Shown one piece after another: positions 1 to 64,000 of a stretch of DNA of 64,000 bases. A program made the position numbers and the translations under genes. The number at the start of each line of letters is the position of its first letter. Within the stretch, counting starts at the first letter, position 1. The notes below the pieces were generated by a model. It searched no databases and was not told the DNA's origin. It was given only the letters and a program-made list of their open reading frames with translations. Origin of the DNA: Phycisphaerales bacterium (GTDB lineage Bacteria > Planctomycetota > Phycisphaerae > Phycisphaerales > UBA1924); contig JACVCL010000002.1 of NCBI GenBank assembly GCA_016742075.1, forward strand, positions 1 to 64,000, written 5' to 3'.

Positions 1-745
1 CACCCCGCCTCCCACCCGCCCCACTCCCCCCAACAGCGCCACCCGCGGCACGGGGGTTGGCATCGGCGTCGTCGCGCTTGTCGGCATCGCCCGGCTCGTC
101 GCCCTTGGCTTTGCGGGCCTGCTTCGCCGCGTACTCCCGGGCCTTGACGAGCTCTTCGCGGAGCATGGCCACCATCTTGCCCCGCGTGCCGGGGCTCTTG
201 GCGCCGTCCTTCTCGGCCATGGGCGAGAGCGTGGCCGCGACCGCGAACATCGGCCTCACCACCGCTTCCTCGACGGTGTTGCCCGTGAGCTTGAAGATCG
301 CGGTCTGACCCGAGATAAGCTCCCCGGGCGCGTGGCCTGTGTTCACGGTGGTGACGCCGAACGAGCGTACGAACGAGATCAACGGCTCCTGGGGGTTGTA
401 CGCATCGATCGCACGCAGCTCGGGCTGCATCGGGGAAGACCGCTCGATCTGGTCGGAGTCGTGCCGCGAGTTGTAGAGGCCCGTGAGCCCGATCGTGCCG
501 TGGCAGTCGACCAGACCGGGCGTCACCACCGCGGCGCGGAGCACACGCAAGCCCTGAGGCACCGCGGTCGACGCGGCCGGTCCGACGGCGGTGATCTTGC
601 CCCCTTCGATCACCACGACGCCGTCGCGGATCGATCCGGCGGGGCCCATCGTGTGGACGACTTCGCCTCGTACCGCGACCTGTGCGAACGCCGCGCCGGC
701 CCAGATCAGGAAACCAAAGCCGGCGGTGAAGATGACTCGTTTCAT
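1..745 (-). CDS. Secreted amidohydrolase family protein, 3' end outside window
   Basis: Reading leftwards from an ATG at 745 the frame stays open to the window edge, giving about 248 residues without a stop. It begins with a signal peptide (MKRVIFTAGFGFLIWAGAAFA) and continues with the beta-rich N-terminal part of an amidohydrolase. That part has a GDGV/EGGKITAVGPAA-type segment and a VTPGLVDCHG turn, where family members normally carry the HxH metal ligands. Here the segment reads DCHGTIG, so the second histidine of HxH is not present. The start overlaps the stop of the upstream amidohydrolase by four bases (ATGA, 742-745), so the two are translationally coupled. The visible C-terminal part is Gly/Ala-rich and charged. 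The substrate is unknown, and the rest of the active site lies outside the window. Confidence 0.75.
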   Translation of the reverse strand, partial: MKRVIFTAGFGFLIWAGAAFAQVAVRGEVVHTMGPAGSIRDGVVVIEGGKITAVGPAASTAVPQGLRVLRAAVVTPGLVDCHGTIGLTGLYNSRHDSDQIERSSPMQPELRAIDAYNPQEPLISFVRSFGVTTVNTGHAPGELISGQTAIFKLTGNTVEEAVVRPMFAVAATLSPMAEKDGAKSPGTRGKMVAMLREELVKAREYAAKQARKAKGDEPGDADKRDDADANPRAAGGAVGGSGAGGRRG

Positions 746-2133
746 GGCGCCGCCTCCGAGTTCCCCGCCGCGTTCCCACCGAAACGCCAGGCCCACCCGC
801 CCGCGGCGTCGCTGCCGAAGCAGCAGAAGTACGGGCTCTGATCGTGGCCGGCGCCCAAACCACCGGTGGCGTAGAGGCGGTCCTTGGGGTCCGAACGGTC
901 GAAGACCTTCACCCCATCGACCCAGGTCTGCTCGACCTTGGTGTACACACTCAGCGGATCGCCGCTGAGCACGATGAAGTCCGCATCCTTGCCGGCTTCG
1001 AGCGAGCCGACTCGGGACTGGAGATCAAGCATCTCGGCCCCCGACAGCGTGAGGGCACGCAGCGCCGCCTCGCGGGACATACCGGCCCGGACGGCCAGCG
1101 CAGCCATCCGGAGAAACACCCGCGAGTCGGTGATCCAGTCGTCGGTGTGGAATGCCGTGCGAACGCCCGCCTTCTCGAGGATGGCCCCGGTGTCGTACCT
1201 GATCTCGGCCGCTTCAAGCTTCCCGCCGGGCGAGTCGACCAGGATCACGGAGCAGCCAAGCACCCCTCCGGCGTCCTGAGCCGCTTTGATCTCGCCCGCC
1301 ACCTTCCAGGCCTCGCTTACGTGGTGCAGGACGACCCTGAAGCCGAACTCCTTCTGCATCCGAAGGACCGTCGCGATGTCGTCGGCCCGGTGGGTGTGAT
1401 GGTGCACGATCCGCTTGCCGTCGAGGACCTCCGAAAGCGCATCGAGCCCGAGATCACGGGCCGGGCGCTTGGGGTCGTCGGCCGCCGCCTGGGCGGTCTT
1501 CTGCCGGTAGTCCTGCGCCCGGACGAACAGCTCACGGACAAGGGCCGCCGACTTGCCGCGCGTGCCGGGGAACGGTGCATCGCGCATCGGGTTCGTGCCG
1601 TTGGCCATTTTCAGGCCCCCCGCCACGCCCGAGGCCAGGCGCTCGTCGCGGAGCATCATGCCCTCGATGGTCCGGGCGTTCCGCGCCTTGACGTACACCG
1701 TTTGCCCCGACAGAAGATGCCCCGAGCCGGGCATCACGTTGAGTGTTGTGAGACCACCCGCCTGGGCCCGCTTGAAGCCCGAGTCGTTGGAGTTCAGCGA
1801 GTCGTAGATCCGCACCGAGGGCTGGAGCGGCGCCGAGCCATCGGCACCGCCGATGCCGCCGATGTGCGAATGCGTGTCGACCAGCCCGGGCATCACCACC
1901 TTGCCCCGGGCGTCGATGGTGATAGCGTCGGCCGGGACCTGCACGCTGGCGGCGGGGCCCGCGGCGATGATCTTCCCGTCTTTCACCAGGAGCACGCCGT
2001 CGTCGATCGGTGCGCCCGAGATGGGTATGACCCGCGCTCCGACCACCGCCACGGCCTTGTCCTGCGCCGCCGCCGGGGCCGCGAAGGCCGCCAGCAGAGT
2101 CACGGCCCCGCACGCTTTCAAGAGTCGCACCAT
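742..2133 (-). CDS. Secreted amidohydrolase (imidazolonepropionase-like)
   Basis: A 463-residue exported metal-dependent hydrolase. The ATG at 2133 is preferred because GGAGG lies 7 nt upstream and a clean signal peptide follows (KACGAVTLLAAFAAPAAAQ). A longer frame up to 2187 would start near a possible -10 (TATGTT on the minus strand, 2183-2188). Amidohydrolase features are the GLVDTHSH turn with the HxH pair, a HHHTHRADD segment, HHVSEAWK, and a late FHTDDW segment that fits the catalytic Asp region. The C-terminal DADFIVLSGDPL strand is typical of the small beta domain. It forms an operon with the following amidohydrolase (4-bp overlap). Such periplasmic amidohydrolase pairs are common in planctomycetes and related bacteria, often annotated as peptidases or imidazolonepropionase-like. 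The actual substrate cannot be read from the sequence. Confidence 0.85.
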   Translation of the reverse strand: MVRLLKACGAVTLLAAFAAPAAAQDKAVAVVGARVIPISGAPIDDGVLLVKDGKIIAAGPAASVQVPADAITIDARGKVVMPGLVDTHSHIGGIGGADGSAPLQPSVRIYDSLNSNDSGFKRAQAGGLTTLNVMPGSGHLLSGQTVYVKARNARTIEGMMLRDERLASGVAGGLKMANGTNPMRDAPFPGTRGKSAALVRELFVRAQDYRQKTAQAAADDPKRPARDLGLDALSEVLDGKRIVHHHTHRADDIATVLRMQKEFGFRVVLHHVSEAWKVAGEIKAAQDAGGVLGCSVILVDSPGGKLEAAEIRYDTGAILEKAGVRTAFHTDDWITDSRVFLRMAALAVRAGMSREAALRALTLSGAEMLDLQSRVGSLEAGKDADFIVLSGDPLSVYTKVEQTWVDGVKVFDRSDPKDRLYATGGLGAGHDQSPYFCCFGSDAAGGWAWRFGGNAAGNSEAAP

Positions 2134-2226
2134 CGATCGGCCTCCGCGCATCGCCGCGCCGCGCCTCTCACCGACCCCGAGCAACATAGCCCGGGCCGCG
2201 GCCGCCCGGGGCTTATCGAGACTCGA

Positions 2227-2272
2227 ATGTCCGGGACATGTCAGGCATCAGCCTGATGCGGCGAGGTTTTTT
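2227..2272. promoter_or_regulatory. Two short palindromes and a T-run in a divergent intergenic region
   Basis: ATGTCCGGGACAT (2227-2239) is a perfect inverted repeat around one base. GCATCAGCCTGATGC (2245-2259) is another with 7-bp arms, and T6 follows at 2267-2272. They lie between the divergent amidohydrolase and TetR genes. They could be operators, or a weak terminator-like hairpin read rightwards, though 7 nt separate the stem from the T-run. The function is unproven. Confidence 0.3.
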
Positions 2273-2347
2273 CACTTGTTTCAGAACCAGTTCCCTCGCC
2301 GTGGGCGAATCCGCGCGGGGTGGGCCGACGGAAGCGGAGGGGAAGTC

Positions 2348-2369
2348 AAACGCGCGTTTGATACGCTTG
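2348..2369 (+). promoter_or_regulatory. Perfect 16-bp palindromic operator abutting a -10 box of the exporter locus
   Basis: TCAAACGCGCGTTTGA (2348-2363) is identical to its reverse complement. It is followed directly by TACGCT (2364-2369), a plausible -10 lying 22 nt before the GTG of the first TetR gene. An AAACGCGCGTTT-type palindrome filling the -35/-10 spacer is the classic arrangement for TetR autorepression, so the neighbouring regulator is the obvious candidate ligand. No good -35 is visible. Confidence 0.6.
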
Positions 2370-2391
2370 TTCACCTTGCTCTGCCTCCCCC

Positions 2392-3111
2392 GTGGCCCCA
2401 CGAACCCGCCCATCCGCTGACGCCGACGACACCCCCCGCCGCCTTCTGCGGGCGGCGGGAGAGGAGTTCGCTCGGTTCGGGTACGAGCGGGCCACGGTCC
2501 GCGGCATCTGCGCCCGCGCGGGTGTGAACCTGGCGGCCGTGAACTACCACTTCAGGGGCAAACGCGGTCTTTACAACGCGGTGCTCCGGGATTCCCACCA
2601 GGCCGCGCTCGACCGATACCCGGGGCCCACAACGCCGCCTCCGGGTCTCTCGCCCGAGCAGATGCTGGAGGTCTTCGTCCGCGACTTCCTCGAGCGGATG
2701 CTCGATGAGGGCCGACCGGCGTGGCACGGGCAGTTGATGGCCCGCGAGATCATCCAGCCGACCCACGCGCTCGACCAGATCACCGACCGCTTCATCCGCC
2801 CGCAGTACGAGGCCCTCCGCGGGATCGTCCGCGACCTCCTCGGACCGGCCGGGCAGTCCGAACCGCTGCTGAGGCGGTGCTGCTTCTCTGTGGTCGGCCA
2901 GTGCCTGTTCTACAAGCACGCCCAGCCGGTGATCCGCCGGCTTCACCCCGACCTGACTTTGGGCCCTGCCGAGCGGGCGGCGGCGTCGCGGCATATCGCG
3001 GCCTTCTCGGCCGCCGCGATCCGGGCCGCCGCCCCATCCCCGTCCGAACCGGTTCTCTCCCCTCCCCGACGGCGCGGTTCGCCGCCCAATCGAAACGGAG
3101 CTTTGGCATGA
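2392..3111 (+). CDS. TetR/AcrR family regulator, CecR (YbiH)-like C-terminal domain
   Basis: A 239-residue repressor starting at GTG. The N-terminal helix-turn-helix spans about residues 14-60 (RRLLRAAGEEFARFGYERATV ... VNYHFRGKRGLY). The YHFxxKxxLY signature is that of TetR recognition helices. The ligand domain contains the MAREIIQPTHALD segment seen in regulators with the CerR/CecR-type C-terminal domain, which typically control drug or solvent efflux genes. The last 25 residues are Pro/Arg-rich and probably disordered. Its stop overlaps the start of the following permease (ATGA, 3108-3111). A perfect palindrome lies just upstream, so autoregulation together with the exporter is likely. 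The inducer is unknown. Confidence 0.88.
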   Translation: MAPRTRPSADADDTPRRLLRAAGEEFARFGYERATVRGICARAGVNLAAVNYHFRGKRGLYNAVLRDSHQAALDRYPGPTTPPPGLSPEQMLEVFVRDFLERMLDEGRPAWHGQLMAREIIQPTHALDQITDRFIRPQYEALRGIVRDLLGPAGQSEPLLRRCCFSVVGQCLFYKHAQPVIRRLHPDLTLGPAERAAASRHIAAFSAAAIRAAAPSPSEPVLSPPRRRGSPPNRNGALA

Positions 3112-4307
3112 GGTTCGTCGCCTTCCGGATGCTTATCGGCGATCGCGCCAAGTTCTTCGGCATTCTCCTGGGTATCGCGTTCGCGTCGCTGCTGATCACC
3201 CAGCAGGCCTCGATCTTCGTGGGACTGATGACCCGCACGTTCGGCTTCATCACCGACACGGCGCTGCCGGACATCTGGGTGATGGACCCGAAGGTGCAGT
3301 TTGTCGACGACATCAAGCCCATCTCCTCGACCGTCCTGCTCCGAGTGCGCGGGATCGAGGGTGTGGAGTGGGCGATGCCGCTGTACAAGGGCATCCTCAA
3401 GGCCCGCCTGCAGAACGGCAACTTCCAGCAGTGCAACGTCATCGGGCTCGACGACACCACGCTCATCGGTGGACCGCCGGAGATGGTCGAGGGGTCGCTC
3501 GCCGACCTGCGCAGGGCCGACGGGGTGATCGTGGACGAGGTTGGCGCCAAGGGGAGGCTCGCGCGGATACCCGAGGACGCATCGGGCAACCCCATCCCCG
3601 GTGCCAGGCCCGAGCCACTGAAGATCGGAGACACGCTGGAGCTCAACGACCGGAGGGCGATCGTCGTCGGCATCTGCCGGGTGTCGCGTACGTTCCAGTC
3701 GCAGCCGGTGGTCTACACCACGTACTCGCGGGCCACCACGTTCGCGCCGCGCGAACGCAATCTGCTCTCGTTTGTTCTCGTGAAAGCCGAGCCCGGCGTC
3801 GATCACAAGGATTTGTGCCGTCGGATCATGGAGTCTTCGCTCGGGCCCGACGGCTCGCCTCGCCTGCTCGCGATGACCCGCGACGACTTCGCCTGGAAGA
3901 CGGTGATGTACTTCGTCCGTTTCACCGGCATCCCGATCAACTTCGGCATCGCGGTGCTGCTGGGCTTCTTCGTCGGCACCGCCATCGCCGGCCAGACCTT
4001 CTACCTGTTCACCGTCGATAACCTGCGCCACTTCGGAGCTCTGAAGGCCATGGGCGCCGGGAACGCGCGCCTGCTCGGGATGATCATGCTTCAGGCGCTG
4101 GTGGTGGGCGTGATCGGATACGGGCTTGGGGTGGGGGTTGCGTCGCTCTTCGGTCAGCTCTCCGGGCGCACCGAGCTCTCGTTCCGACTGATCTGGCAGA
4201 CGCTGGTGATCACCGGCGGGGCGGTCACGGTGATCTGCATCCTGGCGTCGCTGCTCTCGATCTGGAAGGTGATCAGGCTCGAGCCCGCGATCGTGTTCAA
4301 GGGCTAG
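3108..4307 (+). CDS. ABC transporter permease, FtsX/DevC-like (first of two)
   Basis: A 399-residue integral membrane permease. The start is the ATG overlapping the TetR stop. A much longer upstream reading frame is out of register with that gene and was discarded. Topology fits the MacB/DevC class: one helix near residues 17-37, a large periplasmic domain of about 230 residues, then three C-terminal helices (about 276-300, 330-352 and 360-385). The C-terminus LEPAIVFKG matches that of the second permease (LEPAIVFRA), and the two align along their whole lengths (for example GGPPxMVEGSLADLR in both). This suggests a heterodimeric transporter sharing the ATPase at 6411. It probably works with the adaptor and outer-membrane factor downstream to expel a substrate across both membranes. 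Confidence 0.88.
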   Translation: MRFVAFRMLIGDRAKFFGILLGIAFASLLITQQASIFVGLMTRTFGFITDTALPDIWVMDPKVQFVDDIKPISSTVLLRVRGIEGVEWAMPLYKGILKARLQNGNFQQCNVIGLDDTTLIGGPPEMVEGSLADLRRADGVIVDEVGAKGRLARIPEDASGNPIPGARPEPLKIGDTLELNDRRAIVVGICRVSRTFQSQPVVYTTYSRATTFAPRERNLLSFVLVKAEPGVDHKDLCRRIMESSLGPDGSPRLLAMTRDDFAWKTVMYFVRFTGIPINFGIAVLLGFFVGTAIAGQTFYLFTVDNLRHFGALKAMGAGNARLLGMIMLQALVVGVIGYGLGVGVASLFGQLSGRTELSFRLIWQTLVITGGAVTVICILASLLSIWKVIRLEPAIVFKG

Positions 4308-4374
4308 CGGGGCCGGGCCCGGGGGTTCCCCGGCCCCGATTGCGGGCAATCAGTCAAAAACAACCGCACAGTGA

Positions 4375-4402
4375 TTGACTAGCGAACGATCGTCGATAGA
4401 CT
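4375..4402 (+). promoter_or_regulatory. Candidate promoter overlapping an imperfect palindrome, before the second TetR gene
   Basis: TTGACT (4375-4380) and TAGACT (4397-4402) are separated by 16 bp, a good sigma-70-type promoter for this GC-rich genome. Between and across them lies an imperfect inverted repeat, GACTAGCGA - 7 nt - TCGATAGAC (4377-4401, 7 of 9 positions matching), with an ACGATCGT core. The predicted transcript starts about 37 nt before the ATG at 4447. This fits autoregulation by the TetR protein it precedes. Confidence 0.5.
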
Positions 4403-4446
4403 AACGGCGTTAACTGAACCTCGACCAGGATCCGACCCACTCCGCC

Positions 4447-5103
4447 ATGCCCTCAGCCGACCGCCGAGCCCGAGAGAAAGCCGCCGTTCAGGACCGCATT
4501 CTGAACGCCGCCCGCGACCTGTTCGTGCGGGAGGGGTACGAGGCGGTCAGCCTGCGGAAGGTCGCCGACGCGATCGAGTACACGGCTCCCGCTCTCTACA
4601 CGCACTTCAAGGACAAGGCCGACCTCATGCGGGCGCTCTGCCGGCGCGACTTCGGACGGCTGTCGGAGGCCCTGATCCGGGTCGCCCGGGTCGAGGACCC
4701 GGTGCAGCGGATCCACCGCATCGGCGCCGCGTACGTGCGGTTCGCCGTCGAGAACCCGCACCAGTACCGGTTCATGTTCCTCACACCCTCACCGGCCGAG
4801 GTCGAGCCCGATCAGGCGGCGCTCGCCGAGAAGGACGACCCCGAGCGCAACGGCTACGCGGCTCTCCGCTCGGCCATCGGGCAGGCGATGGACCGCGGCG
4901 TGTTCCGCCCCGAGCACAAGGACCCCGAGTTGCTGGCGCAGGTTTTGTGGGCCGGGGTGCACGGGATCGCCTCGCTGCAGATCACCCACGGCCAGGACCC
5001 CTGGCTGTCGTGGCGGAGCCTCGAACGCCGGACAAAGGTCATGCTCGACGGAATCCTCATCGGCGTGCTCAGCCCGGCGGCCGCCTCGGAGTTCAAGCCA
5101 TGA
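4447..5103 (+). CDS. TetR/AcrR family regulator, WHG-type C-terminal domain
   Basis: A 218-residue regulator. The DNA-binding domain spans about residues 12-65 (ILNAARDLFVREGYEAVSL ... APALYTHFKDKADLM), with the YTHFxxKxxL recognition helix. The C-terminal half contains AYVRFAVENPHQYRFMF and a VLWAGVHGIASLQI segment, where the A-G-V-H-G signature points to the WHG-domain subgroup. It differs clearly from the first TetR of the locus, so the two probably sense different ligands. It sits between the two permease genes, with its own promoter (4375-4402). It is 132 bp ahead of the second permease. Control of the downstream exporter genes is inferred from position only. Confidence 0.87.
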   Translation: MPSADRRAREKAAVQDRILNAARDLFVREGYEAVSLRKVADAIEYTAPALYTHFKDKADLMRALCRRDFGRLSEALIRVARVEDPVQRIHRIGAAYVRFAVENPHQYRFMFLTPSPAEVEPDQAALAEKDDPERNGYAALRSAIGQAMDRGVFRPEHKDPELLAQVLWAGVHGIASLQITHGQDPWLSWRSLERRTKVMLDGILIGVLSPAAASEFKP

Positions 5104-5235
5104 CCCCCCGGCACACCGCCGCAAACGGCCGCGCTGCCGCCCCGCGCGGCGTCCCGACGGCCGGCCCGCCGAGCGCCGACCACCCCGGTCCTTTGTCCGC
5201 CCCGCACCACCGGCACCGCTGAGCACACCCCCACC

Positions 5236-6381
5236 ATGATCTTCGTCGCGTTGAAAATGCTGATCGGCGACCGCCTGAAGTATCTCGGGCTCCTCGCGGG
5301 TGTCGCCTTCGCCACCCTGCTGATCGTGCAGCAGTCGTCGATCCTCGTGGGCCTGGCGCACCAGACCGGGTCGTTCATCCGCGACACGGCCCAGGGCGAT
5401 CTCTGGGTGATGGACGAGCAGGTGCGGTTCTCGCAGGACTCGCTCAATCTCCGCGACACCGTGCTGCAGCAGGTGCGCGGCGTGGCGGGCGTGCGGTGGG
5501 CGGTCCCCGTCTACCAGGGATTTCTGAAGGCCCGGCTGGGCGACGGGACCCGCGCCACGTGCATCCTCGTGGGCATTGACGACGCGACGCTGACAGGCGG
5601 CCCCCCCTCGATGGTCGAGGGCTCACTGGCCGACCTGCGGCAGGACCGGGCGGTGCTCATCGATCACGACGCCGCGCCGCAGAAGTTGCGGCTCAGGAAC
5701 GCCGGCGGGCACCTCCGCTACAACGACCGGTTCGACATCAACGACCACGAGGTACGCGTGGCCGGCACGTACCGGGCGTCCAAGAGCTTCTTCTGGGAAC
5801 CGGTGATCTACACGACGTACTCGCGAGCCCTGTCGATCGCCCCCGCCGAGCGGAAGATGTTGACCTACGTGCTCGTGAAGACGCAGCCCGGGGCCGATCT
5901 GGCGGCCGTCGCCCGCGACATTCATGCGGCGACGGGCCTCACCGCCCGGACCAACGAGGAGTTCGCCGCGGTGACCCGGGATTACATCCTCACAGAGACC
6001 GGGATCCTGGTGAACTTCGGCCTCGCCGTGGGGCTGGGCTTTGTCATCGGCGTGCTCATCTGCGGCCAGATGCTCTACAACTTCACGCTCGACAGCCTGC
6101 GCTACTACGGCTCGCTGAAGGCGATGGGCGCCACCGGGCTGACGCTGATCATCATGGTTCTCGCGCAGGTCTTCGCGGTCGGCGTCCTTGGCTACGGCAT
6201 CGGGATCGGCTTTGGCAGCCTGCTCGGCAAGCTCGTCGGCAACGCTGGCCTGGCGTTCATGATGCCTTGGTGGATCCCCGTGATCGCCGCGATCGCGATT
6301 CTGGTGATCTGCGCCGTGGCCGCCGTGCTGAGTCTCACGCAGGTCCTTCGCCTGGAGCCCGCCATCGTCTTCCGAGCCTGA
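5236..6381 (+). CDS. ABC transporter permease, FtsX/DevC-like (second of two)
   Basis: A 381-residue permease clearly paralogous to the one at 3108. It has the same N-terminal helix (residues 16-36, LGLLAGVAFATLLIVQQSS), periplasmic domain with GGPPSMVEGSLADLRQD, YTTYSRAL segment and three C-terminal helices, ending LEPAIVFRA. It is 18 residues shorter than its partner, mainly through a deletion in the periplasmic domain. The start ATG has no strong Shine-Dalgarno. The ATPase follows after 29 nt, adaptor and outer-membrane factor after that, so this copy is in the core export operon. Retention of two diverged copies with one ATPase suggests an obligate heterodimer or two alternative transporters. 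Confidence 0.88.
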   Translation: MIFVALKMLIGDRLKYLGLLAGVAFATLLIVQQSSILVGLAHQTGSFIRDTAQGDLWVMDEQVRFSQDSLNLRDTVLQQVRGVAGVRWAVPVYQGFLKARLGDGTRATCILVGIDDATLTGGPPSMVEGSLADLRQDRAVLIDHDAAPQKLRLRNAGGHLRYNDRFDINDHEVRVAGTYRASKSFFWEPVIYTTYSRALSIAPAERKMLTYVLVKTQPGADLAAVARDIHAATGLTARTNEEFAAVTRDYILTETGILVNFGLAVGLGFVIGVLICGQMLYNFTLDSLRYYGSLKAMGATGLTLIIMVLAQVFAVGVLGYGIGIGFGSLLGKLVGNAGLAFMMPWWIPVIAAIAILVICAVAAVLSLTQVLRLEPAIVFRA

Positions 6382-6410
6382 CCCCCCGCCCGCAACCCCC
6401 AACCACCGCC

Positions 6411-7232
6411 ATGGCCGACACCGGCCCTCATCCGGCACCGACCCGTCAACCCGCCCGAAAAGCCCGAATGACACCCATGATCACCGCCTCACCATCTCGA
6501 TCGGACTCTCCCGCCGAAACATCCGCCCTGGCGATCCGCTGCCGGAACGTCACCAAGCACTACGGATCCGGTGATGCCAAGGTCATCGCGTTGCGCGGCA
6601 TCGATCTGGACGTGCGGCAGGGAGAGCTGATGATGCTCGTCGGCCCGTCGGGCTGCGGCAAGACGACGCTGATCTCCGTGATCGCCGGCATTCTCGACCG
6701 CGATGAGGGCGAGTGCTCGGTGTTCGATCAGGACTTCTCTGCCATGTCGCAGCGGGCCCGCACGCTCTGGCGCGGGCAGAAGATCGGCTTCGTCTTTCAG
6801 GCGTTCAACCTGATCCCGACGCTCAACGCGGCGGAGAACGTCGCCGTGCCGCTCATGATCTTGGGCGAGTCCCGCGCCGCGGCTGTCCGCAAAGCCCAGG
6901 ACCGGTTGGCGCAGGTGGGGCTCGAATCCCGCTGGCGTTCGTACCCGAATCAGCTCTCGGGCGGCCAGCAGCAGCGCGTCGCGATCGCCCGGGCCATGAT
7001 CCACGAGCCCAAGCTCATCGTGTGCGACGAGCCGACGAGTGCGCTCGACCACGAGACCGGCCATGTGATCATGCGTCTGCTCAAGACCGTCGCGCTGCAG
7101 CCCGATCGGGCGCTCGTGATCGTGACGCACGACGCCCGCATCTTCGGGTTCGCCGACCGGATCGCGAAGATGGACGACGGCCGCGTGGTGAAGATCGTCG
7201 ACGATCCCAATCACCTTCACGCAGAAGAGTAG
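6411..7232 (+). CDS. ABC transporter ATP-binding protein (MacB/DevA-like)
   Basis: A 273-residue ATPase energising the adjacent permeases. Visible motifs are Walker A GPSGCGKTT, Q-loop FVFQAFNLIPTL, signature LSGGQQQRVAIARAM, Walker B LIVCDEP followed by TSALDHE, and the H-loop VTHD. The NLIPTLNAAENVAVPL stretch is typical of the LolD/MacB/DevA branch that couples to FtsX-type permeases. The ATG at 6411 was chosen because longer versions overlap the permease. ATGs at 6468 and 6477 are equally possible, since the first 40 residues are low-complexity and precede the conserved domain. It is the only ATPase gene in the locus. Confidence 0.9.
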   Translation: MADTGPHPAPTRQPARKARMTPMITASPSRSDSPAETSALAIRCRNVTKHYGSGDAKVIALRGIDLDVRQGELMMLVGPSGCGKTTLISVIAGILDRDEGECSVFDQDFSAMSQRARTLWRGQKIGFVFQAFNLIPTLNAAENVAVPLMILGESRAAAVRKAQDRLAQVGLESRWRSYPNQLSGGQQQRVAIARAMIHEPKLIVCDEPTSALDHETGHVIMRLLKTVALQPDRALVIVTHDARIFGFADRIAKMDDGRVVKIVDDPNHLHAEE

Positions 7233-7342
7233 ATCGCCCCCGGTTCCGCCCCCCCACCACCACCCACCCAGGCACGCTCCCAGCCTCGACCTCACCACCG
7301 GACCACCAGGCCCGTTCCACCGACCACAGTGAAAGGCAAGCC

Positions 7343-8449
7343 ATGTTCGTCCGAAAGTACGTCATCCCTGTTCTGGCCGTCGCGGGCGTTGCCGCGGCGG
7401 TGTACACGGTTCGCAGCGAGAGCCGCCCCGTGACGCCCGCCCCGCCTGTTGCCGAGCCGGCCAGTTCGCCGTTCAACACGCCGGTCGCCGGCGCCGGCAT
7501 CGTGGAGGCGAGCACGCAGAACATCGCGATCGGCACTCAGCTGGCCGGCATCGTCTCCAAGGTGTACGTCGTCGCGGGTGCCAAGGTGACCGCGGGCGAC
7601 CCGCTGTTCTCGATCGACGCCCGGGCGCTCTCGGCCGAGCTCGAGGTGCGCGAGGCGGCCCTGGCCTCGGCCCAGCAGAACCTGGCCCGGATGCGGGCTC
7701 TTCCCCGCCCGGAGGATGTGCCGCCGGCGGAGGCCAAGGTCAAGGAAATGACCGCGATGCTCGAGGATGCCCGCAACCAATTCGCGCTCATGAGCGCGGT
7801 CGAGGACCCCCGCGCCGTGTCGCAGGATGCTCTGGCCCAGCGCCGCTTCGCCGTGGCCTCGGCCGAGGCGCGCCTGGCCCAGTCCAAGGCCGACCTCGAC
7901 CTGCTGAAGGCCGGCGCCTGGAAGCCGGACCTCGCGATCGCCGAGGCCAACGTCCGCGCCGCGGCGGCCCAGGTGGCGACCGTGAAGACCGACCTCGATC
8001 GTCTGACCGTCCGGGCGCCGGTCAACGGCGATGTGCTGCAGGTGAACGTGCGCCTCGGAGAGTTCGCCAACGTCGGCCCGGTGGCGACGCCGCTCATGCT
8101 GATGGGCGACACCGACACGCTGCACATCCGCGTCGACATCGACGAGAACGACGCCTGGCGCATCACGCCCAACGCGAAGGCCACCGCGTTCGTCCGGGGC
8201 AACAAGCAGCTGAAGACCGACCTGAAGTTCGTGCGCATCGAGCCTTACGTCGTGCCGAAGCGCTCGCTCACGGGCGACTCATCGGAGCGTGTCGACACGC
8301 GCGTTCTTCAGGTTCTGTACTCTTTCCCGCGCGAGCGGCTGCCGGTCTATGTCGGCCAGCAGATGGACGTCTTCATCGACGGCCTCGCACGTCCCACCTC
8401 GGCCCCGGCGTCCGGCTCGGCCGCCGCGGCCCCGGAGGCTCGAAACTGA
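7343..8449 (+). CDS. Periplasmic adaptor (HlyD/membrane fusion protein) of the exporter
   Basis: A 368-residue adaptor with an N-terminal membrane anchor (about residues 5-24). A lipoyl half-domain follows (AGIVSKVYVVAGAKVTAGDP, near residues 64-84). A coiled-coil hairpin rich in Ala/Glu/Gln/Arg covers about residues 95-200, then come the second lipoyl half (VRAPVNGDVLQVNVRLGE) and a beta-barrel domain. The ATG at 7343 is preceded by GAAAGG 6 nt upstream. The stop overlaps the start of the outer-membrane factor by one base (TGATG). Adaptors of this class bridge MacB-type permeases to a TolC-like tunnel. Confidence 0.9.
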   Translation: MFVRKYVIPVLAVAGVAAAVYTVRSESRPVTPAPPVAEPASSPFNTPVAGAGIVEASTQNIAIGTQLAGIVSKVYVVAGAKVTAGDPLFSIDARALSAELEVREAALASAQQNLARMRALPRPEDVPPAEAKVKEMTAMLEDARNQFALMSAVEDPRAVSQDALAQRRFAVASAEARLAQSKADLDLLKAGAWKPDLAIAEANVRAAAAQVATVKTDLDRLTVRAPVNGDVLQVNVRLGEFANVGPVATPLMLMGDTDTLHIRVDIDENDAWRITPNAKATAFVRGNKQLKTDLKFVRIEPYVVPKRSLTGDSSERVDTRVLQVLYSFPRERLPVYVGQQMDVFIDGLARPTSAPASGSAAAAPEARN

Positions 8450-10026
8450 TGCGTTCGCTCATCCGCCGCTCCGTTCCCCTCCCGATGTCACTGGCCGCGG
8501 TGTTCGCCGGCTGCACCGTGGGGCCAAATTACGCCCCTCCGATGCCCGAGGTTCCGGCGTCGTGGCAGCAGACTTTGGCCGGCGGGCCGTCCAGCGCCTC
8601 CGCCGAGGCCGCCAGGTGGTGGACGACGCTCAACGATCCCAAGCTCAACGAGCTCATCGACCGCGCGGTCGCGGGAAACCTCGACCTGCGTGCCGCGCGC
8701 GCGCGGCTGCGTGAGGCCCGAGCCCAGCGCGGGGTCGTGGCGGCCGACTTCTGGCCCTCGGCCGATGCCTCGGGCTCGTACTCGCGGGGCCGCAACAGCG
8801 CCAGCACCTCCCAGGGGCGATTCTCGAACTTCGGTGAGTACGACAACTTCCAGACCGGCTTCGACGCCACGTGGGAGCTCGACGTCTTCGGACGGACCCG
8901 GCGGGGAGTCGAGGCTGCGGAAGCCGAGATCGCCTCGGCCGCGGAGAACATCCGGGACGTGCTGGTCTCTCTCACCGCCGAGGTCGCCGCCAACTATGTC
9001 GATCTACGGTCGTCGCAGCGTCGGCTGGAGATCGCAAGCAACAACGTCCGGGTGCAGCAGTCCACGGTCGAACTCGCCGAATCCCGCTTCAAAGCGGGCA
9101 TCGCCAGCGAGCTCGACCTGGCGCGAGCGAGATCGAATCTCGCGAGCACCCAGGCCCAGATCCCTTCGATCCGCGCGGCGGTGGACCAGTCGGCCCGCCG
9201 GCTGGCGGTGCTCTCGGGCCGGAATCCCGGCGACCTGCTCGCCGAGCTCTCCGAGGCACGGCCGATCCCGCCCATCCCGCCGTCGGTGCCGGTGGGCCTT
9301 CCCTCCGATCTGCTCCGGCGCCGCCCCGACATCCGCCGGGCCGAGCGGGACATCGCGGCCGCCACGGCCCGCATCGGCGTCGCGACCGCGGATCTGTTCC
9401 CCCGCTTCTCGCTCACCGGGCAGTTCGGCTTCGCGTCCTCTGAAGTGGGCGAGTGGTTCGACAGCCCGGCCCGTTTCTGGTCGTTCGGACCGGCGGTGCG
9501 GTGGAACTTTTTCAGCGCCGGCCGCGTGCGGAGCAACATCGCCGTGCAGGAGGCCCGGGCCGATCAGGCGACCATCCGCTATCAGCAGGCGGTGCTCACC
9601 GCGCTGGAAGACGCCGAGAACAGCCTGACCAACTACGCCCGGGAGCAGACCCGGCGCACCAGCCTTGCCGAGTCGGTGGCGGCCGAGCAGCGCGCGGTCG
9701 ATCTGGCCAACGAGCTGTTCACGAAGGGTCTCACGGACTTTCTTTCGGTCCTCGACTCGCAGCGCCAGCTGTACGCTCTGCAGGACCAGCTCGTGGTGTC
9801 GGAGCGGCAGGTGACCACGAACCTGATCTCTCTGTACAAAGCGCTCGGCGGGGGCTGGGAAGCCATCTACCCCGACACCCCGCCACCCCCCGAGCCTCGG
9901 TTCCCGTCGCCGCTCCCGGATGCACTCGCTCCGCGCGAGCCCCGGGGGCAGGATTCCGAGATTCCCCCGGGCCCGTCGGCCCCCGCGGCGAGCCCCGCGG
10001 CCGAGCAACCCGGGACCGGGCGGTGA
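8449..10026 (+). CDS. Outer-membrane efflux lipoprotein (NodT/OprM-like)
   Basis: A 525-residue TolC-family channel subunit. A lipoprotein signal ends at a lipobox (AVFAGC, Cys22) followed by TVGPNYAPP, the standard N-terminus of NodT-type factors. Two repeated outer-membrane efflux domains follow, at about residues 60-245 and 265-450. Each has long amphipathic helices such as ARLREARAQRGVVAADFWPS and RAERDIAAATARIGVATADLFP. The last 50 residues are Pro-rich and go beyond the usual C-terminus. It completes a tripartite ABC exporter with the upstream genes. It overlaps the adaptor stop by one base and, at its own stop, a GTG start of a tiny membrane protein. Confidence 0.92.
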   Translation: MRSLIRRSVPLPMSLAAVFAGCTVGPNYAPPMPEVPASWQQTLAGGPSSASAEAARWWTTLNDPKLNELIDRAVAGNLDLRAARARLREARAQRGVVAADFWPSADASGSYSRGRNSASTSQGRFSNFGEYDNFQTGFDATWELDVFGRTRRGVEAAEAEIASAAENIRDVLVSLTAEVAANYVDLRSSQRRLEIASNNVRVQQSTVELAESRFKAGIASELDLARARSNLASTQAQIPSIRAAVDQSARRLAVLSGRNPGDLLAELSEARPIPPIPPSVPVGLPSDLLRRRPDIRRAERDIAAATARIGVATADLFPRFSLTGQFGFASSEVGEWFDSPARFWSFGPAVRWNFFSAGRVRSNIAVQEARADQATIRYQQAVLTALEDAENSLTNYAREQTRRTSLAESVAAEQRAVDLANELFTKGLTDFLSVLDSQRQLYALQDQLVVSERQVTTNLISLYKALGGGWEAIYPDTPPPPEPRFPSPLPDALAPREPRGQDSEIPPGPSAPAASPAAEQPGTGR

Positions 10027-10226
10027 CGGGCCCGCAACGACCTAACGCTTCCCTTGCCCAGGGGCCCCCTCCGGCCGCTCGCGGGTTGCAGCTGAACGGC
10101 GTGGAGCGTTTGCTGCTGCTGACGGTTGCGGTCATCTTGGCCACGCAGCTCGGGCTATTTGTCCGTTGGGCATGGCGGCACCCGACGCCTTCTCCGACGG
10201 TGCCGGCCGAACCGGCTCGGCGGTAG
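10023..10226 (+). CDS. Small one-helix membrane protein at the end of the exporter operon
   Basis: A 67-residue reading frame starting at a GTG that overlaps the stop of the outer-membrane factor (GTGA, 10023-10026), the coupling mode used repeatedly in this window. It has a Pro/Ala-rich first 30 residues, one clear transmembrane helix (ERLLLLTVAVILATQLGLFV, about residues 29-48), then WAWRHPTPSP and a Pro-rich tail. I do not recognise a family. Overlapping start, correct strand and a proper membrane helix argue for a real gene. The short length and high GC mean it could be spurious. Confidence 0.45.
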   Translation: MTGPQRPNASLAQGPPPAARGLQLNGVERLLLLTVAVILATQLGLFVRWAWRHPTPSPTVPAEPARR

Positions 10227-10239
10227 CCGCCGGCGGACC

Positions 10240-10245
10240 TACACT
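10240..10245 (+). promoter_or_regulatory. -10-like TACACT, 9 nt before a kinase ATG
   Basis: TACACT ends 9 nt before the ATG at 10255. With normal -10 to +1 spacing, transcription would start within a few bases of the start codon. No Shine-Dalgarno or good -35 is visible. Confidence 0.5.
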
Positions 10246-10254
10246 GCGCGCCAG

Positions 10255-12846
10255 ATGGGCGATCGAGAAACCTCCCACCCCACCGCGGTCTCACCTTCGC
10301 AGATCATGCGGATGCCCGAGGTGCCGGGCGAGCACCCGCAGACCATCGGCCCCTACCGAGTAGTCCGGTGCCTCGGAGAAGGCGGCTTCGGGGTGGTCTA
10401 TCTGGCCGATCAATCCGAGCCCGTCAGGCGGCGGGTGGCGATCAAGCTGCTGAAGCTGGGCATGGACTCGCGCGAGATCCTTGCCCGCTTCCACGCCGAG
10501 CGGCAGGCCCTGGCCCTCATGGACCACCCGGGCCTCGCCCGCATCTACGACGCGGGGCTCACGGAGGCGGGGCGTTCGTACTTCGTGATGGAGTACGTCC
10601 CCGGCCTGCCGATCACCGACTACGCCGACCGATCGCGGCTGCCGATCGCGGATCGGATCCGCCTGTTCATCCAGGTCTGCCGGGCGGTGCAGCACGCCCA
10701 CCACAAGGGCATCATCCACCGGGATCTCAAGCCGTCGAACATCTTGATCCAGACGATCGACGACGCGCCGGTGCCGAAGGTCATCGACTTCGGCGTCGCC
10801 AAGGCCGTGACGGCCTCCGCTTCGCCGGCCGACCTCCGAACCGAAGCCGGCCAGCTCATCGGCACGCCCGAGTACATGCCGCCCGAGCAGGCCGACAACA
10901 ACTTCAGCGATCTCGACACGCGGGCCGACGTGTACGCGCTGGGCGTGGTGCTCTACGAACTGCTCACCGGCGCCCTGCCGTTCGACTCCGACACGCTCCG
11001 GCACGCGGGGGTGGCCGGCATGCAGCGCATCATCCGCGAGCAGGAGCCACCGCGCCCCTCGAACAAGGTCGCCTCGAACCCGCGCAAGGCCGCCGACGCG
11101 TCGACCGAGCGCCTCTCACCTTCCGAGACGGGACCGGTGGCGGCCTTCCCGATCTACTCGGCCGAGGAACTCGCCCGGTGCCGGTCGACGGACGTCAGAA
11201 CGCTGTTCCGAACGCTGCGCGGCGAGCTGGACTGGATCATCCTGAAGTGTCTCGAGAAGGACCGGGCCCGCCGCTACGACTCGCCCAATGAACTCGCGGC
11301 CGACCTCGAGCGCTTCCTGATCGACGAGCCCGTCGCGGCGGGGCCCCCCTCGACCGTGTACCGCCTCCGCAAGTTCGCGCGGCGGAACAAGGCGCCGCTC
11401 GCCGTCGCCGGCATTTTCTGCCTTGGTGTGGTGGCGGCGTTCGTCGTGATTTCGGCGTTGCTCGTGCAGACACGCGCCCAGCGAGACCGCGCCGACACCG
11501 AGGCCGCGCGGGCCAGCCAGGTGGCGTCGTTCCTCCGCACGACGCTCGCCGCCGTCGATCCGGAGGTGGCCCAGGGTCGGGATACGTCCATTCTGCGGCA
11601 GATGCTCGACACATCCTCGGCGAGGATCGACGCCGAGCTCGCCGGCCAGCCGGTGGTCGCCGGCACGCTCCGCGATACCATCGCCGGCGCCTACGCGGCG
11701 TTGGGCGAGTACCGCCTCGCGATCCCGCACGCCGAGGCGTCGGTGCGGCTTCTCGATGGGGCTCTGGGCCCGGAAGCACCGGAGACTCTCGCCGCCGTCA
11801 ACAACCTGGCGGTGATGTACCGAAACCTTGAGCGCAACGACGACGTCGAGCAGTTGTACCGCCGGGTCATCGACGCCCGGACCAAGGCTCTGGGTGTGGT
11901 GCATCCCGACACGGTGGCCGCCTGGTCGAACCTGGCGGTGTTCTTCGTGGCGGCGAACCAGCTCGACAAGGCCGAGGCGATCTACGCCGCCAATATTGTT
12001 CCGGTGCTCGGCCAGATCAGCCAGTCCGACCCGGCTCTTCCCCTGTACTACAACGATCTGGCCCGCCTGCGCTCGCGGCAGAACAAACCGGACGAAGCGC
12101 TGAGCCTGTACACCAAGGCCCACGACATCGCCCGCAAGCACCTGGGACCAACGCACCCGAACACGCTGACGATCCTCAACAACCTCGCGACGTTCTACGT
12201 CGAGATCCACCGGCCGGCCGACGCCGAGCCTCTTCTCAAAGAACTCGTCACGCTCATCAGACGCGTCTACGGACCTGAGCACGCCGAGAATTTCTTCGCG
12301 GCCAACAACCTCTCGGCGTTCTACCAGGATCAGGGCCGGCTCGACGAGGCCGAACCGCTGATGGTCGAGGCCGCCCGAATCGCCGAAAGGGCGTACGGCC
12401 CCGAGCACACCCGCACCTTGACGGCGTGCTCGAATCTCGCACTGCTCTACTCGAGCACCGACCGCTTCGACGCCGCCCAGCCGCTGTACCGGCGCGTCAT
12501 CGACGGTCGGATGCAGATCCTGGGGCAGGACCATGCCGACACCGTTATCGCCCAGCACAACTACGCTTCTTCGCTCGTCGAACGGGGCGAGTTCGCAGAC
12601 GCCGCGGCGATCTACGCCAAGGCCGTTCCCGCGGCCCGGCGGGTGTTTCCCGAGGGCCACATGCTGCTGGGCGCGGTGCTCACTTGGCAGGGCCGGGCGC
12701 TCACGGGCACAAGGGACTTTGCCGGCGCCGAGGCCGCCCTGAACGAGGCAAAGGGCCTGCTCACCCGCCTGCTGGGCCCCGATCACGCGCGAACCCGGCT
12801 GGCCGAGGAGGCGCTCAAGGCGCTGGAGGCGGCGTGGGCGAAGTGA
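10255..12846 (+). CDS. Membrane Ser/Thr protein kinase with C-terminal TPR repeats
   Basis: An 863-residue protein of a class very abundant in planctomycetes. The kinase domain (about residues 34-360) has the glycine loop LGEGGFGVVYLA, invariant Lys64 in VAIKLL, catalytic HRDLKPSN (Asp157), DFG (Asp178), the GTPEYMPPEQ activation segment and DVYALGVVLYELLTG. A transmembrane helix lies near residues 380-403, followed by a region of about seven TPR units of the tetratricopeptide-10/12 type (repeating NNLA..Y, DEAEPL, YGPEH). It therefore has a cytoplasmic kinase and a probably periplasmic or exposed protein-interaction array. The kinase domain carries a linker (about 275-300, after EQEPPRPSNK) before its C-terminal helices. 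Partners are unknown. A probable leaderless promoter lies 9 nt upstream. Confidence 0.93.
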   Translation: MGDRETSHPTAVSPSQIMRMPEVPGEHPQTIGPYRVVRCLGEGGFGVVYLADQSEPVRRRVAIKLLKLGMDSREILARFHAERQALALMDHPGLARIYDAGLTEAGRSYFVMEYVPGLPITDYADRSRLPIADRIRLFIQVCRAVQHAHHKGIIHRDLKPSNILIQTIDDAPVPKVIDFGVAKAVTASASPADLRTEAGQLIGTPEYMPPEQADNNFSDLDTRADVYALGVVLYELLTGALPFDSDTLRHAGVAGMQRIIREQEPPRPSNKVASNPRKAADASTERLSPSETGPVAAFPIYSAEELARCRSTDVRTLFRTLRGELDWIILKCLEKDRARRYDSPNELAADLERFLIDEPVAAGPPSTVYRLRKFARRNKAPLAVAGIFCLGVVAAFVVISALLVQTRAQRDRADTEAARASQVASFLRTTLAAVDPEVAQGRDTSILRQMLDTSSARIDAELAGQPVVAGTLRDTIAGAYAALGEYRLAIPHAEASVRLLDGALGPEAPETLAAVNNLAVMYRNLERNDDVEQLYRRVIDARTKALGVVHPDTVAAWSNLAVFFVAANQLDKAEAIYAANIVPVLGQISQSDPALPLYYNDLARLRSRQNKPDEALSLYTKAHDIARKHLGPTHPNTLTILNNLATFYVEIHRPADAEPLLKELVTLIRRVYGPEHAENFFAANNLSAFYQDQGRLDEAEPLMVEAARIAERAYGPEHTRTLTACSNLALLYSSTDRFDAAQPLYRRVIDGRMQILGQDHADTVIAQHNYASSLVERGEFADAAAIYAKAVPAARRVFPEGHMLLGAVLTWQGRALTGTRDFAGAEAALNEAKGLLTRLLGPDHARTRLAEEALKALEAAWAK

Positions 12847-13063
12847 CACCGCTCGCACGACGGTGGGCGGCCGCCCGGCAGATCGCGGCACCATGAACCC
12901 GGGTCGTCATCCGTGGTCTGGCGATCCGCACCGTCTCCGCCGGCGAATCGCGCTACCGCACCGTGGCGCCCCGCCCCGACCGCCGACGCACGCCGTGGGG
13001 CACCGATCTCGGGTACGCTCCTCCGCGCAAAGTGCTCTCTCACCCTGTTCAACCCCAGCGACC

Positions 13064-13939
13064 ATGACCCATCCCAGTTCCGTTCAGAGCGTGGCCCAGG
13101 CTGACTACGTCCTCGGCACGGACCCCGCTGAGGCGGCCCGGCTCGGCCTCCAGCACCGTCTCTGGTCCGACGCGGCGCACGCCGCATGGAAGCACGCCGC
13201 CATCACCCCGGGTCAGACCGTTCTGGACCTTGGCTCCGGCCCCGGGCACGCCTCGTTCGACCTGGCGCAGCTCGTCGGCCCAACGGGCGTGGTCCACGCG
13301 GTGGAAGAATCCGCGACGTACGTTCACGCCCTGACGGCGGCAGCCGCGGCCCGGCACCTCGGCAACATCCGGCCGCATCACGCCGATGTGCAGCGACTGG
13401 AGTCCACAGCCATACCCCCCGCTTCCGTGGACCTGGCGTGGGCCCGCTGGGTGCTCTGCTTTGTGCCCGATCCTGCCGCCGTGGTGCGGGGCGTCGCCCG
13501 CCTGCTGAAGCCCGGCGGCCGCTTCATCGTGTTCGACTACTTCGATTACGCCACGATGACCATCGCCCCGCGGTCTCGGGCGTACCAGAAGGTCATCGAC
13601 GCCACCGCCCAGTCCTGGCGTTCGCGCGGCGGCGACCCGGATGTCGTCGGCCGCCTGCCGGGGTTCTGCCGGGAAGCCGGTCTGGACGTGACCCGCCTGC
13701 ACCTGCACCACCGGTTGGCCCAGCCTCCGGCCGCGGCGGGGGCGAACTCCGACAATCTCTCGATGTGGGCCTGGCCCGATACCTGGTGGCGGACGTACGT
13801 CCCCAAGCTCATCGCGATGGGGGCGATCACGCAGGCCGACGCCGACGCGTTCTTCGCCCACTGGAATGCGGCCGCGGCCAACCCCAGCGCGTTCGCCGTC
13901 TGCCCCCCGGTCTACGAGCTCATCGCGACCAAGCGATGA
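13064..13939 (+). CDS. Class I SAM-dependent methyltransferase
   Basis: A 291-residue enzyme with the Rossmann methyltransferase core. Motif I is VLDLGSGPGHASF (from residue 53), the acidic end of strand 2 is VHAVEES, motif IV is VDLAWARWVLCFVPDP, and the post-motif helix and strand RLLKPGGRFIVFDYFDY follows. This arrangement resembles the UbiE/Methyltransf_11 group, acting on small molecules or lipids. The C-terminal 130 residues, with TWWRTYVPKLIAMG, probably form the substrate lid. The substrate cannot be assigned. The ATG at 13064 gives a complete N-terminus. A TACGCT box at 13014-13019 could drive it with a leader of about 40 nt. Confidence 0.85.
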   Translation: MTHPSSVQSVAQADYVLGTDPAEAARLGLQHRLWSDAAHAAWKHAAITPGQTVLDLGSGPGHASFDLAQLVGPTGVVHAVEESATYVHALTAAAAARHLGNIRPHHADVQRLESTAIPPASVDLAWARWVLCFVPDPAAVVRGVARLLKPGGRFIVFDYFDYATMTIAPRSRAYQKVIDATAQSWRSRGGDPDVVGRLPGFCREAGLDVTRLHLHHRLAQPPAAAGANSDNLSMWAWPDTWWRTYVPKLIAMGAITQADADAFFAHWNAAAANPSAFAVCPPVYELIATKR

Positions 13940-14144
13940 TGATCGCCGCGGCCCTTGGGGTTGAGGGCGGGGCGTCCACAAGTCGGCTCTGATCCGCGGG
14001 GCCGCGGCCGGGTTCCGCCTACAATGGCGAACGTATCCCTACCGTCCGTGATCCGCCTCATCCAACCGCTCCAGCGATCGAACTTTACCGAGACGCCTGA
14101 ACTCCACCCGCCGCCGGCCTGCCGCGGGCGGCCCCCTGTCCACC

Positions 14145-16058
14145 ATGCACATCCGCAACTTCTCGATCATCGCCCATATCGACCACGGCAAGTCCACGCT
14201 GGCCGACCGGCTGCTGACTTCGACCAACGCGGTTTCCGAGCGGGAAGCCCGCGAGCAGATGCTCGACTCCATGGATCTCGAGCGCGAGCGCGGCATCACG
14301 ATCAAGGCCTCGGCGGTAACGGTGACGCACCACCATGTTCCGGGATCGAAGCTCGATCAGTTGGAATCGGATGTCGAAGCCACCCCGGGTGAAGCCCCGG
14401 CTCCGGCGCCCGCCAAGCCCAAGAAGGGCAAGCCCGCCTACGACCCGCGGTCTGAGCTGTACATGCTCAACTTCATCGACACACCCGGCCACGTCGACTT
14501 CTCGTACGAGGTGTCGCGTGCGCTCACCGCGTGCGAGGGCGCCATCCTGGTCGTCGATTCGACCCAGGGCGTCGAAGCCCAGACGGTCGCCAACGCCTTC
14601 ATGGCGATGGAGAACAACCTCACGCTGATCCCCGTGGTCAACAAGATCGATCTGCCCTCGGCCGACCCCGACCGGGTGGCGATGGAGATCGAACAGGTGC
14701 TGGGCCTGCCGGCGGAAGACTGCATCTACGTGTCGGCCAAGTCGGGCATCGGCATCCCCGAGCTGCTGGCGGCGATCTGCGACCGTCTGCCGGCCCCGCG
14801 CCAGCCGGAGGTGTCGCAGACCCGCGCGCTGATTTTCGACTCGCACTACGACGACTACCGGGGCGTGGTGATTTACATCCGCGTCTTCGACGGGCGGCTC
14901 CGCGTGGGTGAAAAGATCCGGATGATGGGCACGGGCCGGACGTTCCAGGTCACCGAGCTCGGCAAGTACACGCCCAAGCCGATGAAGGTCGAGTCGCTCG
15001 GCCCGGGCGAGACCGGCTACCTGGTCGCGAACATCAAGACGCTGAAGGACGTCCGCGTCGGTGACACCATCACTCTCGACACCGACCCGGCGCCCAAGCC
15101 CCTGCCCGGCTACAAGGAGCCGCGGCAGATGGTGTTCTGCGACTTCTACCCCACGTCGGGCTCGGCCGCGAAGGGCAACGACTTCGAGGAACTCCGCGAG
15201 GCTATCACCAAGCTCAGCCTCAACGACGCCTCGTTCACCTTCGTGCCGGTGCACTCCGAGGCTCTGGGCTTCGGGTTCCGCTGCGGGTTCCTCGGCCTGC
15301 TGCATATGGACATCATCCAGGAACGGCTGGAGCGTGAGGGCGGCGTCGAGATTATCCAGACCGCCCCCACTGTCACCTACGAGCTGGAGAAGACCGACGG
15401 CGAGGTGCTGCAGATCACCAACCCCGCCGAGCTGCCCGACGGCTCGGTGTGGAAGGAGCTGCGCGAGCCGATCGTCCGCCTCGACATCATGACGCCGAAG
15501 GAGTTCATCGGCGACATCATGGCCATGTGCGGCAACCGGCGCGGCATCTACAAGGGGCAGACGGTCGTCTCCGAGTCGCGGCAGATCCTCGAGTACGAGA
15601 TCCCCCTGGCTGAGATCATCTACGACTTCTTCGACAAGCTGAAGTCGATCACCCGCGGCTACGGCACCATGGACTACCACCTGCTGGGGTTCAAGGCCGA
15701 CCGCCTGGCCAAGGTCGACATTCTCGTCAACGGCGACCCGGTCGAGGCCCTCTCTCTGATCTGCCACCGCGACAACGCCGAGTACCGCGGCCGCCAGTTG
15801 CTGGTGCGTCTGCGTGAAGAGATCCCCCGCCACCAGTTCGAGATCCCCCTGCAGGCTGCCATCGGCGGCAAGATCATCGCCCGCGAGACGATCAAGTCGA
15901 TGCGCAAGAACGTGACCGCCAAGTGCTACGGCGGCGACGTGTCACGCAAACGAAAGCTGCTCGAGAAGCAGAAAGAGGGCAAGAAGCGGATGAAGGCCAT
16001 CGGGTCGGTCGAGATCCCGCAGGAGGCCTTCATGGCGGTGCTGGACCAGGGCGAGTGA
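14145..16058 (+). CDS. lepA: Elongation factor 4 (LepA)
   Basis: A 637-residue translational GTPase that acts on the ribosome in the cytoplasm. It shows G1 AHIDHGKST, switch I/G2 ERERGITIKA, G3 DTPGHVDF, G4 NKIDLP and the LepA-specific C-terminus (IGGKIIARETIKSMRKNV, CYGGDVSRKRKLLEKQKEG), with the usual ending SVEIPQEAFMAVL. Family members are about 600 residues. The excess is an Ala/Pro/Lys-rich insertion (about residues 62-104) between switch I and G3, replacing the short loop present in the E. coli protein. A TACAAT box at 14020-14025 may serve as -10, giving a leader of about 110 nt. The ATG at 14145 is the conserved MxIRNFSIIAHIDHG start. Confidence 0.97.
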   Translation: MHIRNFSIIAHIDHGKSTLADRLLTSTNAVSEREAREQMLDSMDLERERGITIKASAVTVTHHHVPGSKLDQLESDVEATPGEAPAPAPAKPKKGKPAYDPRSELYMLNFIDTPGHVDFSYEVSRALTACEGAILVVDSTQGVEAQTVANAFMAMENNLTLIPVVNKIDLPSADPDRVAMEIEQVLGLPAEDCIYVSAKSGIGIPELLAAICDRLPAPRQPEVSQTRALIFDSHYDDYRGVVIYIRVFDGRLRVGEKIRMMGTGRTFQVTELGKYTPKPMKVESLGPGETGYLVANIKTLKDVRVGDTITLDTDPAPKPLPGYKEPRQMVFCDFYPTSGSAAKGNDFEELREAITKLSLNDASFTFVPVHSEALGFGFRCGFLGLLHMDIIQERLEREGGVEIIQTAPTVTYELEKTDGEVLQITNPAELPDGSVWKELREPIVRLDIMTPKEFIGDIMAMCGNRRGIYKGQTVVSESRQILEYEIPLAEIIYDFFDKLKSITRGYGTMDYHLLGFKADRLAKVDILVNGDPVEALSLICHRDNAEYRGRQLLVRLREEIPRHQFEIPLQAAIGGKIIARETIKSMRKNVTAKCYGGDVSRKRKLLEKQKEGKKRMKAIGSVEIPQEAFMAVLDQGE

Positions 16059-16093
16059 GCCCGCGGCCGCCTCGCTCGGCCCGGCGGCTGTGC

Positions 16094-16099
16094 TAGTCT
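16094..16099 (+). promoter_or_regulatory. -10-like TAGTCT before the GAF-PP2C gene
   Basis: TAGTCT lies 11 nt before a GTG at 16111. If used, it excludes the further-upstream in-frame GTG at 16090 and predicts a leader of only a few bases. Confidence 0.4.
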
Positions 16100-16110
16100 G
16101 CCCGAGTTTG

Positions 16111-17433
16111 GTGCGGGCATGGGCCGGCGGGGCCCGCCCGGGCGCGAAAGGCAGGCTGACCATCGATCGGCAGGTTTTCGAGCAGGTGCTCCGGGTGTCC
16201 CGGCGACTGGCCCAGTCCTCCGACCTATCGGAGACCCTGGGCCTCATCATCGACACCCTCCGCGACACGCTCGACGCCGAGCGTGCCAGCGTGTTCCAGT
16301 ACGACGCGGCCCGGAACCAGCTCTTTGCCACCAAGGCCCACGGGCTGCCGTCGGATCTCCGCCTGCCGGCCACCGCCGGGATCGTCGGGCAGGCGGCGAC
16401 CTCGCGGCAGATCATCAACATCCCCGATGCCTACGCCGACGCACGCTTCAACCCGGCGGTCGACCGGGCCACAGGGTTCCGGACACGCGGCCTGCTCACC
16501 ATCCCGCTCATCGACTTCGAGAACCATCTCGCGGGCGTGGCACAGGTGCTCAACAAGCGGCACGGCGCCGCCGGGGCATTCTCGAAAGACGACGAGGAAC
16601 TCGCGGAGTATCTCGCCGGTCAGGCCGCGGCCGTGCTCAAGCGCGCCGCTCTGCTCGAGGCCCGCCGCGAGAAGGAGCGGCTGCAGCTCGACATGCAGGC
16701 CGCCCGGGTGATCCAGCGCGCGTCTTGGCGGCAGTCGCTGCCCGAATTTCCCGGATTCGACATCGCGGGGGCGAGCACCCCGGCCGACGAGACCGGCGGC
16801 GACGCCTTCGACGTGATCGACCTCCGCCCCTTCGGCGGCGCGGCCGAGGGGTTCGTCCTGCTCGCCGACGCCACAGGCCACGGCGTTCAGGCGGCCCTGC
16901 CGGTGGCCCAGGTGCTGGCCATGTCCCGCATGGCGGCGAGGCTGGGCACGCCGCTCGAGGCGATCGGCCGGAACATGAACGCCCAGCTCTGCGGCGACCT
17001 GCCCACTGGCCGCTTCGTCACCGCGTTCCTCGGCGAACTTCTGGCGGCCGAGGGCACTCTTCGGTACATCTCGTTCGGGCAAGGGCCCATCCTGCACCTG
17101 ACGGCCTCTGGTCCCCGGCCTCCCGAGGCCGAGTGCCTCGGCGCCAACGCGATGCCTATGGGCATCGACGACGTGGTCGAAGGGCTGACGGTCGAGACCA
17201 TCCGCTTCGAGCCGGGCGACGTCGTCGCCCTGCTCTCCGACGGGTTCTTCGAGGCCAAGAGCCCGGCCGAGACGCAGATGGGGCACGAGCGGGTGATCGA
17301 GGCGGTCCGGAGCACGATGGACGCCTCGGCGGCCCAGATCATGGCCGCGGTCCGGGCGGCCACGGCGGTTCACGCCGCGGGCGTCGCGGCCGACGACGAC
17401 CAGACCGCCCTGATCATCAAGCGGGTGTCCTAG
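16111..17433 (+). CDS. GAF domain plus PP2C-type (SpoIIE/RsbU) phosphatase
   Basis: A 440-residue cytoplasmic signalling protein. A GAF sensor domain (about residues 20-170) has ERASVFQYDAA, TAGIVGQAATSRQIINIPDAY and RTRGLLTIPLID. It is joined by a short helical linker (EARREKERLQLDMQAARVIQ) to a SpoIIE/PPM phosphatase domain (about 200-440). Metal-binding positions appear as ETGGDAFDVI and LLADATGHGVQAAL, with VVALLSDGFFEA and the terminal ADDDQTALIIKR. The last resembles the usual DDxTLVVI(R) ending. Such proteins dephosphorylate anti-anti-sigma (STAS) proteins. A STAS protein is encoded at 35250, but any link is inference. The GTG at 16111 is chosen from the -10 position. 16090 is an alternative start. 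Confidence 0.85.
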   Translation: MRAWAGGARPGAKGRLTIDRQVFEQVLRVSRRLAQSSDLSETLGLIIDTLRDTLDAERASVFQYDAARNQLFATKAHGLPSDLRLPATAGIVGQAATSRQIINIPDAYADARFNPAVDRATGFRTRGLLTIPLIDFENHLAGVAQVLNKRHGAAGAFSKDDEELAEYLAGQAAAVLKRAALLEARREKERLQLDMQAARVIQRASWRQSLPEFPGFDIAGASTPADETGGDAFDVIDLRPFGGAAEGFVLLADATGHGVQAALPVAQVLAMSRMAARLGTPLEAIGRNMNAQLCGDLPTGRFVTAFLGELLAAEGTLRYISFGQGPILHLTASGPRPPEAECLGANAMPMGIDDVVEGLTVETIRFEPGDVVALLSDGFFEAKSPAETQMGHERVIEAVRSTMDASAAQIMAAVRAATAVHAAGVAADDDQTALIIKRVS

Positions 17434-17461
17434 GGTGCAGCCGGGGGGCGGGTGGGCCCGA

Positions 17462-17467
17462 TAGAGT
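17462..17467 (+). promoter_or_regulatory. -10-like TAGAGT, 7 nt before a start codon
   Basis: TAGAGT followed by 7 nt and the ATG at 17475. There is no Shine-Dalgarno. Predicted leaderless promoter. Confidence 0.45.
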
Positions 17468-17474
17468 GATCCGT

Positions 17475-17768
17475 ATGCCGACCTACGTCTACCAGGTAAT
17501 CACCCCCGCGGGCGACGGCCGGACCTTCGAAGTGGTGCAGCGGATGACCGATGCGCCCCTCACCAAGCACCCCGAGACCGGCGAGCCCGTCCGCCGCGTG
17601 CCACAGGCCCCGATGATCGCCGGAGAGCACACCGACGCCGCCTCCAAGCGCAAGCTCTCGGACAAGAATCTCGATCGCCTGGGATTCACCAAGTACGTCA
17701 AGGGCGACAAGGGCTACGAGAAGACCGCCGGCAGCGGCCCCGACCTTCTCAAGCGGCCGGCGGACTGA
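17475..17768 (+). CDS. FmdB-like small protein lacking the zinc-ribbon cysteines
   Basis: A 97-residue cytoplasmic protein. The start MPTYVYQV and the DAPLTKHPETGEPVRRV block follow the pattern of FmdB-family zinc ribbons (MPTYEYxCxxCG ... PLxxCPxCGxxVRR). All four cysteine positions are replaced here (V/P in the first pair, H/T in the second), and the whole protein has no cysteine. The C-terminal half is basic (SKRKLSDKNLDRLGFTKYVKG) and ends in a charged tail. FmdB proteins have no settled function. Without the metal knuckle this one must fold differently or depend on another stabilisation. The start follows a -10-like box by 7 nt. Confidence 0.75.
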   Translation: MPTYVYQVITPAGDGRTFEVVQRMTDAPLTKHPETGEPVRRVPQAPMIAGEHTDAASKRKLSDKNLDRLGFTKYVKGDKGYEKTAGSGPDLLKRPAD

Positions 17769-17810
17769 CCACGCCCTCGGGACGGCACAGCGCCGTGGGA
17801 GACCTTCGGA

Positions 17811-18803
17811 ATGTCGATCGCACCCCACACGCGTCCGGGGGTCTGGCCCGAGATCGGTGCAGCACGGTGGGCCGCCTCGGTCCGGACGAGCGCCGCGGGG
17901 TGCCGGGCCGCCCTGCTCGGGCTCCCGGACGACCTGGGCGTGCGGCTGAACCACGGGCGCCCCGGGGCCGCCGATGGTCCCCGCGCCATCCGGGCGGCCC
18001 TCGCCCGGTTCGGCACCGCCTGGGACGCCGGGGCGATTCACGCGGACGCTGATCTCCCCGGTGCACCCATCGACGCCGGGGTGCTGGACGCCGGCGATGT
18101 GGTCCCGGCCACCCCCGCCGAGTTCGGAGGCGACGCCGCGGCGGCGCTTTCGGAAACTCACCGTCGTGTGACCGAGGCCGCCGAGGCCATCCACGCGGCG
18201 GGGCTGGTTCTCATCGGGCTCGGCGGCGGTCACGACCTCACCTATCCAGCCGTTCGCGCCCTCGCCCGGCGGGTGGGCGGCCCGGTCGGTGGCGTGAACG
18301 TGGACGCTCACCTCGACGTGCGCGAGACCATCGGGTCGGGCATGCCGTTCCGCAGGCTGATCGACGAGGGTCTGCTCGATCCGTCGCGCTTCGCGGTGCT
18401 CGGGGTGAACCGGTTCGCGAACTCGGCCGAGCACGCCGCCTGGCTTCTGGACCGCGGTGCATCGATCCAGGTCATGCGTCACGCTTCCGACGTCCGAGAG
18501 GTCCGGCTGCCGCCCGGGCTGAGTGGGGCCCGACGCGCCGCGTTCCTGAGCTTCGACCTCGACGTTCTCGACGCCGGCGTGGCCCCGGGGGTCAGCGCTA
18601 TGAACCCGGCGGGCCTGAGCGTGCTCGACACCGCGGCCATTGTCGAGCAGGCCGGAGCCGACCCGTCGATCCGGCACTTTGACCTGATGGAACTGAGCCC
18701 ACCGAACGACCGCCCGGCGCCACCGGACGTCGGCCGCACCGCGCGGAGCGCGGCCTACCTCCTGCTGGTCTTCCTGTCGGGGCTCTCAAGGAGGCCGGCG
18801 TGA
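17811..18803 (+). CDS. hutG: Formimidoylglutamase-type ureohydrolase (arginase family)
   Basis: A 330-residue binuclear manganese hydrolase of the arginase/agmatinase family. Metal-binding motifs are visible as GLGGGHDLT (His141), VNVDAHLDVR (Asp165, His167, Asp169) and SFDLDVLDAGVAPG (two Asp). The sequence DAHLDVRETIGSGMPFR is characteristic of formimidoylglutamases rather than arginases. Together with the directly following hutI this assigns it to the last step of histidine degradation (N-formimidoyl-L-glutamate to L-glutamate plus formamide). The start has GGGAG 8 nt upstream. It overlaps hutI by 4 bp (GTGA). hutH and hutU are not in the window. Confidence 0.88.
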   Translation: MSIAPHTRPGVWPEIGAARWAASVRTSAAGCRAALLGLPDDLGVRLNHGRPGAADGPRAIRAALARFGTAWDAGAIHADADLPGAPIDAGVLDAGDVVPATPAEFGGDAAAALSETHRRVTEAAEAIHAAGLVLIGLGGGHDLTYPAVRALARRVGGPVGGVNVDAHLDVRETIGSGMPFRRLIDEGLLDPSRFAVLGVNRFANSAEHAAWLLDRGASIQVMRHASDVREVRLPPGLSGARRAAFLSFDLDVLDAGVAPGVSAMNPAGLSVLDTAAIVEQAGADPSIRHFDLMELSPPNDRPAPPDVGRTARSAAYLLLVFLSGLSRRPA

Positions 18804-20020
18804 GCGTGGTGTTCCGCAACGCCCGGGTGCTCACGCTCGCCGGGCCCGATGGCCCAAAGCGGGGTTCGGCCCTCGGCGAGCTGGCTGTGCTCCCTCGCGG
18901 ACGCGTCGAGACCGAAGGCGATCGGATCGTGAGCGTGGGGCCCGAAGATGGCTCGAACCCGCCCCCGGGGCGGCGCCAGATCGACGCGGGCGGGCGGGTG
19001 CTGATGCCCGGCTTCGTCGACTGCCACACCCATGCTCTGTGGGCCGGTGATCGGCTCGATGAGTGGAGGATGAAGCTCGCGGGGGCCAGGTACCTCGACA
19101 TCCTCAAGGCCGGCGGCGGCATTATGAGCACGGTGCGGGCCGTGCGCGCTGCCGACGAGGCCGAGCTCATCGCGAGCCTCCGCCGACGTCTGGTCGTCAT
19201 GGCCCGAGAGGGGACCACCACGGTCGAAGTCAAGTCGGGCTACGGCTTCGATACCGCCAATGAGCTCAAGATGCTGTCGGTCATCGAGTCGGTGCGGGCG
19301 GGCGGCGGAACGCTGCCGACGGTCATCCCCACGGCCCTGCTCGGCCACGGCGTTGATCCCGATGTTCCGGGGTTCGTGGACCTCACGATCGGCCCGACGC
19401 TGGACGCCGTGCACGACCGCTACCCCGGCATCACGCTCGACGCGTTCTGCGAAGACGGCGCCTGGAGCCCAGCCGACTGCGCCCGGTTGTTCGAGCGGGG
19501 TCTGGCCCTCGGGCACCGGTTCCGTATTCACGCCGACCAGTTCAATGAGCTCGGCGCTCTCCGCTGGGCGTTCGAGCACGGGGCGGTGAGCGTCGATCAT
19601 CTCGAGGCCACCAGCCCGGACCACCTGGCCCGGCTCGCCCGATCAGGGACCTTCGGGGTGATGCTGCCGTGCACCGGCTTCCACACCGACGGGCGATACG
19701 CCGACGGCCGGCGGTTCGTCGACGCGGGAGGAGCGCTCGCGCTGGCGAGCAACTGCAACCCCGGGTCGTCGCCCTGCGGGAACATGCCGATGACGATCGG
19801 CCTGGCGGTCCGCAAGCTCGGGCTGACCCCGGCCGAGGCCATCGCCGCGGCGACCGTGAACCCAGCGCAGTTGCTCGGGCTGACCGACCGCGGGACCATC
19901 GGGGCCGGCCGAAGAGCCGACCTCATCCTGCTCCGGCACACCGACGAACGCCAGCTTGCCTACGAGTTCGGCGGCAACCCCGTCGACCTCGTCATGCTCG
20001 GCGGCGCCCTCGTGGAGTGA
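18800..20020 (+). CDS. hutI: Imidazolonepropionase
   Basis: A 406-residue cytoplasmic amidohydrolase converting 4-imidazolone-5-propanoate to N-formimidoyl-L-glutamate. Signature segments are FVDCHTHALWAGDR (HxH metal ligands), TTTVEVKSGYGFD, RIHADQFNELGAL, VDHLEATSPDHL, and LASNCNPGSSPCGNMPM near the C-terminal Asp/Asn region. Length is normal for HutI. It starts at a GTG overlapping the hutG stop, so the two are coupled. The product of HutI is the substrate of HutG, supporting both assignments. Confidence 0.95.
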   Translation: MSVVFRNARVLTLAGPDGPKRGSALGELAVLPRGRVETEGDRIVSVGPEDGSNPPPGRRQIDAGGRVLMPGFVDCHTHALWAGDRLDEWRMKLAGARYLDILKAGGGIMSTVRAVRAADEAELIASLRRRLVVMAREGTTTVEVKSGYGFDTANELKMLSVIESVRAGGGTLPTVIPTALLGHGVDPDVPGFVDLTIGPTLDAVHDRYPGITLDAFCEDGAWSPADCARLFERGLALGHRFRIHADQFNELGALRWAFEHGAVSVDHLEATSPDHLARLARSGTFGVMLPCTGFHTDGRYADGRRFVDAGGALALASNCNPGSSPCGNMPMTIGLAVRKLGLTPAEAIAAATVNPAQLLGLTDRGTIGAGRRADLILLRHTDERQLAYEFGGNPVDLVMLGGALVE

Positions 20021-20038
20021 CGGGCGCAGGTCGGGGCC

Positions 20039-20044
20039 TACACT
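20039..20044 (+). promoter_or_regulatory. -10-like TACACT, 9 nt before the methionine aminopeptidase ATG
   Basis: TACACT is followed by 9 nt and the ATG at 20054, the same hexamer and spacing as before the kinase at 10255. A weak GTGACG (20017-20022) sits 16 bp upstream as a possible -35. Confidence 0.5.
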
Positions 20045-20053
20045 GGCGGCCCC

Positions 20054-20887
20054 ATGAGCGCCCGCGGCACCACCATTTCGAAACTCTCACCGGCCGACGC
20101 CGAGCTGGCCTATGCCGCGGCCCAGAAAGTCGTCGAGACCCACCGCCGCATCGTGGGCTTCGTGAAGCCCGGTCGGACTCTGGCGGAGATCGACCACGAG
20201 ATAGGAAAGATCTTGGCGTCCATCGACTGCCGAAGTTGCTTCCTGGGGTATCGCATCCCCAAGCTGCCGGCCTTCCAGAGTCACGCCTGTCTGAGCGTGA
20301 ATGACTGCGTGGTGCACGGCTGGCACGGCTACCTGAGAAGGCCTCTGGAGCGGGGCGACCTGCTCAAGATCGACGTGGGCGTGTGGCACCAGGGCTGGGT
20401 CGGCGACGCCGCGTGGACCTACGCCGTCGGCGAGGCGGATGAGCGCCAGCGCCGGCTGATGGAGTGCGGGAAGGAGAGCCTCCGAAGAGGCGTTGAGCAG
20501 CTGAAGCCCGGGAGCCCGCTCATGAACTGGGCCAAGACGGTTCAGGAGACCGTCGAGCTCAAGTACGGCTTCCGCTGCGTCCGCGGCCTCGGGGGCCACG
20601 GCTACGGGCGGAGCCTGCACGGGCCGCCGTTCGTCAGCAACGTGCTGCCGGCGTACGCGGGCGAGTGGCCCGACGCGTTTCTCCGCTGCCAGCCCGGCAT
20701 GCTTCTGGCCGTCGAGCCGATGATCGCCGTCGGCACCGGCGCCACCCACCAGGGTCGAGGCGAGTGGCCGATCTTCTCCGCGGACCGGTCGATGAGCGTG
20801 CACTACGAGGCCGATGTCCTGATCACCGAGGACGGCCCCCGCGATCTGACAGAGGGCCTCAGCTCGCAGCCGGATGTGGTCGGCTGA
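20054..20887 (+). CDS. map: Type I methionine aminopeptidase
   Basis: A 277-residue metalloenzyme removing the initiator methionine from nascent proteins. All expected active-site residues can be placed: His88 (VVHGW), Asp107 and Asp118 (KIDVGVWHQGWVGDAAW), His182 (GLGGHGYGRSLHGPP), Glu221 (LAVEPM) and Glu252 (VHYEADVLIT). It starts at residue LSPADAELAYAAAQ without the N-terminal SH3-like zinc extension found in some relatives. It has a probable leaderless promoter 9 nt upstream. Its 3' end overlaps the convergent phosphatase gene by 29 bp. Confidence 0.95.
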   Translation: MSARGTTISKLSPADAELAYAAAQKVVETHRRIVGFVKPGRTLAEIDHEIGKILASIDCRSCFLGYRIPKLPAFQSHACLSVNDCVVHGWHGYLRRPLERGDLLKIDVGVWHQGWVGDAAWTYAVGEADERQRRLMECGKESLRRGVEQLKPGSPLMNWAKTVQETVELKYGFRCVRGLGGHGYGRSLHGPPFVSNVLPAYAGEWPDAFLRCQPGMLLAVEPMIAVGTGATHQGRGEWPIFSADRSMSVHYEADVLITEDGPRDLTEGLSSQPDVVG

Positions 20888-22451
20888 CCCCGCGCCCCGC
20901 CGACGCACCCAGAACGCCGTCGAGCGGGCGGTAGATCTCGACCACCAGCGTGTCGTCCTGGATGGGTCCGAACCGGAAGCGGTCGACCTCCCGGAGAATC
21001 GCGGGGGCCCAGCCTTCCGGATCCGGATGACCGCCCGCGATCAGGCGCAGCAGGCCGTCGACGCGGAGCATCCGCCCGTGGGCGTTTCGGGTCTCGATGA
21101 CCCCGTCGGTGTAGGCGATCAGCGTGTCACCCGGGCCGAATCGCGTGCATTGCTCGTTGGGCACGAAGTCCTCGCCGAGGCATGCGCCGAGCACGAGCGT
21201 TGTGGAATCGATCGGGTGAACGGTCCCCCCAACCGACCGCAGGAACGCCGGCGGGTGCCCCGCCGACGCCCAGCGCACCGTGCCGTCGGCGGGGTCGAAG
21301 CGCATGCACAGCGCCGTCGCGTACATCGAGTGCCGCGCGAGGGTGTGGTGCAGGTACGCGTTGAGACCGACCAGCAGGCGGCCCGGGCCCGTCGACGGAT
21401 CCTCGCCGAACAGCCGGTCGATCTCCCCGTGCAGGCGGTTGACGGTGAGCGCGGCCGAGATCCCGTGTCCGGTGACGTCGAGGATCACCAGGTTCAGGAT
21501 TGGCCCGGCCGGGCCCGACGTGTCCGCCACCCGGGCGTAGAGGTAGTCCCCGCCGATCTGCCGCATGGGCTCGTAGCGGTAGCTGAACCGGACGGGCCCC
21601 TCGGCCACCGGTGCGGGGAACATCGCCTCGTGGATCTGCCGCGCCGACGCCAGTTCCTGCTTCAGCTCGCCGTACCGGCCCTTGAGCATGCGCACGTGGA
21701 ACTTCTCGTGGAATCTGGAGAACCGCCACCAGCACACGGCTACCCCCGGCAGCACCACGAGCGGCGACCCGGCGATGATCGCCACCCCCGACATCGGCGC
21801 CGCTCGGAAGTACCACGCCGTGATCACCGCGTTCAAGCCCAGCAGCGGCCACATCGGGCGCATCGACTCGCCCGGCCGCCACGGCAGGAACAGGCACGCG
21901 AAGAAGTGCTTGGCGAACAGGGAGAGCAGGCCCGTGATCGCCACGAGCACCATGCCGACCTGCGAAGCGCTGACACCCTCGAACTTCACCGCGAGCGGAA
22001 CATCAGCACCAACGGGATTGACCGACTCCGAGACGACCTCCCGCTCGGGAGCACCGGGCTCCGCGGCCGGGGCCCCCGCTGGATCTTTCGCGGCCTTTGC
22101 CTCAGCCGCCGCCCGCCGGCCCGCCTCGACCCCCGCCCGGCCGGCCTCGAACCCGGCGGCGAACTCCTCCGACGATGTCGCGGCCGCAACCGGGCCGTGC
22201 AAAAGCTGCAGCACGCCCGTGCCGAGAATGAGCCAGAACACGATCGCCAGGAGCGTGGCCCGCGGAAGCCTCCGGCGGTAAACGTGGACGAAGGCCCACA
22301 GGTAAGCCCCCACCGACAGAGCCCCCATCACGGTGACCGCAACGCCACCCCAGCCGCTGAAGCCCTGCGGCGGCGGCACCAGGTGCATCCGGCTGAGCAC
22401 CCACTGAAGTCCGACCAGGGCATAGCTGCTCAGCGTGAGCCCGAGAATCAC
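20859..22451 (-). CDS. Membrane-bound PP2C-type (SpoIIE) serine phosphatase
   Basis: At least 530 residues. The N-terminal half holds about six hydrophobic helices in pairs (for example VAVTVMGALSVGAYLWAF, ATLLAIVFWLILGTGVLQLL, IAGSPLVVLPGVAVCWW). A coiled linker (KGRYGELKQELASARQIHEAMF) joins them to a SpoIIE phosphatase domain (about residues 290-515). That domain has RQIGGDYLYA, ILDVTGHGISAAL, RWASAGHPPAFL, LIAYTDGVIETR and the final DDTLVVEIYR. The annotated start is a GTG without Shine-Dalgarno. The frame is open for 33 more codons, to an ATC at 22550 placed 6 nt after GGAGG, which is probably the true initiation region and would give 563 residues. The protein probably sets the phosphorylation of a STAS-type partner in response to a membrane or cytoplasmic cue. 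Confidence 0.85.
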   Translation of the reverse strand: MILGLTLSSYALVGLQWVLSRMHLVPPPQGFSGWGGVAVTVMGALSVGAYLWAFVHVYRRRLPRATLLAIVFWLILGTGVLQLLHGPVAAATSSEEFAAGFEAGRAGVEAGRRAAAEAKAAKDPAGAPAAEPGAPEREVVSESVNPVGADVPLAVKFEGVSASQVGMVLVAITGLLSLFAKHFFACLFLPWRPGESMRPMWPLLGLNAVITAWYFRAAPMSGVAIIAGSPLVVLPGVAVCWWRFSRFHEKFHVRMLKGRYGELKQELASARQIHEAMFPAPVAEGPVRFSYRYEPMRQIGGDYLYARVADTSGPAGPILNLVILDVTGHGISAALTVNRLHGEIDRLFGEDPSTGPGRLLVGLNAYLHHTLARHSMYATALCMRFDPADGTVRWASAGHPPAFLRSVGGTVHPIDSTTLVLGACLGEDFVPNEQCTRFGPGDTLIAYTDGVIETRNAHGRMLRVDGLLRLIAGGHPDPEGWAPAILREVDRFRFGPIQDDTLVVEIYRPLDGVLGASAGRGVSRPHPAAS

Positions 22452-22556
22452 CCCGCAGTACCACAGGAACCGCCGCCGCAGCCACCGCTCCTGCTCGGCG
22501 TGAAACTCCTCGCGGAAGTCGCTCGTGAATGTCGCGGACTGCGTGGCGATGACGAG

Positions 22557-22588
22557 CCTCCGTCAGGACCCCGGCGCCAGAAAGTCTA
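22557..22588 (-). promoter_or_regulatory. -10-like TAGACT and GGAGG Shine-Dalgarno before the membrane PP2C gene
   Basis: On the minus strand TAGACT (22588-22583) overlaps the stop codon of the upstream adenosyltransferase. The GGAGG at 22561-22557 lies 6 nt before an ATC codon (22550). An in-frame TGA lies just upstream of GGAGG, so translation must start between it and the GTG at 22451. Confidence 0.4.
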
Positions 22589-23194
22589 ACGGCTGGCACC
22601 GGGCTTCCACAGCACGTCGCCGGCGCCCCCGGACTCCGACGAGTTGAGCACCCGGGCCAGCACAAACAGAAGGTCCGACAGCCGGTTCAGGTAGATCATC
22701 GCCAGCGGGTTGCACCTCTGCGGCTCGGCCTGTTGCAGCGCCGTGACCGACCGCTCGGCCCGCCGCACGATCGTCCGCGCCAGATGCAGGTGCGCGGCGG
22801 GGCGGGTCCCGCCGGGCAGGATGAACGAGTTCAGCGCGGCGAGCGGCTCGTTGTAGCGGTCGATGGCCTTCTCAATCCTCTCAACCTGCGTCGGCACGAT
22901 CCGCAGCCGCGCGCCGGCCTGCTCGCCCGGCTCGACAGGCACGCACAGATCGGCGCCGACGTCGAAGAGGTCATTCTGAATCGCCACGAGCCGGCTTCGG
23001 ATCTCCTCGATCGGGCCCCCCGCGCCACCCGCCGAGGGGAAGTCGGCGATCGCCATGCCCAGGGCGGCGTTGGCCTCGTCGACCGTGCCGTAGGCCTCCA
23101 CGCGCAGGTCGTGCTTCGCGACCATCTTCCCGTCGCCGAGCATCGTCTGCCCGGCGTCGCCCACCTTCGTGTAGATCTTCGTGAGTCGGACCAT
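22586..23194 (-). CDS. Cob(I)alamin adenosyltransferase, PduO/MMAB type
   Basis: A 202-residue enzyme forming adenosylcobalamin from cob(I)alamin and ATP. Family motifs are TKVGDAGQTMLGDG (N-terminal ATP-binding), LRVEAYGTVDEANAALG, FILPGG, RTIVRRAERSV and IYLNRLSDLLFVLAR. The Glu/Arg/Asn pattern matches PduO-type trimeric ATRs rather than CobA or EutT. The ATG at 23194 (MVRLTKIYTK) is the conserved start. An upstream in-frame extension to 23230 is outside the family pattern. I see no cobalamin riboswitch upstream. It implies that an adenosylcobalamin-dependent enzyme exists elsewhere. Confidence 0.93.
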   Translation of the reverse strand: MVRLTKIYTKVGDAGQTMLGDGKMVAKHDLRVEAYGTVDEANAALGMAIADFPSAGGAGGPIEEIRSRLVAIQNDLFDVGADLCVPVEPGEQAGARLRIVPTQVERIEKAIDRYNEPLAALNSFILPGGTRPAAHLHLARTIVRRAERSVTALQQAEPQRCNPLAMIYLNRLSDLLFVLARVLNSSESGGAGDVLWKPGASR

Positions 23195-23265
23195 GCGCGG
23201 CTCCCGGCCGAATCGAAAGGAGGGTAGCACGCCGGCGCCGCCCGGCGGCCGCGTCCGGGCGGGCC

Positions 23266-23297
23266 GGAAAGAAAACGCCCCGGACTGAGCCGGGGCG
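23266..23297 (-). terminator. Rho-independent terminator of fusA
   Basis: The stem CGCCCCGG/CCGGGGCG with loop ACTGAG (23276-23297) is followed on the minus strand by TTTTCTTTCC (23275-23266), 28 bp after the fusA stop. Confidence 0.8.
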
Positions 23298-23325
23298 CAG
23301 AAAGATGCAGACGGGCGATGGTCGA

Positions 23326-25434
23326 TCAGGCCTTGCCGGCCGTGACTTCCTTGACCAGGTTGGGCGGCAGCGGGCGGTAGTCCAGCGGCTCCATGACACT
23401 GCTGGCGCGGCCCTGGCTCATCGACCGCAGCGCGGTGGAGTAGCCGAAGAGCTCGGACAGCGGAACCTCGGCCGTGATCAGGCGGGTGTTGCCGCGTTCC
23501 TCGGTGTTCACGATCATGCCGCGGCGGGACGAGATGTCGCCCGTGACCGAGCCGATGTAATCCTCGGGCGTGGTCACCACGAGCTTCATAATCGGCTCGA
23601 GGAGGGTGGGCCGGGCCTTGTTGACCGCGTCGATCAGGGCCAGGCGGCCGGCCTGCTCGAAGGCGACCTGCGACGAGTCGACCGGGTGGAACGAGCCGTC
23701 GACCAGGGTGACCTTGATGTTGATGAGCGGGTAGCCCGCCATGACACCCGAGGCGGCCGTGGCGCGGACGCCGGACTCGACCGAGGGGATGAATTCCTTG
23801 GGGATCGAGCCGCCGACGACCTTGTTCTCGAAGGCCACGTTGCCCTCGAAGTCCAGCTCGGCCTCCTTGGCCTGCTCCTTCGTGAAGGGCTCGATGTTGA
23901 TGGTGCAGTCGCCGAACTGGCCGCGGCCGCCGGTTTGCTTGACGAACTTGCCGCGGACGTACTCGGCCGAGCCCGTGATCGCCTCGCGGTACGACACGCG
24001 GGGCTTGCCGACCTCGACGTTGATCTTCATGTCGCGGACGAGCTTGTTCTTGATGATCTCCAGGTGCAGCTCGCCCATGCCCGAGATGATGGTCTGGCCG
24101 GTCTCCTCGTCGTAGTTGGAGCGGAACGAGGGGTCCTCGCGCCGGATCGTGGTGAGGGCGTCGCCGAGCTTGCGCTTGTCCTCGGCCGTCTTGGGCTCGA
24201 TCGACATCGAGATCACCGGCTCGGGGAAGGTCATCTTCTCGAGCAGCACGGGGTTGTCGGCGTCGCAGAGGGTGTCGCCGGTGATCGAGTCCTTGAGACC
24301 GACGACCGCGATGATGCGGCCGGCGCCCGACTCCTCGAGCGGGATGCGGTTCTGGGCGTGCATCTCGAACATGCGGGAGAGGATCTCACGCTTGCCGTTG
24401 TTGGAGTTCAGCACGCGCGAGCCCTTCTTCACTGAGCCCGAGTAGATCCGCATGTAGGTGAGGTCGCCGTGCTGATCGGCGACAACCTTGAAGACGAGGG
24501 CCGAGAAGGGGTCCGACTCGTTGAGCCTGCGGACGATCTTCTCGTTGGTGTCGCGGGGGTTCATGCCGACCATATCGGGCAGGTCGGTGGGGGCGGGCAG
24601 GTAGTCGATGACGCCGTCGAGCAGCTTCTGCACGCCCACGTTGCGGAGGGCGGCGCCGCAGAAGACCGGGTAGCACTGGCGGGTCACGGTGCCCTTGCGG
24701 ATGGCCGCGCGGATCTCGTTCTCGTTCACCGGCTGTTCGTGCAGAACCTTCTCGAGCAGGGCATCGTCGAAGTGCGTGGCGGCCTCGATGAGCTCGTGCC
24801 GGTAGAGCTCGGCCACGTCCTTCATATCCGCCGGGATCTCCTTCTCCTCGACCACGGCGCCGAGCTCTTCGCTCTTGAAGTAGTACGCTTTCATGGTCAC
24901 GAGGTCGATGATGCCCTGCAGGTCATGGCCGCGGCCGATCGGCAGCTGCACCGCGACGCCGTTGGCGCCCAGGCGCTCCTTGATGCTCTTGAAGCTGAAG
25001 TCCCAGTCGGCACCGATCTTGTCCATCTTGTTGATGAAGCAGATCCGGGGCACGCGGTACCGGTCGGCCTGACGCCACACCGTCTCGGACTGCGCCTCCA
25101 CGCCCTCCTTGCCGTCGAACACCGCGACCGCGCCGTCGAGCACACGCATCGACCGCTCCACCTCGATGGTGAAGTCAACGTGGCCCGGGGTGTCGATCAG
25201 GTTGATCTGGTAGCGGATGCCCCGCAGCTCCCACGGGCACGTGGTGGCCGCCGACTGAATCGTGATGCCGCGCTCCTGCTCTTCCTGGAGGAAGTCCATC
25301 GTGGCGGTGCCCTCGTGGACCTCGCCCATCTTGTAGTTCTTTCCGGTGTAGTACAGGATGCGCTCCGAGACGGTCGTCTTGCCGGCGTCGATGTGGGCGC
25401 AGATACCGATGTTGCGGATGTGAGACAGGTTCAT
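23326..25434 (-). CDS. fusA: Elongation factor G
   Basis: A 702-residue translational GTPase catalysing ribosomal translocation (and with RRF, recycling). G1 is AHIDAGKTT, switch I EEQERGITIQSAATTC, G3 DTPGHVDF and G4 NKMDKIG. Domain IV has REAITGSAEYVRGKFVKQTGGRGQFGD, and the C-terminal domain V has YIGSVTGDISSRRG. The ATG at 25434 (MNLSHIRNIGI) is supported by homology. A 36-codon extension upstream is Pro/Ser/Arg-rich shadow sequence. It stands alone, not next to rpsL/rpsG/tuf as in the classic str operon. Planctomycetes often carry several EF-G paralogues, so which subfamily this is should be settled by phylogeny. A strong promoter and a leader of about 300 nt lie upstream, and a clear terminator downstream. 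Confidence 0.96.
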   Translation of the reverse strand: MNLSHIRNIGICAHIDAGKTTVSERILYYTGKNYKMGEVHEGTATMDFLQEEQERGITIQSAATTCPWELRGIRYQINLIDTPGHVDFTIEVERSMRVLDGAVAVFDGKEGVEAQSETVWRQADRYRVPRICFINKMDKIGADWDFSFKSIKERLGANGVAVQLPIGRGHDLQGIIDLVTMKAYYFKSEELGAVVEEKEIPADMKDVAELYRHELIEAATHFDDALLEKVLHEQPVNENEIRAAIRKGTVTRQCYPVFCGAALRNVGVQKLLDGVIDYLPAPTDLPDMVGMNPRDTNEKIVRRLNESDPFSALVFKVVADQHGDLTYMRIYSGSVKKGSRVLNSNNGKREILSRMFEMHAQNRIPLEESGAGRIIAVVGLKDSITGDTLCDADNPVLLEKMTFPEPVISMSIEPKTAEDKRKLGDALTTIRREDPSFRSNYDEETGQTIISGMGELHLEIIKNKLVRDMKINVEVGKPRVSYREAITGSAEYVRGKFVKQTGGRGQFGDCTINIEPFTKEQAKEAELDFEGNVAFENKVVGGSIPKEFIPSVESGVRATAASGVMAGYPLINIKVTLVDGSFHPVDSSQVAFEQAGRLALIDAVNKARPTLLEPIMKLVVTTPEDYIGSVTGDISSRRGMIVNTEERGNTRLITAEVPLSELFGYSTALRSMSQGRASSVMEPLDYRPLPPNLVKEVTAGKA

Positions 25435-25733
25435 GGCTGGGGCTCGGGAATCGGGGTGCGAACGGGTCTGACGGTGCGATGCTGGGTGAGTGCCGGCCGG
25501 TGAGGGACGCGGCGTGCCGCCGAGAACCGCCCGCCGAGACACGGCGCGGGTGGGAGGCGGGCGATGGATTGCTGTCGCGAGGGCTGCTCGGTCTCAACCC
25601 CGCCGAGGGGGAGTCCGGGGGCCGGGGTGCCGCCGAAGCGGCAGGGTCAGCGTGAGCCGAGGTTGTCGTCTTCGCTGGCTTCAGAGTCCATGGTGAGGCT
25701 CTCGGTGCCGACGGGCCGTCGGCCGGCGCATAG

Positions 25734-25774
25734 CCCTGACAGGGGCATACTAACAAAGGGCGGCCCTCGGTCAA
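25734..25774 (-). promoter_or_regulatory. fusA promoter with a palindrome at the predicted transcript start
   Basis: On the minus strand TTGACC (25774-25769) and TAGTAT (25752-25747) are 16 bp apart, close to sigma-70 consensus. Transcription should begin near 25740, inside CCCTGACAGGG (25734-25744), a perfect inverted repeat around one base. The leader to the ATG at 25434 would be about 300 nt. I see no ORF on the sense strand of that leader that I would defend. Confidence 0.6.
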
Positions 25775-25786
25775 GGGGCGCCTGCG

Positions 25787-25813
25787 AAAATCGCCGGATT
25801 CCGGAGAATCTCC
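25787..25813 (-). terminator. Possible weak terminator of the PEP-CTERM-like gene
   Basis: Two overlapping small inverted repeats, GGAGAATCTCC (25803-25813) and CCGGATTCCGG (25794-25804), are followed on the minus strand by TTTT (25790-25787). Stems are only 5 bp each. The rest of 25814-25911 shows nothing I can name. Confidence 0.3.
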
Positions 25814-25911
25814 GAAGATCCTTCGGGCGCCTTACCCAGCCCGCCGACACCGCGGCAGCCGGCCCCGCGCGAAGCCTAGGCACGGAGCCGCCTGAGACTC
25901 CCCTGAATAGG

Positions 25912-26844
25912 CTATCTCCCGTCGCCATTCGCCCGAACGGCTCGGCGACGGCGGCACACGATCGAGAGGCCCGGCAAAGCGGCCAAACCCGCCGCCCCCG
26001 GCGCCGGGACGATCGTGAAGCTGTACCACTGAACCCCGCCTTGGGCCACCGACGCCGCGGGCAGCGGCACGCCGTTCACGGCACCGATCACCGCCCCACC
26101 CTCCGAGTCGGCGGCCGGGAACACCCCGAACCCCGAGTCGTCGAAGAGCGTGTCATACCCTGAGACCGACAGGAAGTACGTCCCCGCCGCCAGCGTAAAC
26201 CCGCTGAGCTGGCTCTGAAGGACGTTCCCGGCGGCGTCATCGTTCGTGGCGATCCGCCCTCCCCACGCCTGAAAGAGCCCCAGCTCGGTGTCCCACGACG
26301 AAGCCAAGGTGTTGGCGTTGAAGTTCGTTGACTGATTCCCAACCACCCCGAGGTCCAGAACGCCGGTCGGCACCGGGGCGGAGACCGTGTCGAAAGTCGC
26401 CTGCACGTCGCTCCACGTGGCGGTGGACCCGGCAAAAGTCTGGATGCCGAGGAACCAGAGGGGGGTGGAGTTCCCTACGCGGTCGCCGAGATAGGCGGTC
26501 CAGTTCAGGGTGCGGGGCACAGCGTCGCCTGTGGCGTTCACAGCGGCGCCCGGATCGGCAAAGAACCGCGTGCTTCCACCGAGCGGGAGCCCCTGGTTGG
26601 TCAGCGCCCAGATGGCCTCTCGGCTCCACGCGTCGTTGGTTGAGCCGCCCCAGTCGATGCTCAATCGCACGCGGGTGTAGCCGCTCCCCACAAGCTGGCC
26701 GGTGATGTTGCGGCTGATCGGATTGGCGCCCGACGCCGTGGTGACCCCGGTAAACGTGCCGAGATTCAGGGTCTCGCCGGCGTGCGCCAACTCGGCCGAC
26801 GCCAACAGCGATGCTGCAGCAGCGATGCGGAGAACGCTCTTCAT
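25912..26844 (-). CDS. Exported protein with a PEP-CTERM-like sorting tail
   Basis: A 310-residue secreted protein with a signal peptide (VLRIAAAASLLASAELAHA). The Ala/Gly/Thr/Trp-rich body is probably beta-sandwich, with SRNITGQLVGSGYTRVRLSI and GGSTRFFADPGAAVNATGD. A segment LAAGTYFLSVSGYDTLFDD resembles pre-peptidase or PPC-like beta domains. The C-terminus has VPAPGAAGLAALPGLSIVCRRRR, that is a short Pro motif, a hydrophobic helix and an Arg cluster, the tripartite plan of PEP-CTERM/exosortase substrates in planctomycetes. The ATG at 26844 has GGGAG 6 nt upstream. The function is unknown, and surface localisation is inferred. The 292 bp upstream (26845-27136) hold a 7-bp GCCCCAG/CTGGGGC hairpin near 27093-27114 and nothing else clear. 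Confidence 0.75.
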   Translation of the reverse strand: MKSVLRIAAAASLLASAELAHAGETLNLGTFTGVTTASGANPISRNITGQLVGSGYTRVRLSIDWGGSTNDAWSREAIWALTNQGLPLGGSTRFFADPGAAVNATGDAVPRTLNWTAYLGDRVGNSTPLWFLGIQTFAGSTATWSDVQATFDTVSAPVPTGVLDLGVVGNQSTNFNANTLASSWDTELGLFQAWGGRIATNDDAAGNVLQSQLSGFTLAAGTYFLSVSGYDTLFDDSGFGVFPAADSEGGAVIGAVNGVPLPAASVAQGGVQWYSFTIVPAPGAAGLAALPGLSIVCRRRRAVRANGDGR

Positions 26845-27136
26845 GTCCGACTCCCGGTCGACGGGAGCGAGCACGGCCAAACCTTGTCGGGCCCACGGTC
26901 CCGACGGGATCGCCCGGCAGCCTGTCGGCCGCGGGGAAGAGCCCTTTTCAAGCAAGCGGCTGGAACGGACTCACTCCGAGTGCTCTGACAGTGTGCCACC
27001 ACAAGCCGGGAGGGCCATCGTCGTTGTGCCAATTGGAGCAACTTTGTGCAGCCAAAAAGCCGTCCGCCTCTTGCGCCACGATGCCCCACGCCGCCCCAGT
27101 GGAAACCCTGGGGCACGACTCCTCGATTGGTTGCCT

Positions 27137-28021
27137 TCAGGCGGCGGCTCGCCCGGCGCCGTCGGCCGCGGCCCGGTACATGGCCTTGACGGCTTCCGGC
27201 AGCACGGCCTCGGCAGGAGCCAGGTCCGGGCGCCACGCCCGGTCCCACTGATAGACCGCGAAGGCACTCGAGCCCGTCGCGGCCAGATCGGCCAGGAACT
27301 CGGCGATCGGAAGGTCCCCGTTGGTGGCCGTGACCTCTGTAAGTGGCGTGGGCTCGCCGCCGCGTGTCTGGCGGATGTGCACAATCGGAAGCCTGCCGTT
27401 CAGCAACCGGATGGCGTCGGTGTGGCTCTCGCCCACGGCCGCCGCCGGGGCCAGGTCGTAGCAGGCGTCGAGGAACGGCGAGCCGACGATGTCGATGATC
27501 TCCGCGAGGTCCGCCGCCCGGGGGAATCCGCCGCCGTTCTGGATGACCACCTTGGTGCCCCGGTGACGGGCGTGGGTGCACAGCTCGGCGAGGCGGTCGG
27601 TGATGCGCCGCAGGGCCGAGCGACGCGACTCACGCCCCGGCACCTCGAACGCGAAGACGCGCATGTACGCCGCGCCGCACGCGACGGAGACATCGAGCAG
27701 GTGCTTGGCCTCAAGCAGCGGCCGGTGCTGGAAGGGCAGCCTGTAGCCGATCACCGGCGGCACGATGGGGTCGTCGAACGAGCAGCCGGTGGCGACGCAG
27801 GCGAGGTCGAGGCCGGAGTCTTCGACGAGGCGCCGGACCTTGTCGGCATCGGTCAGGCCCGGATCGTTCGCGAATGCCGCGCCGTCGGAGCCACCGGTGA
27901 GGCCGCCGTGGCCGAACGACCGCAACTCGACCGCCGCGTAGCCCCACTCGGCGGCCGAGCGGCACACACGGTCCAGAGTCCAGTTCGGGCACGCGACGGT
28001 GGAGAAGGCGGGACGGAGCAT
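27137..28021 (-). CDS. Sugar phosphate isomerase/epimerase family protein (TIM barrel)
   Basis: A 294-residue xylose-isomerase-like TIM barrel. It opens with FSTVACPNWTLDRVCRSAAEWGYAAVELRSFG, the typical first strand and helix of this family. Later segments include MRVFAFEVPG, TKVVIQNGGGFPRAADLAEI (usual Glu replaced by Gln in the VVIQN position), FLDACYDLAPA (metal-binding Asp), IVHIRQT and FAVYQWDR near the end (usually VEWE). Several metal-ligand positions therefore differ from the consensus E-D-H-E set, so activity may be altered. The ATG at 28021 follows a TAATCT -10-like box by 7 nt, with no Shine-Dalgarno. The substrate is unknown. Confidence 0.8.
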   Translation of the reverse strand: MLRPAFSTVACPNWTLDRVCRSAAEWGYAAVELRSFGHGGLTGGSDGAAFANDPGLTDADKVRRLVEDSGLDLACVATGCSFDDPIVPPVIGYRLPFQHRPLLEAKHLLDVSVACGAAYMRVFAFEVPGRESRRSALRRITDRLAELCTHARHRGTKVVIQNGGGFPRAADLAEIIDIVGSPFLDACYDLAPAAAVGESHTDAIRLLNGRLPIVHIRQTRGGEPTPLTEVTATNGDLPIAEFLADLAATGSSAFAVYQWDRAWRPDLAPAEAVLPEAVKAMYRAAADGAGRAAA

Positions 28022-28028
28022 GGGGGCC

Positions 28029-28034
28029 AGATTA
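28029..28034 (-). promoter_or_regulatory. -10-like TAATCT, 7 nt before a start codon
   Basis: On the minus strand TAATCT (28034-28029) then 7 nt then the ATG at 28021. Predicted leaderless promoter of the isomerase-like gene. Confidence 0.4.
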
Positions 28035-28083
28035 CGCGGTGGAAGCCCGCTACGCCAAGAGGGGGCACGGCTCCTCAGACGAA

Positions 28084-28114
28084 GCAACCCTTGGGAGGTC
28101 TTCCCAAGGGTTGC
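28084..28114 (-). terminator. Perfect 13-bp hairpin after rplS
   Basis: GCAACCCTTGGGA pairs fully with TCCCAAGGGTTGC around a 5-nt loop, 33 bp downstream of the rplS stop. Only a short T-containing stretch follows on the minus strand, so it may be a terminator with a weak tail or an RNA-end stabiliser. Confidence 0.65.
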
Positions 28115-28147
28115 GTGAAGAACGGGTTGGCGAAACGACGATCGGGG

Positions 28148-28540
28148 CTAGGCGGTCGGCAGGCCGGCCACGTGCTTGAGGCCGCGCCGGCGGTCGCGGA
28201 GACGGCGGCTCTTGCCGGCGCGATCGCGGAGGAAGTACAGCTTGGCGCGGCGGGCGTCGGCCCGGCGGACCACCTCGAACTTGGCGATCCGCGGCGAATT
28301 GATCGGGAAGATGCGCTCGACGCCCTGATCTTCAACGATCCGGCGGACGGTGACCTGCTCGTTGATCCCGTGGCCCTTGCGAGCGATGAGCACGCCCTGG
28401 AAGATCTGGATGCGCTCCTTGTCGCCTTCCACGATCCGGCAGTGCACGTTCACCGTGTCGCCGACGTCCATCCGGGGCAGGTCGGTCTTGAGCTGCGACT
28501 TGTTGACGCCGTCGATGATGCTGCCAAGGTTGAGTGGCAT
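28148..28540 (-). CDS. rplS: 50S ribosomal protein L19
   Basis: A 130-residue ribosomal protein at the 30S-50S interface. Diagnostic segments are DVGDTVNVHCRIVEGDKERIQ, FQGVLIARKG and the C-terminal KLYFLRDRAGKSRRLRDRR. The start MPLNLGSIIDGVNKSQLK was chosen over an upstream in-frame extension with no family similarity. It follows trmD after 62 bp in the conserved rpsP-trmD-rplS order. A perfect hairpin closes the operon. Confidence 0.97.
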   Translation of the reverse strand: MPLNLGSIIDGVNKSQLKTDLPRMDVGDTVNVHCRIVEGDKERIQIFQGVLIARKGHGINEQVTVRRIVEDQGVERIFPINSPRIAKFEVVRRADARRAKLYFLRDRAGKSRRLRDRRRGLKHVAGLPTA

Positions 28541-28602
28541 GGGTTGAGTCTCGCGTGCGGGAGGCCGCAAGGGCCGTGGAATGAGGGGAAGATCATAGCC
28601 GC

Positions 28603-29388
28603 TCACCCGGGTTGGGTCGAGCGAGGGGCATCCGGTCTGCGGTCGGAGGCTGTCCGGGATGTGGCCGGCGGGCGCGCTGCCGGCGGGGCCGAGAGCAGGT
28701 CGGGCCGACGCTCCCGGGTGCGCGAGAGCATCTGCTCCAGCCGCCAGGCGGCCACTCGGCCGTGGTCGCCGCTCACGAGCACCTCGGGCACCTCGTGCCC
28801 CTCCCAGACCCGTGGACGGGTGTAGTGCGGGCAGTCGAGAAGCGGGCGGCCGCCGGGGCCCCGGGGGGCGAAACTGTCCTCCGCGGCGGAGGCGTTGTGC
28901 CCCAATGCCCCCGGGAGCAGACGGACCACCGAGTCGATCAGCAGCATCGCCGGGATCTCGCCGCCGGAAAGCACGTAGTCACCGACGGAGACTTCCAGAG
29001 GCTGGAGCCGTTCGATCACACGCTCGTCGATGCCCTCGTAATGGCCGGCGATCAGCAGCAGCCTCGGCTCGACGGCCAACTGCTCAACCAACGACTGGGT
29101 AAGGGGGCGGCCCTGCGGGGTCAGCAGGATCCGCTTCGCCGGAACGGTGTGCATGGCCTCAACAGCGCTGACAGCGTCCCAAAGGGGCTGGCACATCATC
29201 ACCATGCCGGGACCACCCCCAAATGGGCGGTCGTCAACCTTGGCGTGCTTGTTGTCCGCGTATGCGCGGATGTCGTGGCTGTGCCAGTTCACAAGGCCGG
29301 CAGCCCGGGCCCGGCCGGTGATGCTGCTGGCGAGCACCGGTTCGAAAACCTCCGGGAAAAGTGAGAGCACGTCGATGCGCAGCGCCAC
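28603..29388 (-). CDS. trmD: tRNA (guanine-N1-)-methyltransferase
   Basis: A 261-residue SPOUT methyltransferase making m1G37 in tRNAs that read CCN/CUN/CGG codons. The N-terminus is RIDVLSLFPEVF, with DDRPFGGGPGMVM, LLTPQGRPL and IAGHYEGIDERV. SVGDYVLSGGEIPAMLLIDSV is the knot that binds SAM. The start is GTG with GAGAGG upstream. The C-terminal 30 residues are low-complexity, beyond the family core. It is the middle gene of rpsP-trmD-rplS. rimM, usually between rpsP and trmD, is absent. Confidence 0.97.
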   Translation of the reverse strand: MALRIDVLSLFPEVFEPVLASSITGRARAAGLVNWHSHDIRAYADNKHAKVDDRPFGGGPGMVMMCQPLWDAVSAVEAMHTVPAKRILLTPQGRPLTQSLVEQLAVEPRLLLIAGHYEGIDERVIERLQPLEVSVGDYVLSGGEIPAMLLIDSVVRLLPGALGHNASAAEDSFAPRGPGGRPLLDCPHYTRPRVWEGHEVPEVLVSGDHGRVAAWRLEQMLSRTRERRPDLLSAPPAARPPATSRTASDRRPDAPRSTQPG

Positions 29389-29572
29389 GGCGTCACCTCT
29401 CCCGCTTGTTCTCCGACGCCTCCCCCACTCCCATTTCCAGCCAGCCCGCCTTGCGGACGCCGTCTGTTCCGCGCGTTCGGAAACGCTTGGCGGATCGCCT
29501 TGGCCGAACGGGTGCCGGTCCGCTCAGATGCTGGCCCTGGACGGCGGAGCCGCTGGGGAGACGTCGGTGGGA

Positions 29573-29923
29573 TCAGGCCTTGGGAGCATCGGCCTTGGCG
29601 GCCTCGGCCTCGGCCTTGCCCGCACGCGCGGCCATGCGGCGCTGCTTGCGGACGTCGCGCACCTTGGCGTGCTCGGCGGCGTCGATCAGGTTGTGCTTGG
29701 CGAAGATGTCGGCGCAGGTATCCGACGGCTGGGCGCCCTTGGACAGCCAGAACTTGATGCGGTCAGACTTGAGTTCGAGCTGCTTGTCCGCGACGGCGGA
29801 GGGGTCGTACCAGCCCAGATTCTCGAGCACCTTGCCGTCGCGCTTGGTGCGGAGGTCGATCGCGTTGATGCGGAAGAAGGGCTTGTGCTTGCGACCCAGA
29901 CGGCTCATGCGGATGCGGACCAT
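29573..29923 (-). CDS. rpsP: 30S ribosomal protein S16
   Basis: A 116-residue small-subunit protein. MVRIRMSRLGRKHKPFFRI is the standard N-terminus and LENLGWYDP and RIKFWLSKGAQPSDT are conserved. An Ala/Lys/Glu-rich tail follows. AGGAG lies 8 nt before the ATG. A TACACT box (30037-30032 on the minus strand) may be the -10, giving a leader of about 105 nt that contains CCCTTTGAAGGG and CCCTGTTCAGGG inverted repeats. The 184 bp between rpsP and trmD contain no gene that I can support. Confidence 0.97.
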   Translation of the reverse strand: MVRIRMSRLGRKHKPFFRINAIDLRTKRDGKVLENLGWYDPSAVADKQLELKSDRIKFWLSKGAQPSDTCADIFAKHNLIDAAEHAKVRDVRKQRRMAARAGKAEAEAAKADAPKA

Positions 29924-30122
29924 GCGGAATCACTCCTGATGCTTCTGCCCCTGTCGCGGGGCGTGCGGATGAGATGTGCGAACACCCCTTGAGGAACCCT
30001 GAACAGGGCCCTTCAAAGGGAAAGGGGGAAGAGTGTACCCGCCACCGGGCCTGCAGGCCACCCAGTGGACCTCAAGAGCCGCCGCGGCGCCCGTCGCCAG
30101 CGACAGAAGCGGGAGAAGAAAG

Positions 30123-30213
30123 CGGAGAGGGCGGGATTCGAACCCGCGTTAGGGATTTTAGTCCCTAAACCGGTTTAGCAAACCAGCGCCTTCAGCCTCT
30201 CGGCCACCTCTCC
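30123..30213 (-). tRNA. tRNA-Ser (GCT)
   Basis: A 91-nt class II tRNA read on the minus strand. Acceptor GGAGAGG/CCTCTCC, anticodon loop TTTGCTAAA with anticodon GCT, long variable arm TTTAGGGACTAAAATCCCTAA (about) and T-arm GCGGGTTCGAATCCCGC. CCA is not encoded. Confidence 0.95.
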
Positions 30214-30240
30214 GGCGCGATCGATTCCGACTGAGGGGTC

Positions 30241-30269
30241 ATCATTGCCGGGGCGGTCCGTCCGGTCAA
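30241..30269 (-). promoter_or_regulatory. Promoter of tRNA-Ser
   Basis: On the minus strand TTGACC (30269-30264), 17 bp, then AATGAT (30246-30241). Transcription would start near 30234, about 20 nt before the mature tRNA. Confidence 0.5.
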
Positions 30270-30335
30270 ACCGCGCCTGCATCCGGGGCGTTCGGCAACA
30301 ATGCCCGGGGGCGGTCCCGTCGGACCCGCCCCGGC

Positions 30336-30421
30336 GGCCCCGTGGCGGAACCGGCAGACGCAGCGGACTTAAAATCCGCGGCCCGGCAACGGGCGTGTGG
30401 GTTCGACTCCCACCGGGGCCA
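30336..30421 (+). tRNA. tRNA-Leu (TAA)
   Basis: An 86-nt class II tRNA. Acceptor GGCCCCG/CGGGGCC, D-arm beginning TGGCGGAACCGG, anticodon stem GCGGA/TCCGC with loop CTTAAAA (anticodon TAA), variable arm, and T-arm GTGGGTTCGACTCCCAC. CCA is not encoded. It is divergent from tRNA-Ser. Confidence 0.95.
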
Positions 30422-30440
30422 TTGGCGCAGGACCGAGGGG

Positions 30441-30446
30441 TAGATT
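30441..30446 (+). promoter_or_regulatory. -10-like TAGATT, 6 nt before a start codon
   Basis: TAGATT, 6 nt, then the ATG at 30453. There is no Shine-Dalgarno. Predicted leaderless promoter (read-through from tRNA-Leu is also possible). Confidence 0.4.
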
Positions 30447-30452
30447 GCTGGC

Positions 30453-31829
30453 ATGCCGCTGCTGATCAAGAACGGCCGGGTCGTCACCGCGACCGACGAT
30501 TACCGCGCCGACGTGCTCGCCGAGGGGGAGGTGATCTCGCGGATCGGGAGGTCAATCGGGCCTGCCGAGTGCCCGCCGGGCACGGAGGTCATTGATGCGA
30601 CGGGGAAGCTGGTGTTCCCGGGGTTCATCGACCCGCACGTCCACGTGCACCTGCCCTTCATGGGCACGCACGCCAAGGACACCTGGGAGACGGCCGGGCG
30701 GGCGGCGCTGGTCGGCGGCACAACCACGCTTATCGAGATGATCTGCCCGGGGAAGACCGACGAGCCGATCGCGGCGCTGGAGACCTGGCTCGGCAAAGCC
30801 CGCGGCGCCGCGGCGTGCGACTTTTCGTTCCACATGGGCGTGACGCGTTTCGATGATCTGGCCGAGCGTCAGCTGCGACAGATCGTCGAGCGTGGCATCC
30901 GGTCGTTCAAGGTGTTCCTGGCGTACAAGGGGGCGCTGGGCGTCGACGATCGTGAGCTGTACCACGCTCTTCGGCTGGGGGCCGAGCTAGGCGTCGTGGT
31001 GACCGCGCACTGCGAGAACGAGACGCTGGTCGACGAGCGCCAGCGCGAGCTGCTGGCGTCGGGCAAGACCGGTCCGGAGTTCCACGGCCCGAGCCGGCCC
31101 GTTCAGGTGGAGGCCGAGGGGGTCCGCCACCTGATGACCTTCGCCGAGCTGACCGGGGCGGAGGTGTACGTGGTGCACACCTCCTGCGACGAGGCGGTCG
31201 TGGAGGCCGTCCGGGGCATCGAGCGCGGTGTGCGGGCGCACGTCGAGGTGGTGCTCCCCCACCTGCTGCTCGATCACTCGTTCACCCAACGGCCGGGGTT
31301 CGAGGGGGCCAAGTACGTGATGAGCCCGCCGCTCCGCGACCGCTCGCAGCTGCGTCGGATGTGGTCGCACCTCCGTTCCGGGACGGTGTCGACCGTGGCC
31401 ACCGACCACGCGCCGTTCGACTTCCAGACGCAGAAGACCCTTGGCCGCGAGGCGTTCACCAAGATTCCCAACGGCATCCCCAGCGTCCAGCACCGCGTCG
31501 AGCTGCTGTACACGCACGGTGTGTGCGAGGGCCGGATCGACCTGCGGACGTTCGTCGCCGCCGCGAGCACCAACGCCGCGAGGATCTTCGGGCTGCGCGG
31601 CAAGGGCGGGATCGCGGTGGGCGGCGACGCTGACCTCGTGGTCTTTGACCCCGATTTCCGGGGCACGATCTCCGCGGCCACGCACCAGATGGCGACCGAC
31701 TACTCGGCGTTCGAGGGGTGGCCCGTCAGGGGGCGGGCCGAGGTGGTGGCGGTCCGCGGGGCGGTGATGGTTCGGGACGGACGGTTCATCGGCCGTCCGG
31801 GGCACGGCCGGCTGGTGCCGCGCGGGTAG
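30453..31829 (+). CDS. Dihydropyrimidinase / hydantoinase family amidohydrolase
   Basis: A 458-residue binuclear zinc hydrolase opening cyclic amide rings (dihydropyrimidines or hydantoins). HxH ligands are in FIDPHVHVHLPFMGT, and the carboxylated lysine is Lys159 in FKVFLAYKG. Further metal and substrate positions are VVTAHCENE, VYVVHTSC and TVATDHAPFD. Length and pattern match dihydropyrimidinase better than allantoinase or dihydroorotase. No other pyrimidine catabolic gene is adjacent, so the in vivo substrate is open. Convergent with ptsH, whose stop is only 8 bp away. Confidence 0.88.
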   Translation: MPLLIKNGRVVTATDDYRADVLAEGEVISRIGRSIGPAECPPGTEVIDATGKLVFPGFIDPHVHVHLPFMGTHAKDTWETAGRAALVGGTTTLIEMICPGKTDEPIAALETWLGKARGAAACDFSFHMGVTRFDDLAERQLRQIVERGIRSFKVFLAYKGALGVDDRELYHALRLGAELGVVVTAHCENETLVDERQRELLASGKTGPEFHGPSRPVQVEAEGVRHLMTFAELTGAEVYVVHTSCDEAVVEAVRGIERGVRAHVEVVLPHLLLDHSFTQRPGFEGAKYVMSPPLRDRSQLRRMWSHLRSGTVSTVATDHAPFDFQTQKTLGREAFTKIPNGIPSVQHRVELLYTHGVCEGRIDLRTFVAAASTNAARIFGLRGKGGIAVGGDADLVVFDPDFRGTISAATHQMATDYSAFEGWPVRGRAEVVAVRGAVMVRDGRFIGRPGHGRLVPRG

Positions 31830-31837
31830 GGACGGCG

Positions 31838-32119
31838 TCACTCTTCGTCGAAGCCGCCCTCGACGAGGGCCTTGAGGTCCCTGGCGGCTTTCTCCGCGTC
31901 GTCGCCCTCGATGGTGATCTTCAGCTCGGTGCCCTGCGTGGCGGCGAGCATCATCATCTGCATGATCGACTTGCCGTCGACGGGTTCGTCGGGCTGGTCG
32001 ACGCGGGACACGAAGATGTTGGACCCGAAGCCCGCCGCCATGTCCACGAATGTCATCGCGGGCCGGGCGTGCAAGCCCAGGCGGTTGCGGATGACCACGT
32101 TGACTGTGACAAGCGGCAA
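31838..32119 (-). CDS. ptsH: HPr-family phosphocarrier protein
   Basis: A 93-residue phosphocarrier. NRLGLHARPAM carries the active-site His17, and DGKSIMQMMML the regulatory serine (Ser51). The second suggests possible control by an HPr kinase. The TTG at 32119 is chosen because GGAGG lies 8 nt upstream and it gives the conserved short N-terminus (MPLVTVNVVIRN). A longer frame adds a non-conserved Pro/Arg-rich stretch. It is the last gene of hpf-ptsN-ptsH, the gene set of the nitrogen-related regulatory PTS. No enzyme I or sugar permease is present here. Confidence 0.92.
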   Translation of the reverse strand: MPLVTVNVVIRNRLGLHARPAMTFVDMAAGFGSNIFVSRVDQPDEPVDGKSIMQMMMLAATQGTELKITIEGDDAEKAARDLKALVEGGFDEE

Positions 32120-32184
32120 CGATCGACCCTCCGCCGCAGCGCCGCGTGGCGGGCACAACCATCACCCGCGGCCTGGGCCCGTTC

Positions 32185-32661
32185 TTACCGTCCGAGCGTC
32201 TGCCCGTCGGCGTCCTCGAGAAGCTCCCAGACGTCCTCCGCCGTCGACGACTGCCGCAGCAGGCGGCGAAAGGTATCGCGGCTGAGATTCTTGAAGATGA
32301 CCTCCATCGCCCGCAGGTGCGACTCGGGGTTGCTGGAGGGGCTCAGGAGCAGAAACACGGAGTACACCGGCTGCTTGTCGAGCGCGTTGAAGTCGATGCC
32401 CGACTGGCTGACGCCGACGGCCGCCGCCATGCGGACCGATCCGGGGTGCTTGACGTGCGGGATCGCCACGCCCTTCCCGAAGCCGGTAGAGCCCTTGCGC
32501 TCGCGCTCGAGCGCTAGGCGGAGCACCTCGTCGCGGTTGGCCGCGGGCAGCACGCCGGCCGTGACCAGGGCGTCGACGAGCTCGGCGACGACCTCGTCGC
32601 GGGTGTTGGCCTTCAGCCGCGCCACGATCGCCCCCTGAGCGACGATGTCACGCATCTTCAT
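32185..32661 (-). CDS. ptsN: PTS IIA (PtsN-type) regulatory protein
   Basis: A 158-residue IIA domain of the fructose/nitrogen family. The phosphorylated histidine is His69 in GKGVAIPHVKHP. GSTGFGKG precedes it, and VFLLLSPSSNPESHLRAMEVI is the typical second half. In proteobacteria PtsN receives phosphate from PtsO/HPr and regulates potassium and nitrogen-linked functions. Here it lies 7 bp after hpf and upstream of ptsH, so the three genes are probably cotranscribed. Whether it is purely regulatory cannot be proved from sequence, but no IIB/IIC partner is nearby. Confidence 0.92.
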   Translation of the reverse strand: MKMRDIVAQGAIVARLKANTRDEVVAELVDALVTAGVLPAANRDEVLRLALERERKGSTGFGKGVAIPHVKHPGSVRMAAAVGVSQSGIDFNALDKQPVYSVFLLLSPSSNPESHLRAMEVIFKNLSRDTFRRLLRQSSTAEDVWELLEDADGQTLGR

Positions 32662-32667
32662 GGCGAC

Positions 32668-32994
32668 TCACTCCCCGCCGCGCCTGGAGTTGCTGCCGCG
32701 GTTCTCCATCTTCAGGCGCTCCTTGAAGTCCGTGAGCTGACGGGCCACCTTGTCGACCGCCAGATCGATGCACTCGTAGATGTCCTGGCCCGTCACGCGC
32801 CCGACGAAGTCCGAGTGCTTCTGAACGTCGGCCCGAACCTCGGCCTCGAAGGCCTCGGGGCGGGACTGCTCAAGGATGACCTTGATCTCCTGCACGCCGT
32901 CGTAGAACCGCGGCAGCTTGGCCGCCTTCTGCTCGGCGTACTGGGTGATCGCGGGCGTGAGGCTCATGTGCTTGCCGGTCACTTCGATTCGCAT
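32668..32994 (-). CDS. hpf: Ribosome hibernation-promoting factor, HPF/RaiA family
   Basis: A 108-residue short-type hibernation factor that binds the 30S decoding site in stationary phase. RIEVTGKHMSLTPAITQYAEQKA, KVILEQSRPEAFEAEVRADV and DIYECIDLAVDKVARQL match the family. The long C-terminal dimerisation domain of Gram-positive-type HPF is missing, so dimerisation would need another protein. AAAGGG lies upstream of the ATG. It is the first gene of the hpf-ptsN-ptsH cluster, an order shared with many Gram-negative rpoN regions, although rpoN is not beside it. Confidence 0.93.
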   Translation of the reverse strand: MRIEVTGKHMSLTPAITQYAEQKAAKLPRFYDGVQEIKVILEQSRPEAFEAEVRADVQKHSDFVGRVTGQDIYECIDLAVDKVARQLTDFKERLKMENRGSNSRRGGE

Positions 32995-33135
32995 GGATCA
33001 GGGGCCCTTTCTCGGGTCGGCCTTCGGGCGCGGGGACCACCCATCATCGCCCGAACCCCGCAGAATACCAAGTTCCTTCCGGCGGATCCCCGGACGCGGG
33101 CGGGCCTGCCCCGGCACACCCCGTCCGGCGGGCCG

Positions 33136-34623
33136 TTATCGAGGCGTTGACCCGCCCGTCTCGAGGCGCACGCGAAGTTCCACCGTCCGTCCGCCGCGGC
33201 GGACGCGGACGGCGAGCTCTTCTCCCGGCTCGTGGTCGCCGAGGAGGCGGTACAGATCATCGAGAGTGGCGACCGGCCGCCCGCCGACCTCCTGCACCAC
33301 GTCGCCCCGGCGCAGGGGGCTGAGCGGGCGGCCCCCGGCGCCGACCGGCGGGACGCTCTGTTCGACCACCGGCCCGTCGCCGCTCCCCGGGCCGAGGGTG
33401 ACGCCAAGCCCGACCGCGTCGGGCCGCCCGACCTCGCTCACCTCCTCAAGATCGCGGAGCCACGCCCGGAACTCTCGCTCGACGTCGCGCGGCGGACGGC
33501 CGAACGCGGACTCGACGGCGCGGAGTCCGGACGGATCGGCGGCGAATCCTTCGGTGTAGGCCCGGTACCACGCCACGAGTTTGCCCCGCTCGGCGAGAAA
33601 GAGGAACACCGCTCTCGCGACCGCGTAGCCCGCCTGGGGTCGGTCGCTCACGAAGCGGCGGTCGTCCTGCCGGAAGAACTCGTCCCATCGGGGAAGCCTG
33701 CCGGACCGTTCGAGGCGTTTGGCGATGTTCGTCCGCCACGACGGCCGAAGGGTCAGGCCCGCGTCGCCATCCGCGTCGATGTCCTCGACCAGCGACGCCA
33801 CGCCCTCCTGGATCCACCGGGGGTGGGTCTGCCCCAGGCGCTCCATGTGCCGCCAGTGCAGCACGTGGACGAACTCGTGCCGCAGGCTCGGGCCGATGTC
33901 GCGCGAGATCAGCCGCCGGCGATCCTTGTCGTAGATGCCGCCGACATTCTCGAGCCGGATCAGACGGAGGAAGTCGCCGGGGGTCGGCAGCACCACGCTC
34001 ACCCACGGGGGCGGCCGATCGGCCGCCGCGGGCGGTTCGGCGAACATCGGCGACGCCCAGGACGCCGTCCGGCGGATCTCGGCCTTTGCGCGGTCGAAGG
34101 CCGCGGCGTCGAACGCTGACGCGAAATTGAGCCTGAGTGCCTCGTCGCGTTCCAAGCGGTAGCCTTCCCCCAACCCCTCGCGCATCGAGGACAGGTCGGC
34201 CTGGCCTCGGGCGTCGAGCAGCTCGCGCCATCCCTTCATGATGGCGGCGAACGTGGGATGGCCGCGGATGCCGGCCAGGTGATCGTCGCGCTCGAGGTGA
34301 TGGAAGTCGGCAAAGCCCGCGGATATGGCGTCCAGCAGCGTCTCGGCCGCCTCGTCGGACCGGCCGAGCATCGACCGGGCGCAGGCGATGTTGTAGATCA
34401 CCAGCGGGTCGCGCGGACGCAGTTCCCGCAGCATGGTGAGGGTGTCGAGCGCGCCGGCGTAGTCCTTGCGATCGAACTGCCGCACGAACCGCTGCTGGAG
34501 CGATCGCTCCTGGCCATCCTCCTTCGCGGGAGGAGGCGGGGCGGACGTCTGGGCCGAGAGCAACGGTTCGCCGCCCAAGAAGGCCGCGGCAATCAGGGCG
34601 CCGAGGGCGACAGCGCGGGGCAT
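33136..34623 (-). CDS. Exported HExxH metalloprotease-like protein with TPR and PDZ domains
   Basis: A 495-residue protein with a signal peptide (VALGALIAAAFLGGEPLLSA). TPR-like helices at about 50-110 (DYAGALDTLTMLRELRPRDP) follow. A central gluzincin domain has HEFVH (His249, Glu250, His253) and downstream WIQEGVAS, whose Glu273 fits the third zinc ligand of peptidase MA-type enzymes. A C-terminal PDZ domain (about 400-485) has RRGDVVQEVGGRPVATLDDL. Probably a periplasmic or surface peptidase using PDZ/TPR for substrate binding. It follows purN by 3 bp and is probably cotranscribed with purN and the STAS gene, an unusual mix. Substrate unknown. Confidence 0.8.
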   Translation of the reverse strand: MPRAVALGALIAAAFLGGEPLLSAQTSAPPPPAKEDGQERSLQQRFVRQFDRKDYAGALDTLTMLRELRPRDPLVIYNIACARSMLGRSDEAAETLLDAISAGFADFHHLERDDHLAGIRGHPTFAAIMKGWRELLDARGQADLSSMREGLGEGYRLERDEALRLNFASAFDAAAFDRAKAEIRRTASWASPMFAEPPAAADRPPPWVSVVLPTPGDFLRLIRLENVGGIYDKDRRRLISRDIGPSLRHEFVHVLHWRHMERLGQTHPRWIQEGVASLVEDIDADGDAGLTLRPSWRTNIAKRLERSGRLPRWDEFFRQDDRRFVSDRPQAGYAVARAVFLFLAERGKLVAWYRAYTEGFAADPSGLRAVESAFGRPPRDVEREFRAWLRDLEEVSEVGRPDAVGLGVTLGPGSGDGPVVEQSVPPVGAGGRPLSPLRRGDVVQEVGGRPVATLDDLYRLLGDHEPGEELAVRVRRGGRTVELRVRLETGGSTPR

Positions 34624-34626
34624 CGC

Positions 34627-35253
34627 TCAGGCTCCGTCCCAGATCAGCCGGCGGCCGAGCACGGTCCAAGGCCGGGTCATCAGCCGTGTCAGCGCGTCCG
34701 GGTAGAGCGCCTTCTCGATCTCGAAGACTCGTGCCGCCAGCGTGGCCGGGGTGTCGGTATCAAGGACCTCGCAGCACCGCTGGGCCACGATCGGACCGGT
34801 ATCGAAGCGGTCGTCGCACAGGTGGACGGTGCAGCCGCTCACGCGGCAGCCGGCCTCGATCACCGCGCGGTGCACACGGTCGCCGTACATTCCCGGCCCG
34901 CCGAACGCCGGCAGCAGCGCCGGGTGGATGTTCACGACCCGTCCCGCCAGCCCACCGGGGATCCGCACCAGCCTGAGGTAGCCCGCCAGGACGATCCACT
35001 CGGCCCCAAACTCGCCGGCGATCCGGCCCAACTCATCGCCACCGATGACACCCCCGATCACGCGAGTGGCCAGGCCCTGGCCGCGGGCCCACTGCTCGCC
35101 GGGGCACGGGCGCGACGCCACCACCCCGGCCACCCGGCCGGGCATCGTGCCGGCGGCCATCCGTTCGTGAAGGTTCATCAGCGTCCGGCCGCCGCCCGAG
35201 ATCATCACCAGCATCCCGGGCGCCTGCGGTCGGGCGGGCCCGGCCGGGCTCAC
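34627..35253 (-). CDS. purN: Phosphoribosylglycinamide formyltransferase
   Basis: A 208-residue purine biosynthesis enzyme transferring formyl from 10-formyl-THF to GAR. MISGGGRTLMNL is the phosphate loop (usually SGNGSN). VLAGYLRLV, the catalytic NIHPALLPAFGGPGMYG, and HLCDDRFDTGPIV (catalytic Asp) follow. The start is a GTG overlapping the stop of the STAS gene (GTGA, 35250-35253), extending 12 residues before MLVMISGGG. A later ATG at 35217 or so would also give a complete fold. The operon link to a STAS protein and a peptidase is odd, since purine genes usually cluster with each other. Confidence 0.92.
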   Translation of the reverse strand: MSPAGPARPQAPGMLVMISGGGRTLMNLHERMAAGTMPGRVAGVVASRPCPGEQWARGQGLATRVIGGVIGGDELGRIAGEFGAEWIVLAGYLRLVRIPGGLAGRVVNIHPALLPAFGGPGMYGDRVHRAVIEAGCRVSGCTVHLCDDRFDTGPIVAQRCCEVLDTDTPATLAARVFEIEKALYPDALTRLMTRPWTVLGRRLIWDGA

Positions 35254-35606
35254 CCGCCCACCGCCTTGACGGCGCTGGCCCGGTCTTTGGTGATCGTGAA
35301 GAACCGGTCGAGCTTGGTCAGTTTGAGCACCTCGAGAAGCTCGGGGCGAAGGCAGCAGATCGCCATGCGCCCCCCCTTTTCCTTGCACACCTTGTTGATC
35401 GACACGAGCATGCCGATGCCCATCGACGCGAGCATGGTGACGGACGAGAAGTCCACGACCAGCCGGTGGGCCGCGCCGGGGCCTGCGGCGGTCATCTCTT
35501 CCTGGATCACCTGGGCCTCGCGGGCGGCGACTTGGTGGCACATCACGCGGCCCACGGCCGCGCCGCCCTCACGCTCGATGGTCACGATCGACGTTTCCAC
35601 ATCCAC
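35250..35606 (-). CDS. STAS-domain anti-anti-sigma factor-like protein
   Basis: A 118-residue single STAS domain. The strand HRLVVDFSSVTMLASMGIGMLVSI corresponds to the phosphorylation loop of SpoIIAA/RsbV proteins, with Ser61 (usually DSSGLG) at the phosphoacceptor position. MAICCLRPELLEVLKLTKLDRFF is the C-terminal strand and helix. Proteins like this bind an anti-sigma kinase when dephosphorylated by a SpoIIE-type PP2C. Three such phosphatases are encoded in this window (16111, 20859, 59052), but no HATPase kinase or sigma factor is. It is the first gene of a three-gene unit with purN. The start may be GTG 35606 or GTG 35600. Confidence 0.87.
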   Translation of the reverse strand: MDVETSIVTIEREGGAAVGRVMCHQVAAREAQVIQEEMTAAGPGAAHRLVVDFSSVTMLASMGIGMLVSINKVCKEKGGRMAICCLRPELLEVLKLTKLDRFFTITKDRASAVKAVGG

Positions 35607-35642
35607 ACCTTACCCGTGCCACGGGTGCCGCGGCAAACGCGG

Positions 35643-35648
35643 TACGCT
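35643..35648 (+). promoter_or_regulatory. -10-like TACGCT, 7 nt before a start codon
   Basis: TACGCT then 7 nt then the ATG at 35656. No Shine-Dalgarno. Predicted leaderless promoter of the DinB-family gene. Confidence 0.45.
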
Positions 35649-35655
35649 CTCGGTC

Positions 35656-36225
35656 ATGACCGCCCCGACCGATCACCCCGCTCCCCCCCAGCCGGCCGCG
35701 TACCGGGCGATGGGCGAGGCCGAACTCGTCAGCCGCTACCGGCAGGGCTCGGCCATGATCGAGCGCCGGCTGCTGGATTGCACCGACGAGCAGCTCGACA
35801 CGTTTTTCCGCCCCGAGGCCCGGGTGGGCCAGTGGTCGTGCCGCGTGCTCGTGGGGCACCTTGCCGATGCCGAGCTTGTGCAGGCCCACCGGATGCGCCG
35901 GGCCGTGGCCGAAGACCACCCGGTTTTCGCCCTGTGGGACGAGAACGCGTTCATTGACGCCGGCCTGTACGGCGCGGCATCGGTGAAGGTGGTGCCGGCG
36001 GCGGCCCACGTGGCGTTCATCCACACGCTGCGGCTGTGGAACGGCGACTGGCTGGCCACGCTCTCCGGCGAGCAGTGGGTCCGCCGCGGCCTTCACCCCG
36101 AGGCCGGCGAGCAGACGGTCCGAGATCTGCTCGTGAAGACGGTCTGGCACTTCGATCACCACGTGTGGTTCCTGTCCCGAAAGCTCGAGCGCCTGCTCGG
36201 GCCGGCCGCCGAGCGTGCGAGCTAG
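35656..36225 (+). CDS. DinB-family four-helix protein
   Basis: A 189-residue DinB/YfiT-like protein. Helices RYRQGSAMIERRLLD, CRVLVGHLADAELVQAHR and VRDLLVKTVWHFDHHVWFL carry the His positions (GHLAD, HFDHH) that bind a divalent metal in this family. Members include thiol-dependent detoxification transferases and DNA-damage-inducible proteins. The exact activity cannot be told. It lies 9 bp ahead of the GspE/PilB ATPase, whose own -10-like box overlaps the stop codon here. A functional link is unlikely. Confidence 0.82.
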   Translation: MTAPTDHPAPPQPAAYRAMGEAELVSRYRQGSAMIERRLLDCTDEQLDTFFRPEARVGQWSCRVLVGHLADAELVQAHRMRRAVAEDHPVFALWDENAFIDAGLYGAASVKVVPAAAHVAFIHTLRLWNGDWLATLSGEQWVRRGLHPEAGEQTVRDLLVKTVWHFDHHVWFLSRKLERLLGPAAERAS

Positions 36226-36228
36226 AGT
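36223..36228 (+). promoter_or_regulatory. -10-like TAGAGT, 6 nt before a start codon
   Basis: TAGAGT begins with the TAG stop of the DinB gene and ends 6 nt before the ATG at 36235. Predicted leaderless promoter. Confidence 0.35.
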
Positions 36229-36234
36229 CTGCGC

Positions 36235-37914
36235 ATGGCTATCGGCACGATCCTGCTGGACCGCGGCCTGATCGACCGAGCGCAGCTGGAGGCGGCCCTC
36301 GCTGAGCAGAAGGTCAGCGGGGAACGCGTCGACCAGGTGCTGCTGCGGATGGGGCTGATCCGCGCCGGGGACGCGCTGCGCGCGGTAGGCGAGCAGTTCG
36401 ACATGCCGATCGTCGATCTGGCCACGATCGACGTCGATCCCGGCGTGCTTTCGGCGATCCCGCCGCAGGTGGTCTTCCGTCAGCAGTGCGTGCCGATCGA
36501 GCGTCGCGGCAGCGGGCCGGCATCGGTGCTGCGCGTGGCCACGAGCAACCCGTTCGAGCTCACGGTGTTCGACGAGCTGCGCCTGCTCACGGGGTGCGCC
36601 GTCGAGCTGGCCCTCGCCGACGACGACGACCTGCGGGCGTTCATCCGCAAGCACTACGGCGTCGGCGGCGACACGCTCGACACCCTCAGCCGCGGCCTGC
36701 CGGGGACCGCCGAGCCCGCCGCCGATGACGCCGACGACGAGCAGAAGGCCAGCGAGGCCTCGGTGATCCGGCTGGTCAACGAGCTGCTCTACGAGGCCGT
36801 CGCCGCCCGGGCCACCGACGTCCACATCGAACCCTACGAGAACCGGCTGATCGTCCGGTACCGCATCGACGGCGTGCTGCAGAAGGCGAGTCTCCCCCCC
36901 ACCATCCACCAGTTCGCCGCGGCCATCATCAGCCGAATCAAGATCATGGCCAACCTCAACATCGCCGAAAAGCGCAAGCCGCAGGACGGCCGCATCACCC
37001 TGCGTCACAAGGGAGACGTGTTCGACCTCCGCGTCTCGGTGATCCCGATGCTCTTCGGCGAGGGTGTCGTGCTACGGATTCTGAACAAGACCGCGGTGCT
37101 CATGGGCCTCGACCAGCTCGGCATGCCGCCGGGCGTGCTGCGGATCTGGGACGGGCTGATCTCCAAGCCCCACGGCATCCTGCTCGTCACCGGGCCCACG
37201 GGGTCGGGCAAGTCCACGACGCTGTACGCCTCCCTGAACCGGATCGTCTCCGAGGAGGTCAAGGCCATCACCGTGGAGGACCCGGTCGAGTACCACGTGG
37301 CCGGTGTGAACCAGATCCAGGTGAACCACAAGGTCGGCCTCGATTTCGCGGCGGGCCTGCGGGCGATCCTCAGGCACGACCCCGATGTGATCATGATCGG
37401 AGAGATCCGCGACCGCGAGACGGCCGAGGCGGCGGTCCAGGCCTCGCTCACCGGCCACCTGGTCTTCAGCACGCTCCATACCAACGACGCCTGCGGGGCG
37501 ATGCCGCGCCTCCTCGACATGGGGGTCGAGCCGTACCTGGTCGCCTCGTCGATCGAGGGTGTGATGGCCCAGCGGCTGGTGCGGCGGATCTGCCCCGACT
37601 GCCGACAGCCGCACACGCCCGAGCCACGGGAGATCCCCGACGACTTCCCCGTCGGCCCCGATGCGACGTTTCTCAAGGGCGCCGGCTGCAAGACGTGTTC
37701 CGGCACCGGCTACCGGGGCCGGATCGGCATTTACGAGCTTCTGGCCGTTTCCGACCACACCCGGGATCTCGTGATGAAACGGGCCAACGCGGGCCAGATG
37801 GCCTCCCAGGGCCTGGCCCGCGGCGAGCTCACCCTGCTCAAGCACGACGGGTACGCCAAGGCGGCCGCCGGGCAGACCACGATCGCCGAGGTGCTCCGCG
37901 TCGCCAAGACTTGA
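36235..37914 (+). CDS. GspE/PilB-family type II secretion or type IV pilus assembly ATPase
   Basis: A 559-residue hexameric motor. The N-terminal MshEN/GspE_N domain (about 1-150) starts IGTILLDRGLIDRAQLEAAL. Then comes the ATPase domain with GPTGSGKSTT (Walker A, about residue 320), the Asp box HIEPYENRLIVRYRIDGVL, Walker B GEIRDRETAEAA and the His box FSTLHTNDA. A zinc knuckle (RRICPDC, then CKTCSGTGYRGR) is characteristic of PilB/GspE and absent from PilT. It therefore drives polymerisation of a pseudopilus or pilus. No other secretion gene is adjacent, apart from an exported protein of unknown function 61 bp downstream. Confidence 0.93.
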   Translation: MAIGTILLDRGLIDRAQLEAALAEQKVSGERVDQVLLRMGLIRAGDALRAVGEQFDMPIVDLATIDVDPGVLSAIPPQVVFRQQCVPIERRGSGPASVLRVATSNPFELTVFDELRLLTGCAVELALADDDDLRAFIRKHYGVGGDTLDTLSRGLPGTAEPAADDADDEQKASEASVIRLVNELLYEAVAARATDVHIEPYENRLIVRYRIDGVLQKASLPPTIHQFAAAIISRIKIMANLNIAEKRKPQDGRITLRHKGDVFDLRVSVIPMLFGEGVVLRILNKTAVLMGLDQLGMPPGVLRIWDGLISKPHGILLVTGPTGSGKSTTLYASLNRIVSEEVKAITVEDPVEYHVAGVNQIQVNHKVGLDFAAGLRAILRHDPDVIMIGEIRDRETAEAAVQASLTGHLVFSTLHTNDACGAMPRLLDMGVEPYLVASSIEGVMAQRLVRRICPDCRQPHTPEPREIPDDFPVGPDATFLKGAGCKTCSGTGYRGRIGIYELLAVSDHTRDLVMKRANAGQMASQGLARGELTLLKHDGYAKAAAGQTTIAEVLRVAKT

Positions 37915-37975
37915 CCCCGCCGCCGCTACCCTTCCGGAATTCCCGCATCCCAGCCGACCCCCGAGGAGACCCACC

Positions 37976-40039
37976 ATGCCGGCCTCCGCCTCGCGACTCG
38001 CCCTTGCGGCCGCCCTCTTCGCCGCTTCGCTCACGCTGGTGCTGTTCCCGGCGCGAGCGCAGAACGCCGCCGAGCCGGCCCCCGCGCCGAAGACGCCCCG
38101 AACCATCTTCGCGCTCGAGCACGCCGCCGCGTCGGACCTGCTCCCGGATCCTCGGGATGCGGCCCTCCGCGCCGCCTGGCAGATGCTGCCGGCGCGGCTG
38201 CGCGAGGTGAAGCACGCCGCCGAACTGCAGCGGGGCGGGCAACCCCGGCAGGTGATCCCCGATGAGTTCATCGATCTCCTCACCGCCGGGATCGACCGGC
38301 CGGTGCGGTTCGCCGTCGTGTACCTCGGGACCGATCCCAAGACCCGGCTGCCGAGCGTCGGCGTCAAGGCCAGCTACCGCGCTACAGGCGGCGATCCCGA
38401 GGCCGATGCCCGCCGGCTGCACGCCGCGGTCGAGAAGGTCCGAATGGCCGCGCCGAGAGCCGCCGACCCCAAGCCGAACGCGGCCGACCCCAACCTGCTC
38501 GACATCGAAGCCGGCTCGGGCGTTGTCACCTACGGGCCGGTGAAGAAGTCCGACGGCTGGCGTTACGAAGTGACGTTCGGCGCCCTTCCGCCGGATGATG
38601 CGCTCTTCGCCGCGTTGCCCCCCGGGCCGGACGGGGCGACACCGGTGCTCCGGGCTGCCTTCGACCTCTCGGCGCTCTCGCCGATCAGCGAGACCCTCGG
38701 CGGCCTGGTGCTGATGGCCGTGCCGAACTCCGGGCGGATCATGACCGAGCTGCGCGACCGAGGCATCGTCGGCGACGAAGCAGTGGCCTTCGAATTTTCA
38801 TTGGGCTATCGCGGCGACGAGGGTCTGGCCCGGTTTGCCGTCAAGCGGGCGGCGAAGTTCGCCGAGGCCGCCGGGCTGGCCACGGTGCCCATTTCCGAGC
38901 CGCTCGACATCGCCGCGGTGCCCGCCGACGCCACCTTCGCGTACGTAGGGCGGGCCGACATCCCCGGTGAGTGGAAGCGCTTCCGGACTCAGATCCGAAA
39001 CACCAGCCCCGAAGGCCTGAAGAGTCTCGTGGACGCACTCCGCCGAATCCGCGAGCAGGTCGGGGTTGATCTCGAGAAGGACGTCATCGACTCGCTGGGC
39101 ACCACGGCGGTAATCTACATCGCCGATCGCACCGGCGGGAACAGCCTGCTGTCGGCCGTGGCCATGGTCGCCGTGGCCGACTACGAACGGCTCGCCAACG
39201 CGATCGGCTCGGCCGCGAAGTGGGCCAACGCCGAGGCCGCGAAGGTGCGCATCGGGGATAACGGTGCCCGCTTCGGGGCGGTGCGGCTGCACACGCTTGA
39301 TTCCGACGGCGTCCGGTTCGTGCAGCTGCGGTTCCCGGGGCTGCCGATCCCGGCCGAGCCGACGCTGGCGCTCATTCCCGCCCGCGGGACAGGCGCCGGC
39401 GGCGGCGAGTCCCGCAGCTGGCTGCTCGTGGGGGCAACCCCACAGGCCGCCGCCTCGGCCGTGCGGTTCATCGCCGGGACCGAGCCGGGCGACCTGTTGT
39501 CGTCCCCCGCGTATCGAACCGGCATCGTCGGCCCCCAGACCCCCAAGCGTCTGATCTCTCTGACGTGCATCGACACCCCGAGGACGATCACCGACGGATT
39601 CCCCCTGCTCTCGATGCTCGGCTCGTCGCTCGCCAACGGCGTGCGTTCACCCGTGGAGGCGGCCGGCAACGGGCGCGACCCCGGCGTGATCGTTCCCCCG
39701 CTCAACGACCTTCGCAAGGACGCCAAGCGCTGGGTAGCGCTGCGGCACTGGGACGGCGAGGATCTGGTCACTTCCATCCGTGCCGACCGCTCGGCGCTGG
39801 TCAACATCGCGGGGGTGCTGGGCGTCGGCGACGCCGGTCCGCTCGTCACAGGCATGGTGATCGGTTCCGGCCTCGGAGCGGCCGGGGCCGAACAGGTCCA
39901 GCAGCAGCGGGCGGGGCGTCCCGAGCGACGCCGCACCGGCGGCGGCCCTGCGCCCGGGTCGCCCGACGAGACCGAGCCCGCGCCCACCGGCCCGACGGGC
40001 CCCTCGGGGCCGCCCGAGCGGCGCAAGGTTCCGTATTGA
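37976..40039 (+). CDS. Large exported protein of unknown function
   Basis: A 687-residue protein with a signal peptide (SRLALAAALFAASLTLVLFPARAQ) and GAGGAG 8 nt before the ATG. The body alternates short beta strands and Ala-rich helices. Landmarks are SPISETLGGLVLMAVPNSG, IPGEWKRFRTQIRNTSPEGL and VDLEKDVIDSLGTTAVIYIADRTGGNSLLS. The last resembles segments of the large periplasmic DUF3352-type proteins, but I am not certain of that family. The last 80 residues become Gly/Pro/Arg-rich and probably disordered. It lies 61 bp after the GspE/PilB ATPase and 38 bp before a heptosyltransferase gene. An envelope role is likely but unproven. Confidence 0.75.
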   Translation: MPASASRLALAAALFAASLTLVLFPARAQNAAEPAPAPKTPRTIFALEHAAASDLLPDPRDAALRAAWQMLPARLREVKHAAELQRGGQPRQVIPDEFIDLLTAGIDRPVRFAVVYLGTDPKTRLPSVGVKASYRATGGDPEADARRLHAAVEKVRMAAPRAADPKPNAADPNLLDIEAGSGVVTYGPVKKSDGWRYEVTFGALPPDDALFAALPPGPDGATPVLRAAFDLSALSPISETLGGLVLMAVPNSGRIMTELRDRGIVGDEAVAFEFSLGYRGDEGLARFAVKRAAKFAEAAGLATVPISEPLDIAAVPADATFAYVGRADIPGEWKRFRTQIRNTSPEGLKSLVDALRRIREQVGVDLEKDVIDSLGTTAVIYIADRTGGNSLLSAVAMVAVADYERLANAIGSAAKWANAEAAKVRIGDNGARFGAVRLHTLDSDGVRFVQLRFPGLPIPAEPTLALIPARGTGAGGGESRSWLLVGATPQAAASAVRFIAGTEPGDLLSSPAYRTGIVGPQTPKRLISLTCIDTPRTITDGFPLLSMLGSSLANGVRSPVEAAGNGRDPGVIVPPLNDLRKDAKRWVALRHWDGEDLVTSIRADRSALVNIAGVLGVGDAGPLVTGMVIGSGLGAAGAEQVQQQRAGRPERRRTGGGPAPGSPDETEPAPTGPTGPSGPPERRKVPY

Positions 40040-40065
40040 TCGAGGGCCGCCGGCCGTCGGGCCGG

Positions 40066-40071
40066 TACAGT
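40066..40071 (+). promoter_or_regulatory. -10-like TACAGT, 6 nt before a GTG start
   Basis: TACAGT, GGCCCC, then the GTG at 40078. Predicted leaderless promoter for the GT9-maf-lpxK genes. Confidence 0.45.
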
Positions 40072-40077
40072 GGCCCC

Positions 40078-41187
40078 GTGCTTCACGCCGATCGCATCCT
40101 CATCATCCGCCCGAGCGCGCTGGGAGATGTCTGCCGGACGGTGCCTGTGCTGGTGAGCCTCCGCCGCGCCTGGCCGGCGGCGCGGATCGACTGGCTGGTG
40201 AACGACTCGTTCGCCCCCGCCGTGGCGGCCCACCCCGACCTGCTGGCCCATGGCGGCCGCGCTCTGCCCTTCCCTCGGACCGGCGTGGCCGTGGGAAAGC
40301 TGCTCCGCGCCACCCGCGAGGGCACCGAAGCCCGCCGCAGGCTCCGCGCCTTTCGCCAAGAGCTTCGGGACGGACGCTACGACCTCGTCGTCGACTGCCA
40401 GGGCCTCGCCCGCTCCGGGGTCTTCGCGTGGTGGACGGGCGCACCGATGCGCGTGGGCTACTCGGCGCGGGGCGGCGCCCGCGAACTGGCGTGGCTCGGC
40501 GTGAACCGGCGGGTCGACGTTCCCGCCGAGATGCACACGGTGGACCGCATGCTGGCGCTGGTCGAAGGTCTGGGGATCAACCCCGTTCGCCCGCCGGATC
40601 TGCGCCTGCACACCGCCCCGGCCGACCGCGAGGCGGTCCAGGCCGGACGGCTCGATCCACGCCTGGCCGGCGGCGCCCGGTTCGCGGTGATCGCGCCGGG
40701 GGCCAAGTGGGCGGGCAAGCGTTGGCCCGCCGACCGTTTCGCCGCGCTCATCCGGGCAATGCTCGCCGAGAGTGGCACGCTCGACGCCGTCGCGGTGGTC
40801 GGGACCAAGGACGAGCGAGGGCAGTGCCAGCCGGTTCTCGACCTGGCCCGGCGCGACCGCCGCGTCGTCGATCTGATGGGCCGCACCTCGGTCGGCGTGC
40901 TTATGGCAGCCATCGAGCGTGCCCGGCTGGTCGTCGCCAACGACTCGGCGGCGGTGCACATGGCCGTCGGCTTCGGCCGTCCGCTGGTGGCGCTCTACGG
41001 CCCCACGAGGATCGACCTCGTCGGACCGTACGGGCGGTCGGCGGATGTGCTGCAGCCCCGCGGCGTCGCCACCGGCCGTGCCCTCCACAAGGACCAGCAG
41101 GCCGGCGCCGCCGCCATGCTCCGCATCGAAGTCGCGACGGTGATCGAGGCGGCGGCGGCTCGCCTATCTTCGGAACGCTCGCCGTGA
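40078..41187 (+). CDS. Glycosyltransferase family 9 (heptosyltransferase-like)
   Basis: A 369-residue GT-B enzyme. The N-terminus RILIIRPSALGDVCRTVPVL and ARIDWLVND are typical of ADP-heptose:LPS heptosyltransferases (WaaC/WaaF/WaaQ). The second half has FAVIAPGAKWAGKRWPADRF, VVDLMGRTSVGVLMAAIERA, ANDSAAVHMAVGFGRPLVALYGPT, the nucleotide-sugar binding core. It is followed by coupled maf and lpxK and then hldE, which makes ADP-heptose, so a role in the LPS inner core is well supported by context. The GTG start lies 6 nt after a -10-like box. Confidence 0.9.
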   Translation: MLHADRILIIRPSALGDVCRTVPVLVSLRRAWPAARIDWLVNDSFAPAVAAHPDLLAHGGRALPFPRTGVAVGKLLRATREGTEARRRLRAFRQELRDGRYDLVVDCQGLARSGVFAWWTGAPMRVGYSARGGARELAWLGVNRRVDVPAEMHTVDRMLALVEGLGINPVRPPDLRLHTAPADREAVQAGRLDPRLAGGARFAVIAPGAKWAGKRWPADRFAALIRAMLAESGTLDAVAVVGTKDERGQCQPVLDLARRDRRVVDLMGRTSVGVLMAAIERARLVVANDSAAVHMAVGFGRPLVALYGPTRIDLVGPYGRSADVLQPRGVATGRALHKDQQAGAAAMLRIEVATVIEAAAARLSSERSP

Positions 41188-41771
41188 CCCGGCCGCGGCT
41201 GATCCTGGCCAGCACTTCGCCCCGTCGCCGGCAACTCCTCGACGAGCACGGCGTGCCCCACTCGGCCGTACCACCGGGGATCGACGACGCCGACCTCGCC
41301 CGGCCGCAGGCCGCGCCCCCGCACCAGTGGGTGGCGGGGCTGGCGTACCTCAAGGCGCGGGCCGTCCTCGACCGGACCGGCCGGGACGACCGGGGCGTGG
41401 TCCTGGCCGCCGACACCACGATCGTCAAGCACGGCCAGACGCTCGGGACACCGCGCGACCGCGAAGAAGCCCGGCGCATCCTGTCGTCGCTCGAAGAGGG
41501 CGAGCACGAGGTCGTCACCGGCGTGGCGCTCCTGGCCCACGGGCAGCGGACGCTGCTCGTCGATCGCGCGCAGGTCCGCGTCGGCGCCGTCGGCCCATCG
41601 GGGCTCGCCGCGTACCTTGACTCGGGCGACTGGCGGGGCAAGGCCGGCGGCTACAACCTGAGGGAGCGCCTCGCCGCGGGCTGGCCGATCTCGTTCGAAG
41701 GTGATCCCACGTCGATCATGGGCCTGCCGATGCGGCTGCTCCTGCCGTGGCTCCGGAGGCTGGGTCTATGA
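41184..41771 (+). CDS. maf: Maf-family nucleotide pyrophosphatase
   Basis: A 195-residue enzyme hydrolysing non-canonical or modified nucleoside triphosphates. LILASTSPRRRQLLDEHG is the family N-terminus, VVLAADTTIVKHG carries the catalytic Asp, and RGKAGGYNLRERLAAGW corresponds to the GKAGAYxIQ motif (here GGYNL). It overlaps both neighbours by 4 bp (GTGA with the glycosyltransferase, ATGA with lpxK), so it is translated as part of the envelope operon. In E. coli, Maf proteins act on dTTP/UTP/m7GTP. Preference here is unknown. Confidence 0.9.
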   Translation: MTRPRLILASTSPRRRQLLDEHGVPHSAVPPGIDDADLARPQAAPPHQWVAGLAYLKARAVLDRTGRDDRGVVLAADTTIVKHGQTLGTPRDREEARRILSSLEEGEHEVVTGVALLAHGQRTLLVDRAQVRVGAVGPSGLAAYLDSGDWRGKAGGYNLRERLAAGWPISFEGDPTSIMGLPMRLLLPWLRRLGL

Positions 41772-42784
41772 GCGGCCCGCTCCCGACGTGGCTAGCGCCG
41801 ATCGCACGGCTGGGCGAGTGTGTGTACCGTGCGGAGGTCGCCCGTCGGAACGCCCGGTACGACCGTGGGATAGGCGTCACGCATCTGCCTGTCCCCGTGA
41901 TCTCGGTCGGCAACCTCAGCGTCGGCGGAACCGGCAAGACCCCGATGGCGCTCCGCCTGCTCGGGGCGCTGACCGATGCCGGTCGGCGACCCGCGCTGGC
42001 CATGCGGGGGTACGCCAAGCCCCGGGGCGTGCAGCACTCCGACGAAGAATTGCAGTACCGGAACGCTTTCCCGCGGCTAACGATCGTCGCCCAGCCCGAC
42101 CGCCTGGCCGGTCTCAGGCCGCTGCTCGCCAAGCCCCCTGCCGATGGCGGACCCGACGTCGTCGTGCTCGACGACGGCTTCCAGCACAGGAGTATTGCCC
42201 GTGGTCTCGACATCGTGATGATCGATGCCGAACGCAGCCCGTTCACCGACCGCTGCCTGCCGGCCGGGTGGCTGCGCGAGCCGGTGTCGTCGCTGCGTCG
42301 GGCGCATGCGGTGGTCATCAACGGCCTCGAAACAACCGCCGTCGGCTCCATCGCCGAGGCGTGCCAGAAAGCAAACCCTTCGTTGCTCGTGGCACGTGCG
42401 ACGCGGCGCTGGACCAGCCTGATCGACGAAGATGACGCCCGGCGGGCCCCTCATACGCTGCGCGGCGCTCGGGTGCTGGCCATGCTCGCTATCGGCCACC
42501 CCGGCCAGGTGGTCGCCCAGCTTCGCGCCCTCGGCGCGTCGCACGTGCAACTGGTCGCCGAGCGCGACCACCACCCCTGGACCGAGACGGATCTCGCCCG
42601 CGCCTCGCGCACCGCGCTGACCGAACGGTGCGACGCCATCCTGACAACCGAGAAGGACTGGACGAAGCTGGCCGCCCTTGCGCCCCCCACCATCGGCCGG
42701 CGGCCGCCGATCCTGCGGCCGGTGCTCGCACTCGAAGGCGACGGAGCGTTCGAGCGCCTGCTGGCCCGGGCGAAGTCGGTCTGA
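41768..42784 (+). CDS. lpxK: Tetraacyldisaccharide 4'-kinase
   Basis: A 338-residue inner-membrane-associated kinase phosphorylating the lipid A disaccharide precursor. The P-loop VGNLSVGGTGKTP (about 47-59), VVVLDDGFQHRSIARGLDIV (catalytic Asp region), LPAGWLREP and FPDHHPWTE-like VAERDHHPWTE are LpxK signatures, followed by the ILTTEKDWTKL stretch. It overlaps maf by 4 bp. Its presence shows that this organism makes a phosphorylated lipid A, as expected for a bacterium with a true outer membrane. Confidence 0.95.
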   Translation: MSGPLPTWLAPIARLGECVYRAEVARRNARYDRGIGVTHLPVPVISVGNLSVGGTGKTPMALRLLGALTDAGRRPALAMRGYAKPRGVQHSDEELQYRNAFPRLTIVAQPDRLAGLRPLLAKPPADGGPDVVVLDDGFQHRSIARGLDIVMIDAERSPFTDRCLPAGWLREPVSSLRRAHAVVINGLETTAVGSIAEACQKANPSLLVARATRRWTSLIDEDDARRAPHTLRGARVLAMLAIGHPGQVVAQLRALGASHVQLVAERDHHPWTETDLARASRTALTERCDAILTTEKDWTKLAALAPPTIGRRPPILRPVLALEGDGAFERLLARAKSV

Positions 42785-42810
42785 CCCCAGCCTCCGCACG
42801 ACCGGCGCGC

Positions 42811-42816
42811 TACGCT
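42811..42816 (+). promoter_or_regulatory. -10-like TACGCT, 6 nt before a GTG start
   Basis: TACGCT, TCCGGG, then the GTG at 42823. Predicted leaderless promoter for hldE-nadC. Confidence 0.45.
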
Positions 42817-42822
42817 TCCGGG

Positions 42823-44304
42823 GTGAACGCCGCGCTGCTGAAAAAGCTTGCCGACTGGAAGCCGTTTGTTGCGCTGGTGGTGGGCGACTTCATGCTCGAC
42901 CAGCGCATCTACGGCGATGCCGAACGTCTGACCAACGATGCGCCCGTCCCCGTGCTGCACGTCCGCCGGACCGAGCACAACCCCGGCGGGGCCGCCAACG
43001 TCTGCATGGACTTGGCGGCGATGCACGCGCGGGTCCGCGCTTTCGGCGTGCTGGGCGCCGACGACGAAGGACGCCTGTTGCGGGAAGATTTGGATCGGGC
43101 GGGCATCGATACCGCCGGGCTGGTCAACGACCCCGCCCGGCCGACCACGGTCAAGAAGAATCTTGTCGGTCTGGCGCAGCACAGGCACCCGCAGAAGATG
43201 TTCCGGCTCGACTACGAGAGCCGCGAGCCGATCTCCGACGCCGTGCTCGCCGATCTGCTCGCCCGCTTCGACGCCGCGCTCAAGACCGCCGACGTCGTGG
43301 CGATCGAGGACTACAACAAGGGTGTCTGCTCCGAGCGCCTGTGCACGGCGATCATCGAACGCTGCCGGGCCGCCGGCAAGCCCGTGATGGTCGACCCGGC
43401 ACCGATCGCCGATTACGGCAAGTACCACGGCTGCACCGCGATCACGCCCAACAGAACCGAGGCCGAGCGGGCGACGGGAATGTCCGGGCACCAGGCCCCG
43501 GCCCAGGGCTACGGGTGGCTCGCCCACGCGCTCCGCGCCGACCTCGACGCCGACGCGGTCGTCCTCACCCTCGACAAGCAGGGCGCCCTGCTGCTCGAGC
43601 GCCAGGGCAATCCGCTGCACATCCCCACCGTCGCCCGCGAGGTGTACGACGTCACCGGCGCCGGCGACATGGTCCTGGCCGCGCTGTGCGCCGCCCGCGC
43701 CAACGGCATCGACTGGCCCGACTCCGTCCGCTTCGCCAACGCCGCCGCCGGGCTGGAGGTCGAGATCTTCGGCGTGCAGCCCATCCCCTTCGAGCGCATC
43801 CACCAGAGCATCATCACGCTCGAGCGCCACCGCCACGACAAGCAGCGTTCGCTGGAAGAGGCCGTGGTCGAGGCCGCGGCGGCCCGGCGCGAGGGCAAGT
43901 CGATCGTCTTCACCAACGGCTGCTTCGACATCCTGCACGCCGGCCACCTCTCGCTCGTCCGCCGCGCCCGGGCCATGGGTGATTTCCTGATCCTCGGCGT
44001 CAACAGCGACGACTCGATACGCCGCCTCAAGGGCTCCGACCGCCCAGTGCACCGCCAGGCCGACCGCGTCGCGCTGCTCTCGGAACTCTCCAGCGTCGAT
44101 CTGGTGGTCGTCTTCGACGAAGACACGCCGATGCGCCTTCTCGAAGAACTCCGCCCCGACGTGCTGGTGAAAGGCGCCGACTACACCAAGGACCGCGTCG
44201 TCGGGGCCGATCTCGTCGAGTCGTACGGCGGACGGGTCGAGCTCGTCGAACTCGTCGAGGGACGCAGCACCACCGCCGCCATCGAACGGCTCCGCAAGCC
44301 GTGA
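42823..44304 (+). CDS. hldE: Bifunctional heptose 7-phosphate kinase / heptose 1-phosphate adenylyltransferase
   Basis: A 493-residue fusion making ADP-heptose for LPS. The N-terminal PfkB-type kinase (about 1-330) has NPGGAANVCMDLAAM, VMVDPAP and VYDVTGAGDMVLAA with the catalytic Asp. The C-terminal nucleotidyltransferase (about 345-493) has FTNGCFDILHAGHL (HxGH), LILGVNSDDSIRRLKG and EGRSTTAAIERL. Domain order and length are as in E. coli HldE. It supplies the donor for the GT9 enzyme upstream. A longer upstream frame overlapping lpxK was rejected in favour of the GTG following a -10-like box. Confidence 0.95.
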   Translation: MNAALLKKLADWKPFVALVVGDFMLDQRIYGDAERLTNDAPVPVLHVRRTEHNPGGAANVCMDLAAMHARVRAFGVLGADDEGRLLREDLDRAGIDTAGLVNDPARPTTVKKNLVGLAQHRHPQKMFRLDYESREPISDAVLADLLARFDAALKTADVVAIEDYNKGVCSERLCTAIIERCRAAGKPVMVDPAPIADYGKYHGCTAITPNRTEAERATGMSGHQAPAQGYGWLAHALRADLDADAVVLTLDKQGALLLERQGNPLHIPTVAREVYDVTGAGDMVLAALCAARANGIDWPDSVRFANAAAGLEVEIFGVQPIPFERIHQSIITLERHRHDKQRSLEEAVVEAAAARREGKSIVFTNGCFDILHAGHLSLVRRARAMGDFLILGVNSDDSIRRLKGSDRPVHRQADRVALLSELSSVDLVVVFDEDTPMRLLEELRPDVLVKGADYTKDRVVGADLVESYGGRVELVELVEGRSTTAAIERLRKP

Positions 44305-45233
44305 TGCCCGTGGCCCCTCCGGTCAACCTCAACAGCCTGTCTCTGCCGGCGCTCTTCGCTGAGCTCTCGGCGTCAGGCCACATCCGCCGGCTCTTCGAGC
44401 TCGCCCGCGATGAGGATGTCGGCGCGGGTGACGCCACCTCGAAGGTCTGCATTGAAGCGTCAGCATCCACGACCGCCCTCATCCGGGCTCGGGCGCCCGG
44501 AGTCCTCGCCGGCCTGGCGACGCTGCCGCTCCTGCTCGATGTCTTCGACCCGGGCGTCTCGTTCCGGCCGATGGCGGCCGATGGCGAGCACGTCCGAGCC
44601 GGCGCCGTCCTGGGCACCCTCGCCGGTCCCACGCGCGGCGTACTCACGGTCGAACGCACCGTGCTCAACACCCTGTCGAGACTTTCGGGGGTGGCCACGC
44701 TCACCGCCCGCTACGTCGGGGCTGCCGGCACGGGCCGGGCCCGGGTCTTCGACACCCGAAAGACCACCCCGGGCCTCCGGGCGCTGGAAAAGTACGCGGT
44801 GAGGTGCGGCGGGGGGTTCAACCACCGCATCGGCCTGTTCGACGCGGTGCTCATCAAAGACAACCATCTGGCACGTGTCGCGATCGACGCCCTCGCCTCC
44901 CGGGTCACGAAGGCGGCGCGGGCCGCACGGGCGGCCGCGCGAGCCCTTCGGTTCATTGAGGTCGAGGTCGACTCACTCGACCAGCTCCGGGCCGTTCTCA
45001 CGGTCGAGCCTGGGCTCGTCGACATCGTGCTGCTCGACAACATGGCGCCGGCGGCGCTCGCCGAGGCGGTCATGCTCCGAGATCGCCTCGCCCCTGGCAT
45101 CGAGCTCGAAGCCTCCGGCGGCGTGACGCTCGAGACCATCTCGGCCATCGCCGCCACGGGCGTCGACCGCATCAGCGTGGGAGCGATCACCCACTCGGCG
45201 GCCGCGCTCGACATCGCCCTCGACATCGAATGA
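44304..45233 (+). CDS. nadC: Nicotinate-nucleotide pyrophosphorylase (carboxylating)
   Basis: A 309-residue enzyme converting quinolinate and PRPP to nicotinate mononucleotide in NAD biosynthesis. DVGAGDATS and RTVLNTLSRLSGVATLT are conserved, FDTRKTTPGLRALEKYAVRCGG binds phosphate, and HRIGLFDAVLIKDNH and EVEVDSLDQL follow. The C-terminal LEASGGVTLETI and GVDRISVGAITHSA complete the family. The ATG overlaps the hldE stop (TGATG). A GTG one codon earlier is an alternative. Its 3' end is 12 bp from convergent hscB. Confidence 0.95.
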   Translation: MPVAPPVNLNSLSLPALFAELSASGHIRRLFELARDEDVGAGDATSKVCIEASASTTALIRARAPGVLAGLATLPLLLDVFDPGVSFRPMAADGEHVRAGAVLGTLAGPTRGVLTVERTVLNTLSRLSGVATLTARYVGAAGTGRARVFDTRKTTPGLRALEKYAVRCGGGFNHRIGLFDAVLIKDNHLARVAIDALASRVTKAARAARAAARALRFIEVEVDSLDQLRAVLTVEPGLVDIVLLDNMAPAALAEAVMLRDRLAPGIELEASGGVTLETISAIAATGVDRISVGAITHSAAALDIALDIE

Positions 45234-45245
45234 TCACCCGGCCGG

Positions 45246-45764
45246 TCAGAGGCCGGCCGAGCCGCCTCCGGACCGCAGTTGCTCGATCATCCGCTCGGCG
45301 TAGCGCCACGCGTTGAGCTCGACCCGGATGGCTTGTAGCGCTTCAGCGGAGGGAGCCGCCCCCAGCCGCTCGAACATCTGCCCGACCGCGGCGATGTGCC
45401 CCTCCCGGCGTTCGCAGGCCATCGCCTCGGCCGCGGCGGACCGCCCCGGGTCCCCGGATGCCAGCGCCTCCTCCATCTCCTCCCGCACCGAGAGGATGTC
45501 CGCCAGAAACCCCGGGGGCAGAGTCTTGTCCTGCTCGCGTGCCGGCCCGCCGAGACGGACCAGCAGGGCGTCTGCGCGGCGCTCCGGATCCTCCACGACC
45601 GCCTTGGCCGCGTTGAGAGCGGCGATCGCCGACGCGGCCTCCTGATCCTCGGCCCCGGCCCGATCCGGGTGCAGGCGTGCCGCCGCCGCGAGCCAAGCCC
45701 TTCGGATCTGATCCGGGCTGAGATCGAACCTCGCCGGCACTCCGAGCCGATCGAACGCATCCAT
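45246..45764 (-). CDS. hscB: Fe-S cluster assembly co-chaperone HscB (J-domain protein)
   Basis: A 172-residue co-chaperone for HscA/DnaK in Fe-S cluster transfer. The N-terminal J domain has LHPDRA (His32-Pro33-Asp34), the Hsp70-stimulating motif, within DQIRRAWLAAAARLHPDR. The C-terminal helical bundle has DPERRADALLVRLGG, LPPGFLADILSVREEMEEAL and LNAWRYAERMIEQL, matching the scaffold-binding HscB_C domain. IscU or HscA are not adjacent. The ATG is 6 nt after a TAGCAT -10-like box, with no Shine-Dalgarno. Confidence 0.9.
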   Translation of the reverse strand: MDAFDRLGVPARFDLSPDQIRRAWLAAAARLHPDRAGAEDQEAASAIAALNAAKAVVEDPERRADALLVRLGGPAREQDKTLPPGFLADILSVREEMEEALASGDPGRSAAAEAMACERREGHIAAVGQMFERLGAAPSAEALQAIRVELNAWRYAERMIEQLRSGGGSAGL

Positions 45765-45770
45765 CGCCCC

Positions 45771-45780
45771 ATGCTACGAT
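45771..45780. promoter_or_regulatory. Overlapping divergent -10-like boxes for hscB and the racemase-like gene
   Basis: On the minus strand TAGCAT (45776-45771) precedes the hscB ATG by 6 nt (predicted leaderless). On the plus strand TACGAT (45775-45780) overlaps it and would start a leader of about 50 nt for the gene at 45839. Confidence 0.4.
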
Positions 45781-45838
45781 CGAGCTGGGCCGCCGTTCCT
45801 CCCCTACCGCGGCCGCCCGCAACCCGGAGCCCCTCCGC

Positions 45839-46528
45839 TTGCCCACCCACATCGGCATCGTCGCGCTCAGCCCCGAGGGCTCCGCCCAGTGCTACCGGCT
45901 CCTCGGCCAGCGCCTGTCCGGCATCCGGGACGCGGCCCAGCGCCCCCTCATCACGCTGCACAACCGACCGTTCGCAACCTACGTCGAGGCCCTGCGCGCG
46001 GGCGACTGGACCGCCGTCGGAGCGATGCTGAACGACTCGGCCAAGATCCTCAAGGCTGCCGGCGTCGACTTCTGCATTCTGCCCGACAATGTCGCCCACC
46101 ACGCGCTCGCCATGCTCAGCCGCGAGGTGCCGCCGTTCATCAACATGATCGAACTGGTGGCCGAGGATGCCGCGCGTCGCGGGTGCAGCAAAGTCGGCCT
46201 CATTGGCACACGCTTCGTCACCTACGGGTCCACCTATCAGACCATGCTCGGGCTCAAGGGCATGCACCTGCTTGTCCCCGACGAGGCCGAGGCCGACGAG
46301 ATCGATCGGGTGATCTTTCAGGAAGCCGTCTTCGGTCGTGTCTCCAAGCTCTCGCGAACCCACGTCGCCGACGCCGTCGCTCGGCTCCGCGACAAGGGCT
46401 GCGAGGCGCTGGTGCTCGGCTCCACCGAGGCCTCGCTCATGGTGAGCCCGGAAGATTGCCCGCTGCCCATCCTCGACCCGCTGGAACTGCTCGCCGACGC
46501 CGCGGCCGCCCGCGCCTCGGCCCGCTGA
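45839..46528 (+). CDS. Aspartate/glutamate racemase-fold protein without the catalytic cysteines
   Basis: A 229-residue protein of the Asp/Glu/hydantoin racemase superfamily: IGIVALSPEGSAQCYRLL, KAAGVDFCILPDNVAHHAL, SKVGLIGTRFVTYGSTYQ and GCEALVLGSTEASLMV. In active racemases the two symmetry-related segments read xxCNTxH and LGCTE. Here they are LPDNVAHH (Asp for Cys) and LGSTE (Ser for Cys). A two-base cysteine mechanism is therefore not possible as known. It may have another enzymatic or binding role. The start is TTG with CGGAG 9 nt upstream. Upstream and downstream neighbours give no pathway clue. Confidence 0.8.
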   Translation: MPTHIGIVALSPEGSAQCYRLLGQRLSGIRDAAQRPLITLHNRPFATYVEALRAGDWTAVGAMLNDSAKILKAAGVDFCILPDNVAHHALAMLSREVPPFINMIELVAEDAARRGCSKVGLIGTRFVTYGSTYQTMLGLKGMHLLVPDEAEADEIDRVIFQEAVFGRVSKLSRTHVADAVARLRDKGCEALVLGSTEASLMVSPEDCPLPILDPLELLADAAAARASAR

Positions 46529-46552
46529 CTCCCGTATCCAAGGAGTTCCGCC

Positions 46553-47044
46553 TTGAAAGCCGCCGTCGTCATGATCGCCTACGGGCTGGCCCTGCTCTCG
46601 ATCGGCTATGTCACCTACTCGGTGGCCCCGCCCGGCGCCAACGCCTGGACGGCCCTGCTCATCACGCTCGTCGGGGCCGGATTGATGATCGCCTGCGCGG
46701 TGCTCACGCTCCGGATCCGGCAGAACCGGCTTCCTGGGATCATCGGCGTGCACGCCGGACTGGTGCTGCCGCTGCTCCTGGCGATCGGCCCGGCGATGCG
46801 TCTCTCGGGCAGCCTCGAGAACGCCGCGAAGTTCAACGATGCAGTCAAGGCCGGGTCCGTGACGGTGGTCACACAGACCGGCGAGAACAAGAACACGATC
46901 CCCCATCCCGTCGCTTACCAGGCGGTGGGTCTTGCCTCGATCGCGGTGCTCAGCATCTTCGCCTTCATCGCCCTGCTCATGCTCCGTCCGCCGCTGCCGC
47001 CCAGGACCATCGAGGCCGCCGCGTCCCCGGCCCCCGAGGCATGA
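46553..47044 (+). CDS. Small integral membrane protein of unknown function
   Basis: A 163-residue protein with four predicted helices (about residues 3-23, 31-52, 60-80 and 120-143). A soluble loop (SGSLENAAKFNDAVKAGSVT) lies between the third and fourth, and a Pro/Ala-rich cytoplasmic or periplasmic tail follows. Start is TTG with AAGGAG 7 nt upstream, a stronger signal than most in this window. It is 24 bp after the racemase-like gene, probably cotranscribed. I recognise no family. Confidence 0.7.
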   Translation: MKAAVVMIAYGLALLSIGYVTYSVAPPGANAWTALLITLVGAGLMIACAVLTLRIRQNRLPGIIGVHAGLVLPLLLAIGPAMRLSGSLENAAKFNDAVKAGSVTVVTQTGENKNTIPHPVAYQAVGLASIAVLSIFAFIALLMLRPPLPPRTIEAAASPAPEA

Positions 47045-47052
47045 AGCGCACG

Positions 47053-47081
47053 AAAAAGCCCGAGGGCATCCGCCCTCGGGC
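47053..47081 (-). terminator. Terminator between convergent genes
   Basis: GCCCGAGGGC/GCCCTCGGGC with loop ATCC (47058-47081), followed on the minus strand by TTTTT (47057-47053). It serves the redoxin gene. For the plus-strand membrane protein the T-content after the stem is modest. Confidence 0.8.
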
Positions 47082-47109
47082 CTGATCTTCGCTTCCGACC
47101 GGCGGCCGA

Positions 47110-47775
47110 TTACTTGCCGGCGTACTTCACCGAGCAGCCGTAGGCGCGGTTCTCGGCGTTGGTCACGGCCTTGCCGCCCAGCACCTCGGTGAGGGCCTTG
47201 TCGACGAAGTTCACGACCTTGCCCGACTCCAGGTCGCCCTTGGGGTCGTTGTCGATCGCGCCGTTGTAGACCAGCTTGCCCGAAGCGTCGACGATGAAGA
47301 TGTGCGGCGTCACGCGGGCGCCGTACGCACGGCCCACGGTGCCGTCGGTGTCGAGCAGGATCGGGTAGTTGAGTTTGTACTTCTCGATCGCGTCCTTGTC
47401 CTTGCCGAAGTCCTTGTGGCCCGAGTTCGTCGAGTTGATCCCCAGGAACACGACCTTGTCCTTGTACTTCTCGACGAGGCTGTTGACCGTCTTGGCCTCC
47501 AGGTGCTTGACCACGAACGGGCAGCCCGAGTTGAACCACTCGAGCACCACCACCTTGCCCTCCTTGGTGTAGGCGGCCAGGCTGTGCTCCTTGCCGGCGG
47601 TGTCCTTCAGGGCGAACGCCGGGGCCGACTCGCCAAGCTTGGCGCCCTTGGCTTCGGCCTTCGGAGCCGGCTTCGCCGCGGCGGGCTCGGCATTCACGGT
47701 CATCGACGCCACGCCGAAGCCAACCAGCACCGCCGCGCCGGTCAGGGCCAGCACGCTCATCTTGCAGCACATCAT
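47110..47775 (-). CDS. Exported redoxin-domain (thioredoxin/AhpC-like) protein
   Basis: A 221-residue thioredoxin-fold protein with a signal peptide (LALTGAAVLVGFGVASMTVNA). The fold begins LGESAPAFALKDTAGKEHSL. The active site reads VLEWFNSGCPFVVKHL, a single Cys in the WxxxxCPxV context of thiol peroxidase-like redoxins and not a CxxC. AYGARVTPHIFIVDASG has the cis-Pro loop. The C-terminal ENRAYGCSVKYAGK holds a second Cys that may be resolving. The ATG at 47775 has GGAG 9 nt upstream. A longer GTG start at 47871 overlapping the upstream stop is possible but would bury the signal peptide. It lies next to a DsbD-alpha-like gene, suggesting a periplasmic thiol relay. Confidence 0.85.
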   Translation of the reverse strand: MMCCKMSVLALTGAAVLVGFGVASMTVNAEPAAAKPAPKAEAKGAKLGESAPAFALKDTAGKEHSLAAYTKEGKVVVLEWFNSGCPFVVKHLEAKTVNSLVEKYKDKVVFLGINSTNSGHKDFGKDKDAIEKYKLNYPILLDTDGTVGRAYGARVTPHIFIVDASGKLVYNGAIDNDPKGDLESGKVVNFVDKALTEVLGGKAVTNAENRAYGCSVKYAGK

Positions 47776-47867
47776 CGCACGAGTCTCCGTTGTTCGGCCA
47801 CGTTCGCCGCGGCCAGTCCTCGCCTGCGGCCGGGACACACGCCCGCGCCGCGGCGTCTTCTCACGAC

Positions 47868-48773
47868 TCACGATCGCGGGGCAGGCCCCGCGTGAATCTC
47901 CGCACGAACCACCTCACCCGACGCCCGCCTGAACTCCACCACCCCGCCGACCGAAACGGCTCCCCTCGCCGACTCCGGGTACGGCAGCACCAGCTTCGAC
48001 CCACGCGTCTCGCCGGTCGAAATCGCGTCGTCGGGCAGCACGAGGTCGTCGGACTCGAACGGGAAGAACCGCATCTCCGCCGCGCCGTCCGCCTCGATCA
48101 CCAGGTTCAGACCCTCCCACCGCACGTTCAAACCCACCGCCTTGGCCTCGGACGCAGGCCTCGGCAAAGCCTCCGCCGCGGCCAGCACCACCCCAGCACC
48201 GCGTTCATCCGCCTGACTCTCGCCCCCCACTCTCAGGCGCAGCGCAACCTCGCCCGAGCCCGGAAGGCAGACATCCTTGCACACCAGCCAGTCCACCTTG
48301 CCCCGGATATCAAGGAGGGTGCCCGCGGCGACGTCGGCCGACACCGAAAGCGGGAACAGCAGGACCACGCGCCCTTCGAGCACGTAATCCAAAACCGTGC
48401 CGCCGGTGACATACCGCCGCGGCACCGGCCACCGCGGGTCGCCGACCGACACGCCCTTCGGCGTCGTCCACTTCACGCCGACTGGCAGACCGGAGTCGCC
48501 GGCGTTGCGCCAGTACACATGCCACTTGGGCTCGACATCGAGCACCAACGCCAGCGTGCCCGATCCGGCGGGAGTCACCGCGGCCACGTCCGCCAAAAGG
48601 CTCGCCTTGACAAGTGAATTACCATCTATCTTCTCAGCAGATCCGCGCGGCGGCACAATCTCGCGCCCGGGGTCTGCCCCGGCGCTCCCACCAACGCCGA
48701 CGCACGCGGCCAAGACGCCCCACGCCAGACGGCGGACATGGCCCAAGCGGTGTTTCGACCCCTCGTCAACCAT
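47868..48773 (-). CDS. Exported DsbD N-terminal (alpha)-like domain protein
   Basis: A 301-residue protein with a signal peptide (ACVGVGGSAGA) and an immunoglobulin-like domain of the DsbD-alpha/ScsB N-terminal type. PKWHVYWRNAGDSGLPVGVKW is the family hallmark, and DWLVCKDVCLPG contains the redox cysteine pair. There is no membrane or thioredoxin part, unlike full-length DsbD. It would accept electrons in the periplasm from a DsbD-type transmembrane partner. A gene with that membrane and thioredoxin part lies at 63097. The start has AAGGG 10 nt upstream. It lies directly upstream of the redoxin gene. Confidence 0.82.
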   Translation of the reverse strand: MVDEGSKHRLGHVRRLAWGVLAACVGVGGSAGADPGREIVPPRGSAEKIDGNSLVKASLLADVAAVTPAGSGTLALVLDVEPKWHVYWRNAGDSGLPVGVKWTTPKGVSVGDPRWPVPRRYVTGGTVLDYVLEGRVVLLFPLSVSADVAAGTLLDIRGKVDWLVCKDVCLPGSGEVALRLRVGGESQADERGAGVVLAAAEALPRPASEAKAVGLNVRWEGLNLVIEADGAAEMRFFPFESDDLVLPDDAISTGETRGSKLVLPYPESARGAVSVGGVVEFRRASGEVVRAEIHAGPAPRS

Positions 48774-48893
48774 CGCTGCTGAACCCTTATCCCTCCGGGC
48801 GATACTAGGCGGAACGCTTCGAACACCGCGGCGATTGGGCTTTCATCCTTCGCCCGGCCGATGCGATATCCTCCAGAAAGGGAGGTCCGTCGC

Positions 48894-49388
48894 ATGTCTG
48901 ACCAAAGATTCACCCGGAATGGTCTGCTACCGACCATGGCCGCCTTGGTTGCGATACCACTTGTTCTGGTGGGGTGCCGCGACATCAACGACCAGTGGAT
49001 CCTCGATCGGGCCTGGTATCCCGCCACGGTGAACCGAGCGCTCGAGCGCGACCCCAAGAGCTACCTGGTGCTCGACGTTCGCCCGAAACCGGAGTTCGAG
49101 ACCGGGCGGCTGCCCGGGGCCGAGATGATGAACGCCAATCAGGTCGACATCCGCGACCCCGAGCCCCGTCTGCGCCAGTACAAGGACATCATCGTCTACG
49201 GGCGCGACGCCGGCCACGCCCAGGCGATGGCCCTGGCCAAGAAGCTCGCTCAGGCCGACGTCGGCGACGTGCGCCTGATGTACGGCGGCTTCGCCGACTG
49301 GAAGGCCCAGGGCTTTCCGGTGGTGACCAACGCGCCCGCGCCGGCCCCGCCGGACAGCGGCAAGACGGGGCCCAAGCCCGGCAACTGA
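48894..49388 (+). CDS. Rhodanese-domain lipoprotein lacking the catalytic cysteine
   Basis: A 164-residue lipoprotein. The signal sequence ends in a lipobox (LVLVGC, Cys28). The single rhodanese domain has SYLVLDVRPKPEFETGRLPGAEMMN and GDVRLMYGGFADWKAQGFPVV. The position of the catalytic Cys in the VVYCxxGxRS loop reads IVYGRDAGHA, with Gly, so sulfurtransferase activity is not expected. A short Pro/Lys-rich tail follows. The ATG at 48894 has GGGAGG 8 nt upstream. It is divergent from the DsbD-alpha-like gene. Possibly a binding module for a phosphate/sulfate-type ligand or a protein. Confidence 0.82.
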   Translation: MSDQRFTRNGLLPTMAALVAIPLVLVGCRDINDQWILDRAWYPATVNRALERDPKSYLVLDVRPKPEFETGRLPGAEMMNANQVDIRDPEPRLRQYKDIIVYGRDAGHAQAMALAKKLAQADVGDVRLMYGGFADWKAQGFPVVTNAPAPAPPDSGKTGPKPGN

Positions 49389-49397
49389 CCCCGGCGG

Positions 49398-50399
49398 TCA
49401 CAGCCGGCGTGCGATCGCGAGGAAGCGTTCAGCCGTCGGGCCCGGCGTGTAGTGCTGCAGCGCCCACGCCCGCCCGGCCTCGGAGATCTCGGGCCATCTG
49501 GCCCGCTCGTCCATCAGCCGCTCGACCGTCGCCCGTGGCTCCGCGAGATCCACCGGGATGTAGTGCTTCCAGCCCACCGGCATCTCGGGCAGGAGGCAGC
49601 CGTACTTCTCGAGATCGATGTGCAGGGTGAGGCAGCCGCAGGCGAGCGACTCCCAGAACCGCCAGCTGTCCCATCGTGCGACCGCCGGATCGCTGCGGAA
49701 ACTCACTCCCCGCAACTGCTCGCGGATGTGCGGCACCTCCGCCAGGGCCGGGTTCCGGGCCAGGTTGGTCGCGAAGTCGCCGCCCCACGCCGCACACGCG
49801 ACGCAGCCCCGAAGGCGGTCGAAGTGGTCGTCGCCGACGCTCCGGTCGATCTTGAAGTGCTTCTCCAGGTGCGGGAGCAGAGCGAGATCAAGGGCGTTCC
49901 GCACGCTCTGGCTGAACGACGGGCGGAAGTTCCTCAGCACCACGGGCCGCCGTGCTTCGAAGGCGCCGGGCGTGCCGCATCGTTCAACACGCGCGGCCGA
50001 GAGGCCGAACGCCCACGGGGTGCGCTTGCCCGGCACCACGATCGATTTCGACGCGTGGGCCACCAGACAGGGGATGGAGCCGGGCCCCGCGAGAAACGTC
50101 GCGGTGTCGGAGCCGCAGAGCACGACCTTCCGACGCCCGGCGAAGGCCTCGATCTGCGCCATCCAGTCCGAGGTTTCGTTGAACTCGGTGATGACGAACA
50201 CCCACGTGCACGGCATCCGAGGCTCGATCGCCCGACGCGCGAAGGCGCTTCCCTCGGCGTTGGTGTACACGGGCGCTCCGAGGGAGCCCAGACCACCGGC
50301 GATCACATCGGCGAAATAGTGCAGATAGCCACCGTCGTACTTCTCTTCGGAGAAGACGAAGAAGAACCCTTCGCGGATCACCTGTTCACGGTCGGCCAT
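49398..50399 (-). CDS. Glycosyltransferase-like protein, second of a tandem pair
   Basis: A 333-residue cytoplasmic protein. The C-terminal half has RWDSWRFWESLACGCLTLHID, LPEMPVGWKHYIPVD and ATVERLMDERARWPEISEAG, the pattern of GT-B glycosyltransferases in which a Glu after FWES binds the nucleotide sugar (similar to glycosyl transferase group 1 and exostosin-like families). It aligns along its length with the gene just upstream (for example VVLRNFRPSFSQSVRNALDL in one, VVLRNFRPSVAQSVRNALDL in the other), so the two arose by tandem duplication. The ATG at 50399 overlaps the upstream stop by 14 bp. Sugar and acceptor unknown. Confidence 0.75.
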   Translation of the reverse strand: MADREQVIREGFFFVFSEEKYDGGYLHYFADVIAGGLGSLGAPVYTNAEGSAFARRAIEPRMPCTWVFVITEFNETSDWMAQIEAFAGRRKVVLCGSDTATFLAGPGSIPCLVAHASKSIVVPGKRTPWAFGLSAARVERCGTPGAFEARRPVVLRNFRPSFSQSVRNALDLALLPHLEKHFKIDRSVGDDHFDRLRGCVACAAWGGDFATNLARNPALAEVPHIREQLRGVSFRSDPAVARWDSWRFWESLACGCLTLHIDLEKYGCLLPEMPVGWKHYIPVDLAEPRATVERLMDERARWPEISEAGRAWALQHYTPGPTAERFLAIARRL

Positions 50400-51426
50400 G
50401 GCCCGCCCTCTCCGCCCGCTCGGCGCCGAGTCCCATCGCCACGCCGAGAAACCGCTCAAACATCGGGCGGGGCGTGTAGTGGGCCAGCGCCCACTGGCGG
50501 CCGGCGGCGCCGATCTCGGCCCACCTCGGCCGCTCGTCCATGAAACGCTCGACAGTGCCCTTCGGGTCTTCCAGATCGATCGGGACGTAGTGCTTCCAGG
50601 GCTCCGGCATCACCGGCAGCACGAATCCGTACTTCTCCATGTCCAAGTGGATGGTGACACATCCGCACGCCAGCGACTCCCAGAACCGCCAGCTGTCCCA
50701 GCGGACCACGAGCGGATCGGCGACGAACGTCGCCCGTCCGAAGGTCTCCAGCACGCCGGGCGCGCGGGCCAGCGCTGGGTTCTTCGCGAGGTTCGTGCCG
50801 AATTCCCCGCCGTACGCGAGGCACGCCACGCACGACGACAGCCGCTGAAAGTGGTCGTCGCCGACCTCCCGGTCCACTTCGAGATGCCGCGACAGCGTGG
50901 GCACGAGGGACAGATCGAGAGCGTTCCGGACGCTCTGCGCCACGGACGGCCGGAAGTTCCGCAACACCACCGGCCGACGCCGTGAAAAGTCCGCCGGCTC
51001 GGAGCATCGGGCCAGACGCTCGGCCGACAGGCCGAACGCCCACGGGCGATGATCGCCGGGAAGCTTCAAGAACCGGCTCTTGTGCCCCATGAGCGCCGGC
51101 ACAGAGGGCGGCGTCAGCATGAAGAAGCAGCTGTCGGCGAGGCTCAGGATCACCTTGTGTCGGTGCGGGAGTTCCTCGATCCGCCCGAGCACCTCGACGT
51201 TCACCCCATCCTCGGTGAGCGGGAACACCACCGTGAAACGGCTGTTGTAGTCGAACAGCTTCATCTCGCCGGGCCCCCCGGGGATGTTCGACCAGACCGG
51301 CGCGCCGGCGGCCTTGATCTCGTGCACCAGCACGTCCACGCCGTAGTGGTGGTACCCGGGGTCGTACGGTGGCCGCTGGAAGAAAAAGTAGAAACCGTCG
51401 CTGAGGGTCTGCTGTCGGTCGCGCAT
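50386..51426 (-). CDS. Glycosyltransferase-like protein, first of a tandem pair
   Basis: A 346-residue paralogue of the following gene. The N-terminus DGFYFFFQRPPYDPGYHHYG parallels EGFFFVFSEEKYDGGYLHYF. The C-terminal domain again carries RWDSWRFWESLACGCVTIHLD and MPEPWKHYVPID. The ATG at 51426 has GGGAG 10 nt upstream. The two proteins have diverged most in the central segment (about residues 80-150), so they may act on successive sugars or different acceptors. No polysaccharide cluster surrounds them. Distance to the LPS genes at 40-44 kb leaves the pathway open. Confidence 0.75.
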   Translation of the reverse strand: MRDRQQTLSDGFYFFFQRPPYDPGYHHYGVDVLVHEIKAAGAPVWSNIPGGPGEMKLFDYNSRFTVVFPLTEDGVNVEVLGRIEELPHRHKVILSLADSCFFMLTPPSVPALMGHKSRFLKLPGDHRPWAFGLSAERLARCSEPADFSRRRPVVLRNFRPSVAQSVRNALDLSLVPTLSRHLEVDREVGDDHFQRLSSCVACLAYGGEFGTNLAKNPALARAPGVLETFGRATFVADPLVVRWDSWRFWESLACGCVTIHLDMEKYGFVLPVMPEPWKHYVPIDLEDPKGTVERFMDERPRWAEIGAAGRQWALAHYTPRPMFERFLGVAMGLGAERAERAGHGRP

Positions 51427-51524
51427 CCGCCATGGCTCCCGTTCGGCGTGTCGGGGCGGGGACGGTAGCCGCCACGCCGTCCGCTGCGGCGGCCTATGGG
51501 AACCTTCGCCGGGGCGGCCTATTT

Positions 51525-51547
51525 CCTATATACATATAGGCATATAG
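51525..51547 (+). promoter_or_regulatory. AT-rich palindrome upstream of cysK
   Basis: CCTATATACATATAGG (51525-51540) is a perfect inverted repeat with 7-bp arms. CATATAG is repeated at 51533-51539 and 51541-51547. The stretch stands out sharply from the roughly 70% GC surroundings and lies 50-73 nt before the ATG. Likely promoter plus operator. An Rrf2/CymR-type cysteine regulator would be a natural binder, by analogy only. Confidence 0.55.
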
Positions 51548-51597
51548 ACAATCACCACCCGATTGGGTACCGTCAGACATCTCTATCGGAGCCACCG

Positions 51598-52575
51598 ATG
51601 CCGACTGCCTCCGCGCCCGCCGTGACCACCCTCCGCCGCCGCACCTACGACTCGGTCGCCCAGACGGTGGGCGACACGCCGCTGATCCGGCTGACCCGCC
51701 TGGCGCCCCGCGGCGTCGAGCTTCTGCTGAAACTCGAGTCCAACAACCCCCTCAACAGCGTGAAGGACCGCATCGGGCGAGCGATGATCGACGCCGCCGA
51801 GGCCGCCGGGCTGGTCGGGCCCGGGACGCAGATCATCGAGCCCACCAGCGGCAACACGGGTATCGCTCTGGCCTTCGTGTGCGCGGCCCGCGGCTACCGG
51901 CTCACCCTCACCATGCCCGAGTCGATGAGCGTGGAGCGCCGGGCGGTGCTCAGGCACCTGGGGGCCGAGATCGTGCTGACGCCGGCGGCGCTCGGAATGC
52001 GGGGGGCCGTCTCCCGGGCGCAGGAGCTCTTCGCCGAGTCGGCCCGACGCGGCCGGGCGTTCATGCCGCAGCAGTTCGAGAACCCCGCCAACCCGGCGGT
52101 GCATGAGGCGACCACCGGCCCGGAAATCTGGGCCGACACCGGCGGCGACGTCGACGCCATCGTTTCCGGCGTGGGCACCGGCGGCACGATCACGGGCGTC
52201 ACCCGGTACATCCGTCGGCAGCGGCCGAGCTTCAAAGCGATCGCCGTCGAGCCTGCGGACTCGCCGGTGATCAGCGGCGGGCAGCCGGGGCCGCACAAGA
52301 TCCAGGGCATCGGGGCCGGGTTTGTGCCCGGCAACCTCGACCTGTCGCTTCTGTCCGAGGTGGTCCGGGTGACCAACGACGAAGCGTTCGAGTGGTCGCG
52401 GAAGCTGGCCAAAGCCGAAGGGATCCTGGCCGGGATCTCCACCGGTGCGAATCTCGCGGCGGCCTTCCGCGTGGCCGAGCGGCCCGAGTTCAGGGGCGCC
52501 CGCATCGTGACCATCGCCTGCTCCTTCGGCGAGCGGTACCTGTCGACCCCGCTGTTCGAGAAGACCGAGTCCTGA
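51598..52575 (+). CDS. cysK: Cysteine synthase A (O-acetylserine sulfhydrylase)
   Basis: A 325-residue PLP enzyme making cysteine from O-acetylserine and sulfide. The PLP lysine is Lys56 in [22 protein letters not shown] is the substrate loop, [16 protein letters not shown] the phosphate-binding glycine loop, and [15 protein letters not shown] is typical of the CysK group. The ATG at 51598 has GGAG 7 nt upstream and gives the usual N-terminus. A longer frame starting at 51496 runs through the AT-rich regulatory palindrome and was rejected. Convergent with a fibro-slime gene, sharing a hairpin. Confidence 0.95.
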
Positions 52576-52591
52576 CGCCCGAACGAAGCGA

Positions 52592-52626
52592 AACCGGTCC
52601 GGGCCGAATGGGGGCCCGGACCGGTT
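52592..52626. terminator. Perfect 14-bp hairpin between convergent cysK and the fibro-slime gene
   Basis: AACCGGTCCGGGCC pairs fully with GGCCCGGACCGGTT around GAATGGG. It lies 16 bp after the cysK stop and 24 bp after the stop of the convergent gene. Neither side has a strong T-run. A bidirectional terminator is the likeliest role. Confidence 0.65.
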
Positions 52627-52650
52627 CGTGTGGTCGGATGCCGATCGCGA

Positions 52651-53577
52651 TCAGTCGGCCAGCGCCGTGGTGTTCGGCAGGCGGGCCGAACGCAGGTTGA
52701 TCGTGGTCTCGATGCGGAAGTTCGACTGGGTGCGGTGCCGCTCGGCGTGGAAGACGTGGAGCGTGTTGATCTCGTCGGGCTTCATGCCGGGGACACGGTC
52801 GAGGTGGACGGTCTGGTTGATCGCCGAGTGCACGCCGCCGAGGTCGATCACCAGGCGGCCGTTGATGAACACCCACACGTCGTCGTCGCCGATGAAGGTG
52901 AACACCTGGCCCGTGCCGGGCTTGTAGATGAACTCGGTCGCGAGCTCGTAGGTGAAGTGGAAGTTCTTGCTCTCGTTGCGCGAGTTGCCGAACAGCTCGT
53001 TGTTGATGGGGAAGAATCCGCCACGCGTCTTGTAGAGCGGGTCGGTGCGGTCGTCGAAGACGTAGAGGTTCGAGTTGGCCTGGCGGTTGAGCGTGATCGT
53101 GACGGGCTTGGACATGTTCACCGAAGGGACGTCGCGGTACCACTGCGCGAAGGTCTCAGCGCTCTGGATGCCGCCGGCATCGACCGAACCCGTGTAGGCG
53201 CCCGCCCGGTCCCCCGCCGAGGCGTTGAACAGCGACGGGTGGATCTGCCGGTTCGAGGCATCACGCCACTGCGTGCTCACCTTGCGGCCGCCGCCCACGA
53301 ACACCGGCTTGCGGTCGTTGTCGAGCTGCGGGGCGATATTGCCCATGTAGTGGCCGAAGCCGCCGGCCGGCTGCCGCTCGAAGTCCGGGTGGCCCCCGGT
53401 GACACTCCTCTCGCGGAAGTCGCGGACGACGCCGGAGAGTTCGAGGGTGGAGGGCAGATTGCTGTAGAGGTCCGAGGACTGCTGTCCCACGGCCGTCTCC
53501 GAGAATCCGCCCACCGCGACCGCGCCGGCGATGGCCGTCGCCGAGAGCAGCAGACCGTTGGAAAGCACTCGCTTCAT
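52651..53577 (-). CDS. Exported fibro-slime domain protein (first of two paralogues)
   Basis: A 308-residue secreted protein with a signal peptide (LLLSATAIAGAVAVGG). It has a fibro-slime/PA14-like beta domain: LELSGVVRDFRERSVTGGHPDFE, AQWYRDVPSVNMSKP, FTYELATEFIYKPGTGQVFTF and the hallmark GDDDVWVFINGRLVIDLGG. It ends in THLHVFHAERH-like and TQSNFRIETTINL segments and has no PEP-CTERM tail. The acidic GDDDVW loop in this family probably binds calcium and possibly carbohydrate. ATGs at 53580 and 53577 follow GGAGG by 4 and 7 nt, so the second is preferred. A paralogue lies at 53825. Confidence 0.88.
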   Translation of the reverse strand: MKRVLSNGLLLSATAIAGAVAVGGFSETAVGQQSSDLYSNLPSTLELSGVVRDFRERSVTGGHPDFERQPAGGFGHYMGNIAPQLDNDRKPVFVGGGRKVSTQWRDASNRQIHPSLFNASAGDRAGAYTGSVDAGGIQSAETFAQWYRDVPSVNMSKPVTITLNRQANSNLYVFDDRTDPLYKTRGGFFPINNELFGNSRNESKNFHFTYELATEFIYKPGTGQVFTFIGDDDVWVFINGRLVIDLGGVHSAINQTVHLDRVPGMKPDEINTLHVFHAERHRTQSNFRIETTINLRSARLPNTTALAD

Positions 53578-53759
53578 CATCGCACCTCCACCAAACGCAC
53601 GCGGCCCGTCCGACGCGGGCACATGCCGCATCGATCCGGGCCGCTCTTCGACCGCTTGTCCTCTCCAGTAACGGTCCGATCGGGGGCGGGCACCAGACGG
53701 GGGGCCCCGCGACGCCCGGGCGGGTTGGACCTGTGACGGCCGCGGAAACCAGAGAAGCC

Positions 53760-53803
53760 GAGCCCCGGCAACTTCCCGGGTTCCCGGACCGTTGCCGGGG
53801 CTC
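53760..53803 (-). terminator. Hairpin after the second fibro-slime gene
   Basis: GAGCCCCGGCAAC pairs with GTTGCCGGGGCTC (13 bp), with an 18-nt loop that itself contains TCCCGGG, 21 bp after the stop. On the minus strand GGCTTCTCTGGTTTCC follows, moderately T-rich. Confidence 0.6.
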
Positions 53804-53824
53804 CGGGGCCCGCGGGCGGGGGGG

Positions 53825-54823
53825 TCAGTCGAAGAGCGCCACCGTGTTCGGCAGCTTGGCGGTCTGCAGGTTCAGGGTGGTGTCGATACGGAAGTTCGAC
53901 TGGGTGGTGTGCCGCTCGGCGAAGAAGAACTTGAGCGTGTTCGGGGAGTCGGCCTTCAGGTTCTTGAGCCGGTCCAGATACACGGTCTGCTGCACCGCCG
54001 AGTGCACGCCGCCGATGTCGATCACCAGCTGCCCGTTGATGAACACCCACACGTCGTCGTCGCCGCGGAAGGTGAAGGTCTGGCCTGCGCCGGGCTTGTA
54101 GACGAAGTTGGCTTCGATCTCGTACGTGAAGCCGAAGTTCTTCGCCTGGCCCGGCGAGTTGCCGAACAGTTGCCCGTTGATCGGGAAGAAGCCGCCCAGC
54201 TTCGAGTACACGGCATCTGTCCGGTCGTCGAAGGTGTAGATGTTGCTGTTGGGCTGGCGGCTGAGGGTGATGGTGACCGGCTTGGAGATGTTCACCCCGG
54301 GCACGTCGCGGTACCACTGCGAGAAGCTCGCGGCCGAGCTGATGCCGCCGTTGTCCTCGGTGCCCGTGAAGGCGCCGATCTTGTCGCCGAGCTTGGCGTC
54401 CATCTGGCTGGGGTGGATCGGCTGGCCCTGGTTGTCGGCCCACTGCGTCCGAACCTTCTTGCCGCCGCCCACGAACACCGGCTTGCCGTCGGCATCGAGC
54501 GTCGGCGCGACGTTGTTCATGTAGTGGCCGTAGCCGCCCTTGGGCACCACCTCGAAATCCGGGTGACCGTTGGGCTCGCTCGCCCATCGGAAGTCCCGCA
54601 CCACGCCGGTCAGCTCGAGCGTGGCGGGCAGGTTGCCGAGGGCATCCCCCGACGGGCGGGCCGAGGAAGTCTGGGACGATGTGGCCGTCTCCGGGGCGGT
54701 CGGGGATGTTCCCGTGACCCCGACGGATTTCGATGTTTGGGCCAGCGCCTCGCCGGCCAGAGACGTCGCCGCCGCCACCGCCGCCGCCGTCAGAGCCCCG
54801 AAGCCGATTGCATTGCGGATCAT
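53825..54823 (-). CDS. Exported fibro-slime domain protein (second of two paralogues)
   Basis: A 332-residue paralogue of the gene at 52651, with a signal peptide (FGALTAAAVAAATSLAGEALA). An extra Thr/Ser-rich linker (about residues 25-60) precedes the shared domain: LELTGVVRDFRWASEPNGHPDFE, GGYGHYMNNVAPTLD, FSQWYRDVPGVNISKP and GDDDVWVFINGQLVIDIGG. GGAGG lies 7 nt before the ATG. The two copies are separated by 247 bp, with a hairpin ending this one, so each probably has its own promoter. Together they look like structural or adhesive surface proteins. No partner gene is recognisable. Confidence 0.88.
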   Translation of the reverse strand: MIRNAIGFGALTAAAVAAATSLAGEALAQTSKSVGVTGTSPTAPETATSSQTSSARPSGDALGNLPATLELTGVVRDFRWASEPNGHPDFEVVPKGGYGHYMNNVAPTLDADGKPVFVGGGKKVRTQWADNQGQPIHPSQMDAKLGDKIGAFTGTEDNGGISSAASFSQWYRDVPGVNISKPVTITLSRQPNSNIYTFDDRTDAVYSKLGGFFPINGQLFGNSPGQAKNFGFTYEIEANFVYKPGAGQTFTFRGDDDVWVFINGQLVIDIGGVHSAVQQTVYLDRLKNLKADSPNTLKFFFAERHTTQSNFRIDTTLNLQTAKLPNTVALFD

Positions 54824-55074
54824 CGCCGAACCTCCGGCAGACGCCCCACGGGCCGCGCCGGCCCGCACGCAGGGCCGCCGCCGAGCCCGTCGGGGCATGG
54901 CGTGGACTTCGGACGCCCGGGCACCTTCGATCATGGCGGAGGCGCAATCTTCGCGGGCCCGAATGGGTCTGTGCCGAAGAAATCAGCGGCGGCGTCGGGA
55001 ACTCGCCCGTGGCGGGTGCGCAAGGGTGCACTCATCGAGCGAACTACGCCCGGTTTTCTCGCTGGAGAGATCGC

Positions 55075-56421
55075 TTGGACGCATTCCTCATTCAGGGTGG
55101 CACTCGGCTGACCGGACGGCTTTCGGTCAACGGCTCGAAGAACGCCGCCCTCCCGCTCATGGCCGCGGCCCTGCTCACCGACCATCCGGTCACGCTGCGC
55201 GGGGTGCCCAAGCTCGCCGACATCGCCAACATGCAGAAACTGCTGGCCGAGCTGGGCTGCCACTCGACCCATGACACCGCCCCCGACGGGCGCGGGGCCG
55301 ATCTCCGCCTTCACAGCACCGACCTCTCGAACTCGCACGCCCGCTACGACATCGTGCGGACGATGCGGGCGAGCATCTGTGTGCTGGGCCCGATGCTGGC
55401 CCGGCGCGGCGTGGCGAGGGTCTCGATGCCCGGGGGATGCTCGTTCGGCGACCGCCCGGTCGACCTGCACCTACGGGGCCTCGAGGCCTTGGGCGCGGTG
55501 ATCACGCTGGAGAACGGCGACATCGTGGCCCGTGCCCCCGCATCCGGGCGGCTGAAGGGCACCCGGATGTTCCTCGGCGGGCCGGCGGGGCCGACCGTGC
55601 TCGGGACGGCGAACGTGATGTCGGCCGCGTGCCTCGCGGAGGGAACCACGGTCATCGAGTCTGCCGCGTGCGAGCCTGAGGTGAAGGACCTGGCCGACAT
55701 GCTCAACGGCATGGGGGCGCACATCCGCGGGGCCGGCGGGCCCCGCATTGTCATCGAGGGTGTCCGCGAGCTGAAGGGCGCCGACCACAAGGTGATCCCC
55801 GATCGGATCGAGGCCGGCACCTTCATCATCGCGGCGGCGATGACCAACGGCCACGTGACCCTCGACAACTGCCCGATGGACGCGCTGATGGCGGCCTGCG
55901 CCCACCTTTCCGAGGTGGGTGTGAGCGTGCGGCTGGCGGGCGGACGGTCGACCGGCGATCCGATGCGCGAGACGGTGGAGGTTTCGGCCGAGCGGCGGCT
56001 GCGTCCGACGCAGATCACCACCCAGCCCCACCCCGGGTTCCCCACCGACCTTCAGGCCCAGATGATGGCCCTGCTGACGCTGGCCGACGGCAACAGCGTG
56101 ATCACCGAGCGCATCTACCCCGAGCGGTTCCTGCACGTGGCCGAGCTGGCCCGGATGGGAGCGCAGCTCTTCCGTCAGGGGCCGACGGTGATTGTTTCGG
56201 GCGTCCCTCGCCTCAGCGGGGCGCCGGTGATGGCGTCGGACCTGCGTGCGTCGGCGTCGCTGGTGATCGCCGGGATGGCGGCCCACGGGACCACGACCGT
56301 CCGCCGCGTGTATCACCTCGACCGGGGGTACGAGCAGATGGAGCTGCGCCTCAACGCCCTGGGGGCCCGCATCGAGCGCGTCAACGATCGCGACCTGCCC
56401 GGCGCACCGATGGGCGACTGA
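55075..56421 (+). CDS. murA: UDP-N-acetylglucosamine 1-carboxyvinyltransferase
   Basis: A 448-residue enzyme of the first committed step of peptidoglycan synthesis. The N-terminus LIQGGTRLTGRLSVNGSKNAALP (Lys22 region), the PEP-binding Cys122 in MPGGCSFGDRPVDLH, and LAEGTTVIESAACEPEV, FPTDLQAQMMALL and RASASLVIAGMAA match MurA. The Cys means fosfomycin should be able to react. Start is TTG at 55075 with GGAGAG 6 nt upstream. Long in-frame extension upstream is shadow sequence. A peptidoglycan gene supports a walled member of the planctomycete group. Confidence 0.95.
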   Translation: MDAFLIQGGTRLTGRLSVNGSKNAALPLMAAALLTDHPVTLRGVPKLADIANMQKLLAELGCHSTHDTAPDGRGADLRLHSTDLSNSHARYDIVRTMRASICVLGPMLARRGVARVSMPGGCSFGDRPVDLHLRGLEALGAVITLENGDIVARAPASGRLKGTRMFLGGPAGPTVLGTANVMSAACLAEGTTVIESAACEPEVKDLADMLNGMGAHIRGAGGPRIVIEGVRELKGADHKVIPDRIEAGTFIIAAAMTNGHVTLDNCPMDALMAACAHLSEVGVSVRLAGGRSTGDPMRETVEVSAERRLRPTQITTQPHPGFPTDLQAQMMALLTLADGNSVITERIYPERFLHVAELARMGAQLFRQGPTVIVSGVPRLSGAPVMASDLRASASLVIAGMAAHGTTTVRRVYHLDRGYEQMELRLNALGARIERVNDRDLPGAPMGD

Positions 56422-56452
56422 TCCGGGGCGGGGGCTGCGAGAACCGCGGCGG

Positions 56453-56638
56453 CTACTTGCGGCCCACGGGCCTGCCGCCGAGTGTCAGCGTGGCCTTGTG
56501 CGACTGCCGCGACTGCCTCCGCCGCCTGCTGAGCCAGGGGATCGGGATGATCCCTCGGAGCAGCCACACGCCGGCAGCGGCCGCGGCGGCGGTGACGGCC
56601 CAGAACTGCCAGTCCGTATAGGGAAGAGCGGTGGTCAT
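56453..56638 (-). CDS. Small one-helix membrane protein downstream of feoB
   Basis: A 61-residue protein with one membrane helix (WQFWAVTAAAAAAGVWLLRG, about 10-29) followed by IPIPWL and a strongly basic tail (RRRRQSRQSHK ... RPVGRK). It lies 23 bp after feoB on the same strand, so probably cotranscribed. Several feo operons carry a small extra membrane protein after feoB, but this one shows no cysteines and does not match FeoC or the Cys-rich FeoB-associated proteins that I know. Role in iron uptake is inferred from position only. Confidence 0.55.
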   Translation of the reverse strand: MTTALPYTDWQFWAVTAAAAAAGVWLLRGIIPIPWLSRRRRQSRQSHKATLTLGGRPVGRK

Positions 56639-56661
56639 CGGCGGCGCAATGCGGGTGCAGT

Positions 56662-58638
56662 CTACAGCCCCATGCCACGCAGAATCTGGAACACGAGCAC
56701 CGCCGCCGCGTAGGCCAGCCCGCTCATCCACACCTGCTGAAGGGCGGCCCACTTCCAGCTCCCGCTCTCGCGGGCGGTGACCGCCAGCGTCGGCAGGCAC
56801 TGCATGGCGAGCACGTAGTACACGAGGATCGCCCAGCACACGGGGATGGTGAAGACGGGTGTCACGCCGTCGGCGCGCCGGGCGTTCTGCATCGCCTGCA
56901 TCACCCCCACGCCCTCGGCCTCTTCATGGCCCGAGGTGATCACCGCCATGGTCGAGGCGAAGACCTCGCGTGCCGCGAAGCTCGCGACGACGCCGACCGT
57001 CAGCTGCCAGTCGAGACCCATGGGGGCGAAGACCGGTTGGGCGAACTTGCCCAGCCGGGCCATGTACGTCTGCGAACGCTGGTGCTGAGCGGCGATGCTG
57101 TCGGCCTCGGCAATGAGCCGGTCGCGCGACGGGGCATCCGGGGCCGACTCGGCCTGGCGCTGCATATCGACCGCGGCGGGCGGCGGCGCAGCGTGGGGGT
57201 AGGCCTTCAGCCACCACAGCACCACGCAGATGCACAGGATCGTCGTCCCCGCCTTGCGGAGGAACACCCAGGCGCGATCGAACGTCGTCACAAAGGCCGT
57301 CCGCAGGCTGGGCAGCTTGTAGCTCGGGAGCTCCATGGCCATCGGGCGGCCCTTCCCCCTCAGGATGGTGCGGCGGGCCAGCAGGGCGCTCAGCACGCCG
57401 GCCGCGATCCCGAGGGCGTAGCAGCCCACGAACGCCAGAGCCGCCAGCAGCGGGCGATCACGGAACACCAGCGTGGTAACGAGCACATACACCGGCAGAC
57501 GGGCCGAGCACGTCATGAAGGGGGCCACGAGGATCGTCGCCAGCCGCTCGTGGCGGTCGGGAATGGCCCGGGCCGCCATGATCCCCGGCAGGGCGCACGC
57601 GTGGCTGGAGAGCAGCGGCACAAACGCGTGGCCCGGCAGGCCGAAGGGCCGCAGGACACGGTCCATGACGAAGGCCGCGCGGGCGAGATAGCCGGTGTCC
57701 TCGAGAAGCGAGATCGCGAAGAACAGCAGGCAGATCTGCGGAAGAAACACCAGCGTGGCCCCGACGCCGCCGACGACTCCCTGCGAGAGCATGTCGCTCA
57801 GCGGGCCTGCCGGCAGCGTCCGCTCGATGAGGCCGCCGGCGTGGGCGAAGATCGCGTCGATCCAGTCCATGGGATATGACGCGAGCTTGAAGAGCAGCAT
57901 GAACACCCCCGCCATCACGAGCCCGAAGATGGCCGTGCCCGCGACGGGGTGCGTGAACGCGCGGTCGAGCCGGTCGGTGAGGGTGTCGGCGCCGATGGGC
58001 CCGCTCTCGGCTGTTGCCTCGACCGCGATCGACTCGGCCCACGCCGTCACCGCGTCGTCGCCGGCCGGGGGCGTCCGGTTGGGGATCCGGGCGTGCGGCA
58101 GAGCCTCCCGGAGTTCGGCCAAACCCAGACCCACGCGGGCGCTGGTGAAGACCACGCGGCAGCCGAGCAGGCGCTCAAGGGCCGCCCGGTCGACCCGCAC
58201 CCCGCGACGCTCGGCGAGGTCGATCATGTTCACCGCCACGACGGTCGGCAGCCGTCGCCGGAGAACCTCCCCCACCAGCGTCAGGTTCCGCGCCAGGTTG
58301 GTCGCGTCGATGACGATGAGCACCGCGTCAGGGGCCGCCACCACCTCGCCACGCGGGGCGGTCTCGCCGGCGAGCACCGCGCGGCAGATCGACGCCTCGG
58401 TCTGCTCAAGCTCGAGCGAGTAGACGCCCGGCAGGTCGATCAGCTCGGCGTTGCGGGCGGCCTCGAGCGAGAGACCGCCGACCCGGGCCTCCTGGGTAGT
58501 CCCGGGGAAATTGCTGGTCTTGTGGCGGAGGCCGCAGAGCCGGTTGAAGAGGGTCGTCTTGCCCGTGTTGGGATTGCCCAGCAGCGCAAACCGCTGCAGA
58601 GCCGCGGCGGGTGGCCCTTCCGGCAGGGCGGCGTTCAC
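56662..58638 (-). CDS. feoB: Ferrous iron transport protein B
   Basis: A 658-residue inner-membrane Fe(II) transporter. The N-terminal G domain has G1 LLGNPNTGKTT (from about residue 19), NFPGTT (switch I), G3 LIDLPGVYSL and VVAVNMIDLAERRG (G4). The membrane domain contains two Gate regions (PLLSSHACALPGIMAARAI, ILVAPFMTCSARLPVYVL with the Cys-containing motif) and about nine helices. An insert between the late helices (QAESAPDAPSRDRLIAEADSIAAQHQRS) is charged and soluble. The GTG start at 58638 overlaps the feoA stop (GTGA), so the two are coupled. Confidence 0.95.
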   Translation of the reverse strand: MNAALPEGPPAAALQRFALLGNPNTGKTTLFNRLCGLRHKTSNFPGTTQEARVGGLSLEAARNAELIDLPGVYSLELEQTEASICRAVLAGETAPRGEVVAAPDAVLIVIDATNLARNLTLVGEVLRRRLPTVVAVNMIDLAERRGVRVDRAALERLLGCRVVFTSARVGLGLAELREALPHARIPNRTPPAGDDAVTAWAESIAVEATAESGPIGADTLTDRLDRAFTHPVAGTAIFGLVMAGVFMLLFKLASYPMDWIDAIFAHAGGLIERTLPAGPLSDMLSQGVVGGVGATLVFLPQICLLFFAISLLEDTGYLARAAFVMDRVLRPFGLPGHAFVPLLSSHACALPGIMAARAIPDRHERLATILVAPFMTCSARLPVYVLVTTLVFRDRPLLAALAFVGCYALGIAAGVLSALLARRTILRGKGRPMAMELPSYKLPSLRTAFVTTFDRAWVFLRKAGTTILCICVVLWWLKAYPHAAPPPAAVDMQRQAESAPDAPSRDRLIAEADSIAAQHQRSQTYMARLGKFAQPVFAPMGLDWQLTVGVVASFAAREVFASTMAVITSGHEEAEGVGVMQAMQNARRADGVTPVFTIPVCWAILVYYVLAMQCLPTLAVTARESGSWKWAALQQVWMSGLAYAAAVLVFQILRGMGL

Positions 58639-58916
58639 GGCTCGATCGGGCCGACTCGGACCTTGTCGGCCAGCGGGCGGGCCAGTCCGATGCGACACCC
58701 ACAGCCGCCGCCGGCCACGAGGTGCACGATGCACGGCTCGCCCAGCCGGCACATCTTCACGCGGGCGTTCAGCCTCAGCCCCATCGCACGCAGCATCGCC
58801 GTTTCGTCCTCACCCAGCGACGCGCCGCGGATCACGCCTTCCTGTCCGGGCTGCAGCTGGGTGAGGGAAATCTCACCGCGTGGGGCCGGGGACTGGGGTG
58901 GGATCAAGTCGGGCAC
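58635..58916 (-). CDS. feoA: Ferrous iron transport protein A
   Basis: A 93-residue SH3-like cytoplasmic partner of FeoB. ISLTQLQPGQEGVIRG and LRAMGLRLNARVKM are the FeoA core, and MCRLGEPCIVHLVAG the last strands. It has a rare GGGCGC stretch with two cysteines near the end. The GTG at 58916 has GGAG 8 nt upstream. A longer frame to 59030 is not supported. It overlaps feoB by 4 bp. The 135 bp upstream contain TTAGA/GGTAAACT-type AT-rich bits but no Fur or DtxR box that I can defend. Confidence 0.9.
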   Translation of the reverse strand: MPDLIPPQSPAPRGEISLTQLQPGQEGVIRGASLGEDETAMLRAMGLRLNARVKMCRLGEPCIVHLVAGGGCGCRIGLARPLADKVRVGPIEP

Positions 58917-59051
58917 TTGGGGGCTCCGCCAACAGGCTCTAAGGAGTTTACCGTCGCTGAGACTCGTTCGCAACGACGGAGACCTACCCGGGGCTACCCG
59001 GCCGGCTGGGCGATTGTTCGAATAGCCCATTTAGGGGGAAGATCAGCGGCC

Positions 59052-60773
59052 CTATTCCCAACACTCGATGGAGGCGACGGTGGTGTCATCGCCCAGCGGC
59101 GTGCCCTGCGCGTGGGCGAGGACGGCGTCGAAGAGGCGGGCGGCATCTTCATCGGCGTTGGCCGCGGCCCGGATCGCGTTGATGGCACCCTCGATGCCGA
59201 ACTGCTGGCCTTCGGGGCTGGTCTGCTCGACCACACCGTCGCTGAAGACGGCGATCCGGGTGCCCGCGGCGATCTCGGTGTACTCGTTGACGTAGACCGA
59301 ATCGGGATCGACGCCGAGCACCAAGCCGCCCTCGGCCGACACGGTACGGGGGTCCTTGCCGGGCTCGCGGAGGAGCCAGTAGCCGTGCCCGGCGTCGACG
59401 AAGATCAGCGTCCGCTGGGCGGGGTCGAAGAGTCCGATCCACAGCGAGATGAAGCGGTCCCTGGCGGCCTTGGCGGCGAGCAGCTTGTTGAGGCTGGACG
59501 CGGCCTGCGCCGGGTCGCGGGTGGTGCGCAGCTCGGCGTTCAGATGGGCCTGCGCGGTGGCCATGAGCATGCCCGCGCTCGCCCCCTTGCCGGCGACATC
59601 GCCGAGGAACACCGCGACCCGGCCGCTGTCGAGCGGGATGACGTCGAAGAGGTCACCGGCGACGAGTCGGCCGGACTTCATCCTCATCGCGTATCGGAGA
59701 GGGCCGTGCTCCCCGCGTTCGGGCGGGAGGAGCAGCTGCTGGGCGGCCCGGGCGGCGTCCAGATCGGCGATCAGGCGCCGCTCGCGGTCGGCGAGCTCGC
59801 GGGCCTTGATGTTGGCCAGGGCCATCCCCGACACGCGGGCCACGGCCTCGCAGAAGGCGGCGGCGTCGGGCTGAACGCTCCGCTCGGCGCGGCGGGCGTC
59901 GAGGTAGAGGTAGGCGTCGATCGAGGGGCCCAGGTAGACGGGGGCGCAGAGCGCCGAGTGAATGCCGAGGGAGACAATGCTCTGCCCATAGTTGGCCTGG
60001 GGCGCATCCTGCATCAGGCGGACCACCTGACCCGCGGCCGCCCCCTTGATGAGCGAGCGGGAGAACGACAGTTCCATCGACTCGGTGAACGTCGGGCGGG
60101 CGGCCGAATCGCCGGAGCCGACCTGCTCGATGGACTTGAAGCCGATGATGTCGACCTGGTCGGCGCCTATCGACCGGATCAATGCCGCCCGCGGGAAGCC
60201 GGTGCCCTTGATCACCGCGTCGAGCGCGGCGTCGGCCAAGGCCTTCTCATCGCCCGCGGCATTCACCGCCCCCGCGAACTCGATCAGAAGGTCCAGCCGC
60301 TGGCGGGCGAGGTTCGCCAGCTCCTGCGGCAGCACGCGCTCTACCCGCGGGCCGCCGATGGTGTTGCCCAGATCGTTGGTCGTCGTGCGGGCCTGGCGGT
60401 TGCCGCGGCCGGAGGTGACGCGGAAGGTCCACGGGCCGATCCGCAGAAGATCGCCGTCGCGGAGAGGGGCCGCCTGTTCCGCGGCCAGCCGGACGGCATT
60501 GAGATAGGTTCCGTGTCGCGAACCCAGGTCGGTGACGAACCACTCGGCGGCCTGCGTCACCACCGCCTGCCCCGCTGCCGAGGATGGCGAGGTGGATGCG
60601 CCGCTGGTGATCTGGGCGTGGCGGCGCGATACCGCGTCGTCCGACAGCCGGACTTCGCAGGCCGAGGAACGCCCGATCACCACCGGTTTCCCGGCCGTCA
60701 CCTCGATCGGCGGGACATCCGGCCCGGCGAGGGGGTAGAGCGTGAGCATCTGGTGCGGCGGAACGGTCATCAT
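59052..60773 (-). CDS. FHA - GAF - PP2C (SpoIIE) phosphatase
   Basis: A 573-residue cytoplasmic signalling protein. The N-terminal FHA domain (about 10-120) has GRSSACEVRLSD, SRRHAQI and TDLGSRHGTYLN, which bind phosphothreonine peptides. A middle GAF domain (about 160-330) follows. The C-terminal SpoIIE-type PP2C (about 345-573) has GRLVAGDLFDVIPLD, FLGDVAGKGASAGM, FVDAGHGYWLL, IAVFSDGVVEQTS and GDDTTVASIE. The FHA domain suggests recruitment to a phosphorylated Ser/Thr kinase such as the one at 10255, but that is inference. The ATG follows a TAGATT box by 12 nt, giving a very short leader. Confidence 0.9.
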   Translation of the reverse strand: MMTVPPHQMLTLYPLAGPDVPPIEVTAGKPVVIGRSSACEVRLSDDAVSRRHAQITSGASTSPSSAAGQAVVTQAAEWFVTDLGSRHGTYLNAVRLAAEQAAPLRDGDLLRIGPWTFRVTSGRGNRQARTTTNDLGNTIGGPRVERVLPQELANLARQRLDLLIEFAGAVNAAGDEKALADAALDAVIKGTGFPRAALIRSIGADQVDIIGFKSIEQVGSGDSAARPTFTESMELSFSRSLIKGAAAGQVVRLMQDAPQANYGQSIVSLGIHSALCAPVYLGPSIDAYLYLDARRAERSVQPDAAAFCEAVARVSGMALANIKARELADRERRLIADLDAARAAQQLLLPPERGEHGPLRYAMRMKSGRLVAGDLFDVIPLDSGRVAVFLGDVAGKGASAGMLMATAQAHLNAELRTTRDPAQAASSLNKLLAAKAARDRFISLWIGLFDPAQRTLIFVDAGHGYWLLREPGKDPRTVSAEGGLVLGVDPDSVYVNEYTEIAAGTRIAVFSDGVVEQTSPEGQQFGIEGAINAIRAAANADEDAARLFDAVLAHAQGTPLGDDTTVASIECWE

Positions 60774-60785
60774 CGGTGTTGCTGG

Positions 60786-60791
60786 AATCTA
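60786..60791 (-). promoter_or_regulatory. -10-like TAGATT, 12 nt before a start codon
   Basis: On the minus strand TAGATT (60791-60786) then 12 nt then the ATG at 60773, so the leader would be about 5 nt. No Shine-Dalgarno. Confidence 0.4.
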
Positions 60792-61019
60792 GCCTACCCG
60801 GGCCCGAACCGGGAGCGTGCGGCCGAAGTAGAGTTCAGCCGGCCGGCCGGCAAGGCCCGCCGGAGCATCGTCCCAGAACGGGGCCTGAACATCCGTTTCC
60901 GCGGCCCACGGCCTGATCCGTTTGTCCATCGTTCGGGGAATCTGAAGGGCGCCCGGTCGGTGCGCCGATGGCCGAGACGCGTCCTTGACCAGATCCCCCG
61001 GCAGGGCCGGCAACGCTGC

Positions 61020-62771
61020 ATGATTGTTCTCGCGGTACACGACGGCCACGACTCGGGCGCCTGCATTCTGCGGGATGGCCGCGTGGTGCTGTGCTCGTCG
61101 GAAGAGCGGCGGCTCAACAAGAAGAACTTCGCCGGCGTGCCGATGCACTCGATCAACGCGTGCTTCGAGCGCACGGGCATCGACCCGAAGGACGTGGACC
61201 TGGTCGCGATCGTCGGCACGATCCGCAACACGCCGCCGACCCGCGAGCAGAAGAAGGTTTTCGGCGTGCTGCAGTTCATCAGCGCGCTGGGCCGCTCGCA
61301 CCTGGCGACCGACATCGGACGCTGGATCATGTCCCGGATGGCCCGCAGGCAGCAGCTCTTCGAGTTTCTCGCCCAGCGCGGGCTGGCCCACAAGCCGGTG
61401 CGGTGCTACGACCATCATGAGTGCCACGCGGCCACCGCCCACTGGCACCGGCCGTGGAGCGACCGGTCGCTGGTGCTCACGATCGACGGCGCCGGCGACG
61501 GCCTGTGCGCGACCGTGTCGGTCGGCGAGGGCGACACGCTGCGGCGTATCGCCCGCACCACCAAGTATCACTCGATCGCCGACGGGCTGTACTCGGGCAT
61601 CACGCAGCATCTGGGCCTGCGGCCGTACGAGCACGAGTACAAGGTGATGGGTATGGCCCCCTACGGCCAGGCCGAGTACGTGGCACCCACCCTGCGCAGG
61701 CTCTTCAGCGTGGAGGGGCTGGAGTTCCGCAACCACACCGGGCGCTTCGGGGCCCGCCTGAAGGCGATGTACCCCGAGCTGCTGCGGTTCCAGCGTTTTG
61801 ACAACATCTCGGCCGGGTGCCAGCTCGTGTTCGAAGAGCTCATGGTCAAGTGGGTGCGGAACGCGATCGCGGCCACGGGCGTGCACAAGGTCTGCGGCGC
61901 GGGCGGTGCGTTCCTGAACGTGAAGGCCAACAAGCTCATCCGGGAGCTGCCGGAGGTGCAGGCATTCTACGCCTACCCCGCGTCGGACGACGGCGGCTGT
62001 CCGGTCGGCGCGGCGGTTCTGGGGTACCTGGACGTCTGCCGCGAGCGCGGCGTGGAGCCCCGCTGGGACCTGCCCCGCACGATGTACCTGGGGCTGCAGT
62101 TCAGCGAGAGCGAGTGCGAGAAGGCCGCCCGGGCGTCGGGCCTGCCCTTCGAACGGATGGCCGACCCGGCCCGGGCCGTCGGGGGGCTGATCGCCGAGGG
62201 GCAGATCGTCGGGCGCTTCGCCGGGGCCGAGGAGGTCGGGCCTCGATCGCTGGGCAACCGCGCGATCCTCGCCGACCCGCGCGACATGAAGGTCATCCGC
62301 AAGCTCAACTTCGCGATCAAGCAGCGCGACTTCTGGATGCCCTTCGCGGCCTCGATTCTCGAAGAAGATGCGCCCCGGTACATCCGCAACTGCTCGCCGT
62401 GGGCCTTCTACATGATCGAGGCGTTCGACACGAACCCGGCGGCGCTGCAGGAGATCATCGCCGGCACGCACCCGATGGACGAAACGGTGCGGCCCCAGAT
62501 CGTCAACGAACTGAACCCCGAGTACCGCGACGTGATCCGGGCGTTCAAGCAGATCACCGGGGTGGGCGCGGTCCTGAACACCAGTTTCAACCTTCACGGG
62601 TCGCCGATCGTCGGCACGCCGGAGATCGCGATCCACACCCTGGTCAACAGCGACATGGACGCCGTGGCCCTGGGGCCTTTCCTGGTCCGCAAGCCCGCCG
62701 GGCACGAGCGTGGCAGCGACGCCGGACGCAAGGCGGTGCAGGCGCTCGAGCGGTCGTACACCAAGTCCTGA
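61020..62771 (+). CDS. Carbamoyltransferase (NodU/CmcH/TobZ family)
   Basis: A 583-residue enzyme of the NodU family, which transfers carbamoyl to an O-acceptor via carbamoyl-AMP. The N-terminal Kae1-like domain has AVHDGHDSGACILRDG, the metal-binding YDHHECHAATA (His132/133/136), DGAGDG and EYKVMGMAPYG. The C-terminal domain has GRFAGAEEVGPRSLGNRAIL, LNFAIKQRDFWMPFA and AVLNTSFNLHGSP. In most relatives the His motif is HHLAHA. Here HHECHA has an extra Cys. These enzymes decorate Nod factors, antibiotics or polysaccharides. There is no biosynthetic cluster beside it, so an envelope glycan is the likeliest acceptor. No Shine-Dalgarno is visible at the ATG. Confidence 0.93.
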   Translation: MIVLAVHDGHDSGACILRDGRVVLCSSEERRLNKKNFAGVPMHSINACFERTGIDPKDVDLVAIVGTIRNTPPTREQKKVFGVLQFISALGRSHLATDIGRWIMSRMARRQQLFEFLAQRGLAHKPVRCYDHHECHAATAHWHRPWSDRSLVLTIDGAGDGLCATVSVGEGDTLRRIARTTKYHSIADGLYSGITQHLGLRPYEHEYKVMGMAPYGQAEYVAPTLRRLFSVEGLEFRNHTGRFGARLKAMYPELLRFQRFDNISAGCQLVFEELMVKWVRNAIAATGVHKVCGAGGAFLNVKANKLIRELPEVQAFYAYPASDDGGCPVGAAVLGYLDVCRERGVEPRWDLPRTMYLGLQFSESECEKAARASGLPFERMADPARAVGGLIAEGQIVGRFAGAEEVGPRSLGNRAILADPRDMKVIRKLNFAIKQRDFWMPFAASILEEDAPRYIRNCSPWAFYMIEAFDTNPAALQEIIAGTHPMDETVRPQIVNELNPEYRDVIRAFKQITGVGAVLNTSFNLHGSPIVGTPEIAIHTLVNSDMDAVALGPFLVRKPAGHERGSDAGRKAVQALERSYTKS

Positions 62772-62818
62772 CCCCCCCCACCACCACCGCCCGCCGCCCG
62801 CCGCCCCATCGCCGACTA

Positions 62819-62854
62819 CCCGCACCTCCCGCACCTCCCGCACCTCCCGCACCT
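62819..62854. repeat. Four perfect 9-bp tandem repeats
   Basis: CCCGCACCT occurs four times head to tail between the carbamoyltransferase gene and the tRNA-Gly terminator. Units are identical. It is intergenic, so copy number could vary freely between strains. Confidence 0.85.
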
Positions 62855-62897
62855 CATCGCCGCCTCCGCGGTGCCGCCGGGGCATCCCGGGCGGGCC

Positions 62898-62931
62898 AAA
62901 AACAAACGACCCCGCCGAATGGGCGGGGTCG
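62898..62931 (-). terminator. Terminator of tRNA-Gly
   Basis: CGACCCCGCC/GGCGGGGTCG with loop GAATG (62907-62931), followed on the minus strand by TTTGTTTTT (62906-62898), 12 bp after the tRNA. Confidence 0.85.
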
Positions 62932-62943
62932 AACGATTCGGAA

Positions 62944-63015
62944 AGCGGGCGAAGGGACTTGAACCCTCGACTTTCACGTTGGCAACGTGACGCTCTACCA
63001 CTGAGCTACGCCCGC
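62944..63015 (-). tRNA. tRNA-Gly (GCC)
   Basis: A 72-nt tRNA on the minus strand. Acceptor GCGGGCG/CGCCCGC, D-arm AGCTCAGTGGTAGAGC, anticodon stem CACGT/ACGTG with loop TGCCA (anticodon GCC), T-arm GAGGGTTCAAGTCCCTT. CCA is not encoded. It has its own promoter and terminator. Confidence 0.96.
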
Positions 63016-63071
63016 GATGTCGAAACCTGAGCCCCGGGGCAGGTCTGTATCGGCCGGTCGCCGGGGAGGGA

Positions 63072-63100
63072 AAAGTAGGCGGAACATCCGATCGTGTCAA
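63072..63100 (-). promoter_or_regulatory. Promoter of tRNA-Gly
   Basis: On the minus strand TTGACA (63100-63095), exactly 17 bp, then TACTTT (63077-63072). The -35 overlaps the stop codon (TGA, 63099-63097) of the upstream DsbD-like gene. Transcription would start about 50 nt before the tRNA. Confidence 0.75.
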
Positions 63101-64000
63101 CGACCGGCGGGTGGCGAGGCCTGCGGCGCTCCCGCCGCCGGGACGGCGTTCTCGGGCCCCCGCCAGCCGGCCTTGCGCAGCGCCTCCAGCACCAGGGCGT
63201 TGGTGTAGCCGTCGCCCAGCCGGATGGGCTCGGATGCGGCGGGTCCGCGGATCGCCAGCAGCGGGATGCCGACCCAGTCCATCTCCTTCAGCAGGGCTTG
63301 GCCGGCCTCGTTGCGACCGGTCAGGTCCACCTTGACCGGCGTCACGCCGGGCCCATTCAGGGCCGAGGCCACCTCGGTCTGGAAGAGCACGGCCTGCTCC
63401 AGGGCCTTGCAGTTGAGGCACCACTCGGCGGTGAAGTCGATGAGCACAACGTCCCCCGACTCCAGAGCCCGCGTCAGCCGCTCCGGGGTGTAGTACACCC
63501 ACCGCACCGGCCCTTTGGCCGTCAGCGACCGAGCGCCGACCACCGACGCCACAGCCAGCAGGGCCCCGGCCCCGCAGACGATCGTCCGCTTGACTGGGGA
63601 GGGCGTGATGCGGATCGTCCGCCACGCCATCCAGCCTCCTGCGGCGGCCATGAAGGCACCTACAGCCCACCAGTAGGCCCGGCTGGGCGGGTCAGGTGGC
63701 GAGACGAGGATCGCCGAGAGGCCGATGCCCAGGAAGAAGGCCGCCACCGCGAGCATGAGCAGACCCATGACCTGCTTCACGAGGTCCGAGGCGGGCCCGG
63801 TCCGCGGCATCCGGCGTACCCACCCGGGCCGGGCCGAGAGCACAAGGTAAGGAAGAGCCATGCCCAGGCCGATGGACGCGAAGGTCACCATCGCCACGAG
63901 CGGGGAGCCCTGCTTGGCCGCCCAGGCCGTCGCCGAGCCCATGAACGGGGCGGTGCAGGGCGTGCTGAGCACGGCGGTCATGACCCCGAAAAGAAACGAA
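63097..64000 (-). CDS. DsbD/ScsB-like thiol:disulfide interchange protein, 5' end outside window
   Basis: The frame is open to the window edge. The visible part (301 residues) starts within the membrane domain (FLFGVMTAVLSTPCTAPFMG, the Pro-Cys-Thr motif of DsbD-beta). It continues with helices at LVAMVTFASIGLGMALPYLVL, VMGLLMLAVAAFFLGIG and two more, and ends in a thioredoxin-like domain with VVLIDFTAEWCLNCKAL (CxxC), GIPLLAI (cis-Pro) and a Pro/Ala tail. It would carry electrons from cytoplasmic thioredoxin to the periplasm. The separate alpha-domain protein at 47868 could be a partner, but this gene may encode its own alpha domain beyond the edge. Confidence 0.85.
   Translation of the reverse strand, partial: SFLFGVMTAVLSTPCTAPFMGSATAWAAKQGSPLVAMVTFASIGLGMALPYLVLSARPGWVRRMPRTGPASDLVKQVMGLLMLAVAAFFLGIGLSAILVSPPDPPSRAYWWAVGAFMAAAGGWMAWRTIRITPSPVKRTIVCGAGALLAVASVVGARSLTAKGPVRWVYYTPERLTRALESGDVVLIDFTAEWCLNCKALEQAVLFQTEVASALNGPGVTPVKVDLTGRNEAGQALLKEMDWVGIPLLAIRGPAASEPIRLGDGYTNALVLEALRKAGWRGPENAVPAAGAPQASPPAGR

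Follow-up and report, generated by a model that had tools for sequence, protein, structure and literature searches.

Background

In Actinobacteria and Deinococcus-Thermus, leaderless genes have been reported whose TANNNT hexamer lies some 12 nt ahead of the start codon (Zheng 2011, PMC3160421), leaderless genes were likewise reported in Mycobacterium tuberculosis (Cortes 2013, PMC3898074), and in Deinococcus radiodurans and its relatives a '-10-motif' that adjoins ORFs is reported to have been experimentally validated as initiating leaderless transcription (PMC12340547, 2025). Planctomycetes are absent by name from the table of Zheng 2011 and the word stem is absent from its main text. The passages of the StartLink+ paper (PMC9581028) that quote the GeneMarkS-2 leaderless class of bacteria do not name Planctomycetota, and the domain-wide scan of PMC12340547 may include them. 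Within the open-licence literature that was searched (titles, abstract openings and passages), no description of leaderless genes in Planctomycetota was found beyond Nakagawa 2017, which concerns one genome and is ambiguous.

We describe here TANNNT boxes in front of the genes of a Phycisphaerales genome and of one contig stretch of 64 kb in particular, the whole of which is referred to as the window. As far as the passages of the two papers tell, these boxes resemble those of Zheng 2011 (PMC3160421) in the hexamer, in its position (first T at -12, which equals a gap of 6 nt between box and start codon), in the high-GC form with uninformative middle bases and in the coexistence with Shine-Dalgarno (SD) genes, and those of Deinococcus (PMC12340547) in that TANNNT is found some 6-7 bp before the ORF. 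They differ in occurring in another phylum and in their share: about 10% in this genome, where the former paper gives averages of 19.2% and 39.4% and the latter a phylum average of about 30% of ORFs. The best reading is that of a known mechanism in a lineage for which the searched literature gave no description of it. The original prediction had named Deinococcus-Thermus and actinobacteria as groups in which such genes are well documented; the host belongs to neither, as the relatives of the RpoD protein point to Planctomycetota, Phycisphaerales (among the best 80 that were kept, 79 bear a Phycisphaer- or Planctomycet- name and one is an 'uncultured bacterium').

Results and discussion

TANNNT boxes in the window

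Ten starts with a box directly in front of them and two extras with wider gaps had been listed originally, and inspection of 60 nt upstream recovered all 12 hexamers and gaps exactly as listed (Table 1). The accompanying claim that these starts lack an SD sequence holds for all cited starts except the one at 30453.

Table 1. TANNNT boxes preceding gene starts in the 64-kb window
Box	Position	Strand	Gap (nt)	Start	Product	Remarks
TACACT	10240..10245	+	9	ATG 10255	Ser/Thr kinase + TPR repeats (Pfam)	start also picked by gene caller
TAGAGT	17462..17467	+	7	ATG 17475	zinc ribbon protein, presumably FmdB-type	caller start GTG 17466
TACACT	20039..20044	+	9	ATG 20054	type I methionyl aminopeptidase	caller agrees
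TAATCT	28029..28034	-	7	ATG 28021	xylose isomerase-like TIM barrel	caller agrees
TAGATT	30441..30446	+	6	ATG 30453	dihydropyrimidinase	GAGG adjoins box 5'; caller agrees
TACGCT	35643..35648	+	7	ATG 35656	DinB/YfiT-like	start support weak; caller start ATG 35578
TAGAGT	36223..36228	+	6	ATG 36235	PilB/GspE ATPase	caller agrees; TAG doubles as stop codon of preceding gene
TACAGT	40066..40071	+	6	GTG 40078	heptosyltransferase family 9	caller agrees in first run
TACGCT	42811..42816	+	6	GTG 42823	HldE-like heptose kinase/adenylyltransferase	caller agrees
TAGCAT	45771..45776	-	6	ATG 45764	HscB-like DnaJ co-chaperone	caller agrees
TAGTCT	16094..16099	+	11	GTG 16111	SpoIIE-like C-terminus	off main peak, uncertain
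TAGATT	60786..60791	-	12	ATG 60773	FHA + SpoIIE-like	off main peak, uncertain; caller start ATG 60749

Enrichment and spacing of the box in the genome

The genome sample comprised 873,528 bases (28% of the genome) with 648 called starts. At 68 of these starts 6-9 nt separated a TANNNT from the start codon, where shuffles gave 3.5 ± 1.8 (maximum 9 in 300 shuffles), and the contigs other than that of the window yielded 58 cases among 535 genes. About one in ten genes of this Phycisphaerales genome thus carries a box that ends some 6-9 bases before the start codon, and SD sequences are found in about 40% of the rest. The counts for gaps 0 to 12 were 1, 0, 1, 1, 0, 4, 33, 14, 6, 15, 4, 1 and 3, over a background of 1.78 per gap, i.e. 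about 1.1% of the starts over four gaps, which agrees with the original hand estimate of about 1% by chance. When the 64 XYnnnZ motifs were ranked over 21 gaps, TAnnnT came first, at gap 6 (33 against 1.78, z 20.7), and the peak was absent for the mirror image A...TA and the letter swap AT...T before the same 648 starts. The genome-wide check that had been proposed showed a sharp peak at gap 6, followed by gaps 9 and 7, far above the shuffles. Whole-genome counts of TANNNT-gap-ATG had the same outcome (reversed-pattern control in brackets): 160 (56) at gap 6, 77 (64) at gap 8, 87 (50) at gap 9 and 43 (44) at gap 12, which served as a control. The enrichment of the box is real and genome-wide.

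In this genome gap 9 is commoner than gap 8 (15 and 6 of 648 starts; 87 and 77 in the whole-genome counts), an excess that is absent from the family sample (5 at gap 9 against 14 at gap 8). Three bases 5' of the 15 gap-9 starts stand codons that are not start-like, except for one CTG and one ACG. For part of the box set, the gap-9 peak would mean a leader of at most 3 nt.

The spread of the gaps bears on an alternative that accepts the boxes as real -10 elements and has most transcripts near-leaderless, with leaders of 1-5 nt or slipping start sites. Gaps 8-10 are indeed used (6, 15 and 4 of 648 starts), and gaps from 5 to 9 occur among the relatives, where gap 8 is the most frequent (14 of 531 family starts), but the main peak here is at gap 6 and adenine is scarce between box and start (0, 5, 1 and 2 of 76 sites in the first four bases 3' of the box, with about 11 expected at each), so that in most cases no adenine precedes that of the start codon. 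We consider this alternative possible, if rather unlikely, and take the boxes to be, very probably, the -10 elements of housekeeping promoters without a -35, which would give mRNAs that are leaderless or nearly so. The original prediction of leaderless genes is supported by the gap-6 peak, the shuffles and the whole-genome counts, with the transcripts themselves being predicted.

Under the preferred reading, TANNNT would be the -10 of a sigma-70/RpoD promoter that works without a -35; RNA polymerase would melt the box and initiate some 7 bases downstream, where the first adenine 3' of the box would usually be the A of the start codon, and the 5' end of the mRNA would then lie at, or a few bases from, the AUG or GUG. 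Ribosome and initiator tRNA would presumably bind the 5' start codon directly, leading to leaderless translation. Both these 5' ends and the ribosomal mechanism are inferred.

The box as a promoter element

The tRNA genes provided a set of untranslated genes: 25 of 36 show the box in the 60 nt 5' of the gene, while the other strand gives 4 of 36. As tRNA genes carry the box too, it is a promoter element and not a translation signal, and, judged by such patterns, it behaves like a sigma-70 -10 element. The RpoD of this genome keeps the YATWWIRQAITR stretch, with which E. coli sigma-70 recognises the -10. The three tRNA genes of the window itself had no TAnnnT within 60 nt upstream (0 of 3).

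An account of TANNNT as a translation signal (an A/U-rich contact for the ribosome or S1, or an unstructured region) and not a promoter could draw on the fact that the box occupies the SD window and excludes SD sequences, and on the mention by Nakagawa 2017, in the passages available, of leaderless mRNA and/or S1 signals for its planctomycete genome. SD sequences occurred at 2 of 76 box genes against 245 of 572 others, and this rarity is partly steric. With other A/T-containing hexamers at the same gaps SD sequences were also scarce (25 of 134 in a pool of 7 of 10 patterns whose counts were reconstructed from rounded fractions; p 0.0005 for 2 of 76 compared with this pool). One of the seven pooled hexamers had SD sequences at 0 of 18 starts and another at about 1 of 22. 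Such a signal is very improbable, however, given the boxes of the tRNA genes, by which a translation-only role is largely refuted, and given that TA...T is enriched at a fixed spacing while the swaps AT...T and A...TA are not.

Partner elements of the box were sought in 76 aligned box sites. A -35 signal at spacers of 16-18 nt did not exceed 0.10 bit at the hexamer positions, TTGACA matches 5' of the 76 boxes resembled the control, and an extended -10 (TGn) was unsupported (T at -3 in 8 of 76), so that both elements were rejected as partners. The further claim of TTGACA-type promoters at tRNA genes is borne out only weakly. Near-complete TTGACA/TAnnnT promoters (5 or 6 of 6 matches) occurred upstream of 4 of the 648 genes and of none in the reverse control, which speaks weakly for the existence of such promoters, but at the five scorable tRNA boxes of this genome the best -35 match was 4 of 6, and the tRNA genes of the window do not add to the claim. 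A TTGACA-like partner (5 of 6 matches) was found for 2 of 8 scored tRNA boxes of named relatives.

In mycobacteria and Thermus, promoters with a weak -35 are assisted by CarD. Among 41 genomes no free-standing CarD frame was found, and this helper was rejected: matches to PF02559 lay in Mfd-sized frames (at least 1092 aa) in 41 of 41, and the extra match in one genome (G015) fell in a frame of 893 aa, with no small frame.

Placement of the gene starts

The gene caller relied on codon statistics and start-codon type and made no use of upstream motifs. It reproduced 8 of the 10 cited starts and, in addition to the two differences given in Table 1 for these, moved the extra start at 60773. A second, retrained run gave a box at gap 6-9 for 7 of 55 window genes, with 40078 dropping out. 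Domain models agree with the cited starts of 30453, 36235, 40078 and 45764. For 17475, Zn_ribbon_8 aligns residues 1-42 to model positions 1-40 with 30.2 bits, below the cut-off of 34.4. The YfiT model lends less support to 35656, placing residue 25 on position 23 with 61.6 bits, where the cut-off is 160. The starts at 17475 and 35656 were probably misplaced by our own caller. The caller misses some genes, since its 691 genes per 873 kb are below expectation for such a stretch. Some box genes were missed as well, because where the called start has no box, alternative starts within 90 nt again peak at gaps 6, 7 and 9 (13, 9 and 6).

A gene-calling artefact, in which the boxes would be in-frame TAG or TAA stops just 5' of the called starts, is hardly credible. 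In its favour, both gap 6 and gap 9 preserve the reading frame, and one such stop is seen at 36223, but the TA[CT]..T subset alone peaks at gap 6 (21 against 1.18 for the 648 starts), by which the artefact is refuted, the in-frame gaps 0, 3 and 12 hold only 1, 1 and 3 cases, and the whole-genome counts, which are independent of gene calls, agree. Chance, to which a few short matches in a single window of 69% GC might be ascribed, has a negligible probability and is refuted by the shuffles (7 of 55 window genes against a mean of 0.45 and a maximum of 4 in 1000 shuffles, with 61 of 593 genes outside the window).

Box genes had ATG in 63 of 76 cases and TTG in 0 of 76, against TTG in 19 of 572 others (p 0.15). 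An upstream neighbour on the opposite strand was found for 32 of 76 box genes against 144 of 572 others, and a same-strand upstream gene within 15 nt for 5 of 76 against 101 of 572, the latter being no more than a tendency of box genes to open a transcription unit.

Orthologs and occurrence in Planctomycetota

PilB/GspE loci were recovered from 30 of 41 genomes (best match each), and the 24 with at least 55% identity were used; 18 of these 24, with our own genome counted, have a box at gap 5-10 (shuffle mean 0.72, maximum 3). The six dropped loci (G032, G033, G036, G009, G028 and G019; 44-50% identity), which lack a box in the 60 nt next to the match start, are probable paralogs or have uncertain starts. 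Dihydropyrimidinase (30453) matched in 14 of 41 genomes; none of the 13 relatives has a box at gap 5-10 and 8 of them have an SD four-mer, with the proviso that 4 of the 13 are 34-43% identical and may not be orthologs. In 80 named Phycisphaerae loci, a sample of low power, the two main GC bins had 10 of 334 and 10 of 333 genes at gap 6 (backgrounds 1.62 and 1.28). The 57-62% GC bin had only 2 of 145 (background 0.69), and the remaining three bins, of 11, 22 and 27 genes, had none.

Across the phylum, TANNNT-6-ATG exceeded the gap-12 control after Bonferroni correction in 63 of 149 genomes and in 27 of 76 families, the highest ratio being 8.6; f26, f35, f64 and f66 are among the families with high ratios. 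Outside the class this evidence consists of motif counts alone. The gap-12 control keeps the codon phase, but counts of the reversed control are frequently the higher ones: of the 39 genomes whose ratio is at least 2, 28 also beat the reversed control by 1.3, and three other members of the family in this sample reached 2.6-2.8 over gap 12 but only 1.2-1.4 over the reversed control. Ratios of 1.0-1.15 were obtained for f7, f8 and f9, three further families of the class, and none of the 35 AT-rich genomes with at least 600 control matches reached 1.2, the background there being such that it hides moderate numbers.

We hold it to be an evenly balanced proposition that -35-free leaderless expression is patchy yet widespread in Planctomycetota, functions with no free-standing CarD in those Phycisphaerales relatives that were examined, and involves genes that swap leaderless and SD-led starts among relatives (seemingly dihydropyrimidinase) next to others that are leaderless across families (PilB/GspE).

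Conclusions

If this is true, Planctomycetota would be a further large leaderless clade besides Actinobacteria and Deinococcus-Thermus. The start-codon annotation and the promoter models of a large and mostly uncultured phylum would then need correcting, as gene callers that hold no model of the box signal can misplace starts. A lineage would be added whose promoters merge with the start codon within some 15 bp and can dispense with the -35, apparently with no help from CarD. Orthologs whose starts may be leaderless in one genome and SD-led in another (30453), or which remain leaderless from family to family (36235), would provide pairs with which to probe the selection for leaderless messages.

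Enrichment of a -10-like box before start codons

The window comprises the initial 64 kb of a contig of 155 kb in a draft genome of 3.07 Mb (250 contigs, 88% complete) which, judged by its sequence, belongs to the Phycisphaerales, outside Deinococcus-Thermus and Actinobacteria; among 80 RpoD relatives retained from species genomes, 79 carry a Phycisphaer- or Planctomycet- name (the other: 'uncultured bacterium'). Together with 80 further stretches it made up the own-genome sample (873,528 bases, 28% of the genome), in which 691 genes were called from codon statistics and start-codon type, without use of any upstream signal; the 648 genes with at least 110 nt upstream were analyzed. The original prediction had placed TANNNT boxes 6-9 nt before ten starts of the window and 11-12 nt before two more, and the letters and gaps of all twelve were recovered. 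Over gaps of 0 to 12 nt between box and start, TANNNT preceded 1, 0, 1, 1, 0, 4, 33, 14, 6, 15, 4, 1 and 3 starts (background 1.78 per gap). Among 64 XYnnnZ motifs at 21 gaps it ranked first at gap 6 (z 20.7), second at gap 9 and fifth at gap 7, ranks three and four being the Shine-Dalgarno (SD)-like AGnnnC. The expected enrichment by distance was borne out against upstream regions that were each shuffled with dinucleotides kept: in this 28% sample the peak lies at gap 6, and 68 genes have a box at gaps 6-9 versus 3.5 ± 1.8 after shuffling (maximum 9, 300 shuffles). For the window alone this was 7 of 55 genes versus a mean of 0.45 (maximum 4, 1000 shuffles). Throughout the genome, irrespective of gene calls, TANNNT preceded ATG 160, 77, 87 and 43 times at gaps 6, 8, 9 and 12, versus 56, 64, 50 and 44 for the reversed-pattern controls. 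The second peak of the own-genome sample, at gap 9 (15 of 648, versus 6 at gap 8), is in frame with gap 6.

Nature of the box

We aligned the 76 boxes at gaps 5-10, among which TACACT was the commonest hexamer (n = 12). No -35 hexamer emerged at spacers of 16-18 nt (at most 0.10 bit per position), the best TTGACA matches upstream were similar to those at control positions, and no TGn extension was seen before the box. Adenine occurred in 0, 5, 1 and 2 of the 76 sites at the first four positions 3' of the box, where about 11 are expected each. If transcripts prefer A as their first base, this scarcity would leave the start codon's A as, mostly, the first adenine. Of 36 tRNA genes, 25 also have a box in the 60 nt that precede them (own genome 8/13, family 8/9, named relatives 9/14), versus 4/36 for the opposite strand; those without one include all three of the window. 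Since tRNA genes are untranslated, the box is a transcription signal. A 5-of-6 TTGACA match accompanies 2 of the 8 scored tRNA boxes of the named relatives, so -35 elements are not unknown in the class.

Leaderless transcription from lone -10 elements of the sigma-70 type is the reading best supported by these sequences. Sigma-70 RNA polymerase would use the -10 element without a -35, at a spacing that puts the transcript start on the start codon, and the resulting leaderless mRNA would be translated through recognition of its 5'-terminal start codon. That the box is a promoter element is demonstrated by the sequence comparisons, as are its spacing, the lack of a -35, the rarity of SD motifs and, before one set of orthologues, conservation. 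The RpoD of this genome keeps the stretch with which sigma-70 of E. coli reads the -10. CarD aids weak promoters in some other bacteria; among PF02559 matches in 41 genomes of the order no separate CarD protein was seen, the matches lying in Mfd-sized frames and one additional 893-aa frame (genome G015). This absence coincides with promoters that have no -35.

Features of the box genes

The 16S rRNA ends in CACCTCCTT, and therefore the SD route is open to this genome. An SD four-mer precedes 2 of the 76 box genes versus 245 of the 572 others. This rarity is partly steric: genes with any of seven further A/T-containing hexamers at identical gaps (three other printed patterns omitted) had SD in 25 of 134 cases, against which 2/76 is still low (p 0.0005). 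The box genes start with ATG (63), GTG (13) or TTG (0); a same-strand upstream gene within 15 nt is rarer for them (5/76 versus 101/572) and an opposite-strand upstream neighbour commoner (32/76 versus 144/572). The heptose genes of the window would point to an LPS-type outer membrane.

Coordinates of features in the window and, for the last line, in a numbered locus
Position	Feature	Remarks
10255-12846	Large Ser/Thr kinase	TPR repeats
16111-17433	Weak SpoIIE-like C-terminal match	
30453	Dihydropyrimidinase	GAGG directly 5' of the box
36223-36228	Box of PilB/GspE ATPase (start 36235)	TAG is also the upstream gene's stop codon
40078-44304	Heptosyltransferase (40078) and HldE-like heptose gene (42823)	Close together; both box genes
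59052-60773 (-)	Weak SpoIIE-like C-terminal match	FHA-like domain match
L011, 9585-9670	86 bp intergenic region between divergent starts 9584 (-) and 9671 (+)	Gap-6 boxes TACCGT and TACCAT; predicted back-to-back leaderless promoters

Conservation at two genes

Among 24 PilB/GspE orthologues (at least 55% identity, own genome included, from this and further families of the order) a box lies at gap 5-10 in 18 (mean after shuffling 0.72, maximum 3), and the surrounding bases vary while the box stays; six loci of 44-50% identity, omitted from the set, have none there (0/6). The overlapping stop codon does not explain this box, because relatives often have TACACT or TACAAT. For dihydropyrimidinase, 0 of 13 relatives (4 of them only 34-43% identical) have a box at gap 5-10 and 8 of 13 have an SD four-mer. 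Since one box is kept and the other is absent in relatives that often have an SD, genes seem to move between leaderless and SD-led modes.

Distribution in relatives and in the phylum

In the family sample (40 stretches, 24 other genera, 531 genes) boxes were likewise enriched, numbering 9, 6, 5, 14 and 5 at gaps 5-9 (background 1.58), and SD was found in 1 of 40 box genes versus 197 of 491 others. The commonest gap there is 8, unlike the gap-9 second peak of the own genome. Across 80 loci of named Phycisphaerae, a box at gap 6 was found before 10/334 (background 1.62) and 10/333 (1.28) genes in the two main GC bins, before 2/145 (0.69) in the 57-62% GC bin and before 0/60 in the three remaining bins. 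For the phylum the evidence consists of motif counts alone, by which AT-rich genomes cannot be judged: gap 6 exceeded the in-phase gap-12 control in 63 of 149 genomes (Bonferroni) and 27 of 76 families. The gap-6/gap-12 ratio was at least 2 in 39 genomes, 28 of which were also above the reversed control by 1.3, and below 1.1 in 54; single genomes from three further families of this class gave 1.0-1.15. The strongest ratios occur in one family (f26), with 103 versus 12 in genome G171 and 268 versus 54 in G155.

Relation to known systems

Leaderless genes with TANNNT are well described for Actinobacteria and Deinococcus-Thermus, at the same box distance as in this Phycisphaerales genome (PMC3160421, PMC12340547), and leaderless transcription is predicted in 21.6% of bacterial species, as quoted in PMC9581028. 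For Planctomycetes, Nakagawa 2017 (PMC5397173) names leaderless mRNA and/or S1 for one genome, and a table excerpt, without its heading, from a 2024 survey of SD types (PMC10783764) gives 46 for Phycisphaerae. Beyond Nakagawa 2017, the partly accessible literature that we searched held no description of leaderless genes in Planctomycetota, and supplements of the 2025 domain-wide scan (PMC12340547) may include the phylum. We therefore count this lineage as a further case of a known mechanism.
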